DNA of 53,614 nt from Lachnospiraceae bacterium (GTDB taxonomy: Bacteria; Bacillota; Clostridia; Lachnospirales; Lachnospiraceae): contig JAFUGL010000036.1 of assembly GCA_017469405.1 (NCBI GenBank), positions 1 to 53,614 of the forward strand, written 5' to 3'. Positions within the stretch are counted from its first letter, which is position 1; the number at the start of each line of letters is the position of its first letter. The translations under genes were made by a program, and so were the position numbers. Below the pieces are notes generated by a model. The model was given only the letters and a program-made list of their open reading frames with translations. It did no database searches and had not been told where the DNA came from. Positions 1 to 53,614 of this stretch are shown here, piece by piece.

Positions 1-2612
1 AAGCTGCTGCGCCTTCTAAACAGTCTGTTCCATCAAGGACAGCTGCAACAGCAAAAACTGCTGCTCCGACAAGAGCAAGAGTGGCTTCTTCTGATGTGAA
101 AAAAGCAGTTCCTAAAAAGGAAGCTGTCGGAAAAGAAACTGTAAGGAGACCGGCAGTTAAAAAGGACACTTTACCTGTTGATGGTGAAAAGGTAATTTTA
201 GTTAAGAAAAGTGTTGCACCGGTAGAAGAAACGGTTAAGAAACCTTCAGCTGTTTCAGAAGAAACAGGTAAAACAGTTAAAAAGGACGCTGTTGCAAAGG
301 AAACAGTTAAAAGAGAAGCTGTAAAACCGGATGCAGTAAAGGTTGAAGAATCAAGAGGTGAAGCATCAAAAGGTGAGGTACCAAGAAGAGAAGCGGTAAG
401 AAGAGAAAATCCATCTGATGCACAAAAAAGAAGTGCAAACGGCAGAGACGACAGAGCTGCAAGACCTGCAAAAGAATCACGCCCTGAAGGAAGAAAAGAT
501 AGGGACAGCAGAGATTTTAGAAATGAAGGAAGACCTGGAAGAGATTCTCGAGGAGCAGGAAGAGACAGACAGGATTATGATGGCGAAAAGAGAAGACCTG
601 CATCTTCAGGAAAAAGAGATTTTTCAAGAAATGATTCGGTTGGTGAAGAACCGCTTAGAAAAGAGTCAAGAAAAGACAGAGATAGAAGTAAGGAAAGAGA
701 CAGAGAAAAAGAAAGAGAGGGAGATAACAGAGATAGAGACAGAGAAAAGGACTTTGATAGAGAAAGACCTGGTAAAAAGGAAAGCAGAAGAAAAGACGGT
801 AAAAAGGTTGAAATGCCTAAGAAAGAAGCTCCTAAGAAGCAGGAGCCTGTAGAACCGGTTATTAAGTCGATTAAATTTCCTGAGGTCCTTACGGTAAGTG
901 AGCTTGCATCGAAGATTAAGGTTCCTGTTGCACAGCTTATTAAAAAACTTTTTATGGCAGGAAAGCTTTATAATGTTAATTCGGATCTTACTTTTGATGA
1001 GGCTGCGGAAATTGCTCTTGAGTATAACTACATAGCTGAAGAGGAAGAAAAGGTTGATGTTATAGAGGAGCTCTTAAAGGAAGAAGAAGAGGATGAGTCA
1101 CTTATGACTCCAAGACCTCCTGTAGTTTGTGTTATGGGACACGTTGACCATGGTAAAACTTCACTCCTTGATGCTATAAGACACTCTGATGTTACTGCAG
1201 GAGAAGCAGGTGGTATCACTCAGCATATAGGTGCATCGGTTGTTAAGATTAATGGTCAAAAGATAACATTCCTTGATACTCCGGGACATGAGGCATTTAC
1301 AGCTATGCGTATGAGAGGTGCCCAGTCAACTGATATAGCAATACTTGTCGTTGCTGCAGATGATGGTGTTATGCCTCAGACAGTTGAGGCTATTAACCAT
1401 GCCAAGGCTGCCGGAATTGAAATAATAGTTGCAATCAATAAGATAGATAAAGAAAGTGCCAATATTGACAGAGTTAAGCAGGAGCTTATGGAATATGAGC
1501 TTGTTCCTGAAGATTGGGGCGGTTCTACAATATTCTGTCCGGTTTCTGCACATACTAAAGAAGGTATAGATAATCTTCTTGAGATGATCATACTTACTTC
1601 TGAAATACTTGAGCTTAAGGCTAACAAGAACAGAAGTGCAAGAGGTATTGTTATCGAGGCACAGCTTGATAAGGGACGTGGTTCTGTTGCAACAGTTCTC
1701 GTTCAAAAAGGAACACTTAAGGTTGGAGACTATGTTGCAGTAGGTGCTGTACATGGTAAGGTTAGAGCGATGTTTGATGATAAGCATAGAAGTGTCAAGG
1801 AAGCTCTTCCATCAACACCTGTTGAGATACTTGGTCTTAACGGAGTACCTGAATCAGGCGAAATATTTATGACAACTGCAAATGAAAAGGAAGCAAGACA
1901 GATTTCAGATGCCTTTATCAACAGAGGTAAAGAAAGACTTATAGCAGATACCAAATCAAGGATGTCACTTGACGATCTTTACAATAAGATTCAGGAGGGT
2001 AATGTTAAAGACCTTAATCTTATTATCAAGGCTGACGTTCAGGGTTCTGTTGAGGCGGTTAAAGCAAGTCTTCTTAAACTTTCCAACGAAGAGGTTGCTG
2101 TTAAATGTATTCACTCCGGAGTTGGTGCTATCAATGAATCTGACGTTATACTTGCGTCTGCATCAAATGCAATAATAATAGGATTTAACATCAGACCTGA
2201 TAATCAGGCTAAAGATGTGGCAGACAGAGAAAAGGTAGATATAAGATTATACAGGGTAATATATAACGCTATAGAAGATATTGAATCAGCTATGAAGGGT
2301 ATGCTTGATCCAATTTATGAAGAAAAGATAATCGGTCACGCTGAAGTCAGACAGACCTATAAGGCTTCAGGAGTTGGTACTATAGCAGGTTCATATGTGC
2401 TTGATGGTGTAATTCAAAGAAATGCAACCGTCAGAGTAACACGTGAGGGTGAGCAGATATTTGAAGGACCTCTTGCATCTCTTAAGAGATTTAAGGATGA
2501 TGCCAAGGAGGTTAAGTCAGGCTTTGAATGTGGTATCGTACTTGAAGACTTCAATGATATCAAGGTTGAAGATCAGATTGAGGCTTATATAATGGTTGAG
2601 GTTCCAAGATAA
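1..2612 (+). CDS. infB: Translation initiation factor IF-2 (5' end outside window)
   Basis: GTPase that places initiator fMet-tRNA on the 30S subunit and promotes 50S joining. The reading frame is open to the left edge, so the GTG at 81 is not the true start. The visible N-terminal third is a Lys/Glu/Arg/Asp-rich low-complexity linker. It is followed by an IF2_N domain (around bases 870-1040) and a G domain with GHVDHGKT (from base 1137), [16 protein letters not shown] and NKID. The usual domain II, III and IV order follows to the stop. The gene heads the rbfA-nrnA-truB-ribF block seen in Firmicutes. Identification is very secure; only the N-terminus is missing. Confidence 0.97.
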
Positions 2613-2701
2613 GCGATAGATCTTCAAGAATGGAATCAGATAATAAGGATGATTATCGTAAGTTTTAAGCGTTGTGACAGGATGTGGAGGAAATATTTAA
2701 T

Positions 2702-3145
2702 ATGAAAAAATCAAGTCACAAAAATCAAAGAATTAATGGTGAGGTTCAAAGAGAATTAAGCCGTATTATTAGCAGAGAAATAAAAGATCCGCGTATAAAT
2801 CCGATGACATCTGTAACAGATGTTATCGTTACGCCGGACCTCAAGTTTTGTAAAGCATTTATAAGCGTTCTGGGAGATGAGGATTCTGCAAAGGAGACCT
2901 TTGCGGGGCTTCAAAGTGCTGCCGGATATATAAGAAGAGAGCTTGCAAGAAGCATAAACTTAAGAAATACACCGGAGCTTATATTTGTAATGGATAATTC
3001 CATAGAATACGGAATAGAGATGTCAAAGAAGATTGATGAAGTTGTTGGCAACGACAGTGAGGCTTTGGAAGATGAAACCGTTGAGGGTGATTCTTTGGAT
3101 AATGAGACAGATGAGGCTGATTTAAATGGAGACGAGGATGAATAA
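2702..3145 (+). CDS. rbfA: 30S ribosome-binding factor RbfA
   Basis: Binds free 30S subunits and assists 16S rRNA 5'-end maturation and cold adaptation. The protein begins MKKSSHKNQRINGEVQREL and carries the KH-like core, including the phrase IKDPRI. After about residue 115 comes a strongly acidic tail (Glu/Asp-rich) not found in short RbfA proteins. A GTG at 2684 is in frame, but the GGAGG at 2686-2690 lies inside that extension and fits the ATG at 2702 (11-base spacer), so 2702 is preferred. Its 3' end overlaps nrnA by 20 bases, which suggests translational coupling. Confidence 0.93.
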   Translation: MKKSSHKNQRINGEVQRELSRIISREIKDPRINPMTSVTDVIVTPDLKFCKAFISVLGDEDSAKETFAGLQSAAGYIRRELARSINLRNTPELIFVMDNSIEYGIEMSKKIDEVVGNDSEALEDETVEGDSLDNETDEADLNGDEDE

Positions 3146-4094
3146 ATTAATTGAAAAGATTGAAAATTCAGAAAAAATCGCAATCTTCGGTCATATGAAT
3201 CCGGATGGGGACTGTATAGGTTCCTGTCTTGGATTGTGGAATTACATAAAGGATAATTATAGTGATAAAGATGTAATTGTATACCTGCAGCCGATTCCTG
3301 AAAAATTCAGATTTTTAAAAGGTTCGGAAAGTGTAGTAAGTATTCCGGATAATATAGTATATGATCTGGGCATTTCACTCGATTGTGGTGATACTGACAG
3401 GCATGGAGAGTTTGGAAGTATCTATAAAAATTCACGATATACAATATGCTTTGACCATCATAGAAGCAATCAGGGATTCGGAGACTACTTCCATTGTGAA
3501 CCGGATTCTTCATCATGTTGTGAAGTTTTATTTAATTTCCTTGACTATGATAAGATATCCTCTGATTGTGCAGAAGCACTTTATCTTGGAATTGTTCATG
3601 ATACCGGTGTATTTAAGTATCAGGCTACATCTGAGGAAACGATGACAATAGCCGGAAAGCTTATCTCTAAAGGTGTCAGAAGCCAATACATAATAGATGA
3701 AACATTTTTTAAGGTTTCATATAATCAAAACAGACTTACCGGAAGAGTTTTACTGGATGCAAAGCTTCACATGGAAGGTGAGGTTATTACTGCATGCATT
3801 ACTAAAGAAATTTTTGATGAATATAACACATCAAAAGAGGATACAGACGGAATAATAGATAAACTCAGAGTGACAGATGGAGTAGAGGTTGCGATACTTG
3901 CATATCAAAAGGCTGATGATTTATATAAGTATAGTTTGCGTTCTGTGAGATATGTTGATGTAAGCAAGATAGCGACTGCATTTGGCGGCGGTGGACACAT
4001 AAGGGCTGCCGGATTTGATGCTAAAGGAAGCTATGAGGACAATCTTAAGAAAATACTGGATATGGTCATAGAGCAGATGAGGAAATATAATTGA
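3126..4094 (+). CDS. nrnA: DHH-family oligoribonuclease / pAp phosphatase NrnA
   Basis: NrnA degrades nano-RNA oligonucleotides and dephosphorylates pAp to AMP. DHH-family metal motifs are visible: GHMNPDGD (residues 22-29), a CGDTDR stretch, FDHHRSN and the C-terminal DHHA1 signature GGGGHIRAAGF. The length of 322 residues is typical. GAGG at 3113-3116 is nine bases from the ATG at 3126; the in-frame ATG at 3138 has poorer spacing. It overlaps both rbfA and truB, consistent with one operon. Confidence 0.92.
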   Translation: METRMNKLIEKIENSEKIAIFGHMNPDGDCIGSCLGLWNYIKDNYSDKDVIVYLQPIPEKFRFLKGSESVVSIPDNIVYDLGISLDCGDTDRHGEFGSIYKNSRYTICFDHHRSNQGFGDYFHCEPDSSSCCEVLFNFLDYDKISSDCAEALYLGIVHDTGVFKYQATSEETMTIAGKLISKGVRSQYIIDETFFKVSYNQNRLTGRVLLDAKLHMEGEVITACITKEIFDEYNTSKEDTDGIIDKLRVTDGVEVAILAYQKADDLYKYSLRSVRYVDVSKIATAFGGGGHIRAAGFDAKGSYEDNLKKILDMVIEQMRKYN

Positions 4095-5065
4095 TAGACG
4101 GAATAATTAATGTATATAAAGAAAAAGGTTACACCTCATTTGATGTAGTTGCAAAGCTAAGAGGTATACTTAAACAGAAAAAAATCGGTCATACCGGTAC
4201 GCTTGATCCTATGGCAGAAGGTGTTCTTATAGTCTGTCTTGGTAAGGCAACAAAGCTTGTTGATATACTTATTTCAAGCTCAAAGGAGTATCATGCATCT
4301 ATGCAGCTTGGAATCAAAACTGATACAGAAGATATTACCGGAGAGATACAAAAAGAAAGTGATTCATGGAAGTCACTTAGTGATAATGAAATCATAGAAG
4401 CTATAAATTCTTTTATCGGTAAATATAGTCAGCTTCCACCGATGTATTCTGCAATAAAAAAAGATGGTAAAAAATTATATGAATATGCCAGATCGGGTAT
4501 AGAGGTTGAAAGAGAAAAAAGAGATGTTGAGATTATATCTATCGATAATATAAGCATAGAACTTCCTTATGTACAATTTGATGTAAAGTGTTCAAAGGGA
4601 ACATATATAAGAAGTCTATGCAGAGATATCGGTGATAAGCTTGGGTGTGGAGCATCCCTTTTTGCATTGTTAAGAAGCGAGCTTCATGGGATGACTGTTT
4701 CGGATGCATATAAGCTTTCGGATATAGAAAAATTAAGAGATGAAGATATGCTTTATAAGTGTGTAGTTTCAATGGATTCCTTACTTATGGATTATGACAG
4801 GCTTGATATAAAATCTCATGCTTCAAAACTTTTATCCAATGGCAATAAATTAAAGCCGATATGCTTTTATTCTGAGAATCACAGTACAATAGATAAAAAA
4901 ACAGATGAAGAAAAAAATCATGATATAGATGAAGAAAATAATTGTGATTTTAGAAATTACAGTCCTGGTAAATTATATAGAATATATGATAAAGACAAGC
5001 TTATGGCACTTTATAGATATGATGAAAAGAATGATATATTTGTACCATTTAAGATGTTTTTATAA
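4091..5065 (+). CDS. truB: tRNA pseudouridine(55) synthase TruB
   Basis: Converts U55 of the tRNA T-loop to pseudouridine. It starts with TTG, which overlaps the nrnA stop by four bases, a typical coupled arrangement. The motif GHTGTLDPMAEG places the catalytic Asp at residue 39. Later conserved blocks, including a K-G-T-Y-I-R-S-L run, follow. The C-terminal part contains a charged Asp/Glu/Lys-rich insert before a short PUA-like end, giving 324 residues, slightly longer than usual. Confidence 0.94.
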   Translation: MIDGIINVYKEKGYTSFDVVAKLRGILKQKKIGHTGTLDPMAEGVLIVCLGKATKLVDILISSSKEYHASMQLGIKTDTEDITGEIQKESDSWKSLSDNEIIEAINSFIGKYSQLPPMYSAIKKDGKKLYEYARSGIEVEREKRDVEIISIDNISIELPYVQFDVKCSKGTYIRSLCRDIGDKLGCGASLFALLRSELHGMTVSDAYKLSDIEKLRDEDMLYKCVVSMDSLLMDYDRLDIKSHASKLLSNGNKLKPICFYSENHSTIDKKTDEEKNHDIDEENNCDFRNYSPGKLYRIYDKDKLMALYRYDEKNDIFVPFKMFL

Positions 5066-5097
5066 TTATATGGATATGGAGATTTGGAGATTTTATC

Positions 5098-6045
5098 GTG
5101 GAAATAATAGCATATGATAAGGCACAATTAAATAATACAGCTGTTGCACTTGGAAAGTTTGAGGGCATACATAAGGGACATATGCTTTTAATTAGTAAAA
5201 TTATAGAGCTGGCAAATGAAAAGCTAATTTCGTCAAGTGGCGAAATGTCAAATAAAAAAAATATTAAGAGTGTAGTTTTTACAATAAATATGCCGGATGA
5301 AAATGTAATAAATCTTGATAGTGAAAGATATAATATATTTAATAATTGTGGTATTGATTATGTATGTGAATGTCCGTTTGATGAGAGAATTTCAAGATTA
5401 TCTCCCGATGAATTTATAAAAAAAATCCTTGTAGAAAGACTTGGAGTTTCATATGTAGTAGTTGGTGAAGATTTTAGATTTGGATACAAAAGAGAAGGAG
5501 ATATTGATACTCTTAAGAAATATGCGACAGAGTATAATTATGAAGTTATAGTTTTCAAAAAACTTAGAATCGACGATAAAATTATAAGCTCATCATTTAT
5601 AAGAGAGTTGCTTGAAATAGGAGATGTTCAGGCAGTTGATAGATATATGGGAAGACCTTATTCTATTACAGGAGAGGTTGTCTACGGTAAACAACTTGGA
5701 AGAACTATCGGATTCCCGACTGTAAATATTATACCTGATAAAAGAAAGAAACTTCCGCTTGCCGGTGCATATGAAACCAGAGTTTATATTGAAAAGAATG
5801 ATTTTGGTTATAGTGCAATCACAAATGTTGGCAGTAATCCTACAGTTAATGAAAATGCAGATTCTCAAAATCATTCAGGTGTTTTCGTTGAAACACATAT
5901 ATTAGATTATTCCGGTAATTTATATGGCAAGGATATAAAACTTGATTTTGTAAGATTTCTCAGATCGGAGATAAAATTTGCCAATATTGATGAACTAAAG
6001 AAACAGTTAGAGGTTGATAAAGAAAGAGTCAATAATCAAATATAA
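5098..6045 (+). CDS. ribF: Bifunctional riboflavin kinase / FAD synthetase RibF
   Basis: Makes FMN from riboflavin and then FAD. The N-terminal nucleotidyltransferase (FAD synthetase) domain has GKFEGIHKGH (residues 19-28); the family usually has F-D-G here, so Glu22 is a mild variant. The C-terminal riboflavin-kinase domain has GRTIGFPTVN, the SNPTV phrase and the GKDIKLDFVRFLR block. The start is GTG at 5098, with GGAGA seven bases upstream. It ends the infB operon just before a tRNA gene. Confidence 0.93.
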   Translation: MEIIAYDKAQLNNTAVALGKFEGIHKGHMLLISKIIELANEKLISSSGEMSNKKNIKSVVFTINMPDENVINLDSERYNIFNNCGIDYVCECPFDERISRLSPDEFIKKILVERLGVSYVVVGEDFRFGYKREGDIDTLKKYATEYNYEVIVFKKLRIDDKIISSSFIRELLEIGDVQAVDRYMGRPYSITGEVVYGKQLGRTIGFPTVNIIPDKRKKLPLAGAYETRVYIEKNDFGYSAITNVGSNPTVNENADSQNHSGVFVETHILDYSGNLYGKDIKLDFVRFLRSEIKFANIDELKKQLEVDKERVNNQI

Positions 6046-6060
6046 TTTTCACAATAGCTT

Positions 6061-6132
6061 GCACCAGTAGCTCAGTGGATAGAGCAATGGCCTCCGGAGC
6101 CATGTGCGTAGGTTCGATTCCTATCTGGTGCA
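6061..6132 (+). tRNA. tRNA-Arg, anticodon CCG
   Basis: The 7-bp acceptor stem GCACCAG/CTGGTGC is perfect. The D stem is GCTC/GAGC. The anticodon stem ATGGC/GCCAT holds the loop CTCCGGA, so the anticodon is CCG (reads CGG, Arg). The variable loop has four bases. The T arm is GTAGG-TTCGATT-CCTAT. The discriminator is A, and the 3' CCA is not encoded. It lies 15 bases after ribF. Confidence 0.96.
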
Positions 6133-6158
6133 TTCATTATTTGATTCGGAGGATAAGT

Positions 6159-7283
6159 ATGTTTAAAAAGAAAAAGACTTATATTGATAAAATAAATTTT
6201 GATGTATTTGAAAATGAACCATCTGATTTTGATTTGTTCAGTAAAGAAGAAATCGATGAAGATATCTATTCTGAAAAAGAAGAAAGTGATGAGGATTTTG
6301 ATTCGGATGGAGAAGAAGATTTTGATGAAGATACAGAAGAAAAAGATGAAGTAAAAAAAGATGAAAGTGTTGAATCGGGAAAAGAAGATACGGATAACAT
6401 CAACATAGATAAAAAAGATAATGAAATTGAAATAGATGATAAAGATGTAAATGATATTGATGAAGAAGATATTGCTTCAGATGATTTAACTGAAGAAGAA
6501 TCATCATTTAGCTACGAAGATTTTGATAAAATTCAAAATGAATCTGATGATAAAGCGGATAAAACAGAGAAACCTAAGAAGAAAAAAAGCAAAGGAAAAA
6601 CTGCTTTATTAACGTTGCTATGGTTTATTGTTTTTGGAGCGGGCGTGGTCTTATTTTTATATTTTCAAACAGATGTGTTTAAAAAGAAGAAAAAGGATAC
6701 TGCAACTACTACAGAAATAGTAACAACCACAACTGAGCAAACTACTGAAACTACAGAAGAACTCGATGAAAATTTCTATACTATATATTCATATGAGACA
6801 AATGCAGATGTTAATATAAATGCACTTATGGCAGATTATTATGATGCGCTTGTAAAGGGTGACAGCGATAAACTTAAGGATATAGTTACCGAACCGGAAG
6901 CCTTTGGCGATATGATGATTTATGAGACAAAGGCTCAGGTTATAAGTGAATACAGCAACATAACATGTTATACGATACCGGGTCTTAATGAAAATGAAAT
7001 ATTGGTATTTACCACAAGTAATGTAACAATAACCGGAGTAAACAGCAAACCTCTCGATATAAAGCAGTTTTATGTAGTAAAAGAAGGCAATAATTATAAG
7101 ATAAACAACGGTGTTTTGTCACAGGAGATAATTGATTATATCAATGTCCAGGCAGGAAGTCCTGATGTTCAGAATTTATATAAGTCTGTTCAGGACAATA
7201 TAAATCAATGTCTTGCTGAGGATTCAACATTTGCAGAGTTTTATAATAAGATAAACAGTGATATCGAAGATAGTGAAGAGTGA
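6159..7283 (+). CDS. Acidic single-pass membrane protein, unknown function
   Basis: A 374-residue protein not assigned to a named family. The N-terminal ~145 residues are extremely Asp/Glu/Lys-rich and probably disordered in the cytoplasm. One hydrophobic segment lies near residues 148-170, then a Thr-rich linker (TTTTEQTTETTEE), then a ~160-residue extracytoplasmic domain that includes MADYYDALVKGD, resembling NTF2-like or ketosteroid-isomerase-like extracellular domains (inference). CGGAGG at 6148-6153 supports the ATG at 6159; a longer in-frame start would lie inside the tRNA gene. Likely a cell-envelope protein with an N-in, C-out topology. Confidence 0.7.
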   Translation: MFKKKKTYIDKINFDVFENEPSDFDLFSKEEIDEDIYSEKEESDEDFDSDGEEDFDEDTEEKDEVKKDESVESGKEDTDNINIDKKDNEIEIDDKDVNDIDEEDIASDDLTEEESSFSYEDFDKIQNESDDKADKTEKPKKKKSKGKTALLTLLWFIVFGAGVVLFLYFQTDVFKKKKKDTATTTEIVTTTTEQTTETTEELDENFYTIYSYETNADVNINALMADYYDALVKGDSDKLKDIVTEPEAFGDMMIYETKAQVISEYSNITCYTIPGLNENEILVFTTSNVTITGVNSKPLDIKQFYVVKEGNNYKINNGVLSQEIIDYINVQAGSPDVQNLYKSVQDNINQCLAEDSTFAEFYNKINSDIEDSEE

Positions 7284-7366
7284 TAGATAATAAAAGTCAA
7301 TAAAAAGTAATAGACATATAATATCAAGATATCAATATAGTTTTGTTTAATATTCAGGTAGTATAT

Positions 7367-8071
7367 ATGAGTGATGAGATAAGATTAAATAAGTTCCTTA
7401 GTGAAGCCGGAATATGTTCAAGAAGACAGGCGGATAAGCTTATAGAAGAAGGAAAAATAACCGTTGATGGTAAAATAGCCGATCTGGGAACTAAGGTAAC
7501 AGATACTTCAAAGGTATGCTATGAAGGAAAAACGGTTAAATTAAATACACATACAGTTATATATGCTTACAATAAACCACGTGGTTATGTCTGTACTTCC
7601 AAGGACGCGGATAAGGACAGCATTTTTAATTATGTGGAATTTCCATGTAAGGTAAATTATGTCGGAAGACTTGATAAGGATTCGCAAGGGCTTTTGCTAT
7701 TAACCAATGACGGAGACCTTGCCAATGCTATTCAAAAGTCAAGAAATAATCATGAAAAAGAATACATTGTAAGAATTAATAAAGCGGTTACGGATGAATT
7801 TATAGAAGGTATGTCAAAGGGTGTACCTATACTTGATACTGTAACCAAGAAATGCAAGGTGGAAAGAGTAGGAGAAAGATCATTTAGGATAATCCTTACA
7901 CAGGGGCTAAACAGGCAGATAAGAAGGATGTGTGAATATTTTGATGTAAGAGTATCACATCTTAAAAGAGTTAGGATTATGAATATCAAGCTTGGTAATT
8001 TAAAGCTTGGAGAGTATAGAGAGCTTACTGCCAATGAAGAAAAAATTTTAAGAAAAAACTGTGGAGTATAG
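7367..8071 (+). CDS. rluF: 23S rRNA pseudouridine synthase, RluF-like
   Basis: An RsuA/RluB/E/F-family synthase: an S4 RNA-binding domain at the N-terminus (RLNKFLSEAGICSRRQADKL), then the catalytic block with GRLDKDSQGLLLLTNDGD (catalytic Asp in R-L-D) and the C-terminal GLNRQIRRMCEYF motif. The NHEKEY stretch, the VPILDTVTKKCKV block and the GEYRELT ending resemble RluF (U2604) more than RluB. The start at 7367 is preferred because the protein begins directly with the S4 domain; an upstream TTG adds only eight residues. It is followed after 14 bases by ligA. Confidence 0.85.
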   Translation: MSDEIRLNKFLSEAGICSRRQADKLIEEGKITVDGKIADLGTKVTDTSKVCYEGKTVKLNTHTVIYAYNKPRGYVCTSKDADKDSIFNYVEFPCKVNYVGRLDKDSQGLLLLTNDGDLANAIQKSRNNHEKEYIVRINKAVTDEFIEGMSKGVPILDTVTKKCKVERVGERSFRIILTQGLNRQIRRMCEYFDVRVSHLKRVRIMNIKLGNLKLGEYRELTANEEKILRKNCGV

Positions 8072-8085
8072 TTTTGGAGGTTTAT

Positions 8086-10029
8086 ATGGATAAGACCGCA
8101 AGAATTAAAGAGTTGGTAAATGTATTAAATGAAGCATCCAGAGCTTATTATCAGGAAGACAGAGAGATAATGAGCAACTTTGAATATGATAAATTGTATG
8201 ATGAGTTAGTTGCACTTGAACGTGAAACAGGACTTGTGCTTTCGGGAAGTCCAACCTCCAAGGTGGGATATGAGGTCTTAAGTGAGCTCCCTAAGGAAAG
8301 ACATCCGGAGCCGATGCTTTCTCTTGATAAGACTAAGAGTGTGGATGATCTTGCCGCATGGCTAAACGGACGAAAAGGTGTAATGTCCTGGAAGCTTGAC
8401 GGTCTTACTGTTGTTCTTACGTATGAGGATGGTGAGCTTGTAAAAGCAGTGACAAGAGGAAATGGCGAGATAGGCGAGGTTATTACCAATAATGCCAGAG
8501 TATTTGCCAATGTTCCAAAGAGGATAAGCTTTAAAAATCCGCTTACCATACGTGGTGAGGCGATAATAACATATACAGATTTTGAAAAAATTAATCAGAC
8601 CATTGAGGATGTAGAATCCAAGTATAAGAATCCGAGAAACCTCTGCAGCGGAACCGTTAGGCAGCTAAATAATGAGATTACAGCAAAAAGAAATGTTCAT
8701 TTCTTTGCATTTTCAATGCTTGATTCGGGAGATGATGAGGTCGATAAGACTGTAAACAGCAGATTTGATTTTCTTTCAGGTCTTGGCTTTTCCGTAGTTG
8801 AACATAAGGATGTAACACCGGATAATATACATGAGGTTGTAAAAACATTTTCAGATAAAATAAGTACCAATGACTTTCCATCAGACGGACTGGTATTAGC
8901 TTTTGATGATATAGCTTACGGACGTTCGCTTGGAAGAACAGCCAAGTTTCCACGTGACTCCATAGCTTTTAAATGGGCAGATGAAGAAGCTGAAACAACA
9001 TTACGCCATATAGAGTGGAGTCCGTCAAGGACGGGACTTATCAATCCGGTTGCGATATTTGACACAGTAGAGCTTGAGGGAACATCGGTAAGCCGTGCCA
9101 GCATACACAACGTAAGCATCGCAAAGCAGCTTAAGCTTGGAATAGGTGACACAATCAAGGTATATAAAGCCAATATGATAATTCCGCAGATAAGTGAAAA
9201 TGTAACAAAAAGCGGTAACCTTATCGTGCCTGATGTCTGTCCTGCCTGTGGTAATAAGACAGAACTTAAGAATGAAAACCAAGTTGAGACACTTTACTGT
9301 CCGAATCCGGATTGTCCGGCAAAGTCCATAAAGCTTTTTACACATTTTGTATCAAGAAATGCAATGAATATAGACGGAATGTCCGAAGCAACGCTGGAGA
9401 AATTTATAGATAAGGGATTTTTGGTTGAGCTATACGATATATATCATCTGGATAGATATGAGGATGAAATCGTCAATATGGAGGGCTTTGGAAGAAAGTC
9501 CTATGACAATATGATAGAATCCATCAATGCTTCAAGAAATACTGACCTTACAAGAGTTTTGTACGGACTCGGAATTTTAAACATCGGACATGCCACAGCA
9601 AAGCTTATATGCAAATTCTTTAAAAATGACATAGAAAAGATTATATCTGCTTCGGCAGAAGAGTTTGCCCAGATAGAAAAAATAGGTGAAGTAATTGCCG
9701 AAGGAATAGTTTCTTATTTTGCAAATGACGAAAATATAAGAGTGCTTCGTGCGATACTCAACGAGGTAACTCTTATAGAAGAGGTAAATGATAAGGAGCA
9801 GGATTTAGAGGGAAAGACATTTGTTATAACAGGGTCTCTTAACAATTTTGCCAACAGGGATGAGTTAAAGAAGCTTATCGAAGACAGAGGCGGCAAGGTT
9901 GCAGGAAGTGTATCCGCTAAAACAAGCTATCTTATCAACAATGATGTGATGTCCAACTCTTCAAAAAATAAAAAAGCAAAGGATTTGGGCATACCAATTA
10001 TTTCAGAAGAAGACTTCTTGAAGTTATAA
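8086..10029 (+). CDS. ligA: NAD-dependent DNA ligase LigA, divergent form
   Basis: Seals nicks in duplex DNA using NAD+. Domains in order: Ia (~1-60), adenylation with the K-x-D-G motif at Lys103-Gly106, OB fold, a four-Cys zinc finger (CPAC...CPNPDC), HhH repeats and a C-terminal BRCT (LEGKTFVITGS). It has 647 residues, near full length. TTGGAGG at 8074-8080 fits the ATG at 8086. By eye, against E. coli LigA recalled from memory, several usually conserved residues differ: Gln23 for His, Asn31 for Asp32, Ser101 two residues before the Lys nucleophile instead of Glu, and Ala for the Lys of D-G-V-V-I-K. Related Lachnospiraceae ligases seem to share this form. Confidence 0.9.
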   Translation: MDKTARIKELVNVLNEASRAYYQEDREIMSNFEYDKLYDELVALERETGLVLSGSPTSKVGYEVLSELPKERHPEPMLSLDKTKSVDDLAAWLNGRKGVMSWKLDGLTVVLTYEDGELVKAVTRGNGEIGEVITNNARVFANVPKRISFKNPLTIRGEAIITYTDFEKINQTIEDVESKYKNPRNLCSGTVRQLNNEITAKRNVHFFAFSMLDSGDDEVDKTVNSRFDFLSGLGFSVVEHKDVTPDNIHEVVKTFSDKISTNDFPSDGLVLAFDDIAYGRSLGRTAKFPRDSIAFKWADEEAETTLRHIEWSPSRTGLINPVAIFDTVELEGTSVSRASIHNVSIAKQLKLGIGDTIKVYKANMIIPQISENVTKSGNLIVPDVCPACGNKTELKNENQVETLYCPNPDCPAKSIKLFTHFVSRNAMNIDGMSEATLEKFIDKGFLVELYDIYHLDRYEDEIVNMEGFGRKSYDNMIESINASRNTDLTRVLYGLGILNIGHATAKLICKFFKNDIEKIISASAEEFAQIEKIGEVIAEGIVSYFANDENIRVLRAILNEVTLIEEVNDKEQDLEGKTFVITGSLNNFANRDELKKLIEDRGGKVAGSVSAKTSYLINNDVMSNSSKNKKAKDLGIPIISEEDFLKL

Positions 10030-10091
10030 TATAAAAGTGTTATATTATAACGAACGAGTTAAAATATTATATGAGTAATATGAATTGTATG

Positions 10092-10110
10092 AATTATACG
10101 TCGTATAATT
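10092..10110. promoter_or_regulatory. Perfect palindrome upstream of metA
   Basis: AATTATAC-GTC-GTATAATT has 8-bp arms and a 3-base centre, and lies 66 bases before the metA start in a 146-base intergenic region. No S-box or other riboswitch is visible there. It may be an operator or part of a -10 region; no regulator is identified. Confidence 0.4.
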
Positions 10111-10175
10111 TTAAAATTATAAGTTGATTATAATATGATAATTAATGACTAAAAAATGACGGAAGGTTTGATATT

Positions 10176-11126
10176 ATGCCAATTAGAGTTTTTAATGATT
10201 TACCTGTAAAGAAAATACTTGAGGATGAAAATATATTTGTTATGGATGAGCATCGTGCGACCACACAGGACATACGTCCTTTGGATGTGCTTATCCTTAA
10301 TCTTATGCCTTTAAAAGAGGATACCGAGCTTTGCTTGCTTAGAAGCTTATCCAATACTCCTCTTCAGGTAAACATTTCATTTATAAGAACAGTCTCATAT
10401 GAGTCAAAAAATGTATCAGAGTCTCATCTTGCAAAATTTTATACAGATTTTGCTTCTGTTAAGCATAAAAAGTGGGATGGTCTTATCATAACCGGAGCTC
10501 CTGTGGAGCTTATGGAGTTTGAAGAGGTGGATTACTGGGAAGAACTTACAGAGATAATGGACTGGTCAAAGGAAAATGTTACCTCGACTCTTCATATCTG
10601 CTGGGGTGCCCAGGCAGGTCTTTACTACAGATACGGTGTAAAGAAGATAAGACTCGATAAAAAGCTTTCAGGAGTGTATGAGCATTATCCTATACATAAA
10701 AAGACAGAACTCATACGTGGCTTTGACGATACATTTATGGTACCTCAATCAAGATACACAGGCATAGATAAACAGGCGGTAGTCGATAACCCGTTACTTG
10801 AAATAGTTGCTGAATCTGATATAACCGGCCCATACCTTATCATAGGCGAGGGTGGTAAGAATATATTTGTAACAGGACATCCTGAATACGATACACTTAC
10901 ACTTGATAAAGAGTATAAGCGTGATCTGGATAAGGGTATTAATCCTGACATTCCGGTAAATTACTATAAGGATAATAATCCTGATAATAAGCCGGTTAAA
11001 TCATGGAGATGTCATGCCAATACATTATATTCAAACTGGCTTAACTACTACGTATATCAGGTTACTCCATACGATTGGACAGGAAACGATAAGGAAGGTA
11101 ATACATATAAACCTTATAAAAAGTAA
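10176..11126 (+). CDS. metA: Homoserine O-acetyltransferase, MetA family
   Basis: Activates homoserine for methionine synthesis. The class I glutamine-amidotransferase-like fold has catalytic Cys142 in HICWGAQAGLYY, and conserved FVTGHPEYD lies near the C-terminus. Residue 111 is Glu (TGAPVE). In characterised MetA proteins Glu111 goes with acetyl-CoA use and Gly111 with succinyl-CoA use, so acetyltransferase is favoured over succinyltransferase. It has 316 residues, full length. GGAAGG upstream supports the start. A Rho-independent terminator follows directly. Confidence 0.92.
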   Translation: MPIRVFNDLPVKKILEDENIFVMDEHRATTQDIRPLDVLILNLMPLKEDTELCLLRSLSNTPLQVNISFIRTVSYESKNVSESHLAKFYTDFASVKHKKWDGLIITGAPVELMEFEEVDYWEELTEIMDWSKENVTSTLHICWGAQAGLYYRYGVKKIRLDKKLSGVYEHYPIHKKTELIRGFDDTFMVPQSRYTGIDKQAVVDNPLLEIVAESDITGPYLIIGEGGKNIFVTGHPEYDTLTLDKEYKRDLDKGINPDIPVNYYKDNNPDNKPVKSWRCHANTLYSNWLNYYVYQVTPYDWTGNDKEGNTYKPYKK

Positions 11127-11147
11127 CAGTTATATAGCATTATATAA

Positions 11148-11172
11148 AAGACCGCCTAAATGGCGGTTTTTT
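11148..11172 (+). terminator. Rho-independent terminator of metA
   Basis: ACCGCC (11151-11156), loop TAAAT, GGCGGT (11162-11167), then a T-run. An upstream A-tract extends pairing with the T-run. It ends three bases before the TTGAAC element of the next unit. Confidence 0.9.
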
Positions 11173-11174
11173 AG

Positions 11175-11219
11175 TTGAACTACAAATTCATTTTTTTGTC
11201 TGCAAAAATGAGGTAAAAT
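11175..11219 (+). promoter_or_regulatory. Shared TTGAAC-type promoter (copy 1)
   Basis: TTGAACTACAAATTCATT begins at 11175 and the -10-like TAAAAT is at 11214-11219, exactly 33 bases after TTGAAC. This matches the geometry of the copies at 20904, 21145, 22557 and 30600. It lies directly behind the metA terminator and drives the phosphatase cluster. An alternative extended -10, TGATATAAT, is at 11227-11235. Confidence 0.55.
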
Positions 11220-11286
11220 TTTATTGTGATATAATATTACATGTAATAAAGATTATTCGTACTTAATGCATAAAGAGGAGTTGTAT

Positions 11287-12093
11287 ATGGCTACTTATGT
11301 AATATCAGATGTACATGGCTGTTACACTGCTTTCCAAGAACTGCTTAGGAAGGCTGGTTTTGATGAAGAAAATGATGAACTGATAATAGCAGGAGACATA
11401 ATTGACAGAGGAAAAGAAAATATTGAAATGCTCAGATACCTTGAAAATGCTCCGGATTATGTGACATTTTTGATGGGAAATCATGATTATGATTTTATGG
11501 GCTATTGTGAAAAGTTTTGTAATGCCTTTGATAATGGCAGATTTGACGGTGATTTTACTGAAATGAAGAAGGATGACTGGCTTTTGAATAGCTTTGTAAG
11601 TGATAAGTATGGGACAGTAAGTCAGTTATTAATTAATTATGATGTTACAATAGAGGATTTTAGAAAATGGTATAACCTTTTTAAAGACCTGGATTATTAC
11701 CGTATTAAAGAAATAAATGATAAGAAATATATAATAGTTCATGCAGGATATATCACTGATAAAGGATATTCAAGGTTTTGTATGAAAGGACTGTCTCCAA
11801 GTTATCTAAGATGGGGCATAGAGTATTTTTATATGTGGGCTCGGTCTGACGGTTACTTCGAAGGCGGAATGAATAATGCAACAGTAATATTTGGTCATAC
11901 ACCTACAATACTTGATGAAATGTTCTATAACGATGGCAAGGTGTGGATTAAGAGAAATAAAGAAAAAAATTGCAGATTCATTGACATAGATTGTGGGTAT
12001 GTATATAAAGACAAGTTTGCTAATGCTAATATGGCAATTATTAGGCTTGAGGATGAGAAGATAACTTATCTTGAGGATAAAAAAGGAAGGTGA
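11287..12093 (+). CDS. PPP-type metallophosphatase
   Basis: A 268-residue calcineurin-like phosphoesterase of the PPP / ApaH-PrpE type. It has the metal motifs SDVHGC (near residue 7), GDIIDRG, MGNHDY, VHAGY and FGHT in order. The substrate (protein phosphate, dinucleotide tetraphosphate or RNA end) cannot be told from sequence. GAGGAG six bases before 11287 fixes the start; the upstream in-frame ATG at 11266 lacks an RBS. It is the first gene of a cluster rich in phosphoesterases. The last 47 bases recur almost exactly at 15519-15565, upstream of another phosphoesterase gene. Confidence 0.82.
   Translation: MATYVISDVHGCYTAFQELLRKAGFDEENDELIIAGDIIDRGKENIEMLRYLENAPDYVTFLMGNHDYDFMGYCEKFCNAFDNGRFDGDFTEMKKDDWLLNSFVSDKYGTVSQLLINYDVTIEDFRKWYNLFKDLDYYRIKEINDKKYIIVHAGYITDKGYSRFCMKGLSPSYLRWGIEYFYMWARSDGYFEGGMNNATVIFGHTPTILDEMFYNDGKVWIKRNKEKNCRFIDIDCGYVYKDKFANANMAIIRLEDEKITYLEDKKGR
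12047..12093 (+). repeat. 47-bp direct repeat, copy 1
   Basis: The 3' end of the phosphatase gene, including the stop, matches 15519-15565 at 45 of 47 positions. The second copy has an earlier in-frame stop. This marks a duplicated gene end. Confidence 0.9.
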
Positions 12094-12117
12094 TTTTGCT
12101 TTAATATTCATGGTCAT
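12094..12117 (+). repeat. 24-bp fragment of a second phosphoesterase gene
   Basis: These 24 bases, directly after the phosphatase stop, are identical to 15931-15954 inside the later metallophosphoesterase gene, where they encode the FCFNIHGH region. Here they are noncoding, so this looks like a recombination scar. Confidence 0.85.
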
Positions 12118-12157
12118 AGGTTAGCTATTAATGAGAGGCTGTTTGGAGGAAACAATT

Positions 12158-12340
12158 ATGGATAATGGTACATATATTGATGGAGAAAAATTATATATGT
12201 TTATGGATGAAACATCGGCTCCATATAAAGATGGAGAAAATCCATATACTAATTTTGAAGATCCAAAATTTGATGAATATATTGCTAAAAAATACAATTT
12301 GATTTTCAAAAATGAGGATGAAGGCGATTCAGGTGCATAA
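12158..12340 (+). CDS. Small acidic protein, unknown
   Basis: A 60-residue acidic protein beginning MDNGTYIDGEKLYMFMDE. TTGGAGG followed by eight bases fits the ATG at 12158, so the upstream in-frame ATG at 12131 is unlikely. No family is recognised. Its TAA overlaps the ATG of the next small ORF by one base (TAATG), which argues for translation as part of the cluster mRNA. An antitoxin, immunity or regulatory role is possible but unsupported. Confidence 0.6.
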   Translation: MDNGTYIDGEKLYMFMDETSAPYKDGENPYTNFEDPKFDEYIAKKYNLIFKNEDEGDSGA

Positions 12341-12426
12341 TGGTAAGAATAATATTTTTAAACAAAAATCATAATGTGGCTTTTTTTCATTGCCTGCCTG
12401 AAGGTAAAGAAGGAATATTAAAATGA
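12340..12426 (+). CDS. Very small coupled ORF (28 residues)
   Basis: The ATG at 12340 overlaps the preceding stop (TAATG), and its TGA overlaps the next start (ATGA at 12423-12426). It encodes MVRIIFLNKNHNVAFFHCLP and eight more residues. Overlap at both ends suggests that it is a real coupled cistron or a translation-passing leader rather than chance. No homolog is recognised. Confidence 0.45.
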   Translation: MVRIIFLNKNHNVAFFHCLPEGKEGILK

Positions 12427-12932
12427 GCAGAATCAAAAAATTTTCAATAAGATGGCATGATGCTTGGAACAATTATGAAGAAGGATATTATTCGTTGCTT
12501 GAAATAAAGGCAGATGGAAGCCCTGTACTTTGTTTTATGGCAAATAATGAGGCGGTTAGAATAGAACTGGGAGATCGAGAAACGGAATTTATTGATAAAA
12601 TGAATGAAATCGGAATTGAAAAGCTGAATAATAATAGCTTTACTGAGTTTTGCCATGATGGTGATACTTGGTTAATATACATAATATATGATGATAAGGA
12701 CATAGCTGCGGAGGGACATTGCACTATGCCAAGAGAATTAAGAAACCTTATATCATATCTTAATTCTGAGTGGAATCTGCCCATATGTAAAATGATATCG
12801 TATTGGCTTAAAGAAAAAAACGGCAAAATGCCTAAGCCAAGATATGGTCAGAGAAAATGGCTTGATGATGATTGGAGATTAAATAATCGAGAAGATTTTG
12901 TAAAACTTAAGATGGAAAGTCTTACAAATTAA
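12423..12932 (+). CDS. Unknown cytoplasmic protein
   Basis: A 169-residue protein beginning MSRIKKFSIRWHDAWNNYEE. It is mildly acidic, without signal peptide or membrane segment, and Trp/Tyr-rich. Alternating strands in the middle (DGDTWLIYIIYDD) suggest an alpha/beta fold like small immunity-type proteins, but no family can be named. It is coupled to the 28-residue ORF upstream and followed 67 bases later by the P-loop kinase gene. Confidence 0.6.
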   Translation: MSRIKKFSIRWHDAWNNYEEGYYSLLEIKADGSPVLCFMANNEAVRIELGDRETEFIDKMNEIGIEKLNNNSFTEFCHDGDTWLIYIIYDDKDIAAEGHCTMPRELRNLISYLNSEWNLPICKMISYWLKEKNGKMPKPRYGQRKWLDDDWRLNNREDFVKLKMESLTN

Positions 12933-12999
12933 GCTAACGGAAAATACAGAATGTATAGAACAGGAGCAACAGGATATTTTTGAGAAGGAAGCAGGCAAA

Positions 13000-13908
13000 A
13001 TGCAGAAACTTTCATTTGTAATTGGAGTAACAGCTACAGGAAAGACATATTTTATAGAAAACAGCTTTAAGGATAAGAATGTTGAAATTCTCAATATATA
13101 TGATTACCAGATAAAAGTATATGATGAAGAAGGATATAATGATTCAATTCCTATAGATGCAGAATTCAGATGCCTTAAGAAAGCCAATGATATGTTTCTT
13201 CATGATATTATTGAAAAACTCAAAGATGGAAAGAATGTTGTAGCAGAGCATACCTTATATAAAGCTAAGAGGCGTATTGCATATATTGAAGAAATAAGAA
13301 AAGCAGCAGATGTAAATATTGAAGTATATGTTATGTGTCCAACAGATATTCTTTGGGAAGAAAATATCAAAAAAAGAAAGCTTTTAAAAGATTTTAATGG
13401 TTATAAAAGAGAATATACGGAATTGTTTGAATTCCCTAATTTATCGGAAGGATTCGATGCCATATATGAGGTTTCAGATGGAAAAGTGTTTAAAAGGGAG
13501 GATCCTTTAAAACCGGAGATTGTTGAAAAAGCCAGAAAAGAAATAAAAGAAGAAAATGAGAGAATATTTAAAGAAAACAAATCCCGAATGGAGAAAGATA
13601 AGCTGATCAAAAGTATGAACACACGACCATTTTGGCATTATTGTGAGGTGTGCGGAAAAAAAGAGTTTATTACAGCACAGGATGCTTTTGACAAAGGCTG
13701 GGATTATCCGCCTAGAATGGGCTTTTTCGGATTACTTTCTCCACGGAAATGTGGGAAATGCTCTATAAATGATACTTTGTATTGGAAATTAATTATTGAA
13801 GATGGATCAAGTGATTCTTCATATACTGATTTAACGCCTGATGAACTTATTACGCTTAGACGTATACAAGAAGAGCCCGAGAGCCTTATAGAGACGGAAG
13901 AAGAATAA
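13000..13908 (+). CDS. P-loop kinase-like protein with C-terminal zinc ribbon
   Basis: 302 residues. The Walker A motif GVTATGKT is at residues 9-16, at the very N-terminus as in AAA_33 / polynucleotide-kinase / zeta-toxin-type kinases. A basic lid-like stretch (KAKRRIAY) lies near residue 90. The C-terminal third has two Cys pairs (CEVCGKK and CGKC), a likely zinc ribbon. The substrate is unknown; a 5'-OH nucleic-acid kinase is one option, given the neighbouring phosphoesterases and HAD phosphatase (inference). There is no ligase or methyltransferase fusion as in Pnkp/Hen1. Confidence 0.6.
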   Translation: MQKLSFVIGVTATGKTYFIENSFKDKNVEILNIYDYQIKVYDEEGYNDSIPIDAEFRCLKKANDMFLHDIIEKLKDGKNVVAEHTLYKAKRRIAYIEEIRKAADVNIEVYVMCPTDILWEENIKKRKLLKDFNGYKREYTELFEFPNLSEGFDAIYEVSDGKVFKREDPLKPEIVEKARKEIKEENERIFKENKSRMEKDKLIKSMNTRPFWHYCEVCGKKEFITAQDAFDKGWDYPPRMGFFGLLSPRKCGKCSINDTLYWKLIIEDGSSDSSYTDLTPDELITLRRIQEEPESLIETEEE

Positions 13909-13992
13909 ATCATTTAATTCGCCTGTATTTAAAACTCTTGAGTAAACTTATTGAGTTATGAAATTACGACGAATTATAAGGGGGACAAATTA

Positions 13993-14226
13993 ATGTGTAA
14001 CGCATGTTTTAATGACAAAAAGTTAAAAACAAAAAATATTTTTACTGTCGAATATACGGACAGTATTATCACAATTAAAAATGTTTCTTGTTTAAAATGT
14101 GCTATATGTGGAGAAATTTTTTTTACAGATAAGGTATCAGAAAAAATTGAATTGATTGTTAATGCTAATAAAAGACTAAAAAATGAAATATCAATTCTTG
14201 ATTATAATTTAGATGAAATTAGGTGA
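13993..14226 (+). CDS. YgiT-type zinc finger protein
   Basis: A 77-residue protein with C-x2-C (CNAC) near the N-terminus and C-x2-C-G-E (CAICGE) about 35 residues later, the layout of YgiT/MqsA-type zinc fingers. It lacks the HTH domain that full MqsA antitoxins carry. A G-rich RBS precedes the ATG at 13993; the TTG at 13951 is not supported. No MqsR- or RelE-like toxin is adjacent. Its stop overlaps a GTG just upstream of the next gene. Confidence 0.65.
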   Translation: MCNACFNDKKLKTKNIFTVEYTDSIITIKNVSCLKCAICGEIFFTDKVSEKIELIVNANKRLKNEISILDYNLDEIR

Positions 14227-14231
14227 TAAAA

Positions 14232-15002
14232 ATGATTTATATTACAGGAGATACACATGGAGATGTAAGGAGATTTTCAACCAAATCATTTCCAGAACAA
14301 AAAGAAATGAATAAATGTGACTATGTTGTGGTTTTAGGCGATTTCGGACTTGTTTGGGACTGGAAGGGCGAGTCGAAGCATGAAAAAAACTGGCTTGATT
14401 GGCTAGAAGATAAGCCGTTTACGACACTTTTTATAGATGGGAATCATGAAAACCATGATAGATTAAGTAGAATGCCGGTTGATATATGGAAGGGTGGAAA
14501 GGTTCATAAGATAAGACCGTCGGTTATACATCTTATGAGAGGGCAGATATATGATATAGATGGCTGTAAGATATTCACCTTTGGAGGTGCAAGCAGTCAT
14601 GACATAAGGGACGGCATCTTTGAACCCGGAGATCCAAGGATAAAAAGATGGTATTATGATTATACCAAGCTTTTTCGCATCAACAAGAGAACATGGTGGG
14701 AACAAGAACTGCCTTCTTGTGAAGAAATGAATGAAGGACTTGAAAACCTTGAAAAAGCAGGTTGGAAGGTTGACTATATATTCACTCACTGTCCTTCTAC
14801 AAGTACGACAACCTTAATTGGAGATGGCTTGTATGAGCAGGATAGGCTTACAGATTATCTTCAAGGCATTAAAGAAAGGCTTGATTTTAAGAAATGGTTC
14901 TTTGGGCATTTTCATATAGATAAGCAGATAAATGACAAAGAGATATGTTTGTTTGAGCAGATACATCGCTTGATGAATACATGCAATAGGGATTTTGAGT
15001 AG
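14232..15002 (+). CDS. Metallophosphoesterase
   Basis: A 256-residue calcineurin-like phosphoesterase with GDTHGD (residues 6-11), LGDFGLVWD, DGNHENHDRL, THCPST and FGHFH, a complete set of metal ligands. It is of the short cytoplasmic type, and the substrate is not predictable. AGGTGA eight bases upstream favours the ATG at 14232 over the overlapping GTG at 14223. It overlaps or abuts the YgiT-type gene and is probably cotranscribed with it. Confidence 0.82.
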   Translation: MIYITGDTHGDVRRFSTKSFPEQKEMNKCDYVVVLGDFGLVWDWKGESKHEKNWLDWLEDKPFTTLFIDGNHENHDRLSRMPVDIWKGGKVHKIRPSVIHLMRGQIYDIDGCKIFTFGGASSHDIRDGIFEPGDPRIKRWYYDYTKLFRINKRTWWEQELPSCEEMNEGLENLEKAGWKVDYIFTHCPSTSTTTLIGDGLYEQDRLTDYLQGIKERLDFKKWFFGHFHIDKQINDKEICLFEQIHRLMNTCNRDFE

Positions 15003-15025
15003 TTATGTGTTTAAGAGGTGTGATT

Positions 15026-15475
15026 ATGTTAACAATATTTCTTGATATAGATGGTGTACTTAATAAAAGTTCGGAATTAACACAAATGTACAGTCTTAAC
15101 GATGACTGCATAAAGGAATTTGCATCATTTTGTAAAAGTGTAAATGGAAAAATAGTGCTTTCATCTTCTTGGAGGGAAGGTTTTATCAGCACGCATAATG
15201 CTTCCAATACTCCACAGATAAAAGAATTAGAGGCAAGATTTGACAGCTATGGTTTAATAATCGCTGATAAAACTCCCAAATTAAGAGGACGAAAAAGAGA
15301 TGATGAAATAAAACGATACCTTTATTTTAATGATGTTAAGAGATACATAATAATAGATGATGATGAAGATGAGTACAGAGAACTATGTGATGAGAATTAT
15401 TTTGTTAATTCATCCTATGGATTTACATATGATGATGCTAAAAGGATAAGAAAGAAATGGAAGAAAATAATATAA
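15026..15475 (+). CDS. HAD-like phosphatase (RNA-repair-type HAD)
   Basis: 149 residues. Motif I DIDGVLN, motif II LSSSWR, a Lys/Arg-rich stretch (RGRKRDDEIKRYL) and an acidic motif IIDDDEDEY form a compact HAD core without a cap domain. The S-S-S-W-R phrase is typical of the HAD_18 group, some of which are annotated as RNA-repair-like. GAGG seven bases before 15026 fixes the start, so the ATG at 15005 is rejected. It sits between phosphoesterase genes. Confidence 0.72.
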   Translation: MLTIFLDIDGVLNKSSELTQMYSLNDDCIKEFASFCKSVNGKIVLSSSWREGFISTHNASNTPQIKELEARFDSYGLIIADKTPKLRGRKRDDEIKRYLYFNDVKRYIIIDDDEDEYRELCDENYFVNSSYGFTYDDAKRIRKKWKKII

Positions 15476-15499
15476 CAGAAGATATTAGTATATCAAATT

Positions 15500-15565
15500 A
15501 AGATTGAAATTATAAGGTTTGAGGATGAGAAGATAACTTATCTTGAGGATTAATAAGGAAGGTGA
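15500..15565 (+). pseudogene. C-terminal remnant of a PPP-type phosphatase gene
   Basis: The frame starting at 15500 reads KIEIIRFEDEKITYLED then stop (15551-15553), matching the C-terminus of the phosphatase at 11287-12093 (IIRLEDEKITYLEDKKGR). No start codon or catalytic part is present. 15519-15565 is the second copy of the 47-bp repeat, and its GGAAGGTGA now serves as the RBS of the next gene. Confidence 0.8.
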
Positions 15566-15570
15566 AGAAA

Positions 15571-16428
15571 ATGATAGCAAGCTTATATCAGGTTTTTAGG
15601 CATTGGTCTGATAAGGGTTCGGTTTATATAATATCAGATACTCATTTCGATGACTCTGATTGTAAATATATGGATGAAAATTGGATAACTCCGGATGAAC
15701 ATATAGCATTGATTAATAAATATGTTCGGAAAAATGATACATTTATTCATCTTGGAGATGTAGGAAATCCGGAATATATAAGAAAAATAAATGGTTATAA
15801 GGTGCTTATAATGGGGAATCATGACCAGTCGGCGAGCAGATTTTCAGAGTATTTTGATGAAATATATACAGGTCCGTTAATGATATCGGATAGGATTCTG
15901 TTATCACATGAACCAATATATAATCTGGATTTTTGCTTTAATATTCATGGTCATGACCATAATAATGATAATAAAGGGGATAAAAATCATATTAATCTTG
16001 CTTCAAATGTATGTGGTTATAATCCTTTAAATCTTGGTAAGCTTATAAAGAACGGTGGTATAAGTAAAATACCTACAATACACAGATTGACAATAGATGA
16101 GAGGAAATTTTGTACTGATGATTTCAACAAATATTTAATAGCTTTAGAAAAGGTTGTATCAAAAAGATATCCGGTAGAAATGTATAATATCGGAGAATAT
16201 CAGGAGGGCGCCGTATGTATTGAATCTACTGCAGCTGGGTGGATTGTCTTTAATGCCGAAAGAGGAAATAGATATTATGAAATTAAATGTGATACTATCC
16301 TTATGGCATGCATGGAGTTTATAAGAAAAATGACTCATAATGTTGAAGATATAGCGGAAATGGAAGATGAATTAATAGAATACATAGATATTATGGATAA
16401 AAATACATATAGTTATGATATGAAGTAA
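15571..16428 (+). CDS. Metallophosphoesterase with extra C-terminal domain
   Basis: 285 residues. The N-terminal phosphoesterase domain (~1-165) has ISDTHFD, LGDVGN, GNHDQ, LSHEPI and NIHGHDH. A ~110-residue C-terminal domain follows, containing GAVCIESTAAGWIVFNAERG. That part resembles polymorphic-toxin immunity domains (Imm59-like, from memory, low confidence). The RBS lies in the duplicated phosphatase tail just upstream. Bases 15931-15954 also occur as a noncoding scar at 12094-12117. A fusion of a phosphoesterase with an immunity-like domain would be unusual. Confidence 0.72.
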   Translation: MIASLYQVFRHWSDKGSVYIISDTHFDDSDCKYMDENWITPDEHIALINKYVRKNDTFIHLGDVGNPEYIRKINGYKVLIMGNHDQSASRFSEYFDEIYTGPLMISDRILLSHEPIYNLDFCFNIHGHDHNNDNKGDKNHINLASNVCGYNPLNLGKLIKNGGISKIPTIHRLTIDERKFCTDDFNKYLIALEKVVSKRYPVEMYNIGEYQEGAVCIESTAAGWIVFNAERGNRYYEIKCDTILMACMEFIRKMTHNVEDIAEMEDELIEYIDIMDKNTYSYDMK

Positions 16429-16452
16429 ATATCTACAAATAGAAAATTAGAA

Positions 16453-16542
16453 ATGAGGATTGAATATGCCGATTTTTGTAAGCACAATCATATGGAGGAT
16501 CACACAAATTGCTATTATAAGCATTTGTTAAGTAAGGATTAA
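16453..16542 (+). CDS. Candidate small Cys/His-rich ORF
   Basis: 29 residues including FCKHNHMEDHTNCYYKHLL, a Cys/His pattern that could bind metal. It is in frame with, and 24 bases beyond, the stop of the preceding phosphoesterase gene; the frame is open between them. Its TAA overlaps the next ATG (TAATG at 16540-16544). There is no clear RBS, so it may be a gene-end remnant rather than a gene. Confidence 0.35.
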   Translation: MRIEYADFCKHNHMEDHTNCYYKHLLSKD

Positions 16543-16850
16543 TGTTAGTTAAAAAAGAATTGAAAGAAAATTATACTTGTTTAATCTCACTAAAATTATT
16601 TGATGAGCTTATAATAATAATAAACTATGATGACTGGATGTTCATGTGTAAGAATAGATTTGGAACTGAAACACCATCTTATGAAGAAATACAAGCAGAA
16701 TTTGTTACAGGTACGGGAATCACAAAAAACAAGCGTGAACTTTGGAGAGAAGCTAATGCTAGATTTACAGAATATATTAATGACCTAAAAGAAATACGCT
16801 CCATTGATTTAAACAAAGCTGCAAGAGACATTTTAAGCAATAAAATGTGA
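16542..16850 (+). CDS. Unknown small protein
   Basis: A 102-residue protein beginning MLVKKELKENYTCLISLK. The first half is hydrophobic and strand-like, and the second half is helical and charged (KRELWREANARFTEYINDLKEI). No family or membrane segment is recognised. It is coupled by TAATG to the small ORF upstream. Probably cytoplasmic. Confidence 0.5.
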   Translation: MLVKKELKENYTCLISLKLFDELIIIINYDDWMFMCKNRFGTETPSYEEIQAEFVTGTGITKNKRELWREANARFTEYINDLKEIRSIDLNKAARDILSNKM

Positions 16851-16905
16851 AAAATATTGAAATGATACATAATAATGTTAAAAGATAATAAGGAGAGGAC
16901 AATAA

Positions 16906-17451
16906 ATGGGAATTAAGTTATATACATCCGACCTGCACTTTGGTCATAGTAATGTGATAGGATTTGATCATCGTCCGTTTTATGATGTGGATGATATGGA
17001 CAGATGTCTTATTAAACTGTGGAATAGCAGGGTTTCACCGGATGATGAAGTTTATATAGTTGGAGATTTGTGCTTTAGAAATAACAGACCTGCAGAGTGG
17101 TATTTAAAGCAGCTGAAAGGTCACAAGCATCTTGTTATAGGAAATCATGATCAAAAGCTTTTAGAAAATAAAAAGGCGATGAGCTATTTTGAAACAGTAG
17201 ATAAGATAATGTACATAAAGGATGAAGATAAGAATATATGTCTGTGTCACTATCCAATAGCTGAATGGAATCATTTTCATAGAGGCAGTTATCACATATA
17301 TGGTCATATACATAACAGGACAGATGATGCATATATGTATATGAAAAAATATGAAAATGCATTAAATGCAGGTTGCATGATCAACAATTATACACCGGCT
17401 TCGTTTAATGAGTTGGTTAGAAACAATAAGATTTTTAAAGAGAAAAATTAA
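16906..17451 (+). CDS. Metallophosphoesterase, short form
   Basis: A 181-residue phosphoesterase with SDLHFGH, VGDLCFR, IGNHDQ, CHYPIAEW and YGHIHN, a full metal-ligand set. This matches the compact family often annotated as phosphoesterase or phosphohydrolase and found in phage and accessory regions. A strong RBS (AAGGAGAGG) precedes the start. It is the fourth phosphoesterase in 6.2 kb, each from a different subgroup. Confidence 0.82.
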   Translation: MGIKLYTSDLHFGHSNVIGFDHRPFYDVDDMDRCLIKLWNSRVSPDDEVYIVGDLCFRNNRPAEWYLKQLKGHKHLVIGNHDQKLLENKKAMSYFETVDKIMYIKDEDKNICLCHYPIAEWNHFHRGSYHIYGHIHNRTDDAYMYMKKYENALNAGCMINNYTPASFNELVRNNKIFKEKN

Positions 17452-17467
17452 TTGAGGGAATGATAAA

Positions 17468-17803
17468 ATGTATCAATTAACAATTATATTTAATGAAAAC
17501 GAATTAAAAAAAAGAGGTATTTCCGAAGATAAATATATGAATAAAATAAAGGAATACTATAATACTCATGATGTGACTGAAGTTGAACACAATGTATTTC
17601 AAGCAATGGGTGAACATGCGGCAGTAAGTCTTATTTTGCCTATTATAGATTTAACAAATAAAGATTTTGAATTTATATTTTTATTGGACAAATGCGAAGC
17701 TATACTTGGAGAAGAAATTGATGATATTATTGAAGATACTATTTGGTGGTATAAAGAACGTGGATATAAAGTTAGGAATATATCGAAGTGTTGTACTATA
17801 TAA
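17468..17803 (+). CDS. Unknown acidic protein, paralogous to the product at 20116
   Basis: A 111-residue protein with no named family. Its whole length aligns by eye with the first half of the protein encoded at 20116-20820: both share a T-E-[VI]-E-H-N-V-F core, a hydrophobic strand after it, and an acidic E-E-D-x-x-x-W/D stretch. It lies 16 bases after the short phosphoesterase gene. Cytoplasmic; possibly an immunity-type or regulatory protein (inference). Confidence 0.55.
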   Translation: MYQLTIIFNENELKKRGISEDKYMNKIKEYYNTHDVTEVEHNVFQAMGEHAAVSLILPIIDLTNKDFEFIFLLDKCEAILGEEIDDIIEDTIWWYKERGYKVRNISKCCTI

Positions 17804-17839
17804 TATCAGATTGAAAATGTAATAAACGGAGGAAAAAAT

Positions 17840-18172
17840 ATGGTTAAAGATGAAAACAATATAAATAAGCAATATGGTGTTTATGATAGTAATTCAAGAG
17901 AAATTGTTGAAGGCACAGAAGAGGAGCTTATGAATGCCGGCTTTAATTACATATGTGGAAGCAAAAAAGCTGCCTACAGAAGGATATTCATAATGCTTAC
18001 AGAAGAAGAGCTTAAAAGTGATATAGGACTTATGATAGAAAAAGAAGCTTATGCAGATATTTTTAAACATGCTCCTGAGGACTATAAGCCTGGATATTTT
18101 ATAAAAAAAAGATTGGAAGAAAGATTGGAAAAAGATAGGGCCAGAGTAAAATTTTTGTCGGAAAATGAATAA
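17840..18172 (+). CDS. Unknown charged helical protein
   Basis: 110 residues beginning MVKDENNINKQYGVYDSNS. The second half is strongly helical and charged, ending in an R-L-E-E-R-L-E-K-D-R-A-R stretch with coiled-coil character. CGGAGG precedes the start. It is the last gene of the phosphatase cluster before a strong terminator. No function is assigned. Confidence 0.5.
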   Translation: MVKDENNINKQYGVYDSNSREIVEGTEEELMNAGFNYICGSKKAAYRRIFIMLTEEELKSDIGLMIEKEAYADIFKHAPEDYKPGYFIKKRLEERLEKDRARVKFLSENE

Positions 18173-18260
18173 AGAGATAGGGGAATCCCTGAACTTGTGA
18201 TAAAGTGTTAGTTGGCATACAAAATTCCAAAAGATATTTAATTTTACAAAGGAAATAAAA

Positions 18261-18293
18261 AATAGTCCCTTTATATAAAAAGGGACTATTTTT
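18261..18293. terminator. Bidirectional terminator between convergent genes
   Basis: AATAGTCCCTTT (18261-18272), loop, AAAGGGACTATT (18279-18290), flanked by an A-run on the left and a T-run on the right. It serves the cluster above on + and the NERD gene on -. Confidence 0.88.
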
Positions 18294-18300
18294 ACTGTAA

Positions 18301-19479
18301 TTAATTATCAGATATCTGCTTTTCATATATGTTATATGAATGAAGAGCTTTATAATCTTTATTATTCTGAAGCCTCTTTAAAACACCATAACAGACATCA
18401 ACTTTATCTTTTGAATATTTGTTTTTACATCTTTTATCTAAGTCATTAAGAGCTCTACCTATATTTTTATAAGAACAGTAGTATTGTTTAACATTAGTTA
18501 CTTGACGGTCTATAGTATCCGGACCAAAAATAACAAAACCATATATAGGAAGGCTGATCCATTCCTTATAATTTTCATCAATATATTTCTTTAAAGCAGA
18601 TATATGACCTTTATTTTGCTTAAATGGATTATGCTTCAGCTCCTTATTTCCATTTGGATAGAGACATATAGCATCATCTTCATCATTTTTTATTATAAAT
18701 GTTGTTTTCTGATTCTTAATTTCTAAGCAATATATTCCCATCTGAGTTATAACAACTGCATCAAGCTCATTAGCCTTTTGATAAACACCATTTCTTTTTT
18801 CATATGGTACAAATACATTATAAAGAACTTTATGATAACCTGTGTAATCATTTATCCATGTGGAAACAACATATTCACCATATGTACCTTTATCACTGAT
18901 TATCTCATCATAACTCTTATTGGATGCTTTTGCATATGAAGAGTTTTCTACCTTTTTAACATATTTTAAATGTTCAGCTTCATCTTCATCATATCTGACA
19001 ATACCATCATGACGTTCATTATAGTAATAGACAAGGAAAATAAGAATAAAAGATGCAATGATATAGTAAATCTTATGTTCAGGTATCTTTATTGCACAAT
19101 ATACTGAGGAAATAAAATAAATCAAACAAACACCGGAGATACAAACTTCATTTTTAATTCCTTCAGTATCATGATTATGAGTGGAAGGAATCATATAACA
19201 TACAGCAATATTAATAAACAAAAGTATAAGTTTTTCAATATAATGTGTTATGGGATACATAAAAGATATGATAGAAATAATCATAACATATGTAAAAAGG
19301 CAGGCTTTTCCTAATATTCTTGAGATAATAGAAGAATATATCATAATAAGACATAACCTTTTAAATGAATAATCAGGAATTAGCTCAAATTTATAAAAGA
19401 TAAGAAATATAACTCCAAGTATGATGCCAATAACTGCTGCCACATCATCATAGCTCTTAAAGATATTTTTAATCTTCAT
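18301..19479 (-). CDS. Membrane protein with NERD (nuclease-related) domain
   Basis: 392 residues. The first ~150 residues contain four or five hydrophobic segments. The cytoplasmic C-terminal part has a NERD domain: GTYGEYVV, a NELDAVVIT strand and the CLEIKNQ motif (E-x-K) give the restriction-like Glu/Asp/Glu-x-Lys set. NERD proteins are predicted nucleases, sometimes linked to plasmid or phage defence. It is convergent with the phosphatase cluster and has an AAGGAG RBS on the - strand just beyond 19479. Confidence 0.75.
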   Translation of the reverse strand: MKIKNIFKSYDDVAAVIGIILGVIFLIFYKFELIPDYSFKRLCLIMIYSSIISRILGKACLFTYVMIISIISFMYPITHYIEKLILLFINIAVCYMIPSTHNHDTEGIKNEVCISGVCLIYFISSVYCAIKIPEHKIYYIIASFILIFLVYYYNERHDGIVRYDEDEAEHLKYVKKVENSSYAKASNKSYDEIISDKGTYGEYVVSTWINDYTGYHKVLYNVFVPYEKRNGVYQKANELDAVVITQMGIYCLEIKNQKTTFIIKNDEDDAICLYPNGNKELKHNPFKQNKGHISALKKYIDENYKEWISLPIYGFVIFGPDTIDRQVTNVKQYYCSYKNIGRALNDLDKRCKNKYSKDKVDVCYGVLKRLQNNKDYKALHSYNIYEKQISDN

Positions 19480-19627
19480 GGTAATTCTCCTTAGTATAAT
19501 TGATTAATGTGTTAATAATACCATAATGGGAGATAAATTACGATACCTTAAATTCATAATTATAACAAGGAAAAGGAGTCTTAAAGACTCAATGTCATTA
19601 AGTTAAGTTCCTAATAGAAAAAATTAA

Positions 19628-19667
19628 GACATCTCTTATTAAAAAATAATAAGGGGTGTCTTTTTTT
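19628..19667 (+). terminator. Terminator-like hairpin
   Basis: GACATCTCTTATTA and TAATAAGGGGTGTC pair with two G-U wobbles and are followed by seven T. No + strand gene precedes it. It could end an unannotated transcript starting near 19500-19560, where GAGTCTTAAAGACTC also forms a small hairpin. Confidence 0.65.
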
Positions 19668-19689
19668 ACATAAAACTTTTGATCAAGTC

Positions 19690-19724
19690 AAGAAAAAAGA
19701 GATATTGGACACTCCAATATCTCT
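19690..19724 (-). terminator. Strong terminator on the - strand
   Basis: AGAGATATTGGA / TCCAATATCTCT is a perfect 12-bp stem with a 3-base loop (19698-19724), followed on the - strand by a T-run. It lies directly at the stop codon of the remnant ORF at 19724-19843. Confidence 0.82.
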
Positions 19725-19843
19725 TACTTTTTATTGTACTTATCACATCCAGCCTCTAATTTAGGAAAATTCAAACAATCTTTTCTTCTTTTAAAATATT
19801 CATCTGAAACATATTTGTTGTATAATACATTTATAGTATATAA
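19724..19843 (-). pseudogene. C-terminal remnant of an unknown gene
   Basis: On the - strand a 39-codon frame with no start codon ends at 19724. It reads as plausible protein (YVSDEYFKRRKDCLNFPKLE and nine more residues) and runs into a perfect terminator. About 140 bases upstream on the same strand, a good RBS (GAGGAGG) and ATG lead to a four-codon frame. This fits a gene that has decayed internally, leaving its start and end. The product is not recognised. Confidence 0.55.
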
Positions 19844-20032
19844 TTATTATTGAGGAGGCAAAAGATACCAGATAAACTCTGTTGTTATGAGATTATTTTT
19901 TTATATGTTTTTTATAATGTCGTAAATCAAATTATCTAACAAAGAATTGATAATTTAAATGATTATTTTTTTAACATACCTATTACCTCCTCAATTAATC
20001 GGACTACAGAGAGTGCTGTAGTCCGATTTTTA
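19821..20032 (+). ncRNA. Candidate small RNA or decayed small gene
   Basis: On + there is a consensus -10 (TATAAT 19821-19826), an AGGAGG-like site at 19852-19858 without a fitting start codon, about 130 AT-rich bases, and a perfect 13-bp terminator stem AATCGGACTACAG / CTGTAGTCCGATT (19997-20028) with a T-run. The predicted RNA is ~200 nt and antisense to the decayed - strand gene. The -35 region is poor. A 12-residue hydrophobic ORF (MRLFFYMFFIMS) starts with ATG inside it. Confidence 0.4.
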
Positions 20033-20078
20033 TTGAACTAAAAGTTCATTGAAGGTTTATATCGAAAAGGTGTACTAT
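20033..20078 (+). promoter_or_regulatory. Shared TTGAAC-type promoter (copy 2)
   Basis: TTGAACTAAAAGTTCATT begins at 20033, right after a terminator T-run. The best -10 is TACTAT at 20073-20078, with a 34-base gap instead of 33. Transcription would then start near 20085, downstream of the ATG at 20077, agreeing with a translation start at 20116. Confidence 0.45.
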
Positions 20079-20115
20079 GATAACAATCAATAATAGAAAA
20101 AAGGAGGAAATGATA

Positions 20116-20820
20116 ATGGATGGATTAAATAATAAAACAAATAATATTGGGATGAAGAAAAAAGAAGAAAAGGAGGAAAAGACAATGAAAGGTTTAAAAG
20201 ATAAAACAAATAATATTGAGATGAAAAAAAAATTATATGAATTAAATATAAAAAAGAGGTTGGATAAGATTGAAGGAAAATCCGGAACTATCAGAATTTC
20301 TATCAATCAGGAAGCTTTAAATGACCAAAGTGATAAAGAAGATTATTATATGGAGCATACAAGAGCCGCATATTTGAACACAGGATTCACAGAGATAGAG
20401 CATAATGTATTCAAAGGTGAAGAAATAGAGGATAAGATGCTTTTCGTATCTCCGTTTATAAGTATGGTAACAGATTACAGTACAAAAGGAATATGGTCTT
20501 TAGTTGAAGAGTGCGTGTTAAATATCGGGGACTTTGAAGAAGATATTTTCTGGGATATTAAATGCTTTTTTAGATACTATACTGATGGAAAGTATTTTTA
20601 TTTGAGAGATTTATGGGGTACTTCTTTGGTAGTGAGGGAGAAGATAACTGAATATCCATTTCCATGTACAATGGAATACTACAAGGGCAATGGTGTGTGG
20701 TTAGAGTTTGATACACAAAACTCATCAATTGTAAATGTATTAGAGGATGATCTGATTATGATATACTCTGAGAAAGAACTGGATGAGGCATTAAAGAAAA
20801 TTGATGACAGAGTATTCTGA
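20116..20820 (+). CDS. Unknown protein with duplicated translation-start region
   Basis: 234 residues from 20116, or 211 from a second in-frame ATG at 20185. Both starts have their own AAAGGAGGAAA site, and the 69 bases between them duplicate the start region (NKTNNIGMKKK and DKTNNIEMKKK). The first half of the body is paralogous to the product at 17468-17803 (shared E-H-N-V-F core). The rest is Trp/Tyr/Asp-rich and cytoplasmic. No family is recognised. The gene at 21258 has the same 69-base double-start layout. Confidence 0.6.
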   Translation: MDGLNNKTNNIGMKKKEEKEEKTMKGLKDKTNNIEMKKKLYELNIKKRLDKIEGKSGTIRISINQEALNDQSDKEDYYMEHTRAAYLNTGFTEIEHNVFKGEEIEDKMLFVSPFISMVTDYSTKGIWSLVEECVLNIGDFEEDIFWDIKCFFRYYTDGKYFYLRDLWGTSLVVREKITEYPFPCTMEYYKGNGVWLEFDTQNSSIVNVLEDDLIMIYSEKELDEALKKIDDRVF

Positions 20821-20903
20821 AAATATAGATACACATGATACTGAATTTTTATTGATATGGAGAGAAACGATAACAGAGTGATATTTTTAAATTATATGAA
20901 TGA

Positions 20904-20948
20904 TTGAACCATAAGTGTATATTTTTAATTTATATTGATTGCTATAAT
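20904..20948 (+). promoter_or_regulatory. Shared TTGAAC-type promoter (copy 3)
   Basis: TTGAACCATAAGTG starts at 20904. The extended -10 TTGCTATAAT has its hexamer at 20943-20948, a gap of exactly 33. The 14-base motif is identical at 21145 and 30600. There is no normal -35 at 17 bases, so activator-dependent initiation is likely. Confidence 0.7.
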
Positions 20949-20973
20949 TCTTGTATGAAAGGATGTGATTGAT

Positions 20974-21123
20974 ATGAGATACTACCCGGATACAAATAAT
21001 AAGAATGTTTTTATAGATGTTCCTATATATTATGAAGAAAATTACATATTAATATTAGAGAAATATAATAAAAAAGCAGAAGAAATTGAAAATGAAATGA
21101 AAGACAGTTTATCAAATAATTAA
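20974..21123 (+). CDS. Small unknown protein (49 residues)
   Basis: Begins MRYYPDTNNKNVFIDVP and ends in a charged helix (KYNKKAEEIENEMKDS). AAAGGATG upstream gives a usable RBS. It has its own TTGAACCATAAGTG promoter ~26 bases upstream of the start. No membrane segment is present, so it is unlike hydrophobic type I toxins. The coordinated promoter supports a real gene; function is unknown. Confidence 0.55.
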   Translation: MRYYPDTNNKNVFIDVPIYYEENYILILEKYNKKAEEIENEMKDSLSNN

Positions 21124-21144
21124 AAAAAACTTTAATATATGAAA

Positions 21145-21189
21145 TTGAACCATAAGTGCATATATTTACAGTAAAACAATTGCTATAAT
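21145..21189 (+). promoter_or_regulatory. Shared TTGAAC-type promoter (copy 4)
   Basis: TTGAACCATAAGTGCATAT starts at 21145. The extended -10 TTGCTATAAT has its hexamer at 21184-21189, a gap of 33. It is nearly identical in layout to copy 3 and lies 22 bases after the preceding stop codon. Confidence 0.7.
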
Positions 21190-21257
21190 TACATATGTAA
21201 CAAGCTTATAAAGGATTGAAATATATCCATAAAATATAATAAAAGGAGGATAAAATT

Positions 21258-21650
21258 ATGGAAAAAACAAACAGAAAAAACAATGAAATAAGGACAAATA
21301 ATGTTGATTTAAAGGAGGAAAACACTATGAAAAAGATAACAAATAAAATAATGAAAACAATAGTTTATACAGTAGTATTTATTGTAAGTGCAGCAATTAG
21401 TTTTCTTGCTGTTACAGCAATCACAACAAAGAAGGCAGCAAAAGATGAAAAACCGGAAATAAATAAGGAAATCGCAACAGATTCTTTAATAAGCACAGAT
21501 TCATCAGCTGATGAAGAAAAAAAGGATACAGAGATTTTGGGAGAACATGAGCATGTTTGGGAGTCTTTCGGACATACGGAGACTATCAATGGAAAGAGTT
21601 TTTTTGTGGAAGATTATCAGCAGTGCAGTATATGTGGTGAAAGGAGATAA
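21258..21650 (+). CDS. Membrane-anchored or secreted protein with Cys-pair C-terminus
   Basis: 130 residues from 21258, or 107 from the in-frame ATG at 21327. Each start has an AAAGGAGG site, 69 bases apart, as at 20116/20185. From the second start the protein has a basic stretch and one hydrophobic segment (about residues 11-32 counted from 21327), like a signal peptide or anchor. A charged linker and a short C-terminal module follow with HEHVWE and CSICGE, a pattern seen in Firmicute surface-protein zinc-ribbon-like repeats. The first start adds a 23-residue charged leader. Confidence 0.6.
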   Translation: MEKTNRKNNEIRTNNVDLKEENTMKKITNKIMKTIVYTVVFIVSAAISFLAVTAITTKKAAKDEKPEINKEIATDSLISTDSSADEEKKDTEILGEHEHVWESFGHTETINGKSFFVEDYQQCSICGERR

Positions 21651-21672
21651 AAATAAAAAAGATGTATTAAAT

Positions 21673-21702
21673 TGCCGGATATTTGAGTGATGTCCGGCAT
21701 TT
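21673..21702 (+). terminator. Probable terminator
   Basis: TGCCGGA / TCCGGCA stem (21673-21679 with 21693-21699) after the preceding gene, followed by a short weak T-tract. Confidence 0.55.
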
Positions 21703-21839
21703 AGTAATTTGACAACATAACATAGAGATGTTAGTATAATAAAAATAAGCAGCGGTGTTTCCCTAATATCACATTTCTCATAATTTTTTTATAATTATAT
21801 CCTTAATATGCATTATCATATTATAAGGAGGAAAAAATT

Positions 21840-22079
21840 ATGAATGAATTAGACAAGAGAAAAACTGGTTTAAAAATTTGGGAAATATGTGATGATAAGG
21901 GTATAGAGGTTAAAGATATAGTGAGAATTATGTCATCGGTTTCAAAGAAAACGGTGTATAATTGGATTAATGGTGAGAAATTGCCATCAATTGACAATCT
22001 ATATCGACTTTCGGTCTTATTAAATGTAAGCATGGACGAGCTTCTCGTAGGTGTTAATGACAATGCTAAGGCCGGCTGA
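21840..22079 (+). CDS. Small XRE-type HTH regulator 1
   Basis: 79 residues, nearly all one Cro/C1-type HTH. The TVYNWINGEKLPSIDNLYRL block is the recognition-helix and helix-4 region, followed by the VSMDELLV end common to small XRE proteins. AAGGAGGAAAAAATT precedes the ATG. The first of three adjacent paralogs (21840, 22243, 22715). No toxin is adjacent. It could control the shared TTGAAC promoters or be regulatory debris of a mobile region (inference). Confidence 0.8.
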   Translation: MNELDKRKTGLKIWEICDDKGIEVKDIVRIMSSVSKKTVYNWINGEKLPSIDNLYRLSVLLNVSMDELLVGVNDNAKAG

Positions 22080-22088
22080 TGCTTATGT

Positions 22089-22114
22089 GAGCCACTGCGA
22101 ATTAGTAGTGGCTC
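22089..22114. other. Hairpin after XRE gene 1
   Basis: GAGCCACT / AGTGGCTC, a perfect 8-bp stem with a 10-base loop. The right side has no T-run, so termination is uncertain. Confidence 0.5.
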
Positions 22115-22242
22115 TGATTAAAAAATAAATATAGAAATCCATTTAAGGGTAAGTGTAATCTGTCTATATTTGCATAGATCCTGAAAGTGTTTTGATTAAC
22201 GTATTTTAATATACTTTATTATATTAAAAGGAGGATAAAGTT

Positions 22243-22503
22243 ATGAAAAAACACGATATTATTGATACGGTTGAATCCGGTAAAAAAATTAAGGATATAT
22301 GTAAAGAAAAAAATGTGAAGGCTATAGAAATTGTAGAGGAATTGGGTATCGCAGAAGCGACATATGTTTATCGTTGGTATAAAGGAAAATCTTTTCCATC
22401 GTTATATATGTTGTTTAAGCTTTCCCGTTTTCTTGAAACACCTATAGATGATTTCATTGTAGTCAATAAAGTGAAAACTTTAGAAAAAGACGAAGAAAGG
22501 TAG
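22243..22503 (+). CDS. Small XRE-type HTH regulator 2
   Basis: 86 residues with a Cro/C1-like HTH: ATYVYRWYKGKSFPSLYMLF is the recognition region, and TPIDDFIVV closes the domain. It is more diverged than its neighbours. AAAGGAGGATAAAGTT precedes the ATG. Upstream, TTTAAGGGTAAGTGTAAT (from 22142) resembles the shared TTGAAC motif, but no -10 lies at the right distance. It is followed by a strong terminator. Confidence 0.75.
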   Translation: MKKHDIIDTVESGKKIKDICKEKNVKAIEIVEELGIAEATYVYRWYKGKSFPSLYMLFKLSRFLETPIDDFIVVNKVKTLEKDEER

Positions 22504-22525
22504 GCGGATTTTATACTTATATATG

Positions 22526-22558
22526 GAGCTGCTGTAGCGATATGGCAGCTCTTTTTTT
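22526..22558 (+). terminator. Rho-independent terminator
   Basis: GAGCTGC (22526-22532) / GCAGCTC (22545-22551) then seven T. The last two T are also the first bases of the next TTGAAC element. Confidence 0.85.
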
Positions 22559-22601
22559 GAACTTTAAATGCATTGAAACAACACTTTATAAAAAGTATCA
22601 T
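22557..22601 (+). promoter_or_regulatory. Shared TTGAAC-type promoter (copy 5)
   Basis: TTGAACTTTAAATGCATT starts at 22557 inside the terminator T-run. TATCAT is at 22596-22601, a gap of 33. It would drive XRE gene 3, with an ~107-base untranslated leader. Confidence 0.5.
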
Positions 22602-22714
22602 TGTATCGTAACAAAAAACATGGTTATCTTATTGCACATGTGATTAAAACATGTTTTAGCAACAAAATTTGAACATGAATAAGTAAGCTTTTTATGAAAA
22701 GGAGGGTTAAAACT

Positions 22715-22942
22715 ATGGAGTACGTTAAAATAAATGTTAAAAAAACAGGTGAAAATATCAACCGGATAAGAAAAGAAAAGGATGTATCTGTTGAGGAAAT
22801 TAAGAATTATATGGGTATGCATTCTCCAACTGCAATTTATAAATGGTTTCGCGGAGAGACTTTACCATCGATTGATAATCTGGTTGCACTCTCAGCATTT
22901 TTGGGTGTTGCGGTGGATGAGATGATTGTGAGGGAGGAGTAG
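22715..22942 (+). CDS. Small XRE-type HTH regulator 3
   Basis: 75 residues, one Cro/C1-type HTH with AIYKWFRGETLPSIDNLVAL and VAVDEMIV, closest to regulator 1. AAAGGAGGG seven bases upstream supports the ATG at 22715; the in-frame ATG at 22694 precedes that RBS and is rejected. It has its own shared-type promoter and is followed ~100 bases later by the large ATPase gene. Confidence 0.78.
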   Translation: MEYVKINVKKTGENINRIRKEKDVSVEEIKNYMGMHSPTAIYKWFRGETLPSIDNLVALSAFLGVAVDEMIVREE

Positions 22943-23047
22943 TTTGTTGAATTTGATAAATATGTATAGTATAATTGTAAAAAATTAGATTGTAAGTTTG
23001 TATTGTTTCTTAAATATTAATACTATAATAAGTAAAAGAGGAAAAAA

Positions 23048-26000
23048 ATGAAATTAGTAAACAGATATTTAGCAAAAAATAATAAATATGAATTTATGTC
23101 AATGGAAGAAATATATATGGATTATAACACAGCAATAATAGCACATAGAGATGAAAAAGACTATGAAAAGGCTATTTATTATTATAAATTATCAATTAAG
23201 AAAAAAGTATGTAAAAAAGTATGTTTAAATAACATATTTGATATATACATCAGTTTAGAAAAGTATGATGAGGCGTTGAAAATGCTTGAATCGTATCAAC
23301 AATATATTGATAATAATGATTTTCTGTATTATAAACTTAAGATTTTTTGTGCATTTAAAAAATCAAATAATTTTGATGAAATAGTTGATACTTTTGATAA
23401 ATTTTATGAAACTTTGAAGACAAAGAGGAAAAAAGTAGATTTAAGACTTTCAGAAGCACTATTAATGAATCAGCTTGGATATTATAATAATGCAATAGAA
23501 CTATATATGGATTTATTAAATAACATTAATGATTTCAATGATAGAATCAAAGAAGAAAGACAAAAAATCAATTCTTTGATTGGTATTTGCTATGCTTATT
23601 ATAAATTAAAAGATATTGATAATACAAAAAAATATGCGAAGTATATATTAGAAATAAATGAAAAAAATATATTTGCATATACGATAAATAACTTTGATAA
23701 TTATGAGCTTTATTTTGATGCTCTTGAACCAGAGGATGTATTGGAAAACTATGGATTAAATGATCAAGATTATAATTATATTGAATCATTTGATTTGAGT
23801 GCTGTTTTTAATAAGTCGGAATATTCTTATAATATAATAAATGAATTTGATGATTTTGTAGGTACCGAAGAAGATGCAATAAAATTGCTTGATTCTGTTG
23901 TGGATTTTGATGGAAAAAAACATTTTGCTTTTGCTAAAATTATTAAACAGATTTTAAATAGAGATGAAGAAATAAAATATAAAGATAAAATAAATGAAAA
24001 AGAAATGTTCCTTAATATAGCGAAAGGATATTTTCGAATTTCAAATTTAATTTGTTATTTAAAAGATAAATATAATCATTATTCTAAATCGTTTATTGGG
24101 GTTGAAACGCTTATAATTGATCCCCCAGATTCATATTTTTTTCTAAAAGCAACTAATGCATTATATTTTTTTAAAAAGTCTATAAGCATATATGAAGGGC
24201 TGAATGTTAAAGATGCATATTATAATTATGCAATTGATTACTGTTCTAATACTGATAATTTTGGAATGACTAGAAATTTAAACAAAGATCAAAAAAAGCT
24301 TATTGGATTAAATTTATATTTTAATAATGATGTAGAAAAGTTTAATAAAATGATACTTGACTATAATTGTCAATTTTCTATAAAGAAATTATTAAAAAAA
24401 ATGATTTTTTGTTATGTAGAGGATTTTTTTAATGCTGATCATGATAAATCTCTTAGGCAAAATATAGAATATGACATAAAAAATTATTTTCTACTAACCG
24501 GAATTGTAAATAGTATAAATTTGCCATTTTTTAATTTCTTTTATCCAAACTTTGTAAAATTTTTCAAATTAATTAATAAATATATTGATAAAAATATAGA
24601 GAGAAAAATTGCCAATATTAAATATTTTGATTATTTATTTGATGAATCTGAAAAAATAATATCTAATATTAATAATAATCCTACTGAATTTGAAAATGAT
24701 GTTATACTTCCTGTGGTTATTCATTTTAGAGCTTTAACAGCTAAATATATAAATGAAATATATTTATTAAATAAGCCTGAAATAGAAATAGATGATTCTG
24801 ATAAGTTTTTCTTTGATAAAGATAATAAATTATTGAAAATAAATTTAAAAATAAAAATAAAGAATAGAGTAATAAAAATATTAAAAATACAATTATATTC
24901 TAATAATTATACGTTTCGTGATTTGAGTAATACTAGTGCATTTTCAAAAGCTTTCACAGTAAATGTTCCAAATCATAAAATATTTGACGGATATTTAGAA
25001 TTATATTCTATTATAGAATATGGTTATTATGTTAGTAAAAATAGAATAGAATGGGAGAAAATAAGAAAAAACATAATTTTACCATTGGATGAATTTGAAA
25101 AAATAGATAATAAGTTTAGACACAACATATCCAAGGTTAATGACGAAGATATGTTTTTTGGTCGTGACGAAATAGTTAATGATATAGTTGATGATTTAAT
25201 AAATACCGGTAACGGAAAATATATCGCACTATATGGTCAATACAGGTCAGGTAAGACAACAATTCTTAATTTTATTGAGAAAAAATTAAGAAAAGATGAT
25301 AATAATATTATAGCAAATTTGCATTCTTTAGCTAGAATTGGTAGTGAGAAAAGTAGCAATTCTGAAATTGAATTTGGTATTATGCGTTCAATTGTAGCTA
25401 TATTTGAAAAAGAAATAAAAAATAATAAAACTTTATCAGAAGAATACTCAAAATACGAAATAAGTAAAGTTGATATAAAGAATGAACTAAAAGAAAATAA
25501 AAATGAGAGTGATATATCTAATATATTCTTTGGATTTCTGGAGGATATGATATCTGCATTAAAAGAAATTAATCCTTCTTTGCGTTTTTATATTTTTATT
25601 GATGAATTTACAAGTTTATATGAATGGATAAGATTAGACAGAATTAGTAAGAAAGAAGAAAAAGATAAAATTGATGGCAGAGTTTTATTGATTTTAAAAG
25701 ATTTGGTTGAGAACTTAAATGTATCAATTGTTTTGGTTGGACAAGATAATATGGTTAAATTTGTCAGTGAATTCAGCAATGAATTTGGAGGTGTTGATTT
25801 TAAAGAGGTTACCTATCTTGATAAAAAAGATGCATTGAAGATGATAGATGAGCCTGTTAAATATAATAGAGATGGTAAATTAATATCAAGGTACTTAGAT
25901 GATACTCTTGAAAATATATATAATTTAACAGCTGGAAGTGCATTTCTAATCGCTCAGATGTGTTCAGAATTGATTAATTATATGAACAAAAATGAACGTA

Positions 26001-26320
26001 TATTCGTTACAAAAGAACTGTTAAATTGTTTTATTGAAGAATATTTGAATGACATAAATATTGATTCTAAAAGATTATTTCATCCGTTATATACAGATTT
26101 GAATTATGTAGGAGAACAACAGGCAGATAGAATAAATCAAAATATTCAATTACTTGATAAGATTATATTGGATGATTTAACTGAAAGTAATGAAAATAAG
26201 GAGCTATTGGATGAATTAGTAAAAAGAAAAGTAATATGTTATAATGAAGGAAAATATAAAATAATTGTTGATTTATATGCTAAATGGCGTGAAAGAGTGA
26301 TTAAAACAGCTGATAAATGA
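23048..26320 (+). CDS. TPR - AAA/STAND-type ATPase, probable defence protein
   Basis: 1090 residues. The N-terminal ~230 residues are tetratricopeptide-like (KDYEKAIYYYKLSI, EKYDEALKMLE, GYYNNAIELYMDLL). A long uncharacterised middle follows, then a beta-rich section near 590-700. The C-terminal ATPase opens with MFFGRDEIV and has Walker A GQYRSGKTT (730-738), Walker B FYIFIDEF (Asp852, Glu853) and a C-terminal winged-helix-like part. Sensor-first, ATPase-last order is seen in STAND-like immune ATPases. Codon use is much more AT-rich than in the housekeeping genes, indicating transfer. The next gene starts 13 bases later. Confidence 0.72.
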   Translation: MKLVNRYLAKNNKYEFMSMEEIYMDYNTAIIAHRDEKDYEKAIYYYKLSIKKKVCKKVCLNNIFDIYISLEKYDEALKMLESYQQYIDNNDFLYYKLKIFCAFKKSNNFDEIVDTFDKFYETLKTKRKKVDLRLSEALLMNQLGYYNNAIELYMDLLNNINDFNDRIKEERQKINSLIGICYAYYKLKDIDNTKKYAKYILEINEKNIFAYTINNFDNYELYFDALEPEDVLENYGLNDQDYNYIESFDLSAVFNKSEYSYNIINEFDDFVGTEEDAIKLLDSVVDFDGKKHFAFAKIIKQILNRDEEIKYKDKINEKEMFLNIAKGYFRISNLICYLKDKYNHYSKSFIGVETLIIDPPDSYFFLKATNALYFFKKSISIYEGLNVKDAYYNYAIDYCSNTDNFGMTRNLNKDQKKLIGLNLYFNNDVEKFNKMILDYNCQFSIKKLLKKMIFCYVEDFFNADHDKSLRQNIEYDIKNYFLLTGIVNSINLPFFNFFYPNFVKFFKLINKYIDKNIERKIANIKYFDYLFDESEKIISNINNNPTEFENDVILPVVIHFRALTAKYINEIYLLNKPEIEIDDSDKFFFDKDNKLLKINLKIKIKNRVIKILKIQLYSNNYTFRDLSNTSAFSKAFTVNVPNHKIFDGYLELYSIIEYGYYVSKNRIEWEKIRKNIILPLDEFEKIDNKFRHNISKVNDEDMFFGRDEIVNDIVDDLINTGNGKYIALYGQYRSGKTTILNFIEKKLRKDDNNIIANLHSLARIGSEKSSNSEIEFGIMRSIVAIFEKEIKNNKTLSEEYSKYEISKVDIKNELKENKNESDISNIFFGFLEDMISALKEINPSLRFYIFIDEFTSLYEWIRLDRISKKEEKDKIDGRVLLILKDLVENLNVSIVLVGQDNMVKFVSEFSNEFGGVDFKEVTYLDKKDALKMIDEPVKYNRDGKLISRYLDDTLENIYNLTAGSAFLIAQMCSELINYMNKNERIFVTKELLNCFIEEYLNDINIDSKRLFHPLYTDLNYVGEQQADRINQNIQLLDKIILDDLTESNENKELLDELVKRKVICYNEGKYKIIVDLYAKWRERVIKTADK

Positions 26321-26333
26321 AAGGGTAAACCAT

Positions 26334-28184
26334 ATGGAAAATACTTTTAAGATAAATGGTATTGCGGTAGATGATGAAATTATAGGCAAAAAAATTGAGA
26401 TGGAAGAACTGAAGGAAGAGTATTTAAATGGTAATAATAGTGTAGCATATGCTTTGGTAGGACTTCCTAAAACCGGAAAAACTTCTTTTGCTAAGAATAT
26501 TTTTAAAAATAAAGATGAAAAAATTCTATTTATTCAATGTGATTTAAAGATGTTTAAAGATTATTATGGAATCTGGAAAAATATATCAACGAAAATAAAA
26601 AGATATATTGATAATAATTTTAATAAAGATGATTTGTATAATTCTTTTATTGATTCACTTTATTGTTTGTCCGGTATTAGCAATGATATGGAATGGGCGG
26701 ATTTCATTTTATATGTTGAAGATGTTTTTGTTGGTTTAGAAGAATTAGATGTTAAAATAATTTTTTTGTTTGAATCCTTTGATTTTGCTGACAAATTGTT
26801 TGATGATATACAAATGTTTCAGGTTTTTAGGGATGTATTATCAATTTACAGTAATGTTTCCTCACTTGTTATTTCAAGGACTCCGCTTCATAGATATAAA
26901 AATGGACAGGCATCTGGTTTTTATAATATTTTTAAAATAATAAATTTTGGTGCATTTAATGAAAATGAGATGAATGAGTTTACTGCTAAACTGTTACATT
27001 ATGATATTTCATTGTCAGATGAACAAATAAATAAATTAGATTATTATTCCGGAGGATTGCCATATTTAGTTTCAATATTTGGACATTACATTATTGAAGA
27101 TTATTCTAAAGGTGGTTCAATTGATATTGATAATATTTTAAAAGAACATTCTAAAATAATTAATGATTATTATAGGGACTGTCTAAAATATTTTAAGGAT
27201 TCTGACTATTTGAAATATATATTACCTTTTTCGATTGGACCTAAAATTGGAATAAATAGTCAGATTAAGGAAGATATAATTAATCTGAAATATCTATATG
27301 AAACTGAAGAAGAATATATTGTTTTATCAAAATATTTTAGAAATTTTCTGACAAGTGATTTGCTTGAAGGTATTTCTTCTTGGGAAAGTATAATCGGTAC
27401 AGAGAAAAGACTTAAATATCTTGTGAAAAGAGAATATACAAGAATAGTGAAAAAATTTCATATATTTGGCGAAGATGAAGAATCAATACTGATTGGGATA
27501 ATGTCAAATTGCGATATCAGAGCTTTTGCAAGATATGATGGATACATTCTGAATAATTTGGAGAATTATTCACAGGTTTCAAATTATTTAGATGTTATGT
27601 CTATTGGAGATGTTATTAAAATAATAAAAAATTGTTGGATGGATATCTTTAGTGAATATTTTAATAATGATTCATTTGACAAGTGGAATTCAGCTTTTCA
27701 ATTATGTGAAAGAGCACGTAATCCATTTGCTCACGGACATGAAGAGTTTTTAAATGAAAGCGAAACAAATATTACAAATCAGTATTGCATAAAGATTCTT
27801 GAATTGTTGAGTGATGATAATGTTTTTAAAATAATAGTTGATGATGATTATTTAGCGGCAGCAAGATTTTTTGAAGATAATAGCAGCGATGAAACTAATT
27901 TGACTAATGATAATAGAAGTAGTAATTCAAACTCATCTGATTATTTTGAACCTGATCAGGATTTTATCGAGCAAGAAGCTGATTTTATTATTGAAATAAT
28001 AAAAAACACAGTAACAAAAACAAATATAAAAGGATATGTTCAATATAATAACAAAAAATATCAGGCTGTTATTCCAAAGAATCATTGCACTTTGGAACTT
28101 CTTGGTAAAAGTGTTGGAGATGTCATCAGAGTAAGAACAACAAAAATTAATTTTGGGCAGTATGAGGTTTTGCCTATAGAATAA
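26334..28184 (+). CDS. P-loop NTPase with C-terminal HEPN RNase-like domain
   Basis: 616 residues. A small N-terminal NTPase has Walker A GLPKTGKTS (43-51); the Walker B strand (IIFLFES) lacks the usual Asp-Glu pair, so hydrolysis may be weak. The C-terminal half contains a Swt1-type HEPN region with RNPFAHGHEEF, the R-x4-H RNase motif (Arg462, His467). A short beta-rich tail (~555-616) resembles an OB or cold-shock-like fold. HEPN domains are metal-independent RNases common in abortive infection. It is very AT-rich like its upstream neighbour, with which it probably forms an effector-sensor pair. Confidence 0.7.
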   Translation: MENTFKINGIAVDDEIIGKKIEMEELKEEYLNGNNSVAYALVGLPKTGKTSFAKNIFKNKDEKILFIQCDLKMFKDYYGIWKNISTKIKRYIDNNFNKDDLYNSFIDSLYCLSGISNDMEWADFILYVEDVFVGLEELDVKIIFLFESFDFADKLFDDIQMFQVFRDVLSIYSNVSSLVISRTPLHRYKNGQASGFYNIFKIINFGAFNENEMNEFTAKLLHYDISLSDEQINKLDYYSGGLPYLVSIFGHYIIEDYSKGGSIDIDNILKEHSKIINDYYRDCLKYFKDSDYLKYILPFSIGPKIGINSQIKEDIINLKYLYETEEEYIVLSKYFRNFLTSDLLEGISSWESIIGTEKRLKYLVKREYTRIVKKFHIFGEDEESILIGIMSNCDIRAFARYDGYILNNLENYSQVSNYLDVMSIGDVIKIIKNCWMDIFSEYFNNDSFDKWNSAFQLCERARNPFAHGHEEFLNESETNITNQYCIKILELLSDDNVFKIIVDDDYLAAARFFEDNSSDETNLTNDNRSSNSNSSDYFEPDQDFIEQEADFIIEIIKNTVTKTNIKGYVQYNNKKYQAVIPKNHCTLELLGKSVGDVIRVRTTKINFGQYEVLPIE

Positions 28185-28215
28185 TCATCAACCACCACAA
28201 AGGAGAAAATCATTT

Positions 28216-30513
28216 ATGAATGAATTTGATATAGCAACAGCGATTTCACGACTTGAAACATTTTCTATGCCATATGGTGCTGAGAAGGAAATAGAGTATA
28301 TGATTTCTGATAAGCTTACCAAGATGGGCATATATCATCACAGCACAAGCAGAGTTAAGACAAAAGAGTCCCTTGGGCATAAAATCGGATCCGGTAAGTA
28401 CAATACCAATAAAAAAACAGAGGATTATTCGCTTGAGTGCAGTGACAAGATTCAAGATCTTATCGGTATCAGAATACTTGTATATTTTGTTGAAGATATA
28501 AATATTGTAGAAAAGGTTCTTGAAGATATGTTTGGCAAGGGAGCCTGGTCAAAGTCCAATCATAGTTCGGGAGAATTTGATCCTACTAAGGTAAATGGTG
28601 TATTTAGACTCAATAAAGCATTGAGAGTAAATGGTTCTGAAAGATGGAATGATATATGTGTTGATGATACATTCGAGGTGCAGATAAAGACTGTTCTTTT
28701 CCAGAGCTGGCATGAGATAGAACATGATATGAGATATAAAAATAAGGAGCTTTGGAAAGATTTTGATAAAATGGGCAGGAAGTTTAATTCGATTTTGGCT
28801 ACGCTTGAGCTTTGCGATGATTCAGTTACTTCCATACTTGAAGATCTTTCGTATAGCTGTTACAAAAAGGCTCAGGAAGAGGTAGAAAGTGACGTTTGGT
28901 ATCTTGAAAGCGTGATAAAGACACATTTAAGAATAAAGCTCCAGAGTACCAGAAAAGTCTTTTCTGATTTTCTTGATAATTCCAATCTTGACTATGATTT
29001 AGAATTAGATGATGCAATAAAAAAATGCGATGGAAAAGCTTTATTTAAAAGATATTTAACCTGGAAAATTAATACATTGGAAGAAGATGAGATTAATCAT
29101 CTTATTGGAGTATTTTCAAGCAAGAGTTTTATGAAGCGTGTTATAAAAACTAAGAGAAATTCTGTTGTTTTAAAACTTATTGATTATGATAATCTTCCTT
29201 TAAATGTCTTTACTATTTCTATATTGGTATATCTGTATCATTATCAATATAAGGACTCTGAGCCGGATGATTTAAATGTCATTAAGGATAAGCTTTATAT
29301 ATTTTTAAGAAGAGAAAAAAACTTCAATAAAAATGTAGGAAGGCATATATGTAAATTTAAAACTTATCCTATATTTCAGCGCCGCTTTGATGTTTATCCT
29401 GCACAGCATGTAGGAGATGAAATATCATCAGAGAAAGTTTTTAGAAATACTTTTAATTATATAAAAAAATGGCTTGCAGACAAGCTTGATGATTATGATT
29501 TTGGTGATGAAGAAAGAACGGGTTTTGATAAGTTTTGTAACCTTTTTGATGACGAGGTTGTTGCATTGGAAGAGGATAGATATGAGTTCACTCTTTCATC
29601 AGAGTATGATATAAGGGCGCTTTATGTACCGAAGCTTAAGACTGCAGCAATTAAGATAGCTGAACCTGGCAGTGACAGCATAGGAAATGATAGACAGTTT
29701 GGTAGATTTTATTTTACCAATATTTCTATCAGCGACAATGGAAGCTTTGTGGAACTTGCAGTAAAGGTTGAGTGTCAGGAACCGGAGAAAAATATAATCA
29801 AAGCAGTTTCTACCAGACCGTTATTTATACATGAATTATTTAAGGATAATGATATTGATATAACCGAACACGGTGTTGGTCTTTCGTTTAAATGGTTTAA
29901 AAAGATTGATGACAAGGGGAAGTTCACATCACGTCCATACGTTATAAACTTAGATGGAGATGAAGAATTAAATAAAATCAAAAATGTTTTTTTTGAGGAT
30001 AGACGTGATATACTGCCGGTTATATTTGTAAATGTAGATAAATTGAAGAGTTTTGATTTATCTGATAATGTATCCAAACCATATTTTAGCATCAATTATC
30101 TTACAGACAGGATGTTTGGATATGCTCATGTGATTTCCTATAACAATGAAAATGTTGATAAAATTAAGGAAATTTTCAAGGATAATGATAAGGTAAAAGC
30201 AGCTATTGAGGATAGTTCGATATTTGCAGCGGTTGATAAAGGCTATTCCATAGAGTGTTTTAATATCAATGATTATAGGGACTATATTGCATTTTCAAAG
30301 AAGGTTGAGGAATATATAAAAACCATGATGACGGAACGCACCTATAGCTTTGATAATGTTTTGTTTTTTAGAGAGTTAAAGAATGCTTATTATAAATCAA
30401 AGTCCAATGAAAGAGATACAATAATAGGACTTGAAAAAGAGATTGAAGAACTTAAGAAAGCCTATGAGCAAAAGATAGATGAATTAAATAGAAGGCTTAA
30501 GGAAAATAATTAA
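28216..30513 (+). CDS. Large protein with RelA/SpoT-type nucleotidyltransferase domain
   Basis: 765 residues. Residues ~20-215 match the RelA/SpoT synthetase fold: SRVKTKESLGHK (45-56), DLIGIR (81-86), and FEVQIKTVLFQSWHEIEHD (153-171) with the catalytic E-x-Q and the W-x-E-I-E-H block. The G-loop G-Y-x-S-x-H that stacks the acceptor guanine in (p)ppGpp synthetases is absent (NGVFRLNKAL instead). The acceptor may therefore be something else, as in tRNA-modifying toxSAS enzymes (inference). The C-terminal ~550 residues are unknown and end in a coiled coil. Base use is less AT-rich than in the two genes before, suggesting separate origin. Confidence 0.7.
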   Translation: MNEFDIATAISRLETFSMPYGAEKEIEYMISDKLTKMGIYHHSTSRVKTKESLGHKIGSGKYNTNKKTEDYSLECSDKIQDLIGIRILVYFVEDINIVEKVLEDMFGKGAWSKSNHSSGEFDPTKVNGVFRLNKALRVNGSERWNDICVDDTFEVQIKTVLFQSWHEIEHDMRYKNKELWKDFDKMGRKFNSILATLELCDDSVTSILEDLSYSCYKKAQEEVESDVWYLESVIKTHLRIKLQSTRKVFSDFLDNSNLDYDLELDDAIKKCDGKALFKRYLTWKINTLEEDEINHLIGVFSSKSFMKRVIKTKRNSVVLKLIDYDNLPLNVFTISILVYLYHYQYKDSEPDDLNVIKDKLYIFLRREKNFNKNVGRHICKFKTYPIFQRRFDVYPAQHVGDEISSEKVFRNTFNYIKKWLADKLDDYDFGDEERTGFDKFCNLFDDEVVALEEDRYEFTLSSEYDIRALYVPKLKTAAIKIAEPGSDSIGNDRQFGRFYFTNISISDNGSFVELAVKVECQEPEKNIIKAVSTRPLFIHELFKDNDIDITEHGVGLSFKWFKKIDDKGKFTSRPYVINLDGDEELNKIKNVFFEDRRDILPVIFVNVDKLKSFDLSDNVSKPYFSINYLTDRMFGYAHVISYNNENVDKIKEIFKDNDKVKAAIEDSSIFAAVDKGYSIECFNINDYRDYIAFSKKVEEYIKTMMTERTYSFDNVLFFRELKNAYYKSKSNERDTIIGLEKEIEELKKAYEQKIDELNRRLKENN

Positions 30514-30530
30514 TAATATCAAAATAAAAT

Positions 30531-30595
30531 AGCCTATGATATGTACATTCTTACGGTTTTATCCGTTAGATAGGATACATATCATAGGCTTTTTT
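30531..30595 (+). terminator. Terminator with long looped stem
   Basis: AGCCTATGATATGTA (30531-30545) pairs perfectly with 30576-30590, then a T-run. The 30-base loop holds a small ACGG/CCGT hairpin. Confidence 0.85.
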
Positions 30596-30599
30596 ATTT

Positions 30600-30644
30600 T
30601 TGAACCATAAGTGAATATGCTTTCAAAATTTATAATAATATAAT
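30600..30644 (+). promoter_or_regulatory. Shared TTGAAC-type promoter (copy 6)
   Basis: TTGAACCATAAGTGAATAT starts at 30600 right after the terminator. TATAAT at 30639-30644 gives a gap of 33. It drives the clpP-like / VirD4-like pair. The 14-base core is identical to copies at 20904 and 21145, about 9.5 kb away. Confidence 0.7.
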
Positions 30645-30729
30645 TCTATGTGTAACAGGAAAAGAAAAGATTTTATGACTGCATGGATTTAAATTCCATA
30701 TGATATACGCAGTAAGAAAGGAGATTGTT

Positions 30730-31305
30730 ATGTACGGATTAATTAAAGAAACAGAAAAAGGATATAGCACTCAGAGTGCAGATGACATTTTATTTACAAA
30801 TAGAAGGTTATTTATTGACAGAGAGATTAGCAGTGAATATGTGGATGAGATTATAACGGCACTTATGGTACTTAGCATAAGTGGAGATGAGGAAATAACT
30901 CTATTTATAAATACGCCCGGAGGAGAGGTGCTGAGCGGTCTGGCACTTTATGATTATATTTTGGGTATGAATGTACCGGTAAGGACAGTTTGCGTAGGAG
31001 GAGCATATAGCATGGGTGCGATTATTTTTCTTGCAGGTGATAAAAGAGAGATGCTTCCTCACACACGGATTATGATTCATGATCCTGCATATAGCAGTAA
31101 CAATATCGGTGGAAAGAAACCGCATGAGATACTTAAACAGGTGGATAAGCTGATGGAAAGCAGAGAGTCTCTTGCTAAGATTATAGCTGAAAGGACAGAT
31201 AGGGATATTGAGGAGATTTATAAGCTTACCATGGAGGATTCATATTTTAATGTAGATGAGGCAATAGAGTTTGGAATAGCTACAGGTGTATATAAGGTAG
31301 CATAG
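30730..31305 (+). CDS. ClpP-family serine protease, accessory copy
   Basis: 191 residues with the Clp protease fold. The catalytic triad is visible: Ser94 in GGAYSMGA (housekeeping ClpP has G-x-A-A-S-M-G-A), His117 in RIMIHDP and Asp170 in MEDSYF. The N-terminal axial-loop region is short. AAGGAG supports the ATG at 30730. It has its own accessory-type promoter and lies 13 bases upstream of a VirD4-like ATPase gene, not next to clpX. This suggests a dedicated protease rather than the cell's main ClpP. Confidence 0.85.
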   Translation: MYGLIKETEKGYSTQSADDILFTNRRLFIDREISSEYVDEIITALMVLSISGDEEITLFINTPGGEVLSGLALYDYILGMNVPVRTVCVGGAYSMGAIIFLAGDKREMLPHTRIMIHDPAYSSNNIGGKKPHEILKQVDKLMESRESLAKIIAERTDRDIEEIYKLTMEDSYFNVDEAIEFGIATGVYKVA

Positions 31306-31318
31306 AGGAGGGATTTGT

Positions 31319-32611
31319 ATGAGTAAGATTAAATATAATTATGATTATTTACATAGAGGTGAGCGTATTCTTGCCAATGGAGTTAGTGTTTCAAATGATA
31401 CACATTTAACAGGATTAAATAATAATGACATGATAATTGGACCAAGTGGTTCAGGAAAAACAGGCGGATATATAATACCAAATCTTCAGAATCCTGATGG
31501 CAGTATTATAGTTTCAGACACAAAGGGAAGACTTTCCAAGATGTTTTCTGCTGATCTTAAGGCTAAAGGCTACAAAGTAAGCGTACTTGATTTTGTTAAT
31601 CCTAAAAAGTCAGTAGCCTATAATCCGCTTGGATACATCAGAAGATATAGTGATGGCAGGATAAATGAACAAGATGTTAGTACTCTTTCTGCTATGATTC
31701 ATCCGATAACCAAGCAAAATGATATTTATTGGGATCTTTCTGCAAGAAGATATATATCATTACTTATAGGATTTGTTCTTGAAACGGAATATATGGATAA
31801 TTCTATTGCAACAATGAAACGTGTTGCAGCGATACACAGACTTTGCAGAGATGGGAAAGGAGTTGAAATTATAAATAAATTTGCAGCTTTAAATCCTGAC
31901 AGCTTTACATCAAAGATGCTTGGAGCATTTGGAAATATGAGTGACATACCTAAGACATGGAATTGTATACTTGATACGGCTAGTAATAGTATCTATCTCT
32001 TTGATTATGAGGAGTTTTCGCCTATTTTTGGCAAAGGAAAAACATATGATTTAACTAAGATTGCTAGAGAAAAGACAGTGTTTTTCCTTAATGTATCTGA
32101 TACAGACAGCTCAATGGACATATTTACAACGTTATTTCATTCACAGGTGTTTCATTCCCTTATAAGCTATGCTGATTCTAAACCAAACGGAGTACTTCCT
32201 ATACCTGTTAGGATGATTCTTGATGATTTTGCTGCTTCAACGGTTATAGATAATTTTGATAAGCTTATATCTGTCATACGTTCAAGAGAGCTTTCTGTCA
32301 GTATTATTCTTCAAAGTATATCACAACTTGAGTCAATCTACAGTAAACCCGAGGCATCTACGATTATTAACAACTGTGACCATATTCTATATCTGGGAGG
32401 TCATGATTTAGATACTGCTGATTTTATGTCGGCACATGCCAATAAACCTAGAAATACCATAATGTGCATGCCTCATACACATGCATATCTTTTGACCGAA
32501 GGTCAGCCGGCAAGATTTGTTGAGAGGATTAAGCCATATAGTACGTTGGTGGATGAAAAAAATGAAGTAAAAAGTAAAAGTAAGGAGAGGGATGATAAAG
32601 AAGAAAGATAA
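31319..32611 (+). CDS. Soluble VirD4/TraG-like ATPase
   Basis: 430 residues. Walker A GPSGSGKTGGYIIPNL starts at residue 41, with the DTKGRL block typical of type IV coupling proteins after it. Walker B RMILDDF has Asp302 and Asp303, and an S-I-I-L-Q-S-I-S-Q-L sensor-type stretch follows. The N-terminal membrane anchor of conjugative VirD4/TraG is missing and no relaxase, T4SS or integrase gene is nearby. The partner is a ClpP-family protease 13 bases upstream. The charged C-terminal tail ends in DDKEER. It may act as a translocase on DNA or protein. Confidence 0.78.
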   Translation: MSKIKYNYDYLHRGERILANGVSVSNDTHLTGLNNNDMIIGPSGSGKTGGYIIPNLQNPDGSIIVSDTKGRLSKMFSADLKAKGYKVSVLDFVNPKKSVAYNPLGYIRRYSDGRINEQDVSTLSAMIHPITKQNDIYWDLSARRYISLLIGFVLETEYMDNSIATMKRVAAIHRLCRDGKGVEIINKFAALNPDSFTSKMLGAFGNMSDIPKTWNCILDTASNSIYLFDYEEFSPIFGKGKTYDLTKIAREKTVFFLNVSDTDSSMDIFTTLFHSQVFHSLISYADSKPNGVLPIPVRMILDDFAASTVIDNFDKLISVIRSRELSVSIILQSISQLESIYSKPEASTIINNCDHILYLGGHDLDTADFMSAHANKPRNTIMCMPHTHAYLLTEGQPARFVERIKPYSTLVDEKNEVKSKSKERDDKEER

Positions 32612-32679
32612 AAGGCTGTATAAATAAAATTTAGATCTAAACAGAATGGAGGAAGGTAATTAGATAAATATTAAATCAC

Positions 32680-32708
32680 TTGACAACTTAATTACATAAT
32701 CATATAAT
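32680..32708 (+). promoter_or_regulatory. Consensus promoter of the thiamine operon
   Basis: TTGACA (32680-32685), 17 bases, TATAAT (32703-32708): a perfect sigma-A promoter. Transcription would start near 32715 at the TPP riboswitch. Confidence 0.85.
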
Positions 32709-32711
32709 CGT

Positions 32712-32824
32712 TAGCGAAACAGGAGTGCTTAATGAATTAGGCTGAGAGATGGTCTGTATCGACTGTCAATCCTTGGGAGTATCCCTTTACCTGATCCGGA
32801 TAATGCCGGCGGAGGAAGTTTGCT
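32712..32824 (+). promoter_or_regulatory. TPP riboswitch (THI element)
   Basis: The conserved thi-box pieces are in order: GGAGTGC, GGCTGAGAGATGG, then ACCTGATCCGGATAATGCCG and GCGGAGGAAG. Ends AGCGAAAC and GTTTGCT close P1. Thiamine pyrophosphate binding should switch off the downstream thiamine-binding protein and transporter genes. Confidence 0.93.
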
Positions 32825-32845
32825 TTTTCTTTATATGAGTTTATG

Positions 32846-32884
32846 GGCTTACTTCCTATTGGATTGGAAGTAAGCCTTATTTTA
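32846..32884 (+). terminator. Riboswitch-linked terminator
   Basis: GGCTTACTTCC (32846-32856) / GGAAGTAAGCC (32866-32876) perfect 11-bp stem followed by TTATTTTAT. Probable expression platform of the TPP riboswitch. Confidence 0.8.
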
Positions 32885-32937
32885 TGCACAGAGTTACCGA
32901 AAGGAATAGTTAAAATTTAAAAAATGGAGGAAATATA

Positions 32938-33264
32938 ATGAATGCAAATGTAGCTATTCAGGTTCTCCCTGCTGTTCAGGGTGATGATGAAATTGTAAGA
33001 GTTGTGGATGCTGTTATCGACTATATCAAAAGTACAGGTGTTAATTATTATGTAGGTCCGTGCGAGACAGCGATGGAGGGTGATTATGAGGAGCTTATGG
33101 ATATAGTTAAGCACTGCCAGTATATCGCAATCGAGGCAGGTGCGCCGAGTGTTATGAGCTATGTAAAGATTACCTATAAACCTGATGGAGAAAAGCTAAC
33201 AATAGAAAGAAAAACAGCAAAGCATCATAAAAATGATATTCTTAAGAAGATGAAGAGCGCATAA
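32938..33264 (+). CDS. YkoF/MTH1187-type thiamine-binding protein
   Basis: A 108-residue ferredoxin-like fold of the MTH1187/YkoF (DUF77) family: MNANVAIQVLPAV start, STGVNYYVGPCETAMEGDY and IEAGAP typical of the family. It binds thiamine or a pyrimidine precursor and is usually found beside thiamine or HMP transporters. It is the first gene behind the TPP riboswitch. AATGGAGGAAATATA precedes the ATG. Confidence 0.85.
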   Translation: MNANVAIQVLPAVQGDDEIVRVVDAVIDYIKSTGVNYYVGPCETAMEGDYEELMDIVKHCQYIAIEAGAPSVMSYVKITYKPDGEKLTIERKTAKHHKNDILKKMKSA

Positions 33265-33335
33265 TGCGTAGTTTATGACGTAAATGTTTCATTTTAGATA
33301 GTTATAGAATTGTTGTTTGATGAAGGCAGGATTAT

Positions 33336-34127
33336 ATGTCAAAAAAGTATCGTGATAATAAAAATAAAAAATATATGGATGTTGTAGTTCCTTGTGTCGT
33401 ACTTGTGATTGTGCTTGTTATATGGCAGCTTGCCTGTACATTTTCACTTGTACCGTCATATATGCTTCCATCACCGGTAAGAGTAGTTAAGGCATTTATA
33501 AATGATTTCGATCTGCTTATGGAACATGCTAAAACCACACTTACAGAGGCAGTACTTGGTATGGTGTTGGGTATATTGCTTGGATTTGTAAGTGCTGCAC
33601 TCATGGACGCATTTAAAGTAGTAAGACAGGGACTTTATCCATTGCTGGTTTTAACCCAGACTATTCCGCCTGTTGCCATAGCACCGCTTTTGATACTGTG
33701 GTTTTCATATGGTATCGCACCTAAGGTGGTCTTGGTTGTATTGGTATCGTATTTCCCGATAGCAATTGGTCTTTTAGAAGGCTTTGAATCTGTGGATTGT
33801 GATTTGGTATTTCTTATGAAATCCATGAATGCGAGCAGATGGCAGATATTCTGGCATGTAAAGTTTCCGTCAGCCTTGGGAGAATTCTTCTCAGGACTTA
33901 AAATCGCAGCCTCCTACTCGATAGTAGGTGCAGTGATAGCAGAGTGGCTGGGAGGTTTTAACGGTCTGGGCGTTTATATGACCAGGGTTAAAAAGTCTAT
34001 GTCATACGACAAGATGTTTGCAGTTATATTTTTTGTATCTGCTATAAGTCTTATACTTATGGCAGTAATCAAGCTTATTCAAAAAAAGGCGATGCCTTAT
34101 AAATATATCAGAAAACAGGATGAATAA
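33336..34127 (+). CDS. thiX: ABC transporter permease for thiamine precursor
   Basis: 263 residues with about six membrane segments and the BPD_transp_1 family EAA-like loop (MNASRWQIFWHVKFPSALGE). The opening MLPSPVRVVKAF motif is common in NitT/TauT-type permeases. Together with the next two genes and the TPP riboswitch it is best read as the ThiX permease of a ThiXYZ importer for the HMP moiety (or its degradation product); taurine or nitrate import is less likely in this context. Confidence 0.82.
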   Translation: MSKKYRDNKNKKYMDVVVPCVVLVIVLVIWQLACTFSLVPSYMLPSPVRVVKAFINDFDLLMEHAKTTLTEAVLGMVLGILLGFVSAALMDAFKVVRQGLYPLLVLTQTIPPVAIAPLLILWFSYGIAPKVVLVVLVSYFPIAIGLLEGFESVDCDLVFLMKSMNASRWQIFWHVKFPSALGEFFSGLKIAASYSIVGAVIAEWLGGFNGLGVYMTRVKKSMSYDKMFAVIFFVSAISLILMAVIKLIQKKAMPYKYIRKQDE

Positions 34128-34217
34128 GATGATAATTACAACAAGATTGTTAATTCCTTACTGGCTGTAAGGGTTATTAACCATAAATATATTGTAGTTT
34201 AAAAGGAGAAAAAATGT

Positions 34218-35225
34218 ATGAAAAATGTTAGAGGAAAGCTAAGAAAAACACTAATTCTTACCATTGTGGCAGCAATGATGATCAGTTTATGCTCATGTGG
34301 TAAAAAGAAGAAGTCTGAGAAGGATATGAAGGATATAACCCTTGTGCTTGATTGGACACCTAATACTAACCACACCGGATTTTATGTGGCTTTGAGTGAA
34401 GGCTATTATGAGGATGCAGGATTAAATGTAACTATAATTCAGCCGCCTGAAGACGGAGCAACTATGATGGTTGCATCCGGAGATGCAGAGTTTGGTATAG
34501 ATTTCCAGGATTACCTTGCACCTGTATATACTTCAGAGGATGATATACCTGTTACAGCTGTAGCAGCTATCTTGCAGCACAATACTTCAGGTATTATCTC
34601 TCTTAAAGAGGATAATATTGCTACTCCTAAGGGGCTTGAAGGCAAGAATTATGCTACTTGGAGTCTTCCTGTTGAGCAGGCTATGATTGAAAATATAGTT
34701 GAAGCAGATGGCGGAGATTATTCAAAGGTTAATCTTATACCGGAGTATGTAACTGATGAGGTTGCCGCACTTAAACAGGATATAGATGCTATCTGGGTTT
34801 ATTATGCATGGGCAGGTATCGCAACTGAGATAGCAGGACTTGATACCAATATGATTTATTTTAAGGATATAACTCCGGAGTTTGATTACTATAGTCCTGT
34901 AATTATATCAAATACCGAATGGCTTTCTGAAAATGAAGATACTGCAAAGGCATTTCTTGAGGCAACCAAAAAGGGATATGAATATGCTATAGATAATCCT
35001 GATAAAGCTGCTGAAATCCTTTGCAAAGAGGTGCCTGAATTAGACGAGGAGCTTGTAAAAAAGAGTCAGGAATGGATTTCAAGTGAGTATAAGGCTGAAG
35101 TAGATAAATGGGGATATATAGATAAGGCAAGATGGGATGCATTTTATAAATGGCTTTATGATAATGATTTATCAGATGAAATTCCGTCAGGCTATGGATT
35201 TACCAATGATTATTTACCGGAGTAG
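34218..35225 (+). CDS. thiY: Thiamine-precursor-binding lipoprotein
   Basis: 335 residues. The signal peptide ends in a lipobox (LCSC), so it is a lipid-anchored substrate-binding protein. The NMT1/THI5-like domain opens with DWTPNTNHTGFYVALSEGYY, a hallmark of ThiY/Thi5-type HMP-binding proteins. GASGD-like ligand-loop phrases (VASGDAEFGID) follow. Upstream, CCTTAC/GTAAGG forms a small hairpin between permease and this gene, possibly tuning expression. Confidence 0.87.
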   Translation: MKNVRGKLRKTLILTIVAAMMISLCSCGKKKKSEKDMKDITLVLDWTPNTNHTGFYVALSEGYYEDAGLNVTIIQPPEDGATMMVASGDAEFGIDFQDYLAPVYTSEDDIPVTAVAAILQHNTSGIISLKEDNIATPKGLEGKNYATWSLPVEQAMIENIVEADGGDYSKVNLIPEYVTDEVAALKQDIDAIWVYYAWAGIATEIAGLDTNMIYFKDITPEFDYYSPVIISNTEWLSENEDTAKAFLEATKKGYEYAIDNPDKAAEILCKEVPELDEELVKKSQEWISSEYKAEVDKWGYIDKARWDAFYKWLYDNDLSDEIPSGYGFTNDYLPE

Positions 35226-35299
35226 TATTTCTGTTTACAAATATTTATTGTGTTTTATGGTTGATTTTTGAAGAGTTAAAGTGTATCGGAGAAGTAAAA

Positions 35300-36037
35300 A
35301 TGCAGAAGATTCTTTGTGCCAACAACATATCAAAATCTTATGGTGAAAAGGAAGTTTTAAAGGATATTAATCTAACATTAGATGAAGGTGAGCTTGTATG
35401 CCTGCTTGGAGTAAGCGGAGTAGGAAAAACCACGCTTTTCAATATCTTATCCGGTCTTATGAAGCCGGATAGCGGTAAGGTGCTTCTTAAGGGCGAGGAT
35501 ATAACAGGAGTTTCCGGTCATATAAGTTATATGCTTCAAAAGGATTTACTGCTGCCTCACAAGATTGTGCTGGATAATGCAGCGCTTCCGCTTGTTATAT
35601 CTGGCATGAGTAAAAAAGAAGCAAGAGATAAGGCTGCGTCATATTTTGAACGTTTTGGTCTTTTGGGTACTGAGAAAAAATATCCTGTTCAGCTATCAGG
35701 AGGTATGAGACAGAGAGTGGCACTTTTAAGAACCTATCTTTGCGGTAATTCGGTGGCATTGTTAGATGAGCCGTTTAGCGCTCTTGATACTTTGACAAGG
35801 TCTTCTGTGCATGAATGGTACCTTAAGGTTATGGAGGAGATTAAACTTTCAACTATATTTATTACGCATGATATAGATGAGGCGATTCTTATATCAGACC
35901 GCATCTGTATATTGAAGGGACAGCCTGCCGGTATCACAGATGAAATAGTGATTGATGAGCCAAAACCAAGAGGACAGGATTTTGTGCTTTCGGATAAATT
36001 TTTGGAGTATAAGAGAAGAATTAAGCTTATGTTATAA
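35300..36037 (+). CDS. thiZ: ABC transporter ATP-binding protein
   Basis: 245 residues with Walker A GVSGVGKTT, Q-loop MLQKDLLLPH, signature LSGGMRQRVAL, Walker B VALLDEPFSALD and switch His (ITHD). This matches the NitT/TauT/ThiZ ATPase group. GGAG eight bases upstream favours the ATG at 35300; an upstream TTG is rejected. Last gene of the thiamine importer operon. It converges on the flippase gene of the opposite strand. Confidence 0.88.
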   Translation: MQKILCANNISKSYGEKEVLKDINLTLDEGELVCLLGVSGVGKTTLFNILSGLMKPDSGKVLLKGEDITGVSGHISYMLQKDLLLPHKIVLDNAALPLVISGMSKKEARDKAASYFERFGLLGTEKKYPVQLSGGMRQRVALLRTYLCGNSVALLDEPFSALDTLTRSSVHEWYLKVMEEIKLSTIFITHDIDEAILISDRICILKGQPAGITDEIVIDEPKPRGQDFVLSDKFLEYKRRIKLML

Positions 36038-36108
36038 TTAGTTTTTTCGATAAATATATTTCGGTTCATAAAGGTATAAAAAGTGTATATCTTCATAAAT
36101 TGAAAAAC

Positions 36109-37527
36109 TTATCGAGATGTTTGGGAAGAATCCGATATTATCCGTCGTAAGCCAAAAAGCATTAAAAGGTTTATTACGGTATAACTTGTAAACATACCCA
36201 TGGCATATGCGTTTAAGCCGTAATTTGGAACCATTAAAAATATAAAGCAAATTCTTATGGATATACCGATTACGTTGCAAATTAGCGCAAAAAAGGATTT
36301 ATCTATTCCATTTAATATGGATGTCAGATTTCCTGAAGTATATATAAGAGGACAAAGCAGGCAGAGCTTTTTAAGCAGTATGCCTGCTTCTTTGCTTTTA
36401 AATGCGACTTCGCACATTGGTATACCGAGTACGTAAAAGCCTGCAGAGGCCGATGCACCGAGAAATAGACAGAATACTATACAGTTTTTGAGAGCTTTAT
36501 TTATAGCCCTTATATCCTTCCTGGCATTTGCGTATGATATCGCCGGCAGAAGCATAGTCGATAAAGAAGTGGTAATAGTTGCCGGGAAAAGTATAAACGG
36601 TATGACGATACCGGTTACTATTCCAAACATTTCCAACGCCGTGTCACTGTCGTTGTAGTAATAAAACAGCATCGCCGGCATAATGATTGCTTCTAAAGTT
36701 GAAAATAATGTGAAAATTAAATTGTTTATTGTAATAGGAATTGCATCATTTTTGAAATATTGAAGGACATCCTTTTTTTCTTTTGGAGTCAAATTTTCTT
36801 TTTCTGTTTCTTTTTCTGATTTTTGATTATTTAGGTTAATATTGTTTTTAGAATTAATAAATGTATTGTTTTTATTGTATAAACTGATATTACTTGTTTT
36901 AATTCGGTTTACATAATATATAACGATTGATATAACTGTCGCTGAAACTTCACCGATAACGACAGCAATCACTGCGAGAACAGCATTTACCTTATCAGCC
37001 ATTACAAAAAGTGAAAGAATATATGCTGCTGATATACGTATTATCTGTTCTATAAGGTGTGAAAATCCGTGATACCCCGGCTTGTCAATTCCTATGAAAT
37101 AAAAGTTTATACAGGATTTTACGGCTACAAAGGGCATAGCTATGGTTATAATGCGGAGCAGTATGCCACAGTCAGTATTTTTAAGAAGCTTATAGCTTAT
37201 AAGGTCGCTGTAAAGATATATTGTTAGAGCTAGTATGAGGCTTAAAATTGTTGATATACATATGGATAGTTTGAATATGTAATCGGCTTTTGTTTTGTTT
37301 CCTTTTCCTATATAATATGAGGTTTGTTTAGTCAATGTTGTAGATATACCTTGAGAGCAGCAGGCGAATACAAACATATATATTGGAAATATTAATTGAT
37401 ATTTTCCAAGTTCAACCACACCGATAAGTCTTGTCAAAAATATTCTGTTATAAAAGCCGAGTATTTTAGTAAGAAGTCCGGCGATTGTAAGGATTAAAGT
37501 TCCTTTGATAATTGTTTTCTTTGACAT
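36109..37527 (-). CDS. MOP-superfamily flippase (SpoVB/MurJ-like)
   Basis: 472 residues with about 14 hydrophobic segments, starting MSKKTIIKGTLILTIAGLLTK, typical of the polysaccharide/lipid II flippase group related to SpoVB. A hydrophilic Asn/Lys/Glu-rich loop sits in the middle (about residues 215-255). Likely moves an undecaprenyl-linked precursor across the membrane. It is transcribed divergently from the Rrf2 gene. The exact substrate is not known. Confidence 0.82.
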   Translation of the reverse strand: MSKKTIIKGTLILTIAGLLTKILGFYNRIFLTRLIGVVELGKYQLIFPIYMFVFACCSQGISTTLTKQTSYYIGKGNKTKADYIFKLSICISTILSLILALTIYLYSDLISYKLLKNTDCGILLRIITIAMPFVAVKSCINFYFIGIDKPGYHGFSHLIEQIIRISAAYILSLFVMADKVNAVLAVIAVVIGEVSATVISIVIYYVNRIKTSNISLYNKNNTFINSKNNINLNNQKSEKETEKENLTPKEKKDVLQYFKNDAIPITINNLIFTLFSTLEAIIMPAMLFYYYNDSDTALEMFGIVTGIVIPFILFPATITTSLSTMLLPAISYANARKDIRAINKALKNCIVFCLFLGASASAGFYVLGIPMCEVAFKSKEAGILLKKLCLLCPLIYTSGNLTSILNGIDKSFFALICNVIGISIRICFIFLMVPNYGLNAYAMGMFTSYTVINLLMLFGLRRIISDSSQTSR

Positions 37528-37599
37528 GGGCAGATTTCGATATGTATTGGAATTTATTATATTATATTAAATTTTGTTGTTTTTATTCTTTTCAATTTA

Positions 37600-37636
37600 A
37601 ACTCCTATTGACATAGTAGGAGTTAGATATTATAAT
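37600..37636 (+). promoter_or_regulatory. rrf2 promoter with palindromic operator
   Basis: TTGACA (37608-37613), 17 bases, TATAAT (37631-37636). The -35 box is enclosed by a perfect inverted repeat AACTCCTA (37600-37607) / TAGGAGTT (37617-37624). This is the expected position for autorepression by the Rrf2/IscR regulator. Confidence 0.8.
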
Positions 37637-37648
37637 CTAGAAATTGAA

Positions 37649-37750
37649 GATATTATTTGAGTTTAAGTATATGATTTGAACTTGAGTATATGATTTGAAC
37701 TTCAGTATATGATTTGAGCTTGAATATATAATTTGAACTTGAATATATGG
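37649..37750 (+). repeat. 19-bp tandem repeat array in the rrf2 leader
   Basis: Units of 19 bases start at 37667, 37686, 37705 and 37724, with a degenerate unit before and a partial unit from 37743. The unit is GTATATGATTTGAACTTGA with 0-3 changes. It sits between the promoter and the RBS, so it is transcribed. It is too short and spacerless for CRISPR. Confidence 0.9.
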
Positions 37751-37804
37751 TTAAAAAATAATTATATAATTTGATTTTTTTCTTTTAAAAAGGATGTGAT
37801 ATAT

Positions 37805-38233
37805 ATGATGGTTTCAACGAAGGGCAGATATGCCTTAAGGGTTATGATTGATTTGGCCAAGCATAACACCGGAGGGTTTATCAGTCTTAAGGATATGTCG
37901 GAAAGGCAGGATATATCCCGTAAATACCTTGAAAGTATAATGAGTGGTCTTTCCAAGCATAATCTGGTTGAAAGCGCTATGGGTAAGGATGGCGGATACA
38001 GATTAAACAGAAAACCCGATGAATATAAGGTTGGAGAGATACTTAGGGTAACTGAAGGAGATTTGGCTCCGGTCGCCTGCATAGCACAGGACGAGAAGAA
38101 ATGTGAGATGACAAGTCTTTGCAATGCGTTTCCGTTTTGGCAGGGACTTGCATCAAAAATAAATGAATATATAGACAGCTATACATTGCAGGATTTTCTG
38201 GATGTTGATGATAAAGCAAAAAGCTGCGTGTGA
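37805..38233 (+). CDS. Rrf2-family Fe-S regulator, IscR-like
   Basis: 142 residues. The winged HTH opens MMVSTKGRYALRVMIDLAKH. Three cysteines in CIAQDEKKCEMTSLC match the Fe-S-binding loop of IscR-type Rrf2 proteins. It probably senses Fe-S status and represses itself and the suf operon just downstream. The weak AAAAAGGATG RBS is compatible with ATG at 37805 or 37808. Its promoter carries a perfect palindrome, and the leader carries 19-bp tandem repeats. Confidence 0.88.
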   Translation: MMVSTKGRYALRVMIDLAKHNTGGFISLKDMSERQDISRKYLESIMSGLSKHNLVESAMGKDGGYRLNRKPDEYKVGEILRVTEGDLAPVACIAQDEKKCEMTSLCNAFPFWQGLASKINEYIDSYTLQDFLDVDDKAKSCV

Positions 38234-38347
38234 ACTAAAAAGAGCTGATACAGACTATTCAACATCTGGGTATGATTATAAAACAAAGCTGACACATAAT
38301 AAACAAAATAATTTGAATAAAATTAATTATAAGAAAGGCATAAGGAT

Positions 38348-39094
38348 ATGAATAACGAAAAATTATTGGAAGTAAAAGACTTACATGTCAGTGTAGGAGA
38401 TAAGGAAATATTAAATGGTGTAAACCTTGAGATAGGAACCAATGAAACCCACGTGCTTATGGGACCAAACGGAACCGGTAAGTCAACCCTCGGTTATGCT
38501 ATATGCGGTAATCCAAGCTATAGTGTAACAGGCGGAGACATCATATTTGACGGAGAAAGTATAGTGGATATGGCTGTGAATGAAAGAGCTAAGAAGGGTA
38601 TATTTTTATCCTTCCAGAATCCTCTTGAGGTTCCGGGTGTTACACTTTCAGCATTTATAAGAAGTGCACTTGAACAAAAGACAGGTAAGAGAATGAAATT
38701 GTGGGATTTCAAGAAAAAGCTTAAGGAAACAATGGAGCTTCTTTCTATGGATGAGTCCTATGCTGAGAGAGATTTAAATGTAGGTTTTTCCGGTGGAGAA
38801 AAGAAAAAGGCAGAGATACTTCAACTTCTTATGCTTGAGCCAAAGCTTGCAATACTTGATGAAACGGATTCAGGTCTTGATGTAGATGCAGTTCGTACAG
38901 TTTCAAACGGAATAAAAATATTTAAGGAACGCTGTGAGGGTTCACTTTTGATCATAACCCACAGTACAAAAATACTTGAAGCACTGACCGTTGATACCAC
39001 TCATATCATGGAAAACGGAATCATAGTAAAAGAAGGAGATGCCTCTCTTGTAGAAGAGGTAAACGCAACAGGATTTCAGGAACTTGAAATTTAA
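38348..39094 (+). CDS. sufC: Fe-S assembly ATPase SufC
   Basis: 248 residues. Walker A GPNGTGKST, signature FSGGEKKKAEI and Walker B LAILDETDSGLD are the SufC versions of ABC motifs. It forms the SufBCD scaffold complex for Fe-S cluster assembly. It lies ~115 bases after the Rrf2 gene; no strong separate promoter is evident, so read-through from rrf2 is plausible. First of five suf genes. Confidence 0.96.
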   Translation: MNNEKLLEVKDLHVSVGDKEILNGVNLEIGTNETHVLMGPNGTGKSTLGYAICGNPSYSVTGGDIIFDGESIVDMAVNERAKKGIFLSFQNPLEVPGVTLSAFIRSALEQKTGKRMKLWDFKKKLKETMELLSMDESYAERDLNVGFSGGEKKKAEILQLLMLEPKLAILDETDSGLDVDAVRTVSNGIKIFKERCEGSLLIITHSTKILEALTVDTTHIMENGIIVKEGDASLVEEVNATGFQELEI

Positions 39095-39127
39095 TCTCAA
39101 ACAACCGGATGTTAGGAGAAATAAAAT

Positions 39128-40534
39128 ATGGAAGAAAAAACATACGTTGATGACATAGACAGAAGCATATACGATATAAAGGATGTCGAGGATGACGACT
39201 TTCGTATGCAGGAGGGCCTTACCGAGGAGATAATAAAAAAGCTCTCTGACGAAAAGGATGACCCTGAATGGATGAGAGAGTTCAGACTTGAGTCTTTAAA
39301 GATATACAACGAGTTAAAGGTTCCGGATTGGGGACCATCCATAGAAGGACTTGATATGGATCATATTGCAACTTATGTCAGACCTAAGAGCAATATGGAA
39401 AATACCTGGGAAAATGTTCCGCAGGATATCAAGGAAACCTTTGAAAGACTCGGAATCCCACAGGCAGAACGTAAATCCCTTGCCGGAGTCGGAGCACAGT
39501 ATGATTCCGAACTTGTATATCACAATGTTAAGGATGAAGTAGCCGAACAGGGTGTTATATATACCGATATGGAAAGTGCCATGAAGGGCGAATACGCAGA
39601 TATGGTTAAGGAGTATTTTATGAAGCTTGTAACTCCGAGAGACCACAAATTTGCGGCACTTCACGGAGCGGTTTGGTCGGGTGGTTCATTTGTTTATGTT
39701 CCGAAAAATACTGATGTATCCATACCACTTCAGTCGTATTTCAGATTAAATGCTAAGGGTGCCGGACAGTTTGAACATACACTTATAATCGTTGATGAGG
39801 GAGCAAACCTCCACTTTATAGAAGGATGTTCTGCACCAAAATACAATGTTGCAAATCTTCACGCCGGCTGCGTTGAGCTATATGTTAAGAAAAATGCCAA
39901 ATTAAGGTATTCAACTATAGAAAACTGGTCAAAGAATATGTACAATCTTAATACAAAAAGAGCAGTTGTTGAAGAAGGCGGCGCTGTAGAATGGGTTTCC
40001 GGTTCATTTGGTTCACATGTCGGATACCTTTATCCTATGAGTGTTCTAAAAGGCGATAATTCAAGAATGGAATTTACAGGCGTTACATTTGCAGGAAACG
40101 GACAGAATCTTGATACAGGAGCAAAGGTGGTTCATATAGGCAAAAATACAAGCTCTTACATGAATACCCGTTCCATAAGCAAGAGTGGCGGAATCAGTAC
40201 CTTTAGAAGCAGTGTTGTCGTACAAAAGAGCGCAACGGGTGCTAAGTCTGCTGTTTCGTGTGAGTCACTTATGCTTGATTCGGATTCACGTTCGGATACA
40301 ATTCCGGCTATGGATATAAGAACCAAGGATGCAAATATCGGACATGAAGCAAAGATAGGAAGCATAAGCGATGATGCGGTGTTTTATCTTATGAGCCGCG
40401 GCATGAGTGAGGAGGATGCAAGAGCACTTATTGTAAGCGGGTTTGCGGACAATGTATCCAAGGAGCTTCCGCTTGAGTATGCTGTTGAGATGAACAATCT
40501 GATAAGACTTGAGATGAAGGGCAGCATAGGTTAG
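39128..40534 (+). CDS. sufB: Fe-S assembly scaffold SufB
   Basis: 468 residues, full length. It has the beta-helix core typical of SufB (YVPKNTDVSIPLQSYFRLNA, EGCSAPKYNVANLHAGCVEL, GSHVGYLYP) and C-terminal VSCESLMLDSDSRSDTIPA and GHEAKIGSISDDAVFYLMSRG. It receives sulfur from SufS-SufU and builds the cluster with SufC and SufD. Lies 33 bases after sufC. Confidence 0.97.
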   Translation: MEEKTYVDDIDRSIYDIKDVEDDDFRMQEGLTEEIIKKLSDEKDDPEWMREFRLESLKIYNELKVPDWGPSIEGLDMDHIATYVRPKSNMENTWENVPQDIKETFERLGIPQAERKSLAGVGAQYDSELVYHNVKDEVAEQGVIYTDMESAMKGEYADMVKEYFMKLVTPRDHKFAALHGAVWSGGSFVYVPKNTDVSIPLQSYFRLNAKGAGQFEHTLIIVDEGANLHFIEGCSAPKYNVANLHAGCVELYVKKNAKLRYSTIENWSKNMYNLNTKRAVVEEGGAVEWVSGSFGSHVGYLYPMSVLKGDNSRMEFTGVTFAGNGQNLDTGAKVVHIGKNTSSYMNTRSISKSGGISTFRSSVVVQKSATGAKSAVSCESLMLDSDSRSDTIPAMDIRTKDANIGHEAKIGSISDDAVFYLMSRGMSEEDARALIVSGFADNVSKELPLEYAVEMNNLIRLEMKGSIG

Positions 40535-40554
40535 GATGCATGGAGGTAATATAG

Positions 40555-41562
40555 ATGACTAATACAGATAGAAATATAATAAAAGGCGAAAAAAATGCCG
40601 ATGCCAAGGATGTATTAAATATAAATGCCATGCCTGCCAAGACCTGGTACTGGCTTGGGGTAAATTCATCAGATCTTTCATGGAATAATTCTGATGAGAC
40701 ATCACTTGGAGAAAATATTATAACTGCGGAAGCAGGACGGAAATATCCTGATGTAATTTTTAGCTTCAAAGATGTGGCTACATTGTACAATAATAAAAAA
40801 TTCACAATAAATGCAGCCGATGACAGCGAGGTTTGTGTGATTGTAAATCTTAATACAATCAATAATATAAAAGTTTATTATGACATTAAGGTTGGCAAAA
40901 ATGCAAAGGTAAAGCTTATAGAGCTTTGTAAGGTGGATGAAAACACATTTTACAGTGATATTAATACATCCTGTGAAGAAGCTGCAAAGTTCGAGCTTAT
41001 TCATATGTTTGCCGGTAAAGGCAATGAGGCAGATAAGTCAAAGATGGGAGAGATTTACTCAAACGTCAAAGTCGATCTTGTCGGAGATAAGTCTGATTTC
41101 ACATATAATATGGGATATCTGGCTCAGGGCTATGATAATTTTGATTATAATATTGCCGTAAATCATATAGGTAAAAAGACTAATTGCGACATCAAGGCAA
41201 ATGGTGCCTTAAAGGAAAATGCACATAAGGTTTTCAGAGGAACAATTGATTTTAAGACCGGTTCTTCCGATTCAGTCGGTGCTGAAACAGAAACCGTCCT
41301 TATGTTGGGTGAGGAGGTTGTTAACAAAACTGTTCCGGTTATTCTTTGTTCGGAAGAAAATGTATCCGGTACACATGGAGCATCCATCGGTGAGCTTGAT
41401 GAAGAGACATTGTTTTACTTTGAGTCAAGAGGCATAGATAAAGAAAAAGCCGAAAATATTATGGCAAGAGCTTCCATAGAGAGATTAACAGGCTTAATTG
41501 ATAATGAAAAGGTAAATGATATCATAGAAAAGACACTGCAGGATGTACTTGGCGAGGAATGA
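40555..41562 (+). CDS. sufD: Fe-S assembly protein SufD
   Basis: 335 residues. The SufB/D-type core is diverged in the N-terminal half but clear at the end (VPVILCSEENVSGTHGASIGE, DEETLFYFESRGIDKEKAE). The N-terminal segment with PAKTWYWLGVN matches the PxRTWxWLK-type opening of SufD proteins. TGGAGG precedes the start. Partner of SufB and SufC. Confidence 0.92.
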   Translation: MTNTDRNIIKGEKNADAKDVLNINAMPAKTWYWLGVNSSDLSWNNSDETSLGENIITAEAGRKYPDVIFSFKDVATLYNNKKFTINAADDSEVCVIVNLNTINNIKVYYDIKVGKNAKVKLIELCKVDENTFYSDINTSCEEAAKFELIHMFAGKGNEADKSKMGEIYSNVKVDLVGDKSDFTYNMGYLAQGYDNFDYNIAVNHIGKKTNCDIKANGALKENAHKVFRGTIDFKTGSSDSVGAETETVLMLGEEVVNKTVPVILCSEENVSGTHGASIGELDEETLFYFESRGIDKEKAENIMARASIERLTGLIDNEKVNDIIEKTLQDVLGEE

Positions 41563-41625
41563 TATCACCTGATATTTGCAGCTGATATTTTTGATATATT
41601 AAAATGAATTTACAGGAGGTACATT

Positions 41626-42867
41626 ATGATGCCTGATATAAATGAGATTAGAAAAGAATTTCCGATATTTGAAAATATGAAATCCGGTGAGGTTCTTCCG
41701 TTTGCGTATCTTGATAATGCAGCTACGTCACACAGACCAAAGTGCGTTATAGATGCAGAGATGGAGCTTTATGAAAAGCACAATGCCAATCCGCTTCGAG
41801 GCTCATATCCGTTAAGTGTTGAGGCAACGGATATATATGAAAATGCCAGAAAGAGTGTACGAGACTTTATAAATGCATCGTCTGCTTCAGAGATTATATT
41901 TACAAGAAATACCTCTGAAAGTATTAATCTTGTAGCTTACAGCTACGGACTTACCAAAGTAAATGAAGGTGATGAGGTGCTTGTATCCATAATGGAACAT
42001 CACAGTAACCTCCTTCCATGGCAGATGGTAACAAGAAAAAATGGTGCAACACTTAAGTTTATAGAGTGTGAGAGCGACGGAAGTGTTGATCTTGAAAAGG
42101 TAAAAGAGCTCATAACCGAGAAAACAAAGATAGTAGCCATAACTCATGTTTCGAATGTTCTTGGATATGAAAATCCTGTTAAGGAGATAGCAAAACTCGC
42201 ACATGAAAAGGGTGCGGTTATCGTGGTGGACGGTGCCCAGTCAACACCTCATATGAAGATAGATGTTAAGGATATGGATGTTGATTTCTTTGCATTTTCT
42301 GGACATAAGATGTTTGGTCCTATGGGAATAGGCGTGCTTTACGGAAAGGAAGATCTGCTTGATAAGATGCCTCCTTTTTTAACCGGAGGAGAAATGATAG
42401 ATTCTGTTTCACGTTATGATGCGGTATATGCCGAGCTTCCTCATAAGTTTGAAGCAGGAACCGTAAATGCAGCAGGTGCGGCAGGACTTGATGCGGCTAT
42501 CACATTTATGAAAAGAATCGGTTATGAATATATGCAGGAGCGTGAGCTTATGCTTACAAAACGAGCTTTGGACGGACTTGTTAAGATACCTCATATAATA
42601 GTCTATGGTTCCGATAAAGCCGAAAATCATACCGGAATTCTTACATTTAAGGTTGACGACGTGCATCCGCATGATGTAAGTGAGGTGCTTATAGCAGACA
42701 GCATAGCAATTCGTGCAGGACATCACTGCGCACAACCGCTTTTACAATACCTTGGAGTAAATTCTACCGCAAGAGCAAGTCTGATGTTTTATAACACAGA
42801 GGATGAAATAGATAGATTTTTAGAGAGTATTGCAACTATCAGGGAGCGTATGGGATATGGAAAATAG
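41626..42867 (+). CDS. sufS: Cysteine desulfurase SufS
   Basis: 413 residues, group II PLP enzyme. AYLDNAATSHRP N-terminus, VDGAQSTPHMKID for cofactor contact, SGHKMFGPMG with the Schiff-base Lys, and the catalytic Cys in RAGHHCAQPLL. It moves sulfur from cysteine to SufU. CAGGAGGT lies eight bases upstream; the ATG at 41626 or 41629 may be used. It overlaps sufU by 11 bases. Confidence 0.96.
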   Translation: MMPDINEIRKEFPIFENMKSGEVLPFAYLDNAATSHRPKCVIDAEMELYEKHNANPLRGSYPLSVEATDIYENARKSVRDFINASSASEIIFTRNTSESINLVAYSYGLTKVNEGDEVLVSIMEHHSNLLPWQMVTRKNGATLKFIECESDGSVDLEKVKELITEKTKIVAITHVSNVLGYENPVKEIAKLAHEKGAVIVVDGAQSTPHMKIDVKDMDVDFFAFSGHKMFGPMGIGVLYGKEDLLDKMPPFLTGGEMIDSVSRYDAVYAELPHKFEAGTVNAAGAAGLDAAITFMKRIGYEYMQERELMLTKRALDGLVKIPHIIVYGSDKAENHTGILTFKVDDVHPHDVSEVLIADSIAIRAGHHCAQPLLQYLGVNSTARASLMFYNTEDEIDRFLESIATIRERMGYGK

Positions 42868-43279
42868 AAGCTTTTACAATGAAATACTAACGGAGCATAA
42901 TATACATCCTGAGTTCAAATTTGATCTTGATGATGCGGATATTGTGCTTGAAGGTGTAAATCCAAGCTGTGGTGATGATGTCTGGCTTAAGCTTAAGATG
43001 GACGAAGATACTATAGTTGACGGAGCATTTATTGGAGATGGATGCGCTATATCACAAGCCTCTGCAGATATTATGCTTGGCATGGTAATTGGAAAAAAGA
43101 AGGATGAAGCCATTGCACTTGCAGACACTTTTGTAAAAATGATAAAGGGTGAAGCAAGTGAGGAAGAGATAGAAAGTCTTGAGGAAGCTTCGGCACTTCA
43201 GGATATCTCTCATATGCCTGCGCGTGTCAAATGTGCGGTCCTTGGCTGGAGAACGCTGAAAGAAGCACTGTCCAAATAA
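42857..43279 (+). CDS. sufU: Sulfur-transfer / scaffold protein SufU
   Basis: 140 residues. It has the zinc-binding and sulfur-relay cysteines of SufU: NPSCGDD, GDGCAISQASAD and PARVKCAVLGW. The 18-residue SufU-type insertion between the second and third Cys is present, unlike IscU. The start at 42857 overlaps the sufS end; AGGGAG lies about 10 bases before it. Confidence 0.94.
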   Translation: MENRSFYNEILTEHNIHPEFKFDLDDADIVLEGVNPSCGDDVWLKLKMDEDTIVDGAFIGDGCAISQASADIMLGMVIGKKKDEAIALADTFVKMIKGEASEEEIESLEEASALQDISHMPARVKCAVLGWRTLKEALSK

Positions 43280-43400
43280 GTTTTCAGGATATGAATAGAT
43301 ATAGGTGTTTGACATAGGGCAAGGTACCGTGTCACACTGTATTACTTATGCATAATATAGTTATAAGATTAAGTTTAAAATTTTGACTGAGGAAAATGAT

Positions 43401-44603
43401 ATGGAGGATAAGAGGTTTGTATATATGGATCATGCGGCAACCACAGCGGTTCACCCTGACGTTGCAGAGGTTATGATTCCGTATTTTACCGATAAATTTG
43501 GCAATCCCTCGAGTGTTTACAAATTTGCTTCCGATAACAGGGAAGTAGTCAGCAATGCTAGAAGAACAATTGCTAAGACACTTAATGCCGATTATAGCGA
43601 GATATATTTTACCGCCGGAGGTTCCGAATCGGATAATTGGGCCTTAAAGGGGTATGCACTTTCACATAAGGACAAAGGCGGACATATTATTACAACCAAA
43701 ATTGAACACCATGCCATACTTCATACTGCGGAATTTTTGTCGGATAATGGATTTGAGATAACTTATCTTGGCGTTGATGAAAACGGAATTATAAGATTAG
43801 AGGATTTAAAGAAGGCCATTCGTCCCGATACCATTCTTATATCTGTAATGTTTGCAAACAATGAAATAGGAACGCTTCAGCCTATAAAGGAAATAGGAGA
43901 GATAGCAAGGGCTAATAATATCGCATTTCATACAGATGCGGTTCAGGCATACGGACAGCTTCCTATCGATGTAAATGAGTTAAATATTGATATGCTTTCT
44001 GCCAGCGGTCACAAGCTCAATGGTCCAAAAGGCACAGGCTTTTTGTATGTGAGAAAGGGTATAAAGCTTGACAATCTCATCCATGGCGGACAGCAGGAAC
44101 GCGGAAAAAGAGCAGGCACGGAAAATGTACCGGGTATTGCAGGACTTGGTAAAGCATGTGAGATTGCAAATTCATCATTGGAAGAAAGATTTAATCGTGA
44201 GACTTCTCTAAGAGACTATCTTATAGATAGAATTCTTATGGAAATTCCTTACGTCAGATTGAACGGACACAGAACAAAAAGACTTCCCAATAATGCGAAT
44301 TTTTGTTTCCAGTTTACCGAAGGAGAGTCGATTCTTATCATGCTTGACATGGAGGGGATATGTGCTTCGAGTGGTTCTGCCTGCACATCAGGTTCACTTG
44401 ACCCGTCACATGTGCTTATGGCACTTGGACTACCTAAAGATGTCGCAAAGGGATCGCTTAGATTAACGCTCGGTTATGAAAATACAAAGGAAGATGTAGA
44501 CTATGTCGTTGATAATGTCAAGGCTGTTGTAAATAAGCTAAGAAGCATGTCACCGGCGTACGAAGACTATATAAAGAACAGCAGTTTCGGAGGTTCGACA
44601 TGA
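43401..44603 (+). CDS. iscS: Second cysteine desulfurase, IscS/NifS type (group I)
   Basis: 400 residues. It starts MEDKRFVYMDHAATTAVHPDV. The Schiff-base Lys is in SASGHKLNGPKGTGF, and the catalytic Cys in SSGSACTSGSLDPSHV has the extended loop of group I enzymes. GAGG eight or nine bases before 43401 supports that ATG over the TTG at 43383. It lies ~120 bases after sufU, in a gap that contains TTGACA (43309-43314) but no well-placed -10. Overlaps the next gene by four bases. It could serve tRNA thiolation, NAD or another sulfur pathway; the partner is not in the window. Confidence 0.9.
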   Translation: MEDKRFVYMDHAATTAVHPDVAEVMIPYFTDKFGNPSSVYKFASDNREVVSNARRTIAKTLNADYSEIYFTAGGSESDNWALKGYALSHKDKGGHIITTKIEHHAILHTAEFLSDNGFEITYLGVDENGIIRLEDLKKAIRPDTILISVMFANNEIGTLQPIKEIGEIARANNIAFHTDAVQAYGQLPIDVNELNIDMLSASGHKLNGPKGTGFLYVRKGIKLDNLIHGGQQERGKRAGTENVPGIAGLGKACEIANSSLEERFNRETSLRDYLIDRILMEIPYVRLNGHRTKRLPNNANFCFQFTEGESILIMLDMEGICASSGSACTSGSLDPSHVLMALGLPKDVAKGSLRLTLGYENTKEDVDYVVDNVKAVVNKLRSMSPAYEDYIKNSSFGGST

Positions 44604-45421
44604 TTTTTCCTGATTATCATTTGCATTCATCATTTTCATCTGACTCAAGTGCAGATATGATGGACAATATCAAAAACGCAAAAGAAAATGGATTAAGCTC
44701 AATATGCATAACAGACCACTATGACATAGATTTCCCTGTCAGAGAAGATGAGCCGGAGATGGATTTTCAGTTAGACCATGAGGCTTATTACAAATATATG
44801 AGTGAATTAAGAGATAAGCTTGCTCCGGATTTTGATTTAAGAATAGGCGTTGAGCTCGGCCTTATGCATGAATCAAAGGATAAGTGTCAGTCCTTTGTCG
44901 ATGAGCATCCTGATTATGATTTTTTCATTTCAAGTATTCATGTGGTAGATATGCTTGATCCTTATTATCCGGAATATTTTTCTGATAAGACGGAAAAGGA
45001 AGGGTATCTAAGATATTTTGAAACGATTCTTGAAAATGTAAAAGAATACGACGGATATAACGTGTACGGACATCTTGATTATATATTAAGGTGTGGACCG
45101 AATAAAGCAAAGTATTTTGATATCAGGGATTATTATGATGTATTTTATGAGATACTAAAAACTATTATCGAGCGTGGCAAGGGTATAGAGCTTAATACCG
45201 CGGGCTTATATAAGGGTCTTGGTTTTATACATCCTCATAAGGATATTCTTAAGATATATAAGGAGCTTGGTGGAGAGATAATCACGGTAGGTAGTGATTC
45301 CCATGATGCGAAGCACGTGGGATATGGCTTTGATATAGCAAGAGATATGCTGCTTGACATGGGATTTAAGTATTACTGTACATTTAAAAGACAGGAAGCG
45401 ACATTTAATAAGATAATTTAA
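44600..45421 (+). CDS. hisK: PHP-domain histidinol-phosphatase
   Basis: 273 residues. PHP metal motifs: DYHLHSSFSSDS, CITDHYD, GVELGL, SSIHVVD, GHLDYI and GSDSHDAKHVG. The length and order match the HisJ/HisK family, which releases histidinol from its phosphate. It overlaps the cysteine desulfurase gene by four bases (ATGA), and a terminator follows. No other his gene is nearby, so a related PHP phosphatase role cannot be excluded. Confidence 0.82.
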   Translation: MIFPDYHLHSSFSSDSSADMMDNIKNAKENGLSSICITDHYDIDFPVREDEPEMDFQLDHEAYYKYMSELRDKLAPDFDLRIGVELGLMHESKDKCQSFVDEHPDYDFFISSIHVVDMLDPYYPEYFSDKTEKEGYLRYFETILENVKEYDGYNVYGHLDYILRCGPNKAKYFDIRDYYDVFYEILKTIIERGKGIELNTAGLYKGLGFIHPHKDILKIYKELGGEIITVGSDSHDAKHVGYGFDIARDMLLDMGFKYYCTFKRQEATFNKII

Positions 45422-45433
45422 TATATAAAAATG

Positions 45434-45468
45434 AAAGCTTTGAACATATGTTTGAGGCTTTTATTTTG
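45434..45468 (+). terminator. Terminator of the suf/desulfurase/PHP unit
   Basis: AAGCTTTGAAC / GTTTGAGGCTT forms an 11-bp stem with G-U pairs and an ATAT loop, then TTTATTTTG. Confidence 0.75.
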
Positions 45469-45528
45469 TTAAAAGGATGTTTTAAAAATATTTGTCGTAA
45501 AAAAAAGAACAATTTACCAATTTTACAC

Positions 45529-45577
45529 TTGAATTATATGTAAAAAAAAGGTATTATTAATTTGTGATTTTTCACAA
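45529..45577 (+). promoter_or_regulatory. gapA promoter and initial hairpin
   Basis: TTGAAT (45529-45534), 17 bases, TATTAT (45552-45557). The perfect hairpin TTGTGA-TTTT-TCACAA (45562-45577) lies at the expected start of the mRNA and could stabilise it or be an operator. Confidence 0.65.
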
Positions 45578-45643
45578 GATTATTTACTGCGCGCCTAGCA
45601 GTATTAATAAACATTATTATTCAAAACTTAGGAGGAATAAAAA

Positions 45644-46666
45644 ATGGCAGTAAAAGTAGCAATTAATGGTTTTGGACGTATCGGTCGTCTTGCATTCAGA
45701 CAGATGTTTGATGCTGAAGGTTATGAAGTTGTAGCAATCAACGATTTAACAAAGCCTTCAATGCTTGCACACTTATTAAAGTACGATTCATCACAGGGTA
45801 AGTATCAGTATGCTGATCAGGTTTCAGCTGATGATGAGGCAGGTACAATCACAGTATGTGGCAAGACTTTAAAGATTTATGCTGAGGCAGACGCTAGCAA
45901 GCTTCCTTGGGGTGATCTTGATGTAGACGTAGTACTTGAGTGTACTGGTTTCTATGTATCAAAGGCTAAATCACAGGCTCATATCGATGCAGGTGCTAAG
46001 AAGGTTGTTATTTCAGCTCCGGCTGGTAATGATCTTCCTACAATCGTTTACAGCGTAAACGAGAATACATTAACTAAGGATGATACAATCATCTCTGCAG
46101 CTTCTTGTACAACTAACTGCTTAGCTCCAATGGCTAAGGCACTTAATGATTACGCTCCAATCCAGTCAGGTATCATGTCAACTATCCATGCTTACACTGG
46201 TGACCAGATGGTACTTGATGGACCACACAGAAAGGGCGATTTAAGAAGAGCACGTGCTGCAGCTGTAAATATCGTTCCTAACTCAACTGGTGCTGCAAAG
46301 GCAATCGGTTTAGTTATCCCAGAGTTAAATGGTAAGTTAATCGGTTCTGCACAGAGAGTTCCTGTACCAACCGGTTCAACTACAATCTTAACTGCAGTTG
46401 TTAAGGGTGCTAACGTAACTAAGGAAGGCATCAACGCTGCTATGAAGGCTGCTGCATCAGAGTCATATGGTTACAATGAGGATCAGATCGTATCTTCAGA
46501 CGTAATCGGTATGAGATATGGTTCATTATTTGATGCAACTCAGACTATGGTAGCTCAGATTGCAGATGACCTTTACGAGGTTCAGGTAGTTTCATGGTAT
46601 GATAACGAAAATTCATATACTAGCCAGATGGTTAGAACTATCAAGTACTTCGCAGAGCTTGCATAA
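45644..46666 (+). CDS. gapA: Glyceraldehyde-3-phosphate dehydrogenase
   Basis: 340 residues. [19 protein letters not shown]-binding start, catalytic Cys155 in [22 protein letters not shown], and the C-terminal [13 protein letters not shown]. Glycolytic, converts GAP to 1,3-bisphosphoglycerate. AGGAGG upstream. Codon use is more biased than neighbours, as expected for very high expression. First of the gapA, pgk, tpiA set, with its own terminator. Confidence 0.97.
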
Positions 46667-46694
46667 TTATTGCTATAGAAAAGCTAGGCCTAAG

Positions 46695-46730
46695 AGGTCC
46701 GGTCTATTTGGACCGGACCTTTAATTCTTT
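46695..46730 (+). terminator. Terminator of gapA
   Basis: AGGTCCGGTC / GACCGGACCT perfect 10-bp stem with TATTTG loop, then TTAATTCTTT. It makes gapA partly independent of pgk-tpiA. Confidence 0.85.
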
Positions 46731-46818
46731 ATAAGTGAATTTGAAAGTCAATGATTTTCTATATTAACTTATATGATGATTAAAAAAATAAAATAATACA
46801 TGAGGAGGACAAGTTAAA

Positions 46819-48030
46819 ATGTCATTAAACAAAAAGTCAGTAGATGATATCAATGTAAAGGGACTTCGTGTACTTTGCAGATGCGATTTCAACGTACCAC
46901 TTAAGGAAGGACAGATAACTGACGAGAATCGTCTTGTAGCTGCACTTCCAACTATCAAGAAGTTAATTGCAGATGGAGGAAAGGTTATCCTTTGCTCACA
47001 TCTTGGAAAGGTTAAGACAGAAGAGGACAAGCAGACAAAGACTCTTGCACCTGTTGCAAAGAGACTTTCAGAGCTTCTCGGACAGGAAGTTAAGTTCGCT
47101 GCTGATCCTGAGGTTGTAGGACCAAATGCTAAGGCTGCTGTAGAGGCTATGAAAGACGGAGATGTTATTCTTCTTGAGAATACCCGTTTCAGAGCTGAAG
47201 AAACTAAGAACGGCGAAGCATTTTCAAAGGATCTTGCAAGTATCTGTGATGTATTTGTAAATGATGCATTTGGTACTGCACACAGAGCTCACTGCTCAAA
47301 TGTTGGTGTTGCAAGCCTTGTTGATACAGCAGTTGTTGGTTACTTAATGCAGAAGGAAATCGATTTCCTTGGTAATGCAGTTGAGAATCCTGTAAGACCT
47401 TTCGTAGCTATCCTTGGTGGTGCTAAGGTTGCTGATAAGCTCAATGTTATCTCAAACCTTCTTGAGAAGTGTGATACATTAATCATTGGTGGTGGTATGG
47501 CTTATACATTCCTTAAGGCTAAGGGATATGAAATCGGTAAGTCACTTGTTGACGAGACTAAGATTGATTACTGTAAGGAAATGATGGAGAAGGCAGAGAA
47601 GCTTGGCAAGAAGTTATTACTTCCTGTTGATTCTGTTATGATTGATAACTTCCCTGATCCAATCGATGCTCCTGTTGAGACAGAAGTTTATGATGCAGAT
47701 AAGATGTCAGCTGACAAGGAAGCTTGCGATATCGGACCTAAGACTATCGAGCTTTATTCAGAGGCTGTTAAGACAGCTAAGACAGTTGTTTGGAACGGAC
47801 CTATGGGTGTATTTGAGAACCCAACCCTTGCTGTAGGTACTAAGGCAGTTGCAGCAGCTCTTGCTGAGACTGACGCTACAACAATTATCGGTGGTGGTGA
47901 TTCAGCAGCAGCTGTAAATCAGCTTGGCTTTGGTGATAAGATGAGCCACATTTCAACCGGTGGTGGTGCTTCACTTGAGTTCCTTGAGGGTAAGGAGCTT
48001 CCGGGTGTTGCAGCAGCTAACGACAAATAA
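46819..48030 (+). CDS. pgk: Phosphoglycerate kinase
   Basis: 403 residues. RCDFNVPLK, the SHLGK substrate loop, [32 protein letters not shown] and [11 protein letters not shown] cover both lobes. It transfers phosphate from 1,3-bisphosphoglycerate to ADP. GAGGAGG precedes the ATG. It lies 18 bases before tpiA, an evident two-gene operon, with biased codon use. Confidence 0.97.
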
Positions 48031-48048
48031 AGAAAGGATAAAGAAGAA

Positions 48049-48795
48049 ATGGCAAGAAAAAAGATTATCGCAGGAAACTGGAAGATGAATATGACTCCAA
48101 GTCAGGCTGTTGCTCTTGTAAAGGAGCTTGAGCCGCTTGTAAAGAATGATGCAGTAGATGTTGTATACTGTGTCCCTGCTGTAGATATTGTACCTGTTGT
48201 TGAGGCTGTTAAGGGTTCAAATGTACAGGTTGGTGCAGAGAATATGTATTTTGAGGATAAGGGTGCTTACACAGGCGAGACTTCAGCAGAGATGCTTGTT
48301 GATGCAGGTGTTAAGTATGTTATCATCGGACACTCCGAAAGACGTGATTACTTCAAGGAGGATGACGAGCTTCTTAACAAGAAGGTTAAGAAGGCATTTG
48401 AGGCAGGTCTTACACCTATCCTTTGCTGCGGCGAGAGCTTAGAGCAAAGAGAAATGGGCGTTACTATGGACTGGATCAGACTTCAGATTAAGTCAGACTT
48501 AAAGGATATCACTGCTGATCAGGTTAAAGAGCTTGTTATCGCTTACGAGCCTATCTGGGCTATCGGAACCGGTAAGACTGCTACAACAGAGCAGGCAGAA
48601 GAAGTATGTAAGGGTATCAGAGATTGCATAGCTGAAATCTATGATGCAGCAACAGCTGATGCAGTTCGTATTCAGTACGGCGGATCTGTTAATGCAGGCA
48701 ATGCTTCAGAGTTATTTGCACAGCCTGATATCGACGGTGGTCTTGTAGGTGGCGCATCACTTAAGGCAGACTTTGGTAATATCGTTAATTACTAA
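48049..48795 (+). CDS. tpiA: Triosephosphate isomerase
   Basis: 248 residues. AGNWKMN with catalytic Lys12, IIGHSERR with the catalytic His, [14 protein letters not shown] with the catalytic Glu and the flexible loop, and YGGSVN near the end. Interconverts DHAP and GAP. AGAAAGGATA-type RBS upstream. Ends at a strong terminator. Confidence 0.97.
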
Positions 48796-48827
48796 AAATT
48801 ACATTTTTTATTCCTAAAGAATAGATG

Positions 48828-48856
48828 AGGCGTATGGATTTTTCCATACGCCTTTT
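48828..48856 (+). terminator. Terminator of pgk-tpiA
   Basis: GGCGTATGGA / TCCATACGCC perfect 10-bp stem with a T4 loop and T4 tail. Confidence 0.88.
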
Positions 48857-48895
48857 ATAATTAAATGCTTTATATAATATGTTTATTATATTTGT

Positions 48896-49879
48896 TTAGC
48901 TGACAAAATCAGATAATATCCTGAAAAATTCATCCGGTTTGTCGTAGAAGCAAAGATGAGTTGCCGATGGAATAGTTACCATTTTCTTTTCAGGTGCTTT
49001 TATATCCTCAAAGCATTGTTTAAGAAGTTCAACAGGGCATGCAAAATCTTCATCGCCGTTTACAAATAAAACAGGTACTTCAAATTTTAAATTATCGGTA
49101 AAATCATAATTTATGAGAGTTTTATATGTACCCACCAATAAATTAAAATCAGATTTAAGCATTGCCTTTTTTTCTTTAAATTTAAGGAACGGAGACTTTA
49201 AAAGCTCCTTCACAGGAAACGGACGTGCATTTTTGGCTATATATTTTGAGCCGATAAAAGATAAGCTTTGTATGGACTTCATTAACTCTGCATTCATTTC
49301 GGGCTTTTTTGATATTTGCTTTAGTAATGTATCAATTATCTGCGTATCTGACGAACCGGACTCAGCTTCTTTTTTAAGCCAATCGCAGGAGTATTCAAGA
49401 CCTTTTATATAATTTACATTTTGACCGATACCGATGTAATGCGATACATTTTCGGGATGCTTTTTTGCATATTCGCAGCCGATTACACTTCCCCATGAAA
49501 ATCCGACAAGTATTATCTTTTCAAAGGTGTAAACAGTATGTAAATACTTTATTATTGCATCTATATCATTTATATAATCGGAAAGAGCTCCTGTCTTGGC
49601 AATTTCAGAAACCTTTGATTTGTTGGCAAGAAGTGTTTTACATGTATTCCTCTGGTCCCAGTTGACAACCGTAAATTTCTTTTCCCATTCGTTTTGCATA
49701 ACGTGACAGAGACCTGCCATTGAGCCGCCGGGTCCGCCATGTAAAAACAGCAGGAGAGGAGCTTTTTTATCTGCTCCTCTTATCTGGATATACTGTTTAA
49801 TACCATTGATTTCAGGATATTCATTTAGACATATTCCATTTTCTTTGTAGCAGTTAAGTATTTCGCTTTTTTTACTCAT
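48896..49879 (-). CDS. Alpha/beta hydrolase, proline-iminopeptidase-like
   Basis: 327 residues. HGGPGGSMAG oxyanion motif, nucleophile Ser in GFSWGSVIG, and a late VNGDEDFACP acid region with the catalytic His in SATHLCFYD. This is the S33-like peptidase / hydrolase family. The substrate is unknown. It ends divergently-spaced from the regulator gene: its start is two bases after the regulator's stop on the - strand, so the two form an operon. Confidence 0.82.
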   Translation of the reverse strand: MSKKSEILNCYKENGICLNEYPEINGIKQYIQIRGADKKAPLLLFLHGGPGGSMAGLCHVMQNEWEKKFTVVNWDQRNTCKTLLANKSKVSEIAKTGALSDYINDIDAIIKYLHTVYTFEKIILVGFSWGSVIGCEYAKKHPENVSHYIGIGQNVNYIKGLEYSCDWLKKEAESGSSDTQIIDTLLKQISKKPEMNAELMKSIQSLSFIGSKYIAKNARPFPVKELLKSPFLKFKEKKAMLKSDFNLLVGTYKTLINYDFTDNLKFEVPVLFVNGDEDFACPVELLKQCFEDIKAPEKKMVTIPSATHLCFYDKPDEFFRILSDFVS

Positions 49880-49881
49880 TT

Positions 49882-50397
49882 TTATTTTTCTCCTTTAGGC
49901 ATTGACATAAGATACATATTTCTAAGCTTTGAATCCGTCGTTACTTCTTTGTTTTGATATTTTTCAAGAATCGAAAACATTTCTGCAAGCATGTCGGCAA
50001 AATCATTATCCGAAAGGGAAATAGCATAGTTTAGAACGAAAAGCTTATCTCTTTCAACATCGGCATCGTCGCTTTTGAAATAATTGTCGCAAAGACCAAA
50101 AAGCTGCATAAGTGTAAGCTTCATGATTTCCATACCGTCAGCGTTGTCTTTTGGTGGAGAAAGATATATGTTTTTAATTGCATATACATTTTCAATCTGT
50201 CCGCGAACCTTATGGCTGTCAATTATTTCAATGACATCTGCGTTTAGCATTTTTTCGATTTTTCTGTAGACCGTAGCTCTGGGTACATCCGGTGCTTCCG
50301 AAAGAATATCGGCAATTGTCATTTTGCCTTTTGTTCTTATTAATTGTATAAGCCGGTTAGATGCGGGGTCGGTTAGTATTTTTATAATTTCTTTCAT
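49882..50397 (-). CDS. Winged-HTH transcriptional regulator (ArsR/PadR-like)
   Basis: 171 residues from the ATG at 50397. DPASNRLIQLIRTKGKMTIADIL then PRATVYRKIEKML is a winged HTH. The C-terminal half (residues ~90-171) is helical and would hold the effector or dimer part. Starting at the upstream TTG would add residues overlapping the promoter; GTGAG just before 50397 supports the ATG. It probably controls the hydrolase with which it is cotranscribed. Confidence 0.75.
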   Translation of the reverse strand: MKEIIKILTDPASNRLIQLIRTKGKMTIADILSEAPDVPRATVYRKIEKMLNADVIEIIDSHKVRGQIENVYAIKNIYLSPPKDNADGMEIMKLTLMQLFGLCDNYFKSDDADVERDKLFVLNYAISLSDNDFADMLAEMFSILEKYQNKEVTTDSKLRNMYLMSMPKGEK

Positions 50398-50422
50398 TTT
50401 ACTAATCTCACTTTCTGATATT

Positions 50423-50451
50423 AGTGTAATGTATGTAATCTTTATTGTCAA
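50423..50451 (-). promoter_or_regulatory. Promoter of the regulator-hydrolase operon
   Basis: On the - strand TTGACA (complement of 50446-50451), 17 bases, TACACT (complement of 50423-50428). It overlaps the start of the Mrr remnant on the opposite strand. Confidence 0.75.
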
Positions 50452-50828
50452 GATTTATTTTAAAAATGAATTATCGTATTTTATTGGATGATTGTTGTGA
50501 TACAATAAAAGAGGATAAGATTGGTTTTAATAATATTTATATTCAAGCAAAACAATGGGCTTTAAATCAAACTGTTGGAAGACCGGAAATTCAAAAATTT
50601 GTTGGTGCGCTTACTGGTAAACAAGCTCAAAAGGGATTATTTATTACAACAGCTAAGTATTCTTCTGAAGCTATAGAATACGCAGGAAATTTATTAGGTA
50701 CAAAGGTAGTATTGATTAACGGAGTTGATTTAATGAAGCTAATGATAAATCATAATAGTGGGGTATCAATTGTACATAGTTATGAAGTTAAAAGAATTGA
50801 TAGTGATTTCTTTGAAGATGAATTATAA
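50445..50828 (+). pseudogene. mrr: Truncated Mrr-type restriction endonuclease
   Basis: 127 codons. From about codon 15 the sequence matches the C-terminal Mrr_cat domain: IKEDKIGFNNIYIQAKQW carries the Q-x-K catalytic motif, then VGRPEIQKFVGALTGKQA, KGLFITTAKYS, VVLINGVDLMKLMI. The N-terminal winged-helix DNA-binding domain and the first part of the catalytic domain are missing. The only start is a weak TTG without an RBS. Probably a non-functional remnant joined to the regulator promoter region. Confidence 0.8.
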
Positions 50829-50839
50829 GTAAGGCTTGC

Positions 50840-50945
50840 TTGACTTAAATTATTGCATATGTTATATTATTTACAGTTAAGAATGATAGTATGTGCATAC
50901 AGCACAAACGAACCCCCAGTAGTTGCAGCTACTGGGGGTTCTTCA
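50840..50945 (+). ncRNA. Promoter plus strong hairpin: candidate short RNA
   Basis: TTGACT (50840-50845), 17 bases, TATATT (50863-50868), then about 40 bases and a perfect 13-bp stem GAACCCCCAGTAG / CTACTGGGGGTTC (50910-50941). There is no ORF between. The tail TTCACAATTT is T-poor, so termination is likely but not certain. It could also be only the terminator of the Mrr remnant. Confidence 0.4.
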
Positions 50946-50998
50946 CAATTTACAATTCTTTAATCACTCAATATAAATAGCCAATATTTTAATAGAAT

Positions 50999-51886
50999 CT
51001 ACTTCGGAGCAGCCTTTATAGCCTTCTCTGATATTATATATTCAAAGCTTGTATCAAGGTTTTCAGGAAAGAGAAGATAAAATGTATCGTCTTCATTTTT
51101 AGTGTATTTTCCCATATACTCCATATAAACAAGATTTTTAGCTATATATAAGAAGTTATCAAAATTATCGTTTAGTGATTTGTCTAAATCCTTTAAGTTG
51201 TCCTCTGCATCGACAGGAGTACAGAATTCCTGATTTGCAATCTTAGTCCTTATCTCAAGTATGGATAGAGGATTACCGTTTTCATCAACCCAGTACATAT
51301 TGTTGGTTATATCGAGCATAATCCACTTGTTATAGGTGGAATCCCAAACCTCATTAACCACGTGGCAGTCGCCGTCGTATTTTGAGTTCGGCATAATCCA
51401 TACCTTTCTTGAATATATACCGAGTGCCAGGCACATTTCATTGAGTATCTGGGCCTTGTTACGGCAGTTTATTCCATGCTTTTTATTGTCAAGGCTGTAT
51501 TCAAGCAGGCTTAAGGCGTTCATATCAACGTGATTATCATAATCACTTTTATGCTTTAATCTTGGGGCAAATTCGTTCATAAGATTTTTTGCCTTCTCAA
51601 ATTCACTGCCGTCTTTGGCTATATTAATTAAATCATATTTTTCAAGGAGTTCCTTATATTCTGCGTTGTCAAAATCATAGATTATTTCATAATCATTTCC
51701 TTCTTTAAACTCTAACTGATTATATAAAATGCCGCTCTCCATAATGTATATTTCATTGGGTGACTGCTGGTAGGACATATAAAATAAGCTGTATCCTCCA
51801 AAGAATGCAACATATATTATAAAACCAATGCTTAAAATCAGCAGTAGACCAAGCACTGCAAATAAGATTTTATATATCTTTTTCAT
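50999..51886 (-). CDS. Membrane-anchored transglutaminase-like protein
   Basis: 295 residues. One N-terminal hydrophobic anchor (about residues 7-33), then an extracytoplasmic transglutaminase-like fold with Cys in HGINCRNKAQIL, His in GDCHVVNEVW and Asp in IMLDIT, the Cys-His-Asp triad in order. Likely a protease or cross-linking enzyme at the cell surface. Its start lies about 180 bases from the divergent membrane gene at 52070. No partner is visible. Confidence 0.8.
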   Translation of the reverse strand: MKKIYKILFAVLGLLLILSIGFIIYVAFFGGYSLFYMSYQQSPNEIYIMESGILYNQLEFKEGNDYEIIYDFDNAEYKELLEKYDLINIAKDGSEFEKAKNLMNEFAPRLKHKSDYDNHVDMNALSLLEYSLDNKKHGINCRNKAQILNEMCLALGIYSRKVWIMPNSKYDGDCHVVNEVWDSTYNKWIMLDITNNMYWVDENGNPLSILEIRTKIANQEFCTPVDAEDNLKDLDKSLNDNFDNFLYIAKNLVYMEYMGKYTKNEDDTFYLLFPENLDTSFEYIISEKAIKAAPK

Positions 51887-52026
51887 TTTAATTTTATCCT
51901 TAAAAAGTATTCAAAATGGAAATATGCTTTTAATATTCTAAAAAAATTAAAAACTAATGAAATTATAACATTTCGATATGATTTATTCATCTGTTTTTTT
52001 ATTAATTGTAAAAATTATATAGAGTA

Positions 52027-52035
52027 TGCTATACT
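52027..52035 (+). promoter_or_regulatory. Extended -10 of the next gene
   Basis: TGCTATACT: TG-n extended -10 with hexamer 52030-52035, 35 bases before the ATG at 52070. The -35 is poor. Confidence 0.55.
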
Positions 52036-52069
52036 AAAACATATTTAATGATTGAAAGTGAGTATATAA

Positions 52070-52996
52070 ATGGTTTGGCAGTATAATGAAGCACTTAAGG
52101 ACAAACAGCCGGCTTATATAGCTATGCGTATTATAAGAATATTATGTTTTATAGGCTGGGTGTCTATCATATATTATTTTCTTAATGTTGATATATTTGC
52201 ATCTGAAACAATAGCAGTTATTTTGGTTGCTTTGATTATTGTATGGGCCGCTTTATTTATTATAAATATGGTTAATAATAAAAACATATGGTATGCAGCA
52301 ACTGCATTTTCATATAACTATAACAATAATTGTATATATAATTATGACATTAACAGCGATGCATTTCTTAATTTCACTAATCTTATGAATTATAAAATTT
52401 ATAATCATTATTCAACAGGTGGTGTGGCACTGTTTTTTGTGCTTTCAGATAAGCTAAAGCTGAAGAAACTTCTTCGAACTGTCAGATATAATAATATAAT
52501 TGGAAGAATTGTTGAAAGCGGAACGGAAGACCATGTCGCAATAAGAACTTACAGAGTCACCGGTATAAAAAAATATGACAGATATTTTCAGGTTTTCTTT
52601 ACCTATGTATCAAATGGTAAAGAAATTGAAAAAATGGAGACGGTTTATGATATCATAAATAATTACGATGAACTGCTTTGTCTTTTTGAACAGAGAATGT
52701 CTGTAACTCAAAATGTATGTGCACGATGTGGAACGATTATGCAAAACGGCATATGCCCAAATTGTTGGAATAATGTAAAAGCACCGGATAGCAGACCAAC
52801 AGGAAGAAAATATAATATAGGTATGGCGGTGATGGCTGCGGTTACAATATTAAGCTGTGTCATATGGTATATTTTATATATAAACATGATTTTACCGTCA
52901 TTTGTAAATGGAATTTTATTCTTTTTGATTATGTATGAAATAATGGCATTTTTTATAATACTAAAAAAGAAGAAGGATGCCAATATCAGAAAATGA
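52070..52996 (+). CDS. Membrane protein with zinc ribbon, unknown function
   Basis: 308 residues. Two hydrophobic segments near 20-40 and 45-68, a soluble central domain (~75-215) rich in Tyr/Asn, a four-Cys zinc ribbon (CARCGTIMQNGICPNC) near residue 222, and two more membrane segments before a Lys-rich C-terminus. Membrane-linked zinc-ribbon proteins are common in Firmicutes with unknown roles. The next gene starts 16 bases later, probably an operon. Confidence 0.65.
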   Translation: MVWQYNEALKDKQPAYIAMRIIRILCFIGWVSIIYYFLNVDIFASETIAVILVALIIVWAALFIINMVNNKNIWYAATAFSYNYNNNCIYNYDINSDAFLNFTNLMNYKIYNHYSTGGVALFFVLSDKLKLKKLLRTVRYNNIIGRIVESGTEDHVAIRTYRVTGIKKYDRYFQVFFTYVSNGKEIEKMETVYDIINNYDELLCLFEQRMSVTQNVCARCGTIMQNGICPNCWNNVKAPDSRPTGRKYNIGMAVMAAVTILSCVIWYILYINMILPSFVNGILFFLIMYEIMAFFIILKKKKDANIRK

Positions 52997-53012
52997 GATG
53001 TCAGGAGTAGAT

Positions 53013-53614
53013 ATGGATTACGATCAGATTTTTGATGTATTGTCAAAAAAACCGAATAAAATAGTATTCAGCAGTCAGGCTGATAAAACGTATAAATACA
53101 GAAAAACGGTTATTTCAAAGACTCATATTAAAGGAAAGGATGCTTATCAGATAGAACGTTTTACGGACAAGCAGGCTTTTCATGAGAATGTTGATTATGA
53201 CAGACTTAAGAGTGTTGTGGAAGAACTGTTCCCTGATAATTACAGGCAGATTAACGTGTTTTGTGCAGATGGGGAATATGATTTTAAATACTCAAAGAAA
53301 GGGAAACTGTTATCCAATTTTCATAGAGCTAAAGGTGATGAAAGTAAGACAAATATTTCTAATTCAAACAATGAGTATAGTAATAAATCAGTAAATTCAA
53401 ATTATGACATTTCTGATAAAAATAATGACAATATAAATAAAATAACTTATGATAATAATTCAATAATACATAAGGACGAAGCTTCATTATCCCACAACCG
53501 CAAAAAAAAATATCTTCTTCCTGAAGGCCCGGTTATTCCACCGTTGGTTGATTTGGGTATCTTCACCAAGGAAGGCAAAATAGTTAAGCCGATGTACGGA
53601 AAATACAGACAGAT
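53013..53614 (+). CDS. SAM-dependent methyltransferase-type protein (3' end outside window)
   Basis: 200 visible codons, open to the right edge. The N-terminal ~140 residues include an Asn/Ser/Asp-rich linker. Then KKKYLLPEGPVIPPLVDLGIF, which continues to KIVKPMYGKYRQ, matches from memory the start of a family of Firmicute class I methyltransferases (Methyltransf_32-type) with the K-Y-L-L-x-E-G opening. The SAM-binding motif itself is beyond the edge. AGGAG five bases before 53013 supports this start. Confidence 0.6.
   Translation, partial: MDYDQIFDVLSKKPNKIVFSSQADKTYKYRKTVISKTHIKGKDAYQIERFTDKQAFHENVDYDRLKSVVEELFPDNYRQINVFCADGEYDFKYSKKGKLLSNFHRAKGDESKTNISNSNNEYSNKSVNSNYDISDKNNDNINKITYDNNSIIHKDEASLSHNRKKKYLLPEGPVIPPLVDLGIFTKEGKIVKPMYGKYRQ

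Follow-up and report, generated by a model that had tools for sequence, protein, structure and literature searches.

A near-palindromic box upstream of the -35 position is shared by six promoters of a Lachnospiraceae island and may be read by a small XRE protein

Lambda CI at PRM and P22 c2 are lambda-repressor-like helix-turn-helix (HTH) dimers that activate transcription from a palindrome near -42, beside the -35. The LexA/SOS box of Firmicutes reads GAAC-N4-GTTC. The promoters described here have similar GAAC/GTTC half-sites, but they differ from the SOS box in their N5 gap (as in the fully paired site at 20033), in half-sites that vary by locus and in their position upstream of the -35. 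C proteins of restriction-modification systems are small XRE dimers whose own gene lies under the box and which activate a weak promoter from a distal site ahead of it, and C-boxes comprise two dimer sites serving the restriction-modification operon (PMC6237814). RptR, a repressor of defence islands with the minimal site TAGCTA, is described from Gammaproteobacteria (PMC12255303). The regulator proposed here would likewise be a small protein controlling an accessory island through a conserved cognate site; unlike RptR, it would be an activator, with a TTGAAC-type box, in Lachnospiraceae.

The window, that is, the whole stretch of 53,614 nucleotides that was analysed, contains an inserted island of 21.5 kb (11127-32677) between metA (10176-11126) and a thiamine-binding protein gene (32938). 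In five relatives the corresponding site is empty, with approximately 300-450 bp from metA to the thiamine-binding gene. All six promoter sites lie within the island, on the forward strand like the units that follow them. Site 1 (11175-11219; box TTGAACTACAAATTCA, 11175-11190) has no clear -35 and a -10 TAAAAT (11214-11219), and precedes a phosphatase cluster. This unit (11266-18172) encodes metallophosphoesterases, an AAA_33 ATPase (13000), a HAD_SAK_2 phosphatase of the RNA-repair type (15005) and small genes; the metallophosphoesterases at 11266 and 15562 score above the Pfam cut-off, that at 16906 scores below it, and that at 14223 is assigned through homology to a Pfam-scored relative. 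Site 2 (20033-20078; box TTGAACTAAAAGTTCA, with 5/5 arm pairs) has TTGAAG at the -35 position and a weak -10 TACTAT (20073-20078), 34 nt away; its unit (20077-20820) is a 247-aa ORF without a family match. Sites 3 (20904-20948; box TTGAACCATAAGTGTA) and 4 (21145-21189; box TTGAACCATAAGTGCA) share the extended -10 TGCTATAAT, with TATAAT at 20943-20948 and 21184-21189, upstream of a 49-aa ORF at 20974 and a 130-aa ORF, respectively. Site 5 (22557-22601; box TTGAACTTTAAATGCA) combines a -35 TTGAAA, a 17-bp spacer and a -10 TATCAT (22596-22601) upstream of an XRE gene at 22694. The rest of this unit (23048-30513) encodes a 765-aa protein with a RelA_SpoT domain, besides proteins of 1090 and 616 aa that match no Pfam family. 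Finally, site 6 (30600-30644; box TTGAACCATAAGTGAA; -10 TATAAT, 30639-30644) precedes a unit (30700-32611) composed of ClpP (30700-31305) and a short VirD4-like ATPase (31319-32611). By eye, a terminator-like hairpin with a T run stands immediately before four of the six boxes.

The original prediction placed six copies of one motif at 11175, 20033, 20904, 21145, 22557 and 30600, upstream of unrelated genes, and our results substantiate most of it. The coordinates are correct, TTGAACCATAAGTG is identical in three copies, and TTGAAC and the AA, T and AT reported at fixed places further on are kept in 6/6. The downstream genes include, as had been described, a phosphatase cluster, a family-less ORF, an XRE gene and a ClpP-VirD4-like pair. 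At 11175, 20904, 21145, 22557 and 30600, the distance from TTGAAC to the -10 (TAAAAT, TATAAT, TATAAT, TATCAT and TATAAT) is exactly 33 nt. At 20033, the predicted gap of 34 nt exists, but it leads to TACTAT, with just a 4/6 match to the -10; TATGAT, at 37 nt, is the better match. The absence of a normal -35 is true of four sites, but not of 22557 (TTGAAA, 5/6, 17-bp spacer) or 20033 (TTGAAG, 4/6, 18-bp spacer).

The motif is a near-palindrome, TTNNAC-N5-GTNNAA. In all six window sites, TTGAAC is followed by N5 and by a second half-site that keeps the conserved T and A; the G of its GT is retained in four, and the base directly following the box is invariably T instead of A. Out of five possible arm pairs, the sites in order form 4, 5, 3, 4, 3 and 3. 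Taking transcription to start about 7 nt after the -10, as we infer, the operator centre falls at approximately -43, adjoining the -35 position. A promoter of an odd sigma type was rejected, as the 33 nt are made up of the remainder of the box (10), a -35 (6) and a 17-bp spacer.

We found the same arrangement in other Lachnospiraceae. The family pattern, which itself requires a good -35, consists of the box, a -35 (usually ATGACA), 17 bp and the -10. It gave 86 matches in 60 of 397 same-family genomes, against 7 for the control; outside the family, a class-wide draw gave 3 matches against 5. When boxes were found with no -10 in the pattern, a 5/6 -10 lay at 33 nt in 16 of the 30 loci fetched from the 86 matches, and at any other gap from 20 to 45 in 3 or fewer. 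A stricter scan for perfect palindromes yielded 18 matches, where wrong gaps gave 5-9 and shuffled sequences 0-6; it did not recover the sites of the window, whose arms are mostly imperfect. The boxes precede many kinds of genes in many genera, box-bearing commensal isolates being Coprococcus comes MSK.16.63 and Lachnospiraceae bacterium A2. These genes include XRE genes (the ORF picked after the box in 12/93), metallophosphoesterases, ClpP, RtcB RNA ligase and a PARG-like macrodomain protein, so that target families of the window (metallophosphoesterases, ClpP and XRE) recur elsewhere. Among 28 ClpP-VirD4 loci, boxes were accepted at the window's own site, which the script had missed because its arms are imperfect, and at L255 and L055, with L056 possible; most of the others had no convincing upstream box. 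The family -35 ATGACA is present in 0/6 window promoters, the sole good -35 being that of 22557. Hence, the six promoters are divergent members of this wider promoter family, which is probably one of Lachnospiraceae.

The best candidate regulator is P0001, the small XRE protein encoded at 22694-22942 (+). It is 82 aa long as called, although the ribosome-binding site, judged by eye, makes a start at 22715 likely, and it matches Pfam HTH_3. It has homologues of 45-51% identity in the genus. Of 15 such loci read over 240 nt upstream, 3 have a TTAAAC or TTGAAT box with a -10 at exactly 33 nt, and 12 have no box of this kind. The nearest solved sequences of P0001 are Pli0006, P22 c2 and, as a weak match, C.BclI. 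Small XRE genes often accompany the box: P0001-type proteins occurred within 1.5 kb in 11/30 (E 1e-5) and 22/53 (E 1e-6) box loci, against 9/111 control loci (E 1e-6), four of these nine being ClpP-VirD4 loci and not neutral. The box arms also covary. Both variable pairs are complementary in 36/86 boxes (shuffle mean 17.2, maximum 28), more weakly in distinct boxes alone (18/51; mean 7.5; 1/5000 shuffles as high), and near chance in 34 distinct GTDB boxes (8 against a mean of 4.3; 87/2000 as high). Over 22 pairs, the recognition helix correlated with the box type (Mantel r 0.46, p 0.0002; partial 0.24, p 0.0036), and the remainder of the protein did so equally well (r 0.47). Half-sites and recognition helices vary in concert across the promoter family.

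Altogether, we favour a reading, with a probability of about 0.62, in which an XRE protein bound at the box upstream of the -35 would activate the six units. Each site would consist of a promoter of the sigma-A type preceded, immediately before the -35 position, by the operator of a small lambda-repressor-like XRE protein with a single domain. A dimer on the near-palindrome of 15-17 bp (approximately -51 to -35, centred near -43) would most likely touch the sigma subunit, and this contact would compensate for the poor -35 of most of the six promoters. Basal expression of the XRE gene at 22694 could then be amplified by positive feedback, with the other units co-activated, a circuit that comes naturally to a promoter with both a box and the best -35. 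The geometry of the box across the family, the nearby small XRE genes and the overlapping target families support the predicted single, undescribed regulator at approximately -51 to -33, the position of a class II activator. Of the small XRE proteins in the island, P0001 is probably the one that would read the box and activate the six units.

The box may be regulatory and yet be read by another protein, a less likely alternative that we nevertheless take seriously. The reader could be P0002 (21840-22079, +; Pfam HTH_3/HTH_26) or P0003 (22243-22503, +; Pfam HTH_26, slightly above the cut-off), the other two small XRE proteins of the island, or a regulator encoded elsewhere and common to the sister species G004. 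In that species, a remnant beside the thiamine gene contains two boxes 1.2 kb apart, in which TATAAT follows TTGAAC at 32 and 33 nt. This spacing agrees with our favoured reading, but the best-scoring P0001 match of G004 is just 29% identical, in an assembly that is 84% complete. In addition, the recognition helix of P0001 (PTAIYKW) is unlike the VQSxYHW type seen beside TTGAAC/GTTCA boxes in loci L329 and L342. However, P0001 alone among the three island XRE genes has a box directly at its own promoter. Moreover, if the regulator were chromosomal, one would expect targets off the island, and none of the 61 looser own-genome matches other than the six sites had a -10 of at least 5/6 at 32-34 nt, as against five of the six sites in the island.

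A somewhat less probable possibility is that the XRE protein represses, or acts both ways depending on its level. Repressors are common among XRE proteins of this size. In NCBIfam, P0001 comes closest to the RstR repressor family NF041951, at 35.5 bits and below the curated cut-off of 80. Members of the promoter family also usually have a good -35 ATGACA, which the family pattern itself requires. Activation is favoured by the location of the box, which is upstream of the -35 and not over the core promoter or the start, and by the -35 elements of the window, most of which look too poor to work unaided.

A further explanation, that a mobile cassette array has its boundaries at these sites or that they all arose by duplication of a single promoter, is very improbable. 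The inserted nature of the island and the hairpins seen directly before 4/6 boxes would suit it; nevertheless, the spacers from box to -10 are unrelated among the six sites while the box and the spacing are kept, boxes stand before many gene kinds in many genera, and no Pfam recombinase was found among the 27 window proteins scanned.

Chance in AT-rich DNA would explain TTGAAC by itself, which occurs 37 times and shows no excess over shuffles (mean 33), but as an account of the sites it is contradicted to the point of being negligible by the spacing and confinement tests, the matrix ranks and the family-wide matches. In leave-one-out matrices, each of the six sites ranked first in the window (16.8-25.4 bits; non-sites at most 11.9). 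The genome scan proposed as a check confined the motif with its -10 spacing to the island: the TTGAACNNNAARTKNAT pattern had 7 matches in the 2.75-Mb own genome, six of them these sites, and none in the reversed control. Allowing up to 3 mismatches to the consensus gave 67 matches against 32 in the control. In 20,000 trials with six random intergenic points of the island, one gap (14-45) was never common to five or more, the maximum being four, reached 3 times.

Matches to the window pattern in relatives were treated as background. In 36 other same-genus genomes there were 28 (reversed control: 7), and part of this excess is a single locus that recurs in five genomes; in 24 other-family genomes, matches and control were equal (32 each). 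Only 2 of 30 fetched loci had a 5/6 -10 at 32-34 nt, namely L011 (other family; TATAAC at 34) and L029 (TATATT at 33, followed by an inverted repeat). The locus that recurs in five genomes, TTGAACAAAAAATTCAT, looks by eye like a plain promoter with TTGAAC as its -35 and TAAAAT 17 bp on. In G006 and G035, the end of a helicase gene overlaps TTGAACTATGAGTTCAT, which was counted as background despite a 5/6 -10 at 33 in both.

Neither the box nor ClpP-VirD4 turned up in our literature search. A shared box at a fixed distance, with variants in relatives often beside genes for small DNA-binding proteins, would point to an undescribed control network common to many gut and rumen Lachnospiraceae, one that connects RtcB RNA ligase, phosphatases and the ClpP-VirD4 pair with small XRE regulators. 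Covariation of the box with the recognition helix would then offer a natural series on DNA choice by such proteins. More tentatively, and with the odds rather against it, paralogous small XRE activators with private palindromic codes at -43 might switch on, throughout Lachnospiraceae, shared genes of nucleic-acid repair or conflict from dispersed sites and accessory islands. Their targets would be RtcB, metallophosphoesterases, the HAD_SAK_2 phosphatase, the PARG-like macrodomain protein, an SbcD-like nuclease and ClpP, for which a soluble VirD4-like ATPase might serve as unfoldase, and the window would be an island-sized copy with its own code.

Among described systems, the proposed mechanism resembles lambda CI at PRM and P22 c2, the latter being among the nearest solved sequences of P0001, in that an HTH dimer would sit on a palindrome near -42, next to the -35. 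Unlike these repressors, P0001 is a single domain of 82 aa, with one operator per promoter and several unrelated targets; furthermore, viral contigs gave no match to the window form and just one to the family form. No restriction or modification genes were found among the island proteins scanned. P0001 is nonetheless like the C proteins in being a small single-domain XRE with its own gene under the box, whereas the window sites, unlike C-boxes, consist of one palindrome each and precede several unrelated units.

We found the six TTGAAC-type boxes of the window exactly where the original prediction had placed them (starting at 11175, 20033, 20904, 21145, 22557 and 30600). The spacing claimed for them also holds: in five of the six, a -10 hexamer scoring 5/6 or 6/6 lies exactly 33 nt after TTGAAC, and for the site at 20033 the hexamer is TACTAT, weak and at 34 nt. 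With leave-one-out matrices, every one of the six sites was top-ranked within the window. Scanning the bacterium's own genome with TTGAACNNNAARTKNAT returned seven places, six being the known sites, and none with the reversed control. Allowing up to three mismatches to the consensus yielded 67 matches against 32 in the control, and none of the 61 near matches (67 minus the six sites) is followed at 32-34 nt by a good -10. Moreover, in 20,000 trials with six random points in intergenic DNA of the island, a single gap common to at least five points was never seen. The genome scans, the -10 check and the random-point trials therefore establish that motif and spacing are real and, within reach of the patterns used, confined to the island in this genome (a 91.5%-complete assembly).

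The distance between metA and the thiamine-binding gene is 21.8 kb in the window, compared with about 300-450 bp in five close relatives (G008, G014, G016, G020 and G024). All six sites lie within the insert (from about 11127 to 32677), together with three small XRE genes and the associated gene units. What the relative G023 retains between metA and the thiamine-gene leader is just two pieces with a match to the RelA_SpoT gene. In another relative, G004, a remnant adjoining the thiamine gene includes a piece of the VirD4 C-terminus as well as two boxes, TTGAACTATGAGTACAT and TTGAACTATGAATACAT, followed at 32 and 33 nt by TATAAT. A pattern designed to cover these two boxes and the six of the window, TTGAACYWHRARTDHAT, matched six times in the own genome, twice in G004 and nine times in the remaining 35 genomes of the genus. 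Since the control matched eight times over all 37, only the own genome and G004 stand out. A noncoding stretch at 19842-20032 folds strongly (z -5.6), its ends pair over a long run (TTGAGGAGG/CCTCCTCAA) and it includes a terminator; 19822-20010 shares 80% identity over 196 aligned columns with a G004 stretch under a box. An Rfam search of 11000-33000 returned no match. Ahead of the thiamine genes, 32700-32820 resembles a TPP riboswitch by eye, but Rfam returned nothing there at the gathering score. Further downstream, at 37666-37760, a unit of about 19 bp (AGTATATGATTTGAACTTG) is repeated in tandem-like fashion ahead of an ORF, and elsewhere in the own genome a short repeat, TTACCTATAAG, clusters on both strands at G000:C107:10918 and G000:C119:14569 (L074 and L076).

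The boxes belong to a wider family of promoters. Among 15 same-genus loci encoding homologues of P0001, the 82-aa XRE protein at 22694-22942 (+) under the 22557 site, three have TTAAACTACAGGTTTAATGAC or TTGAATTACAGGTTTAATGAC in the 240 nt upstream, with exactly 33 nt separating the first six bases from the -10. When up to three mismatches are allowed, motifs of this type occur 45 times in 16 of 37 genomes, including 15 matches in G019 and nine in G013, where the control gave 0 in both. In the clear cases, the order is box, -35 (ATGACA or similar), 17 bp and -10; therefore, the 33 nt first noticed are 10 + 6 + 17. The general pattern TTNNACYAYNNGTNNAATGACA matched 86 times in 60 of 397 same-family genomes (reversed control, 7). 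From a class-wide draw of 245 genomes, nine of them same-family, four genomes matched, namely the own genome (two) and three outside the family (one each, against five control matches). Box, 17 bp and TATAAT gave 53 sites in 52 stretches of a named GTDB collection; these are labelled as genera of Lachnospiraceae or as that family itself, as wider Clostridia groups, in some cases as Ruminococcus, and as Coprococcus comes. Outside the window, the own genome has two TTGGACTATCTGTCCAATGACA boxes, at G000:C17:12469 and at G000:C6:3670, the latter 713 nt upstream of another P0001-type XRE gene and with TATTAT at 33.

The family pattern itself includes no -10, and among 30 fetched loci of the 86 matches a 5/6 -10 stands at gap 33 in 16, all other gaps from 20 to 45 having 0-3 each. 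Regarding covariation of the box arms, 36 of 86 same-family boxes have complementary bases at both free pairs (shuffle mean 17.2, maximum 28), as do 18 of the 51 distinct ones (mean 7.5; 1 of 5000 shuffles as high). The GTDB set gave 23 of 53 (mean 11.3, maximum 19) and a weak signal in its 34 distinct boxes (8 versus a mean of 4.3; 87 of 2000 shuffles as high). P0001-type XRE genes lie within 1.5 kb of a box at 11/30 and 22/53 loci, compared with 9/111 control loci, four of these nine being ClpP-VirD4 loci; under looser criteria, 27 of 62 distinct XRE domains in the collected loci have a box within 1 kb. Across 22 XRE-box pairs, half-site distance correlates with recognition-helix distance (Mantel r 0.46, p 0.0002), the value being 0.24 (p 0.0036) when the remaining protein is allowed for and 0.47 for that remainder alone. 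Helix QPIYRW pairs with TTGGAC in three loci, PQxxYKWQ with TTATAC or TTAAAC, and VQSxYHW with several half-sites.

The target of a site was taken to be the longest ORF whose start lies no more than 350 nt beyond the -10; of 104 sites, the window's six included, 93 had one. Among the largest clusters are 12 XRE genes, including the window's. A family starting like MSEKMLVTQALDERDLLVKKI also has 12 members, the one tried lacking a Pfam match; two further unnamed families have six and five members, and 37 targets are singletons. Ten targets are RtcB RNA ligase genes, every one after a TTATAC/GTATA box (L267, L281, L283, L313, L314, L321, L335, L340, L351 and L352), and several of these loci have a short leader ORF with the recurring end RPYRVRKSR between box and RtcB. 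A PARG-like macrodomain protein also lies downstream of a box, as does a nuclease judged SbcD-like by eye.

Window families were found again after boxes at other loci. Homologues of the phosphoesterase at 14223 lie past boxes in two loci, at 122 nt in L338 (Coprococcus comes; identity 54%) and at 181 nt in L304 (63%). Homologues of 15562 and 16906 lie 0.9-2.3 kb past boxes in L252, L256, L312 and L342, which need not mean a single operon. ClpP (30% identity) is 112 nt past a box in L259; at the VirD4-ClpP pair of G019, TTAAACTACAGGTTTA stands 163 nt upstream of the matched VirD4 part, with the -10 at 33 and a poor -35. Genes 11266 and 13000 have single matches among the collected loci, without a box, and most remaining window genes have no match in them.

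The ClpP gene and the short VirD4-like ATPase gene at 30700-32611 form a pair that is conserved among L040-L069, L094, L096-L100 and L255, with ATPase open frames mostly of 390-490 aa. ClpP adjoins VirD4 in 25 of the 30 best VirD4 loci (L040-L069), and the five without it have longer frames (495-684 aa). The VirD4-like ATPase might act as an unfoldase for ClpP. One contig, from a Lachnospiraceae bacterium of roe deer cecum (L255, in G019:C43, and L337), carries the pair, boxes and an XRE gene, in reversed gene order relative to the window.

Within the phosphatase cluster, 15005-15475 matches HAD_SAK_2, the Pfam 'HAD domain in Swiss Army Knife RNA repair proteins'. Because phosphoesterases, an AAA_33 ATPase and HAD_SAK_2 occur in the window, and RtcB and the macrodomain protein elsewhere, gene content loosely suggests a role in damaged-RNA repair or ADP-ribose handling. 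A conflict or stress role is suggested, just as loosely, by NERD, RelA_SpoT, ClpP-VirD4 and the island location. For the nine proteins tried, PADLOC gave no more than weak matches.

The original prediction had linked the six units through one undescribed regulator at a class II activator position. Neither XRE regulators nor class II sites are new in kind, but a box shared across the family, with its paired XRE variants and this target set, was not found in the literature searched, a collection in which most subscription papers are missing. P0001 consists of one HTH_3 domain, and the solved sequences closest to it are Pli0006, P22 c2 and C.BclI. Its own promoter has TTGAAA at the -35 position, and four of the window's -35 positions are poor. 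In the simplest circuit that we infer, P0001 would be expressed at a basal level from its own promoter, would raise its own expression by positive feedback and would then activate the weaker promoters. The cognate reader of the box may instead be another protein: G004 has boxes without a close P0001 homologue, which counts against P0001 as sole reader. The XRE protein may also repress these promoters instead of activating them. As for activation by P0001, if transcription starts about 7 nt past the -10, the box would extend from about -51 to about -35 and be centred near -43. Lambda CI activates PRM from this position. In C proteins, a distal upstream site likewise activates (PMC6237814).
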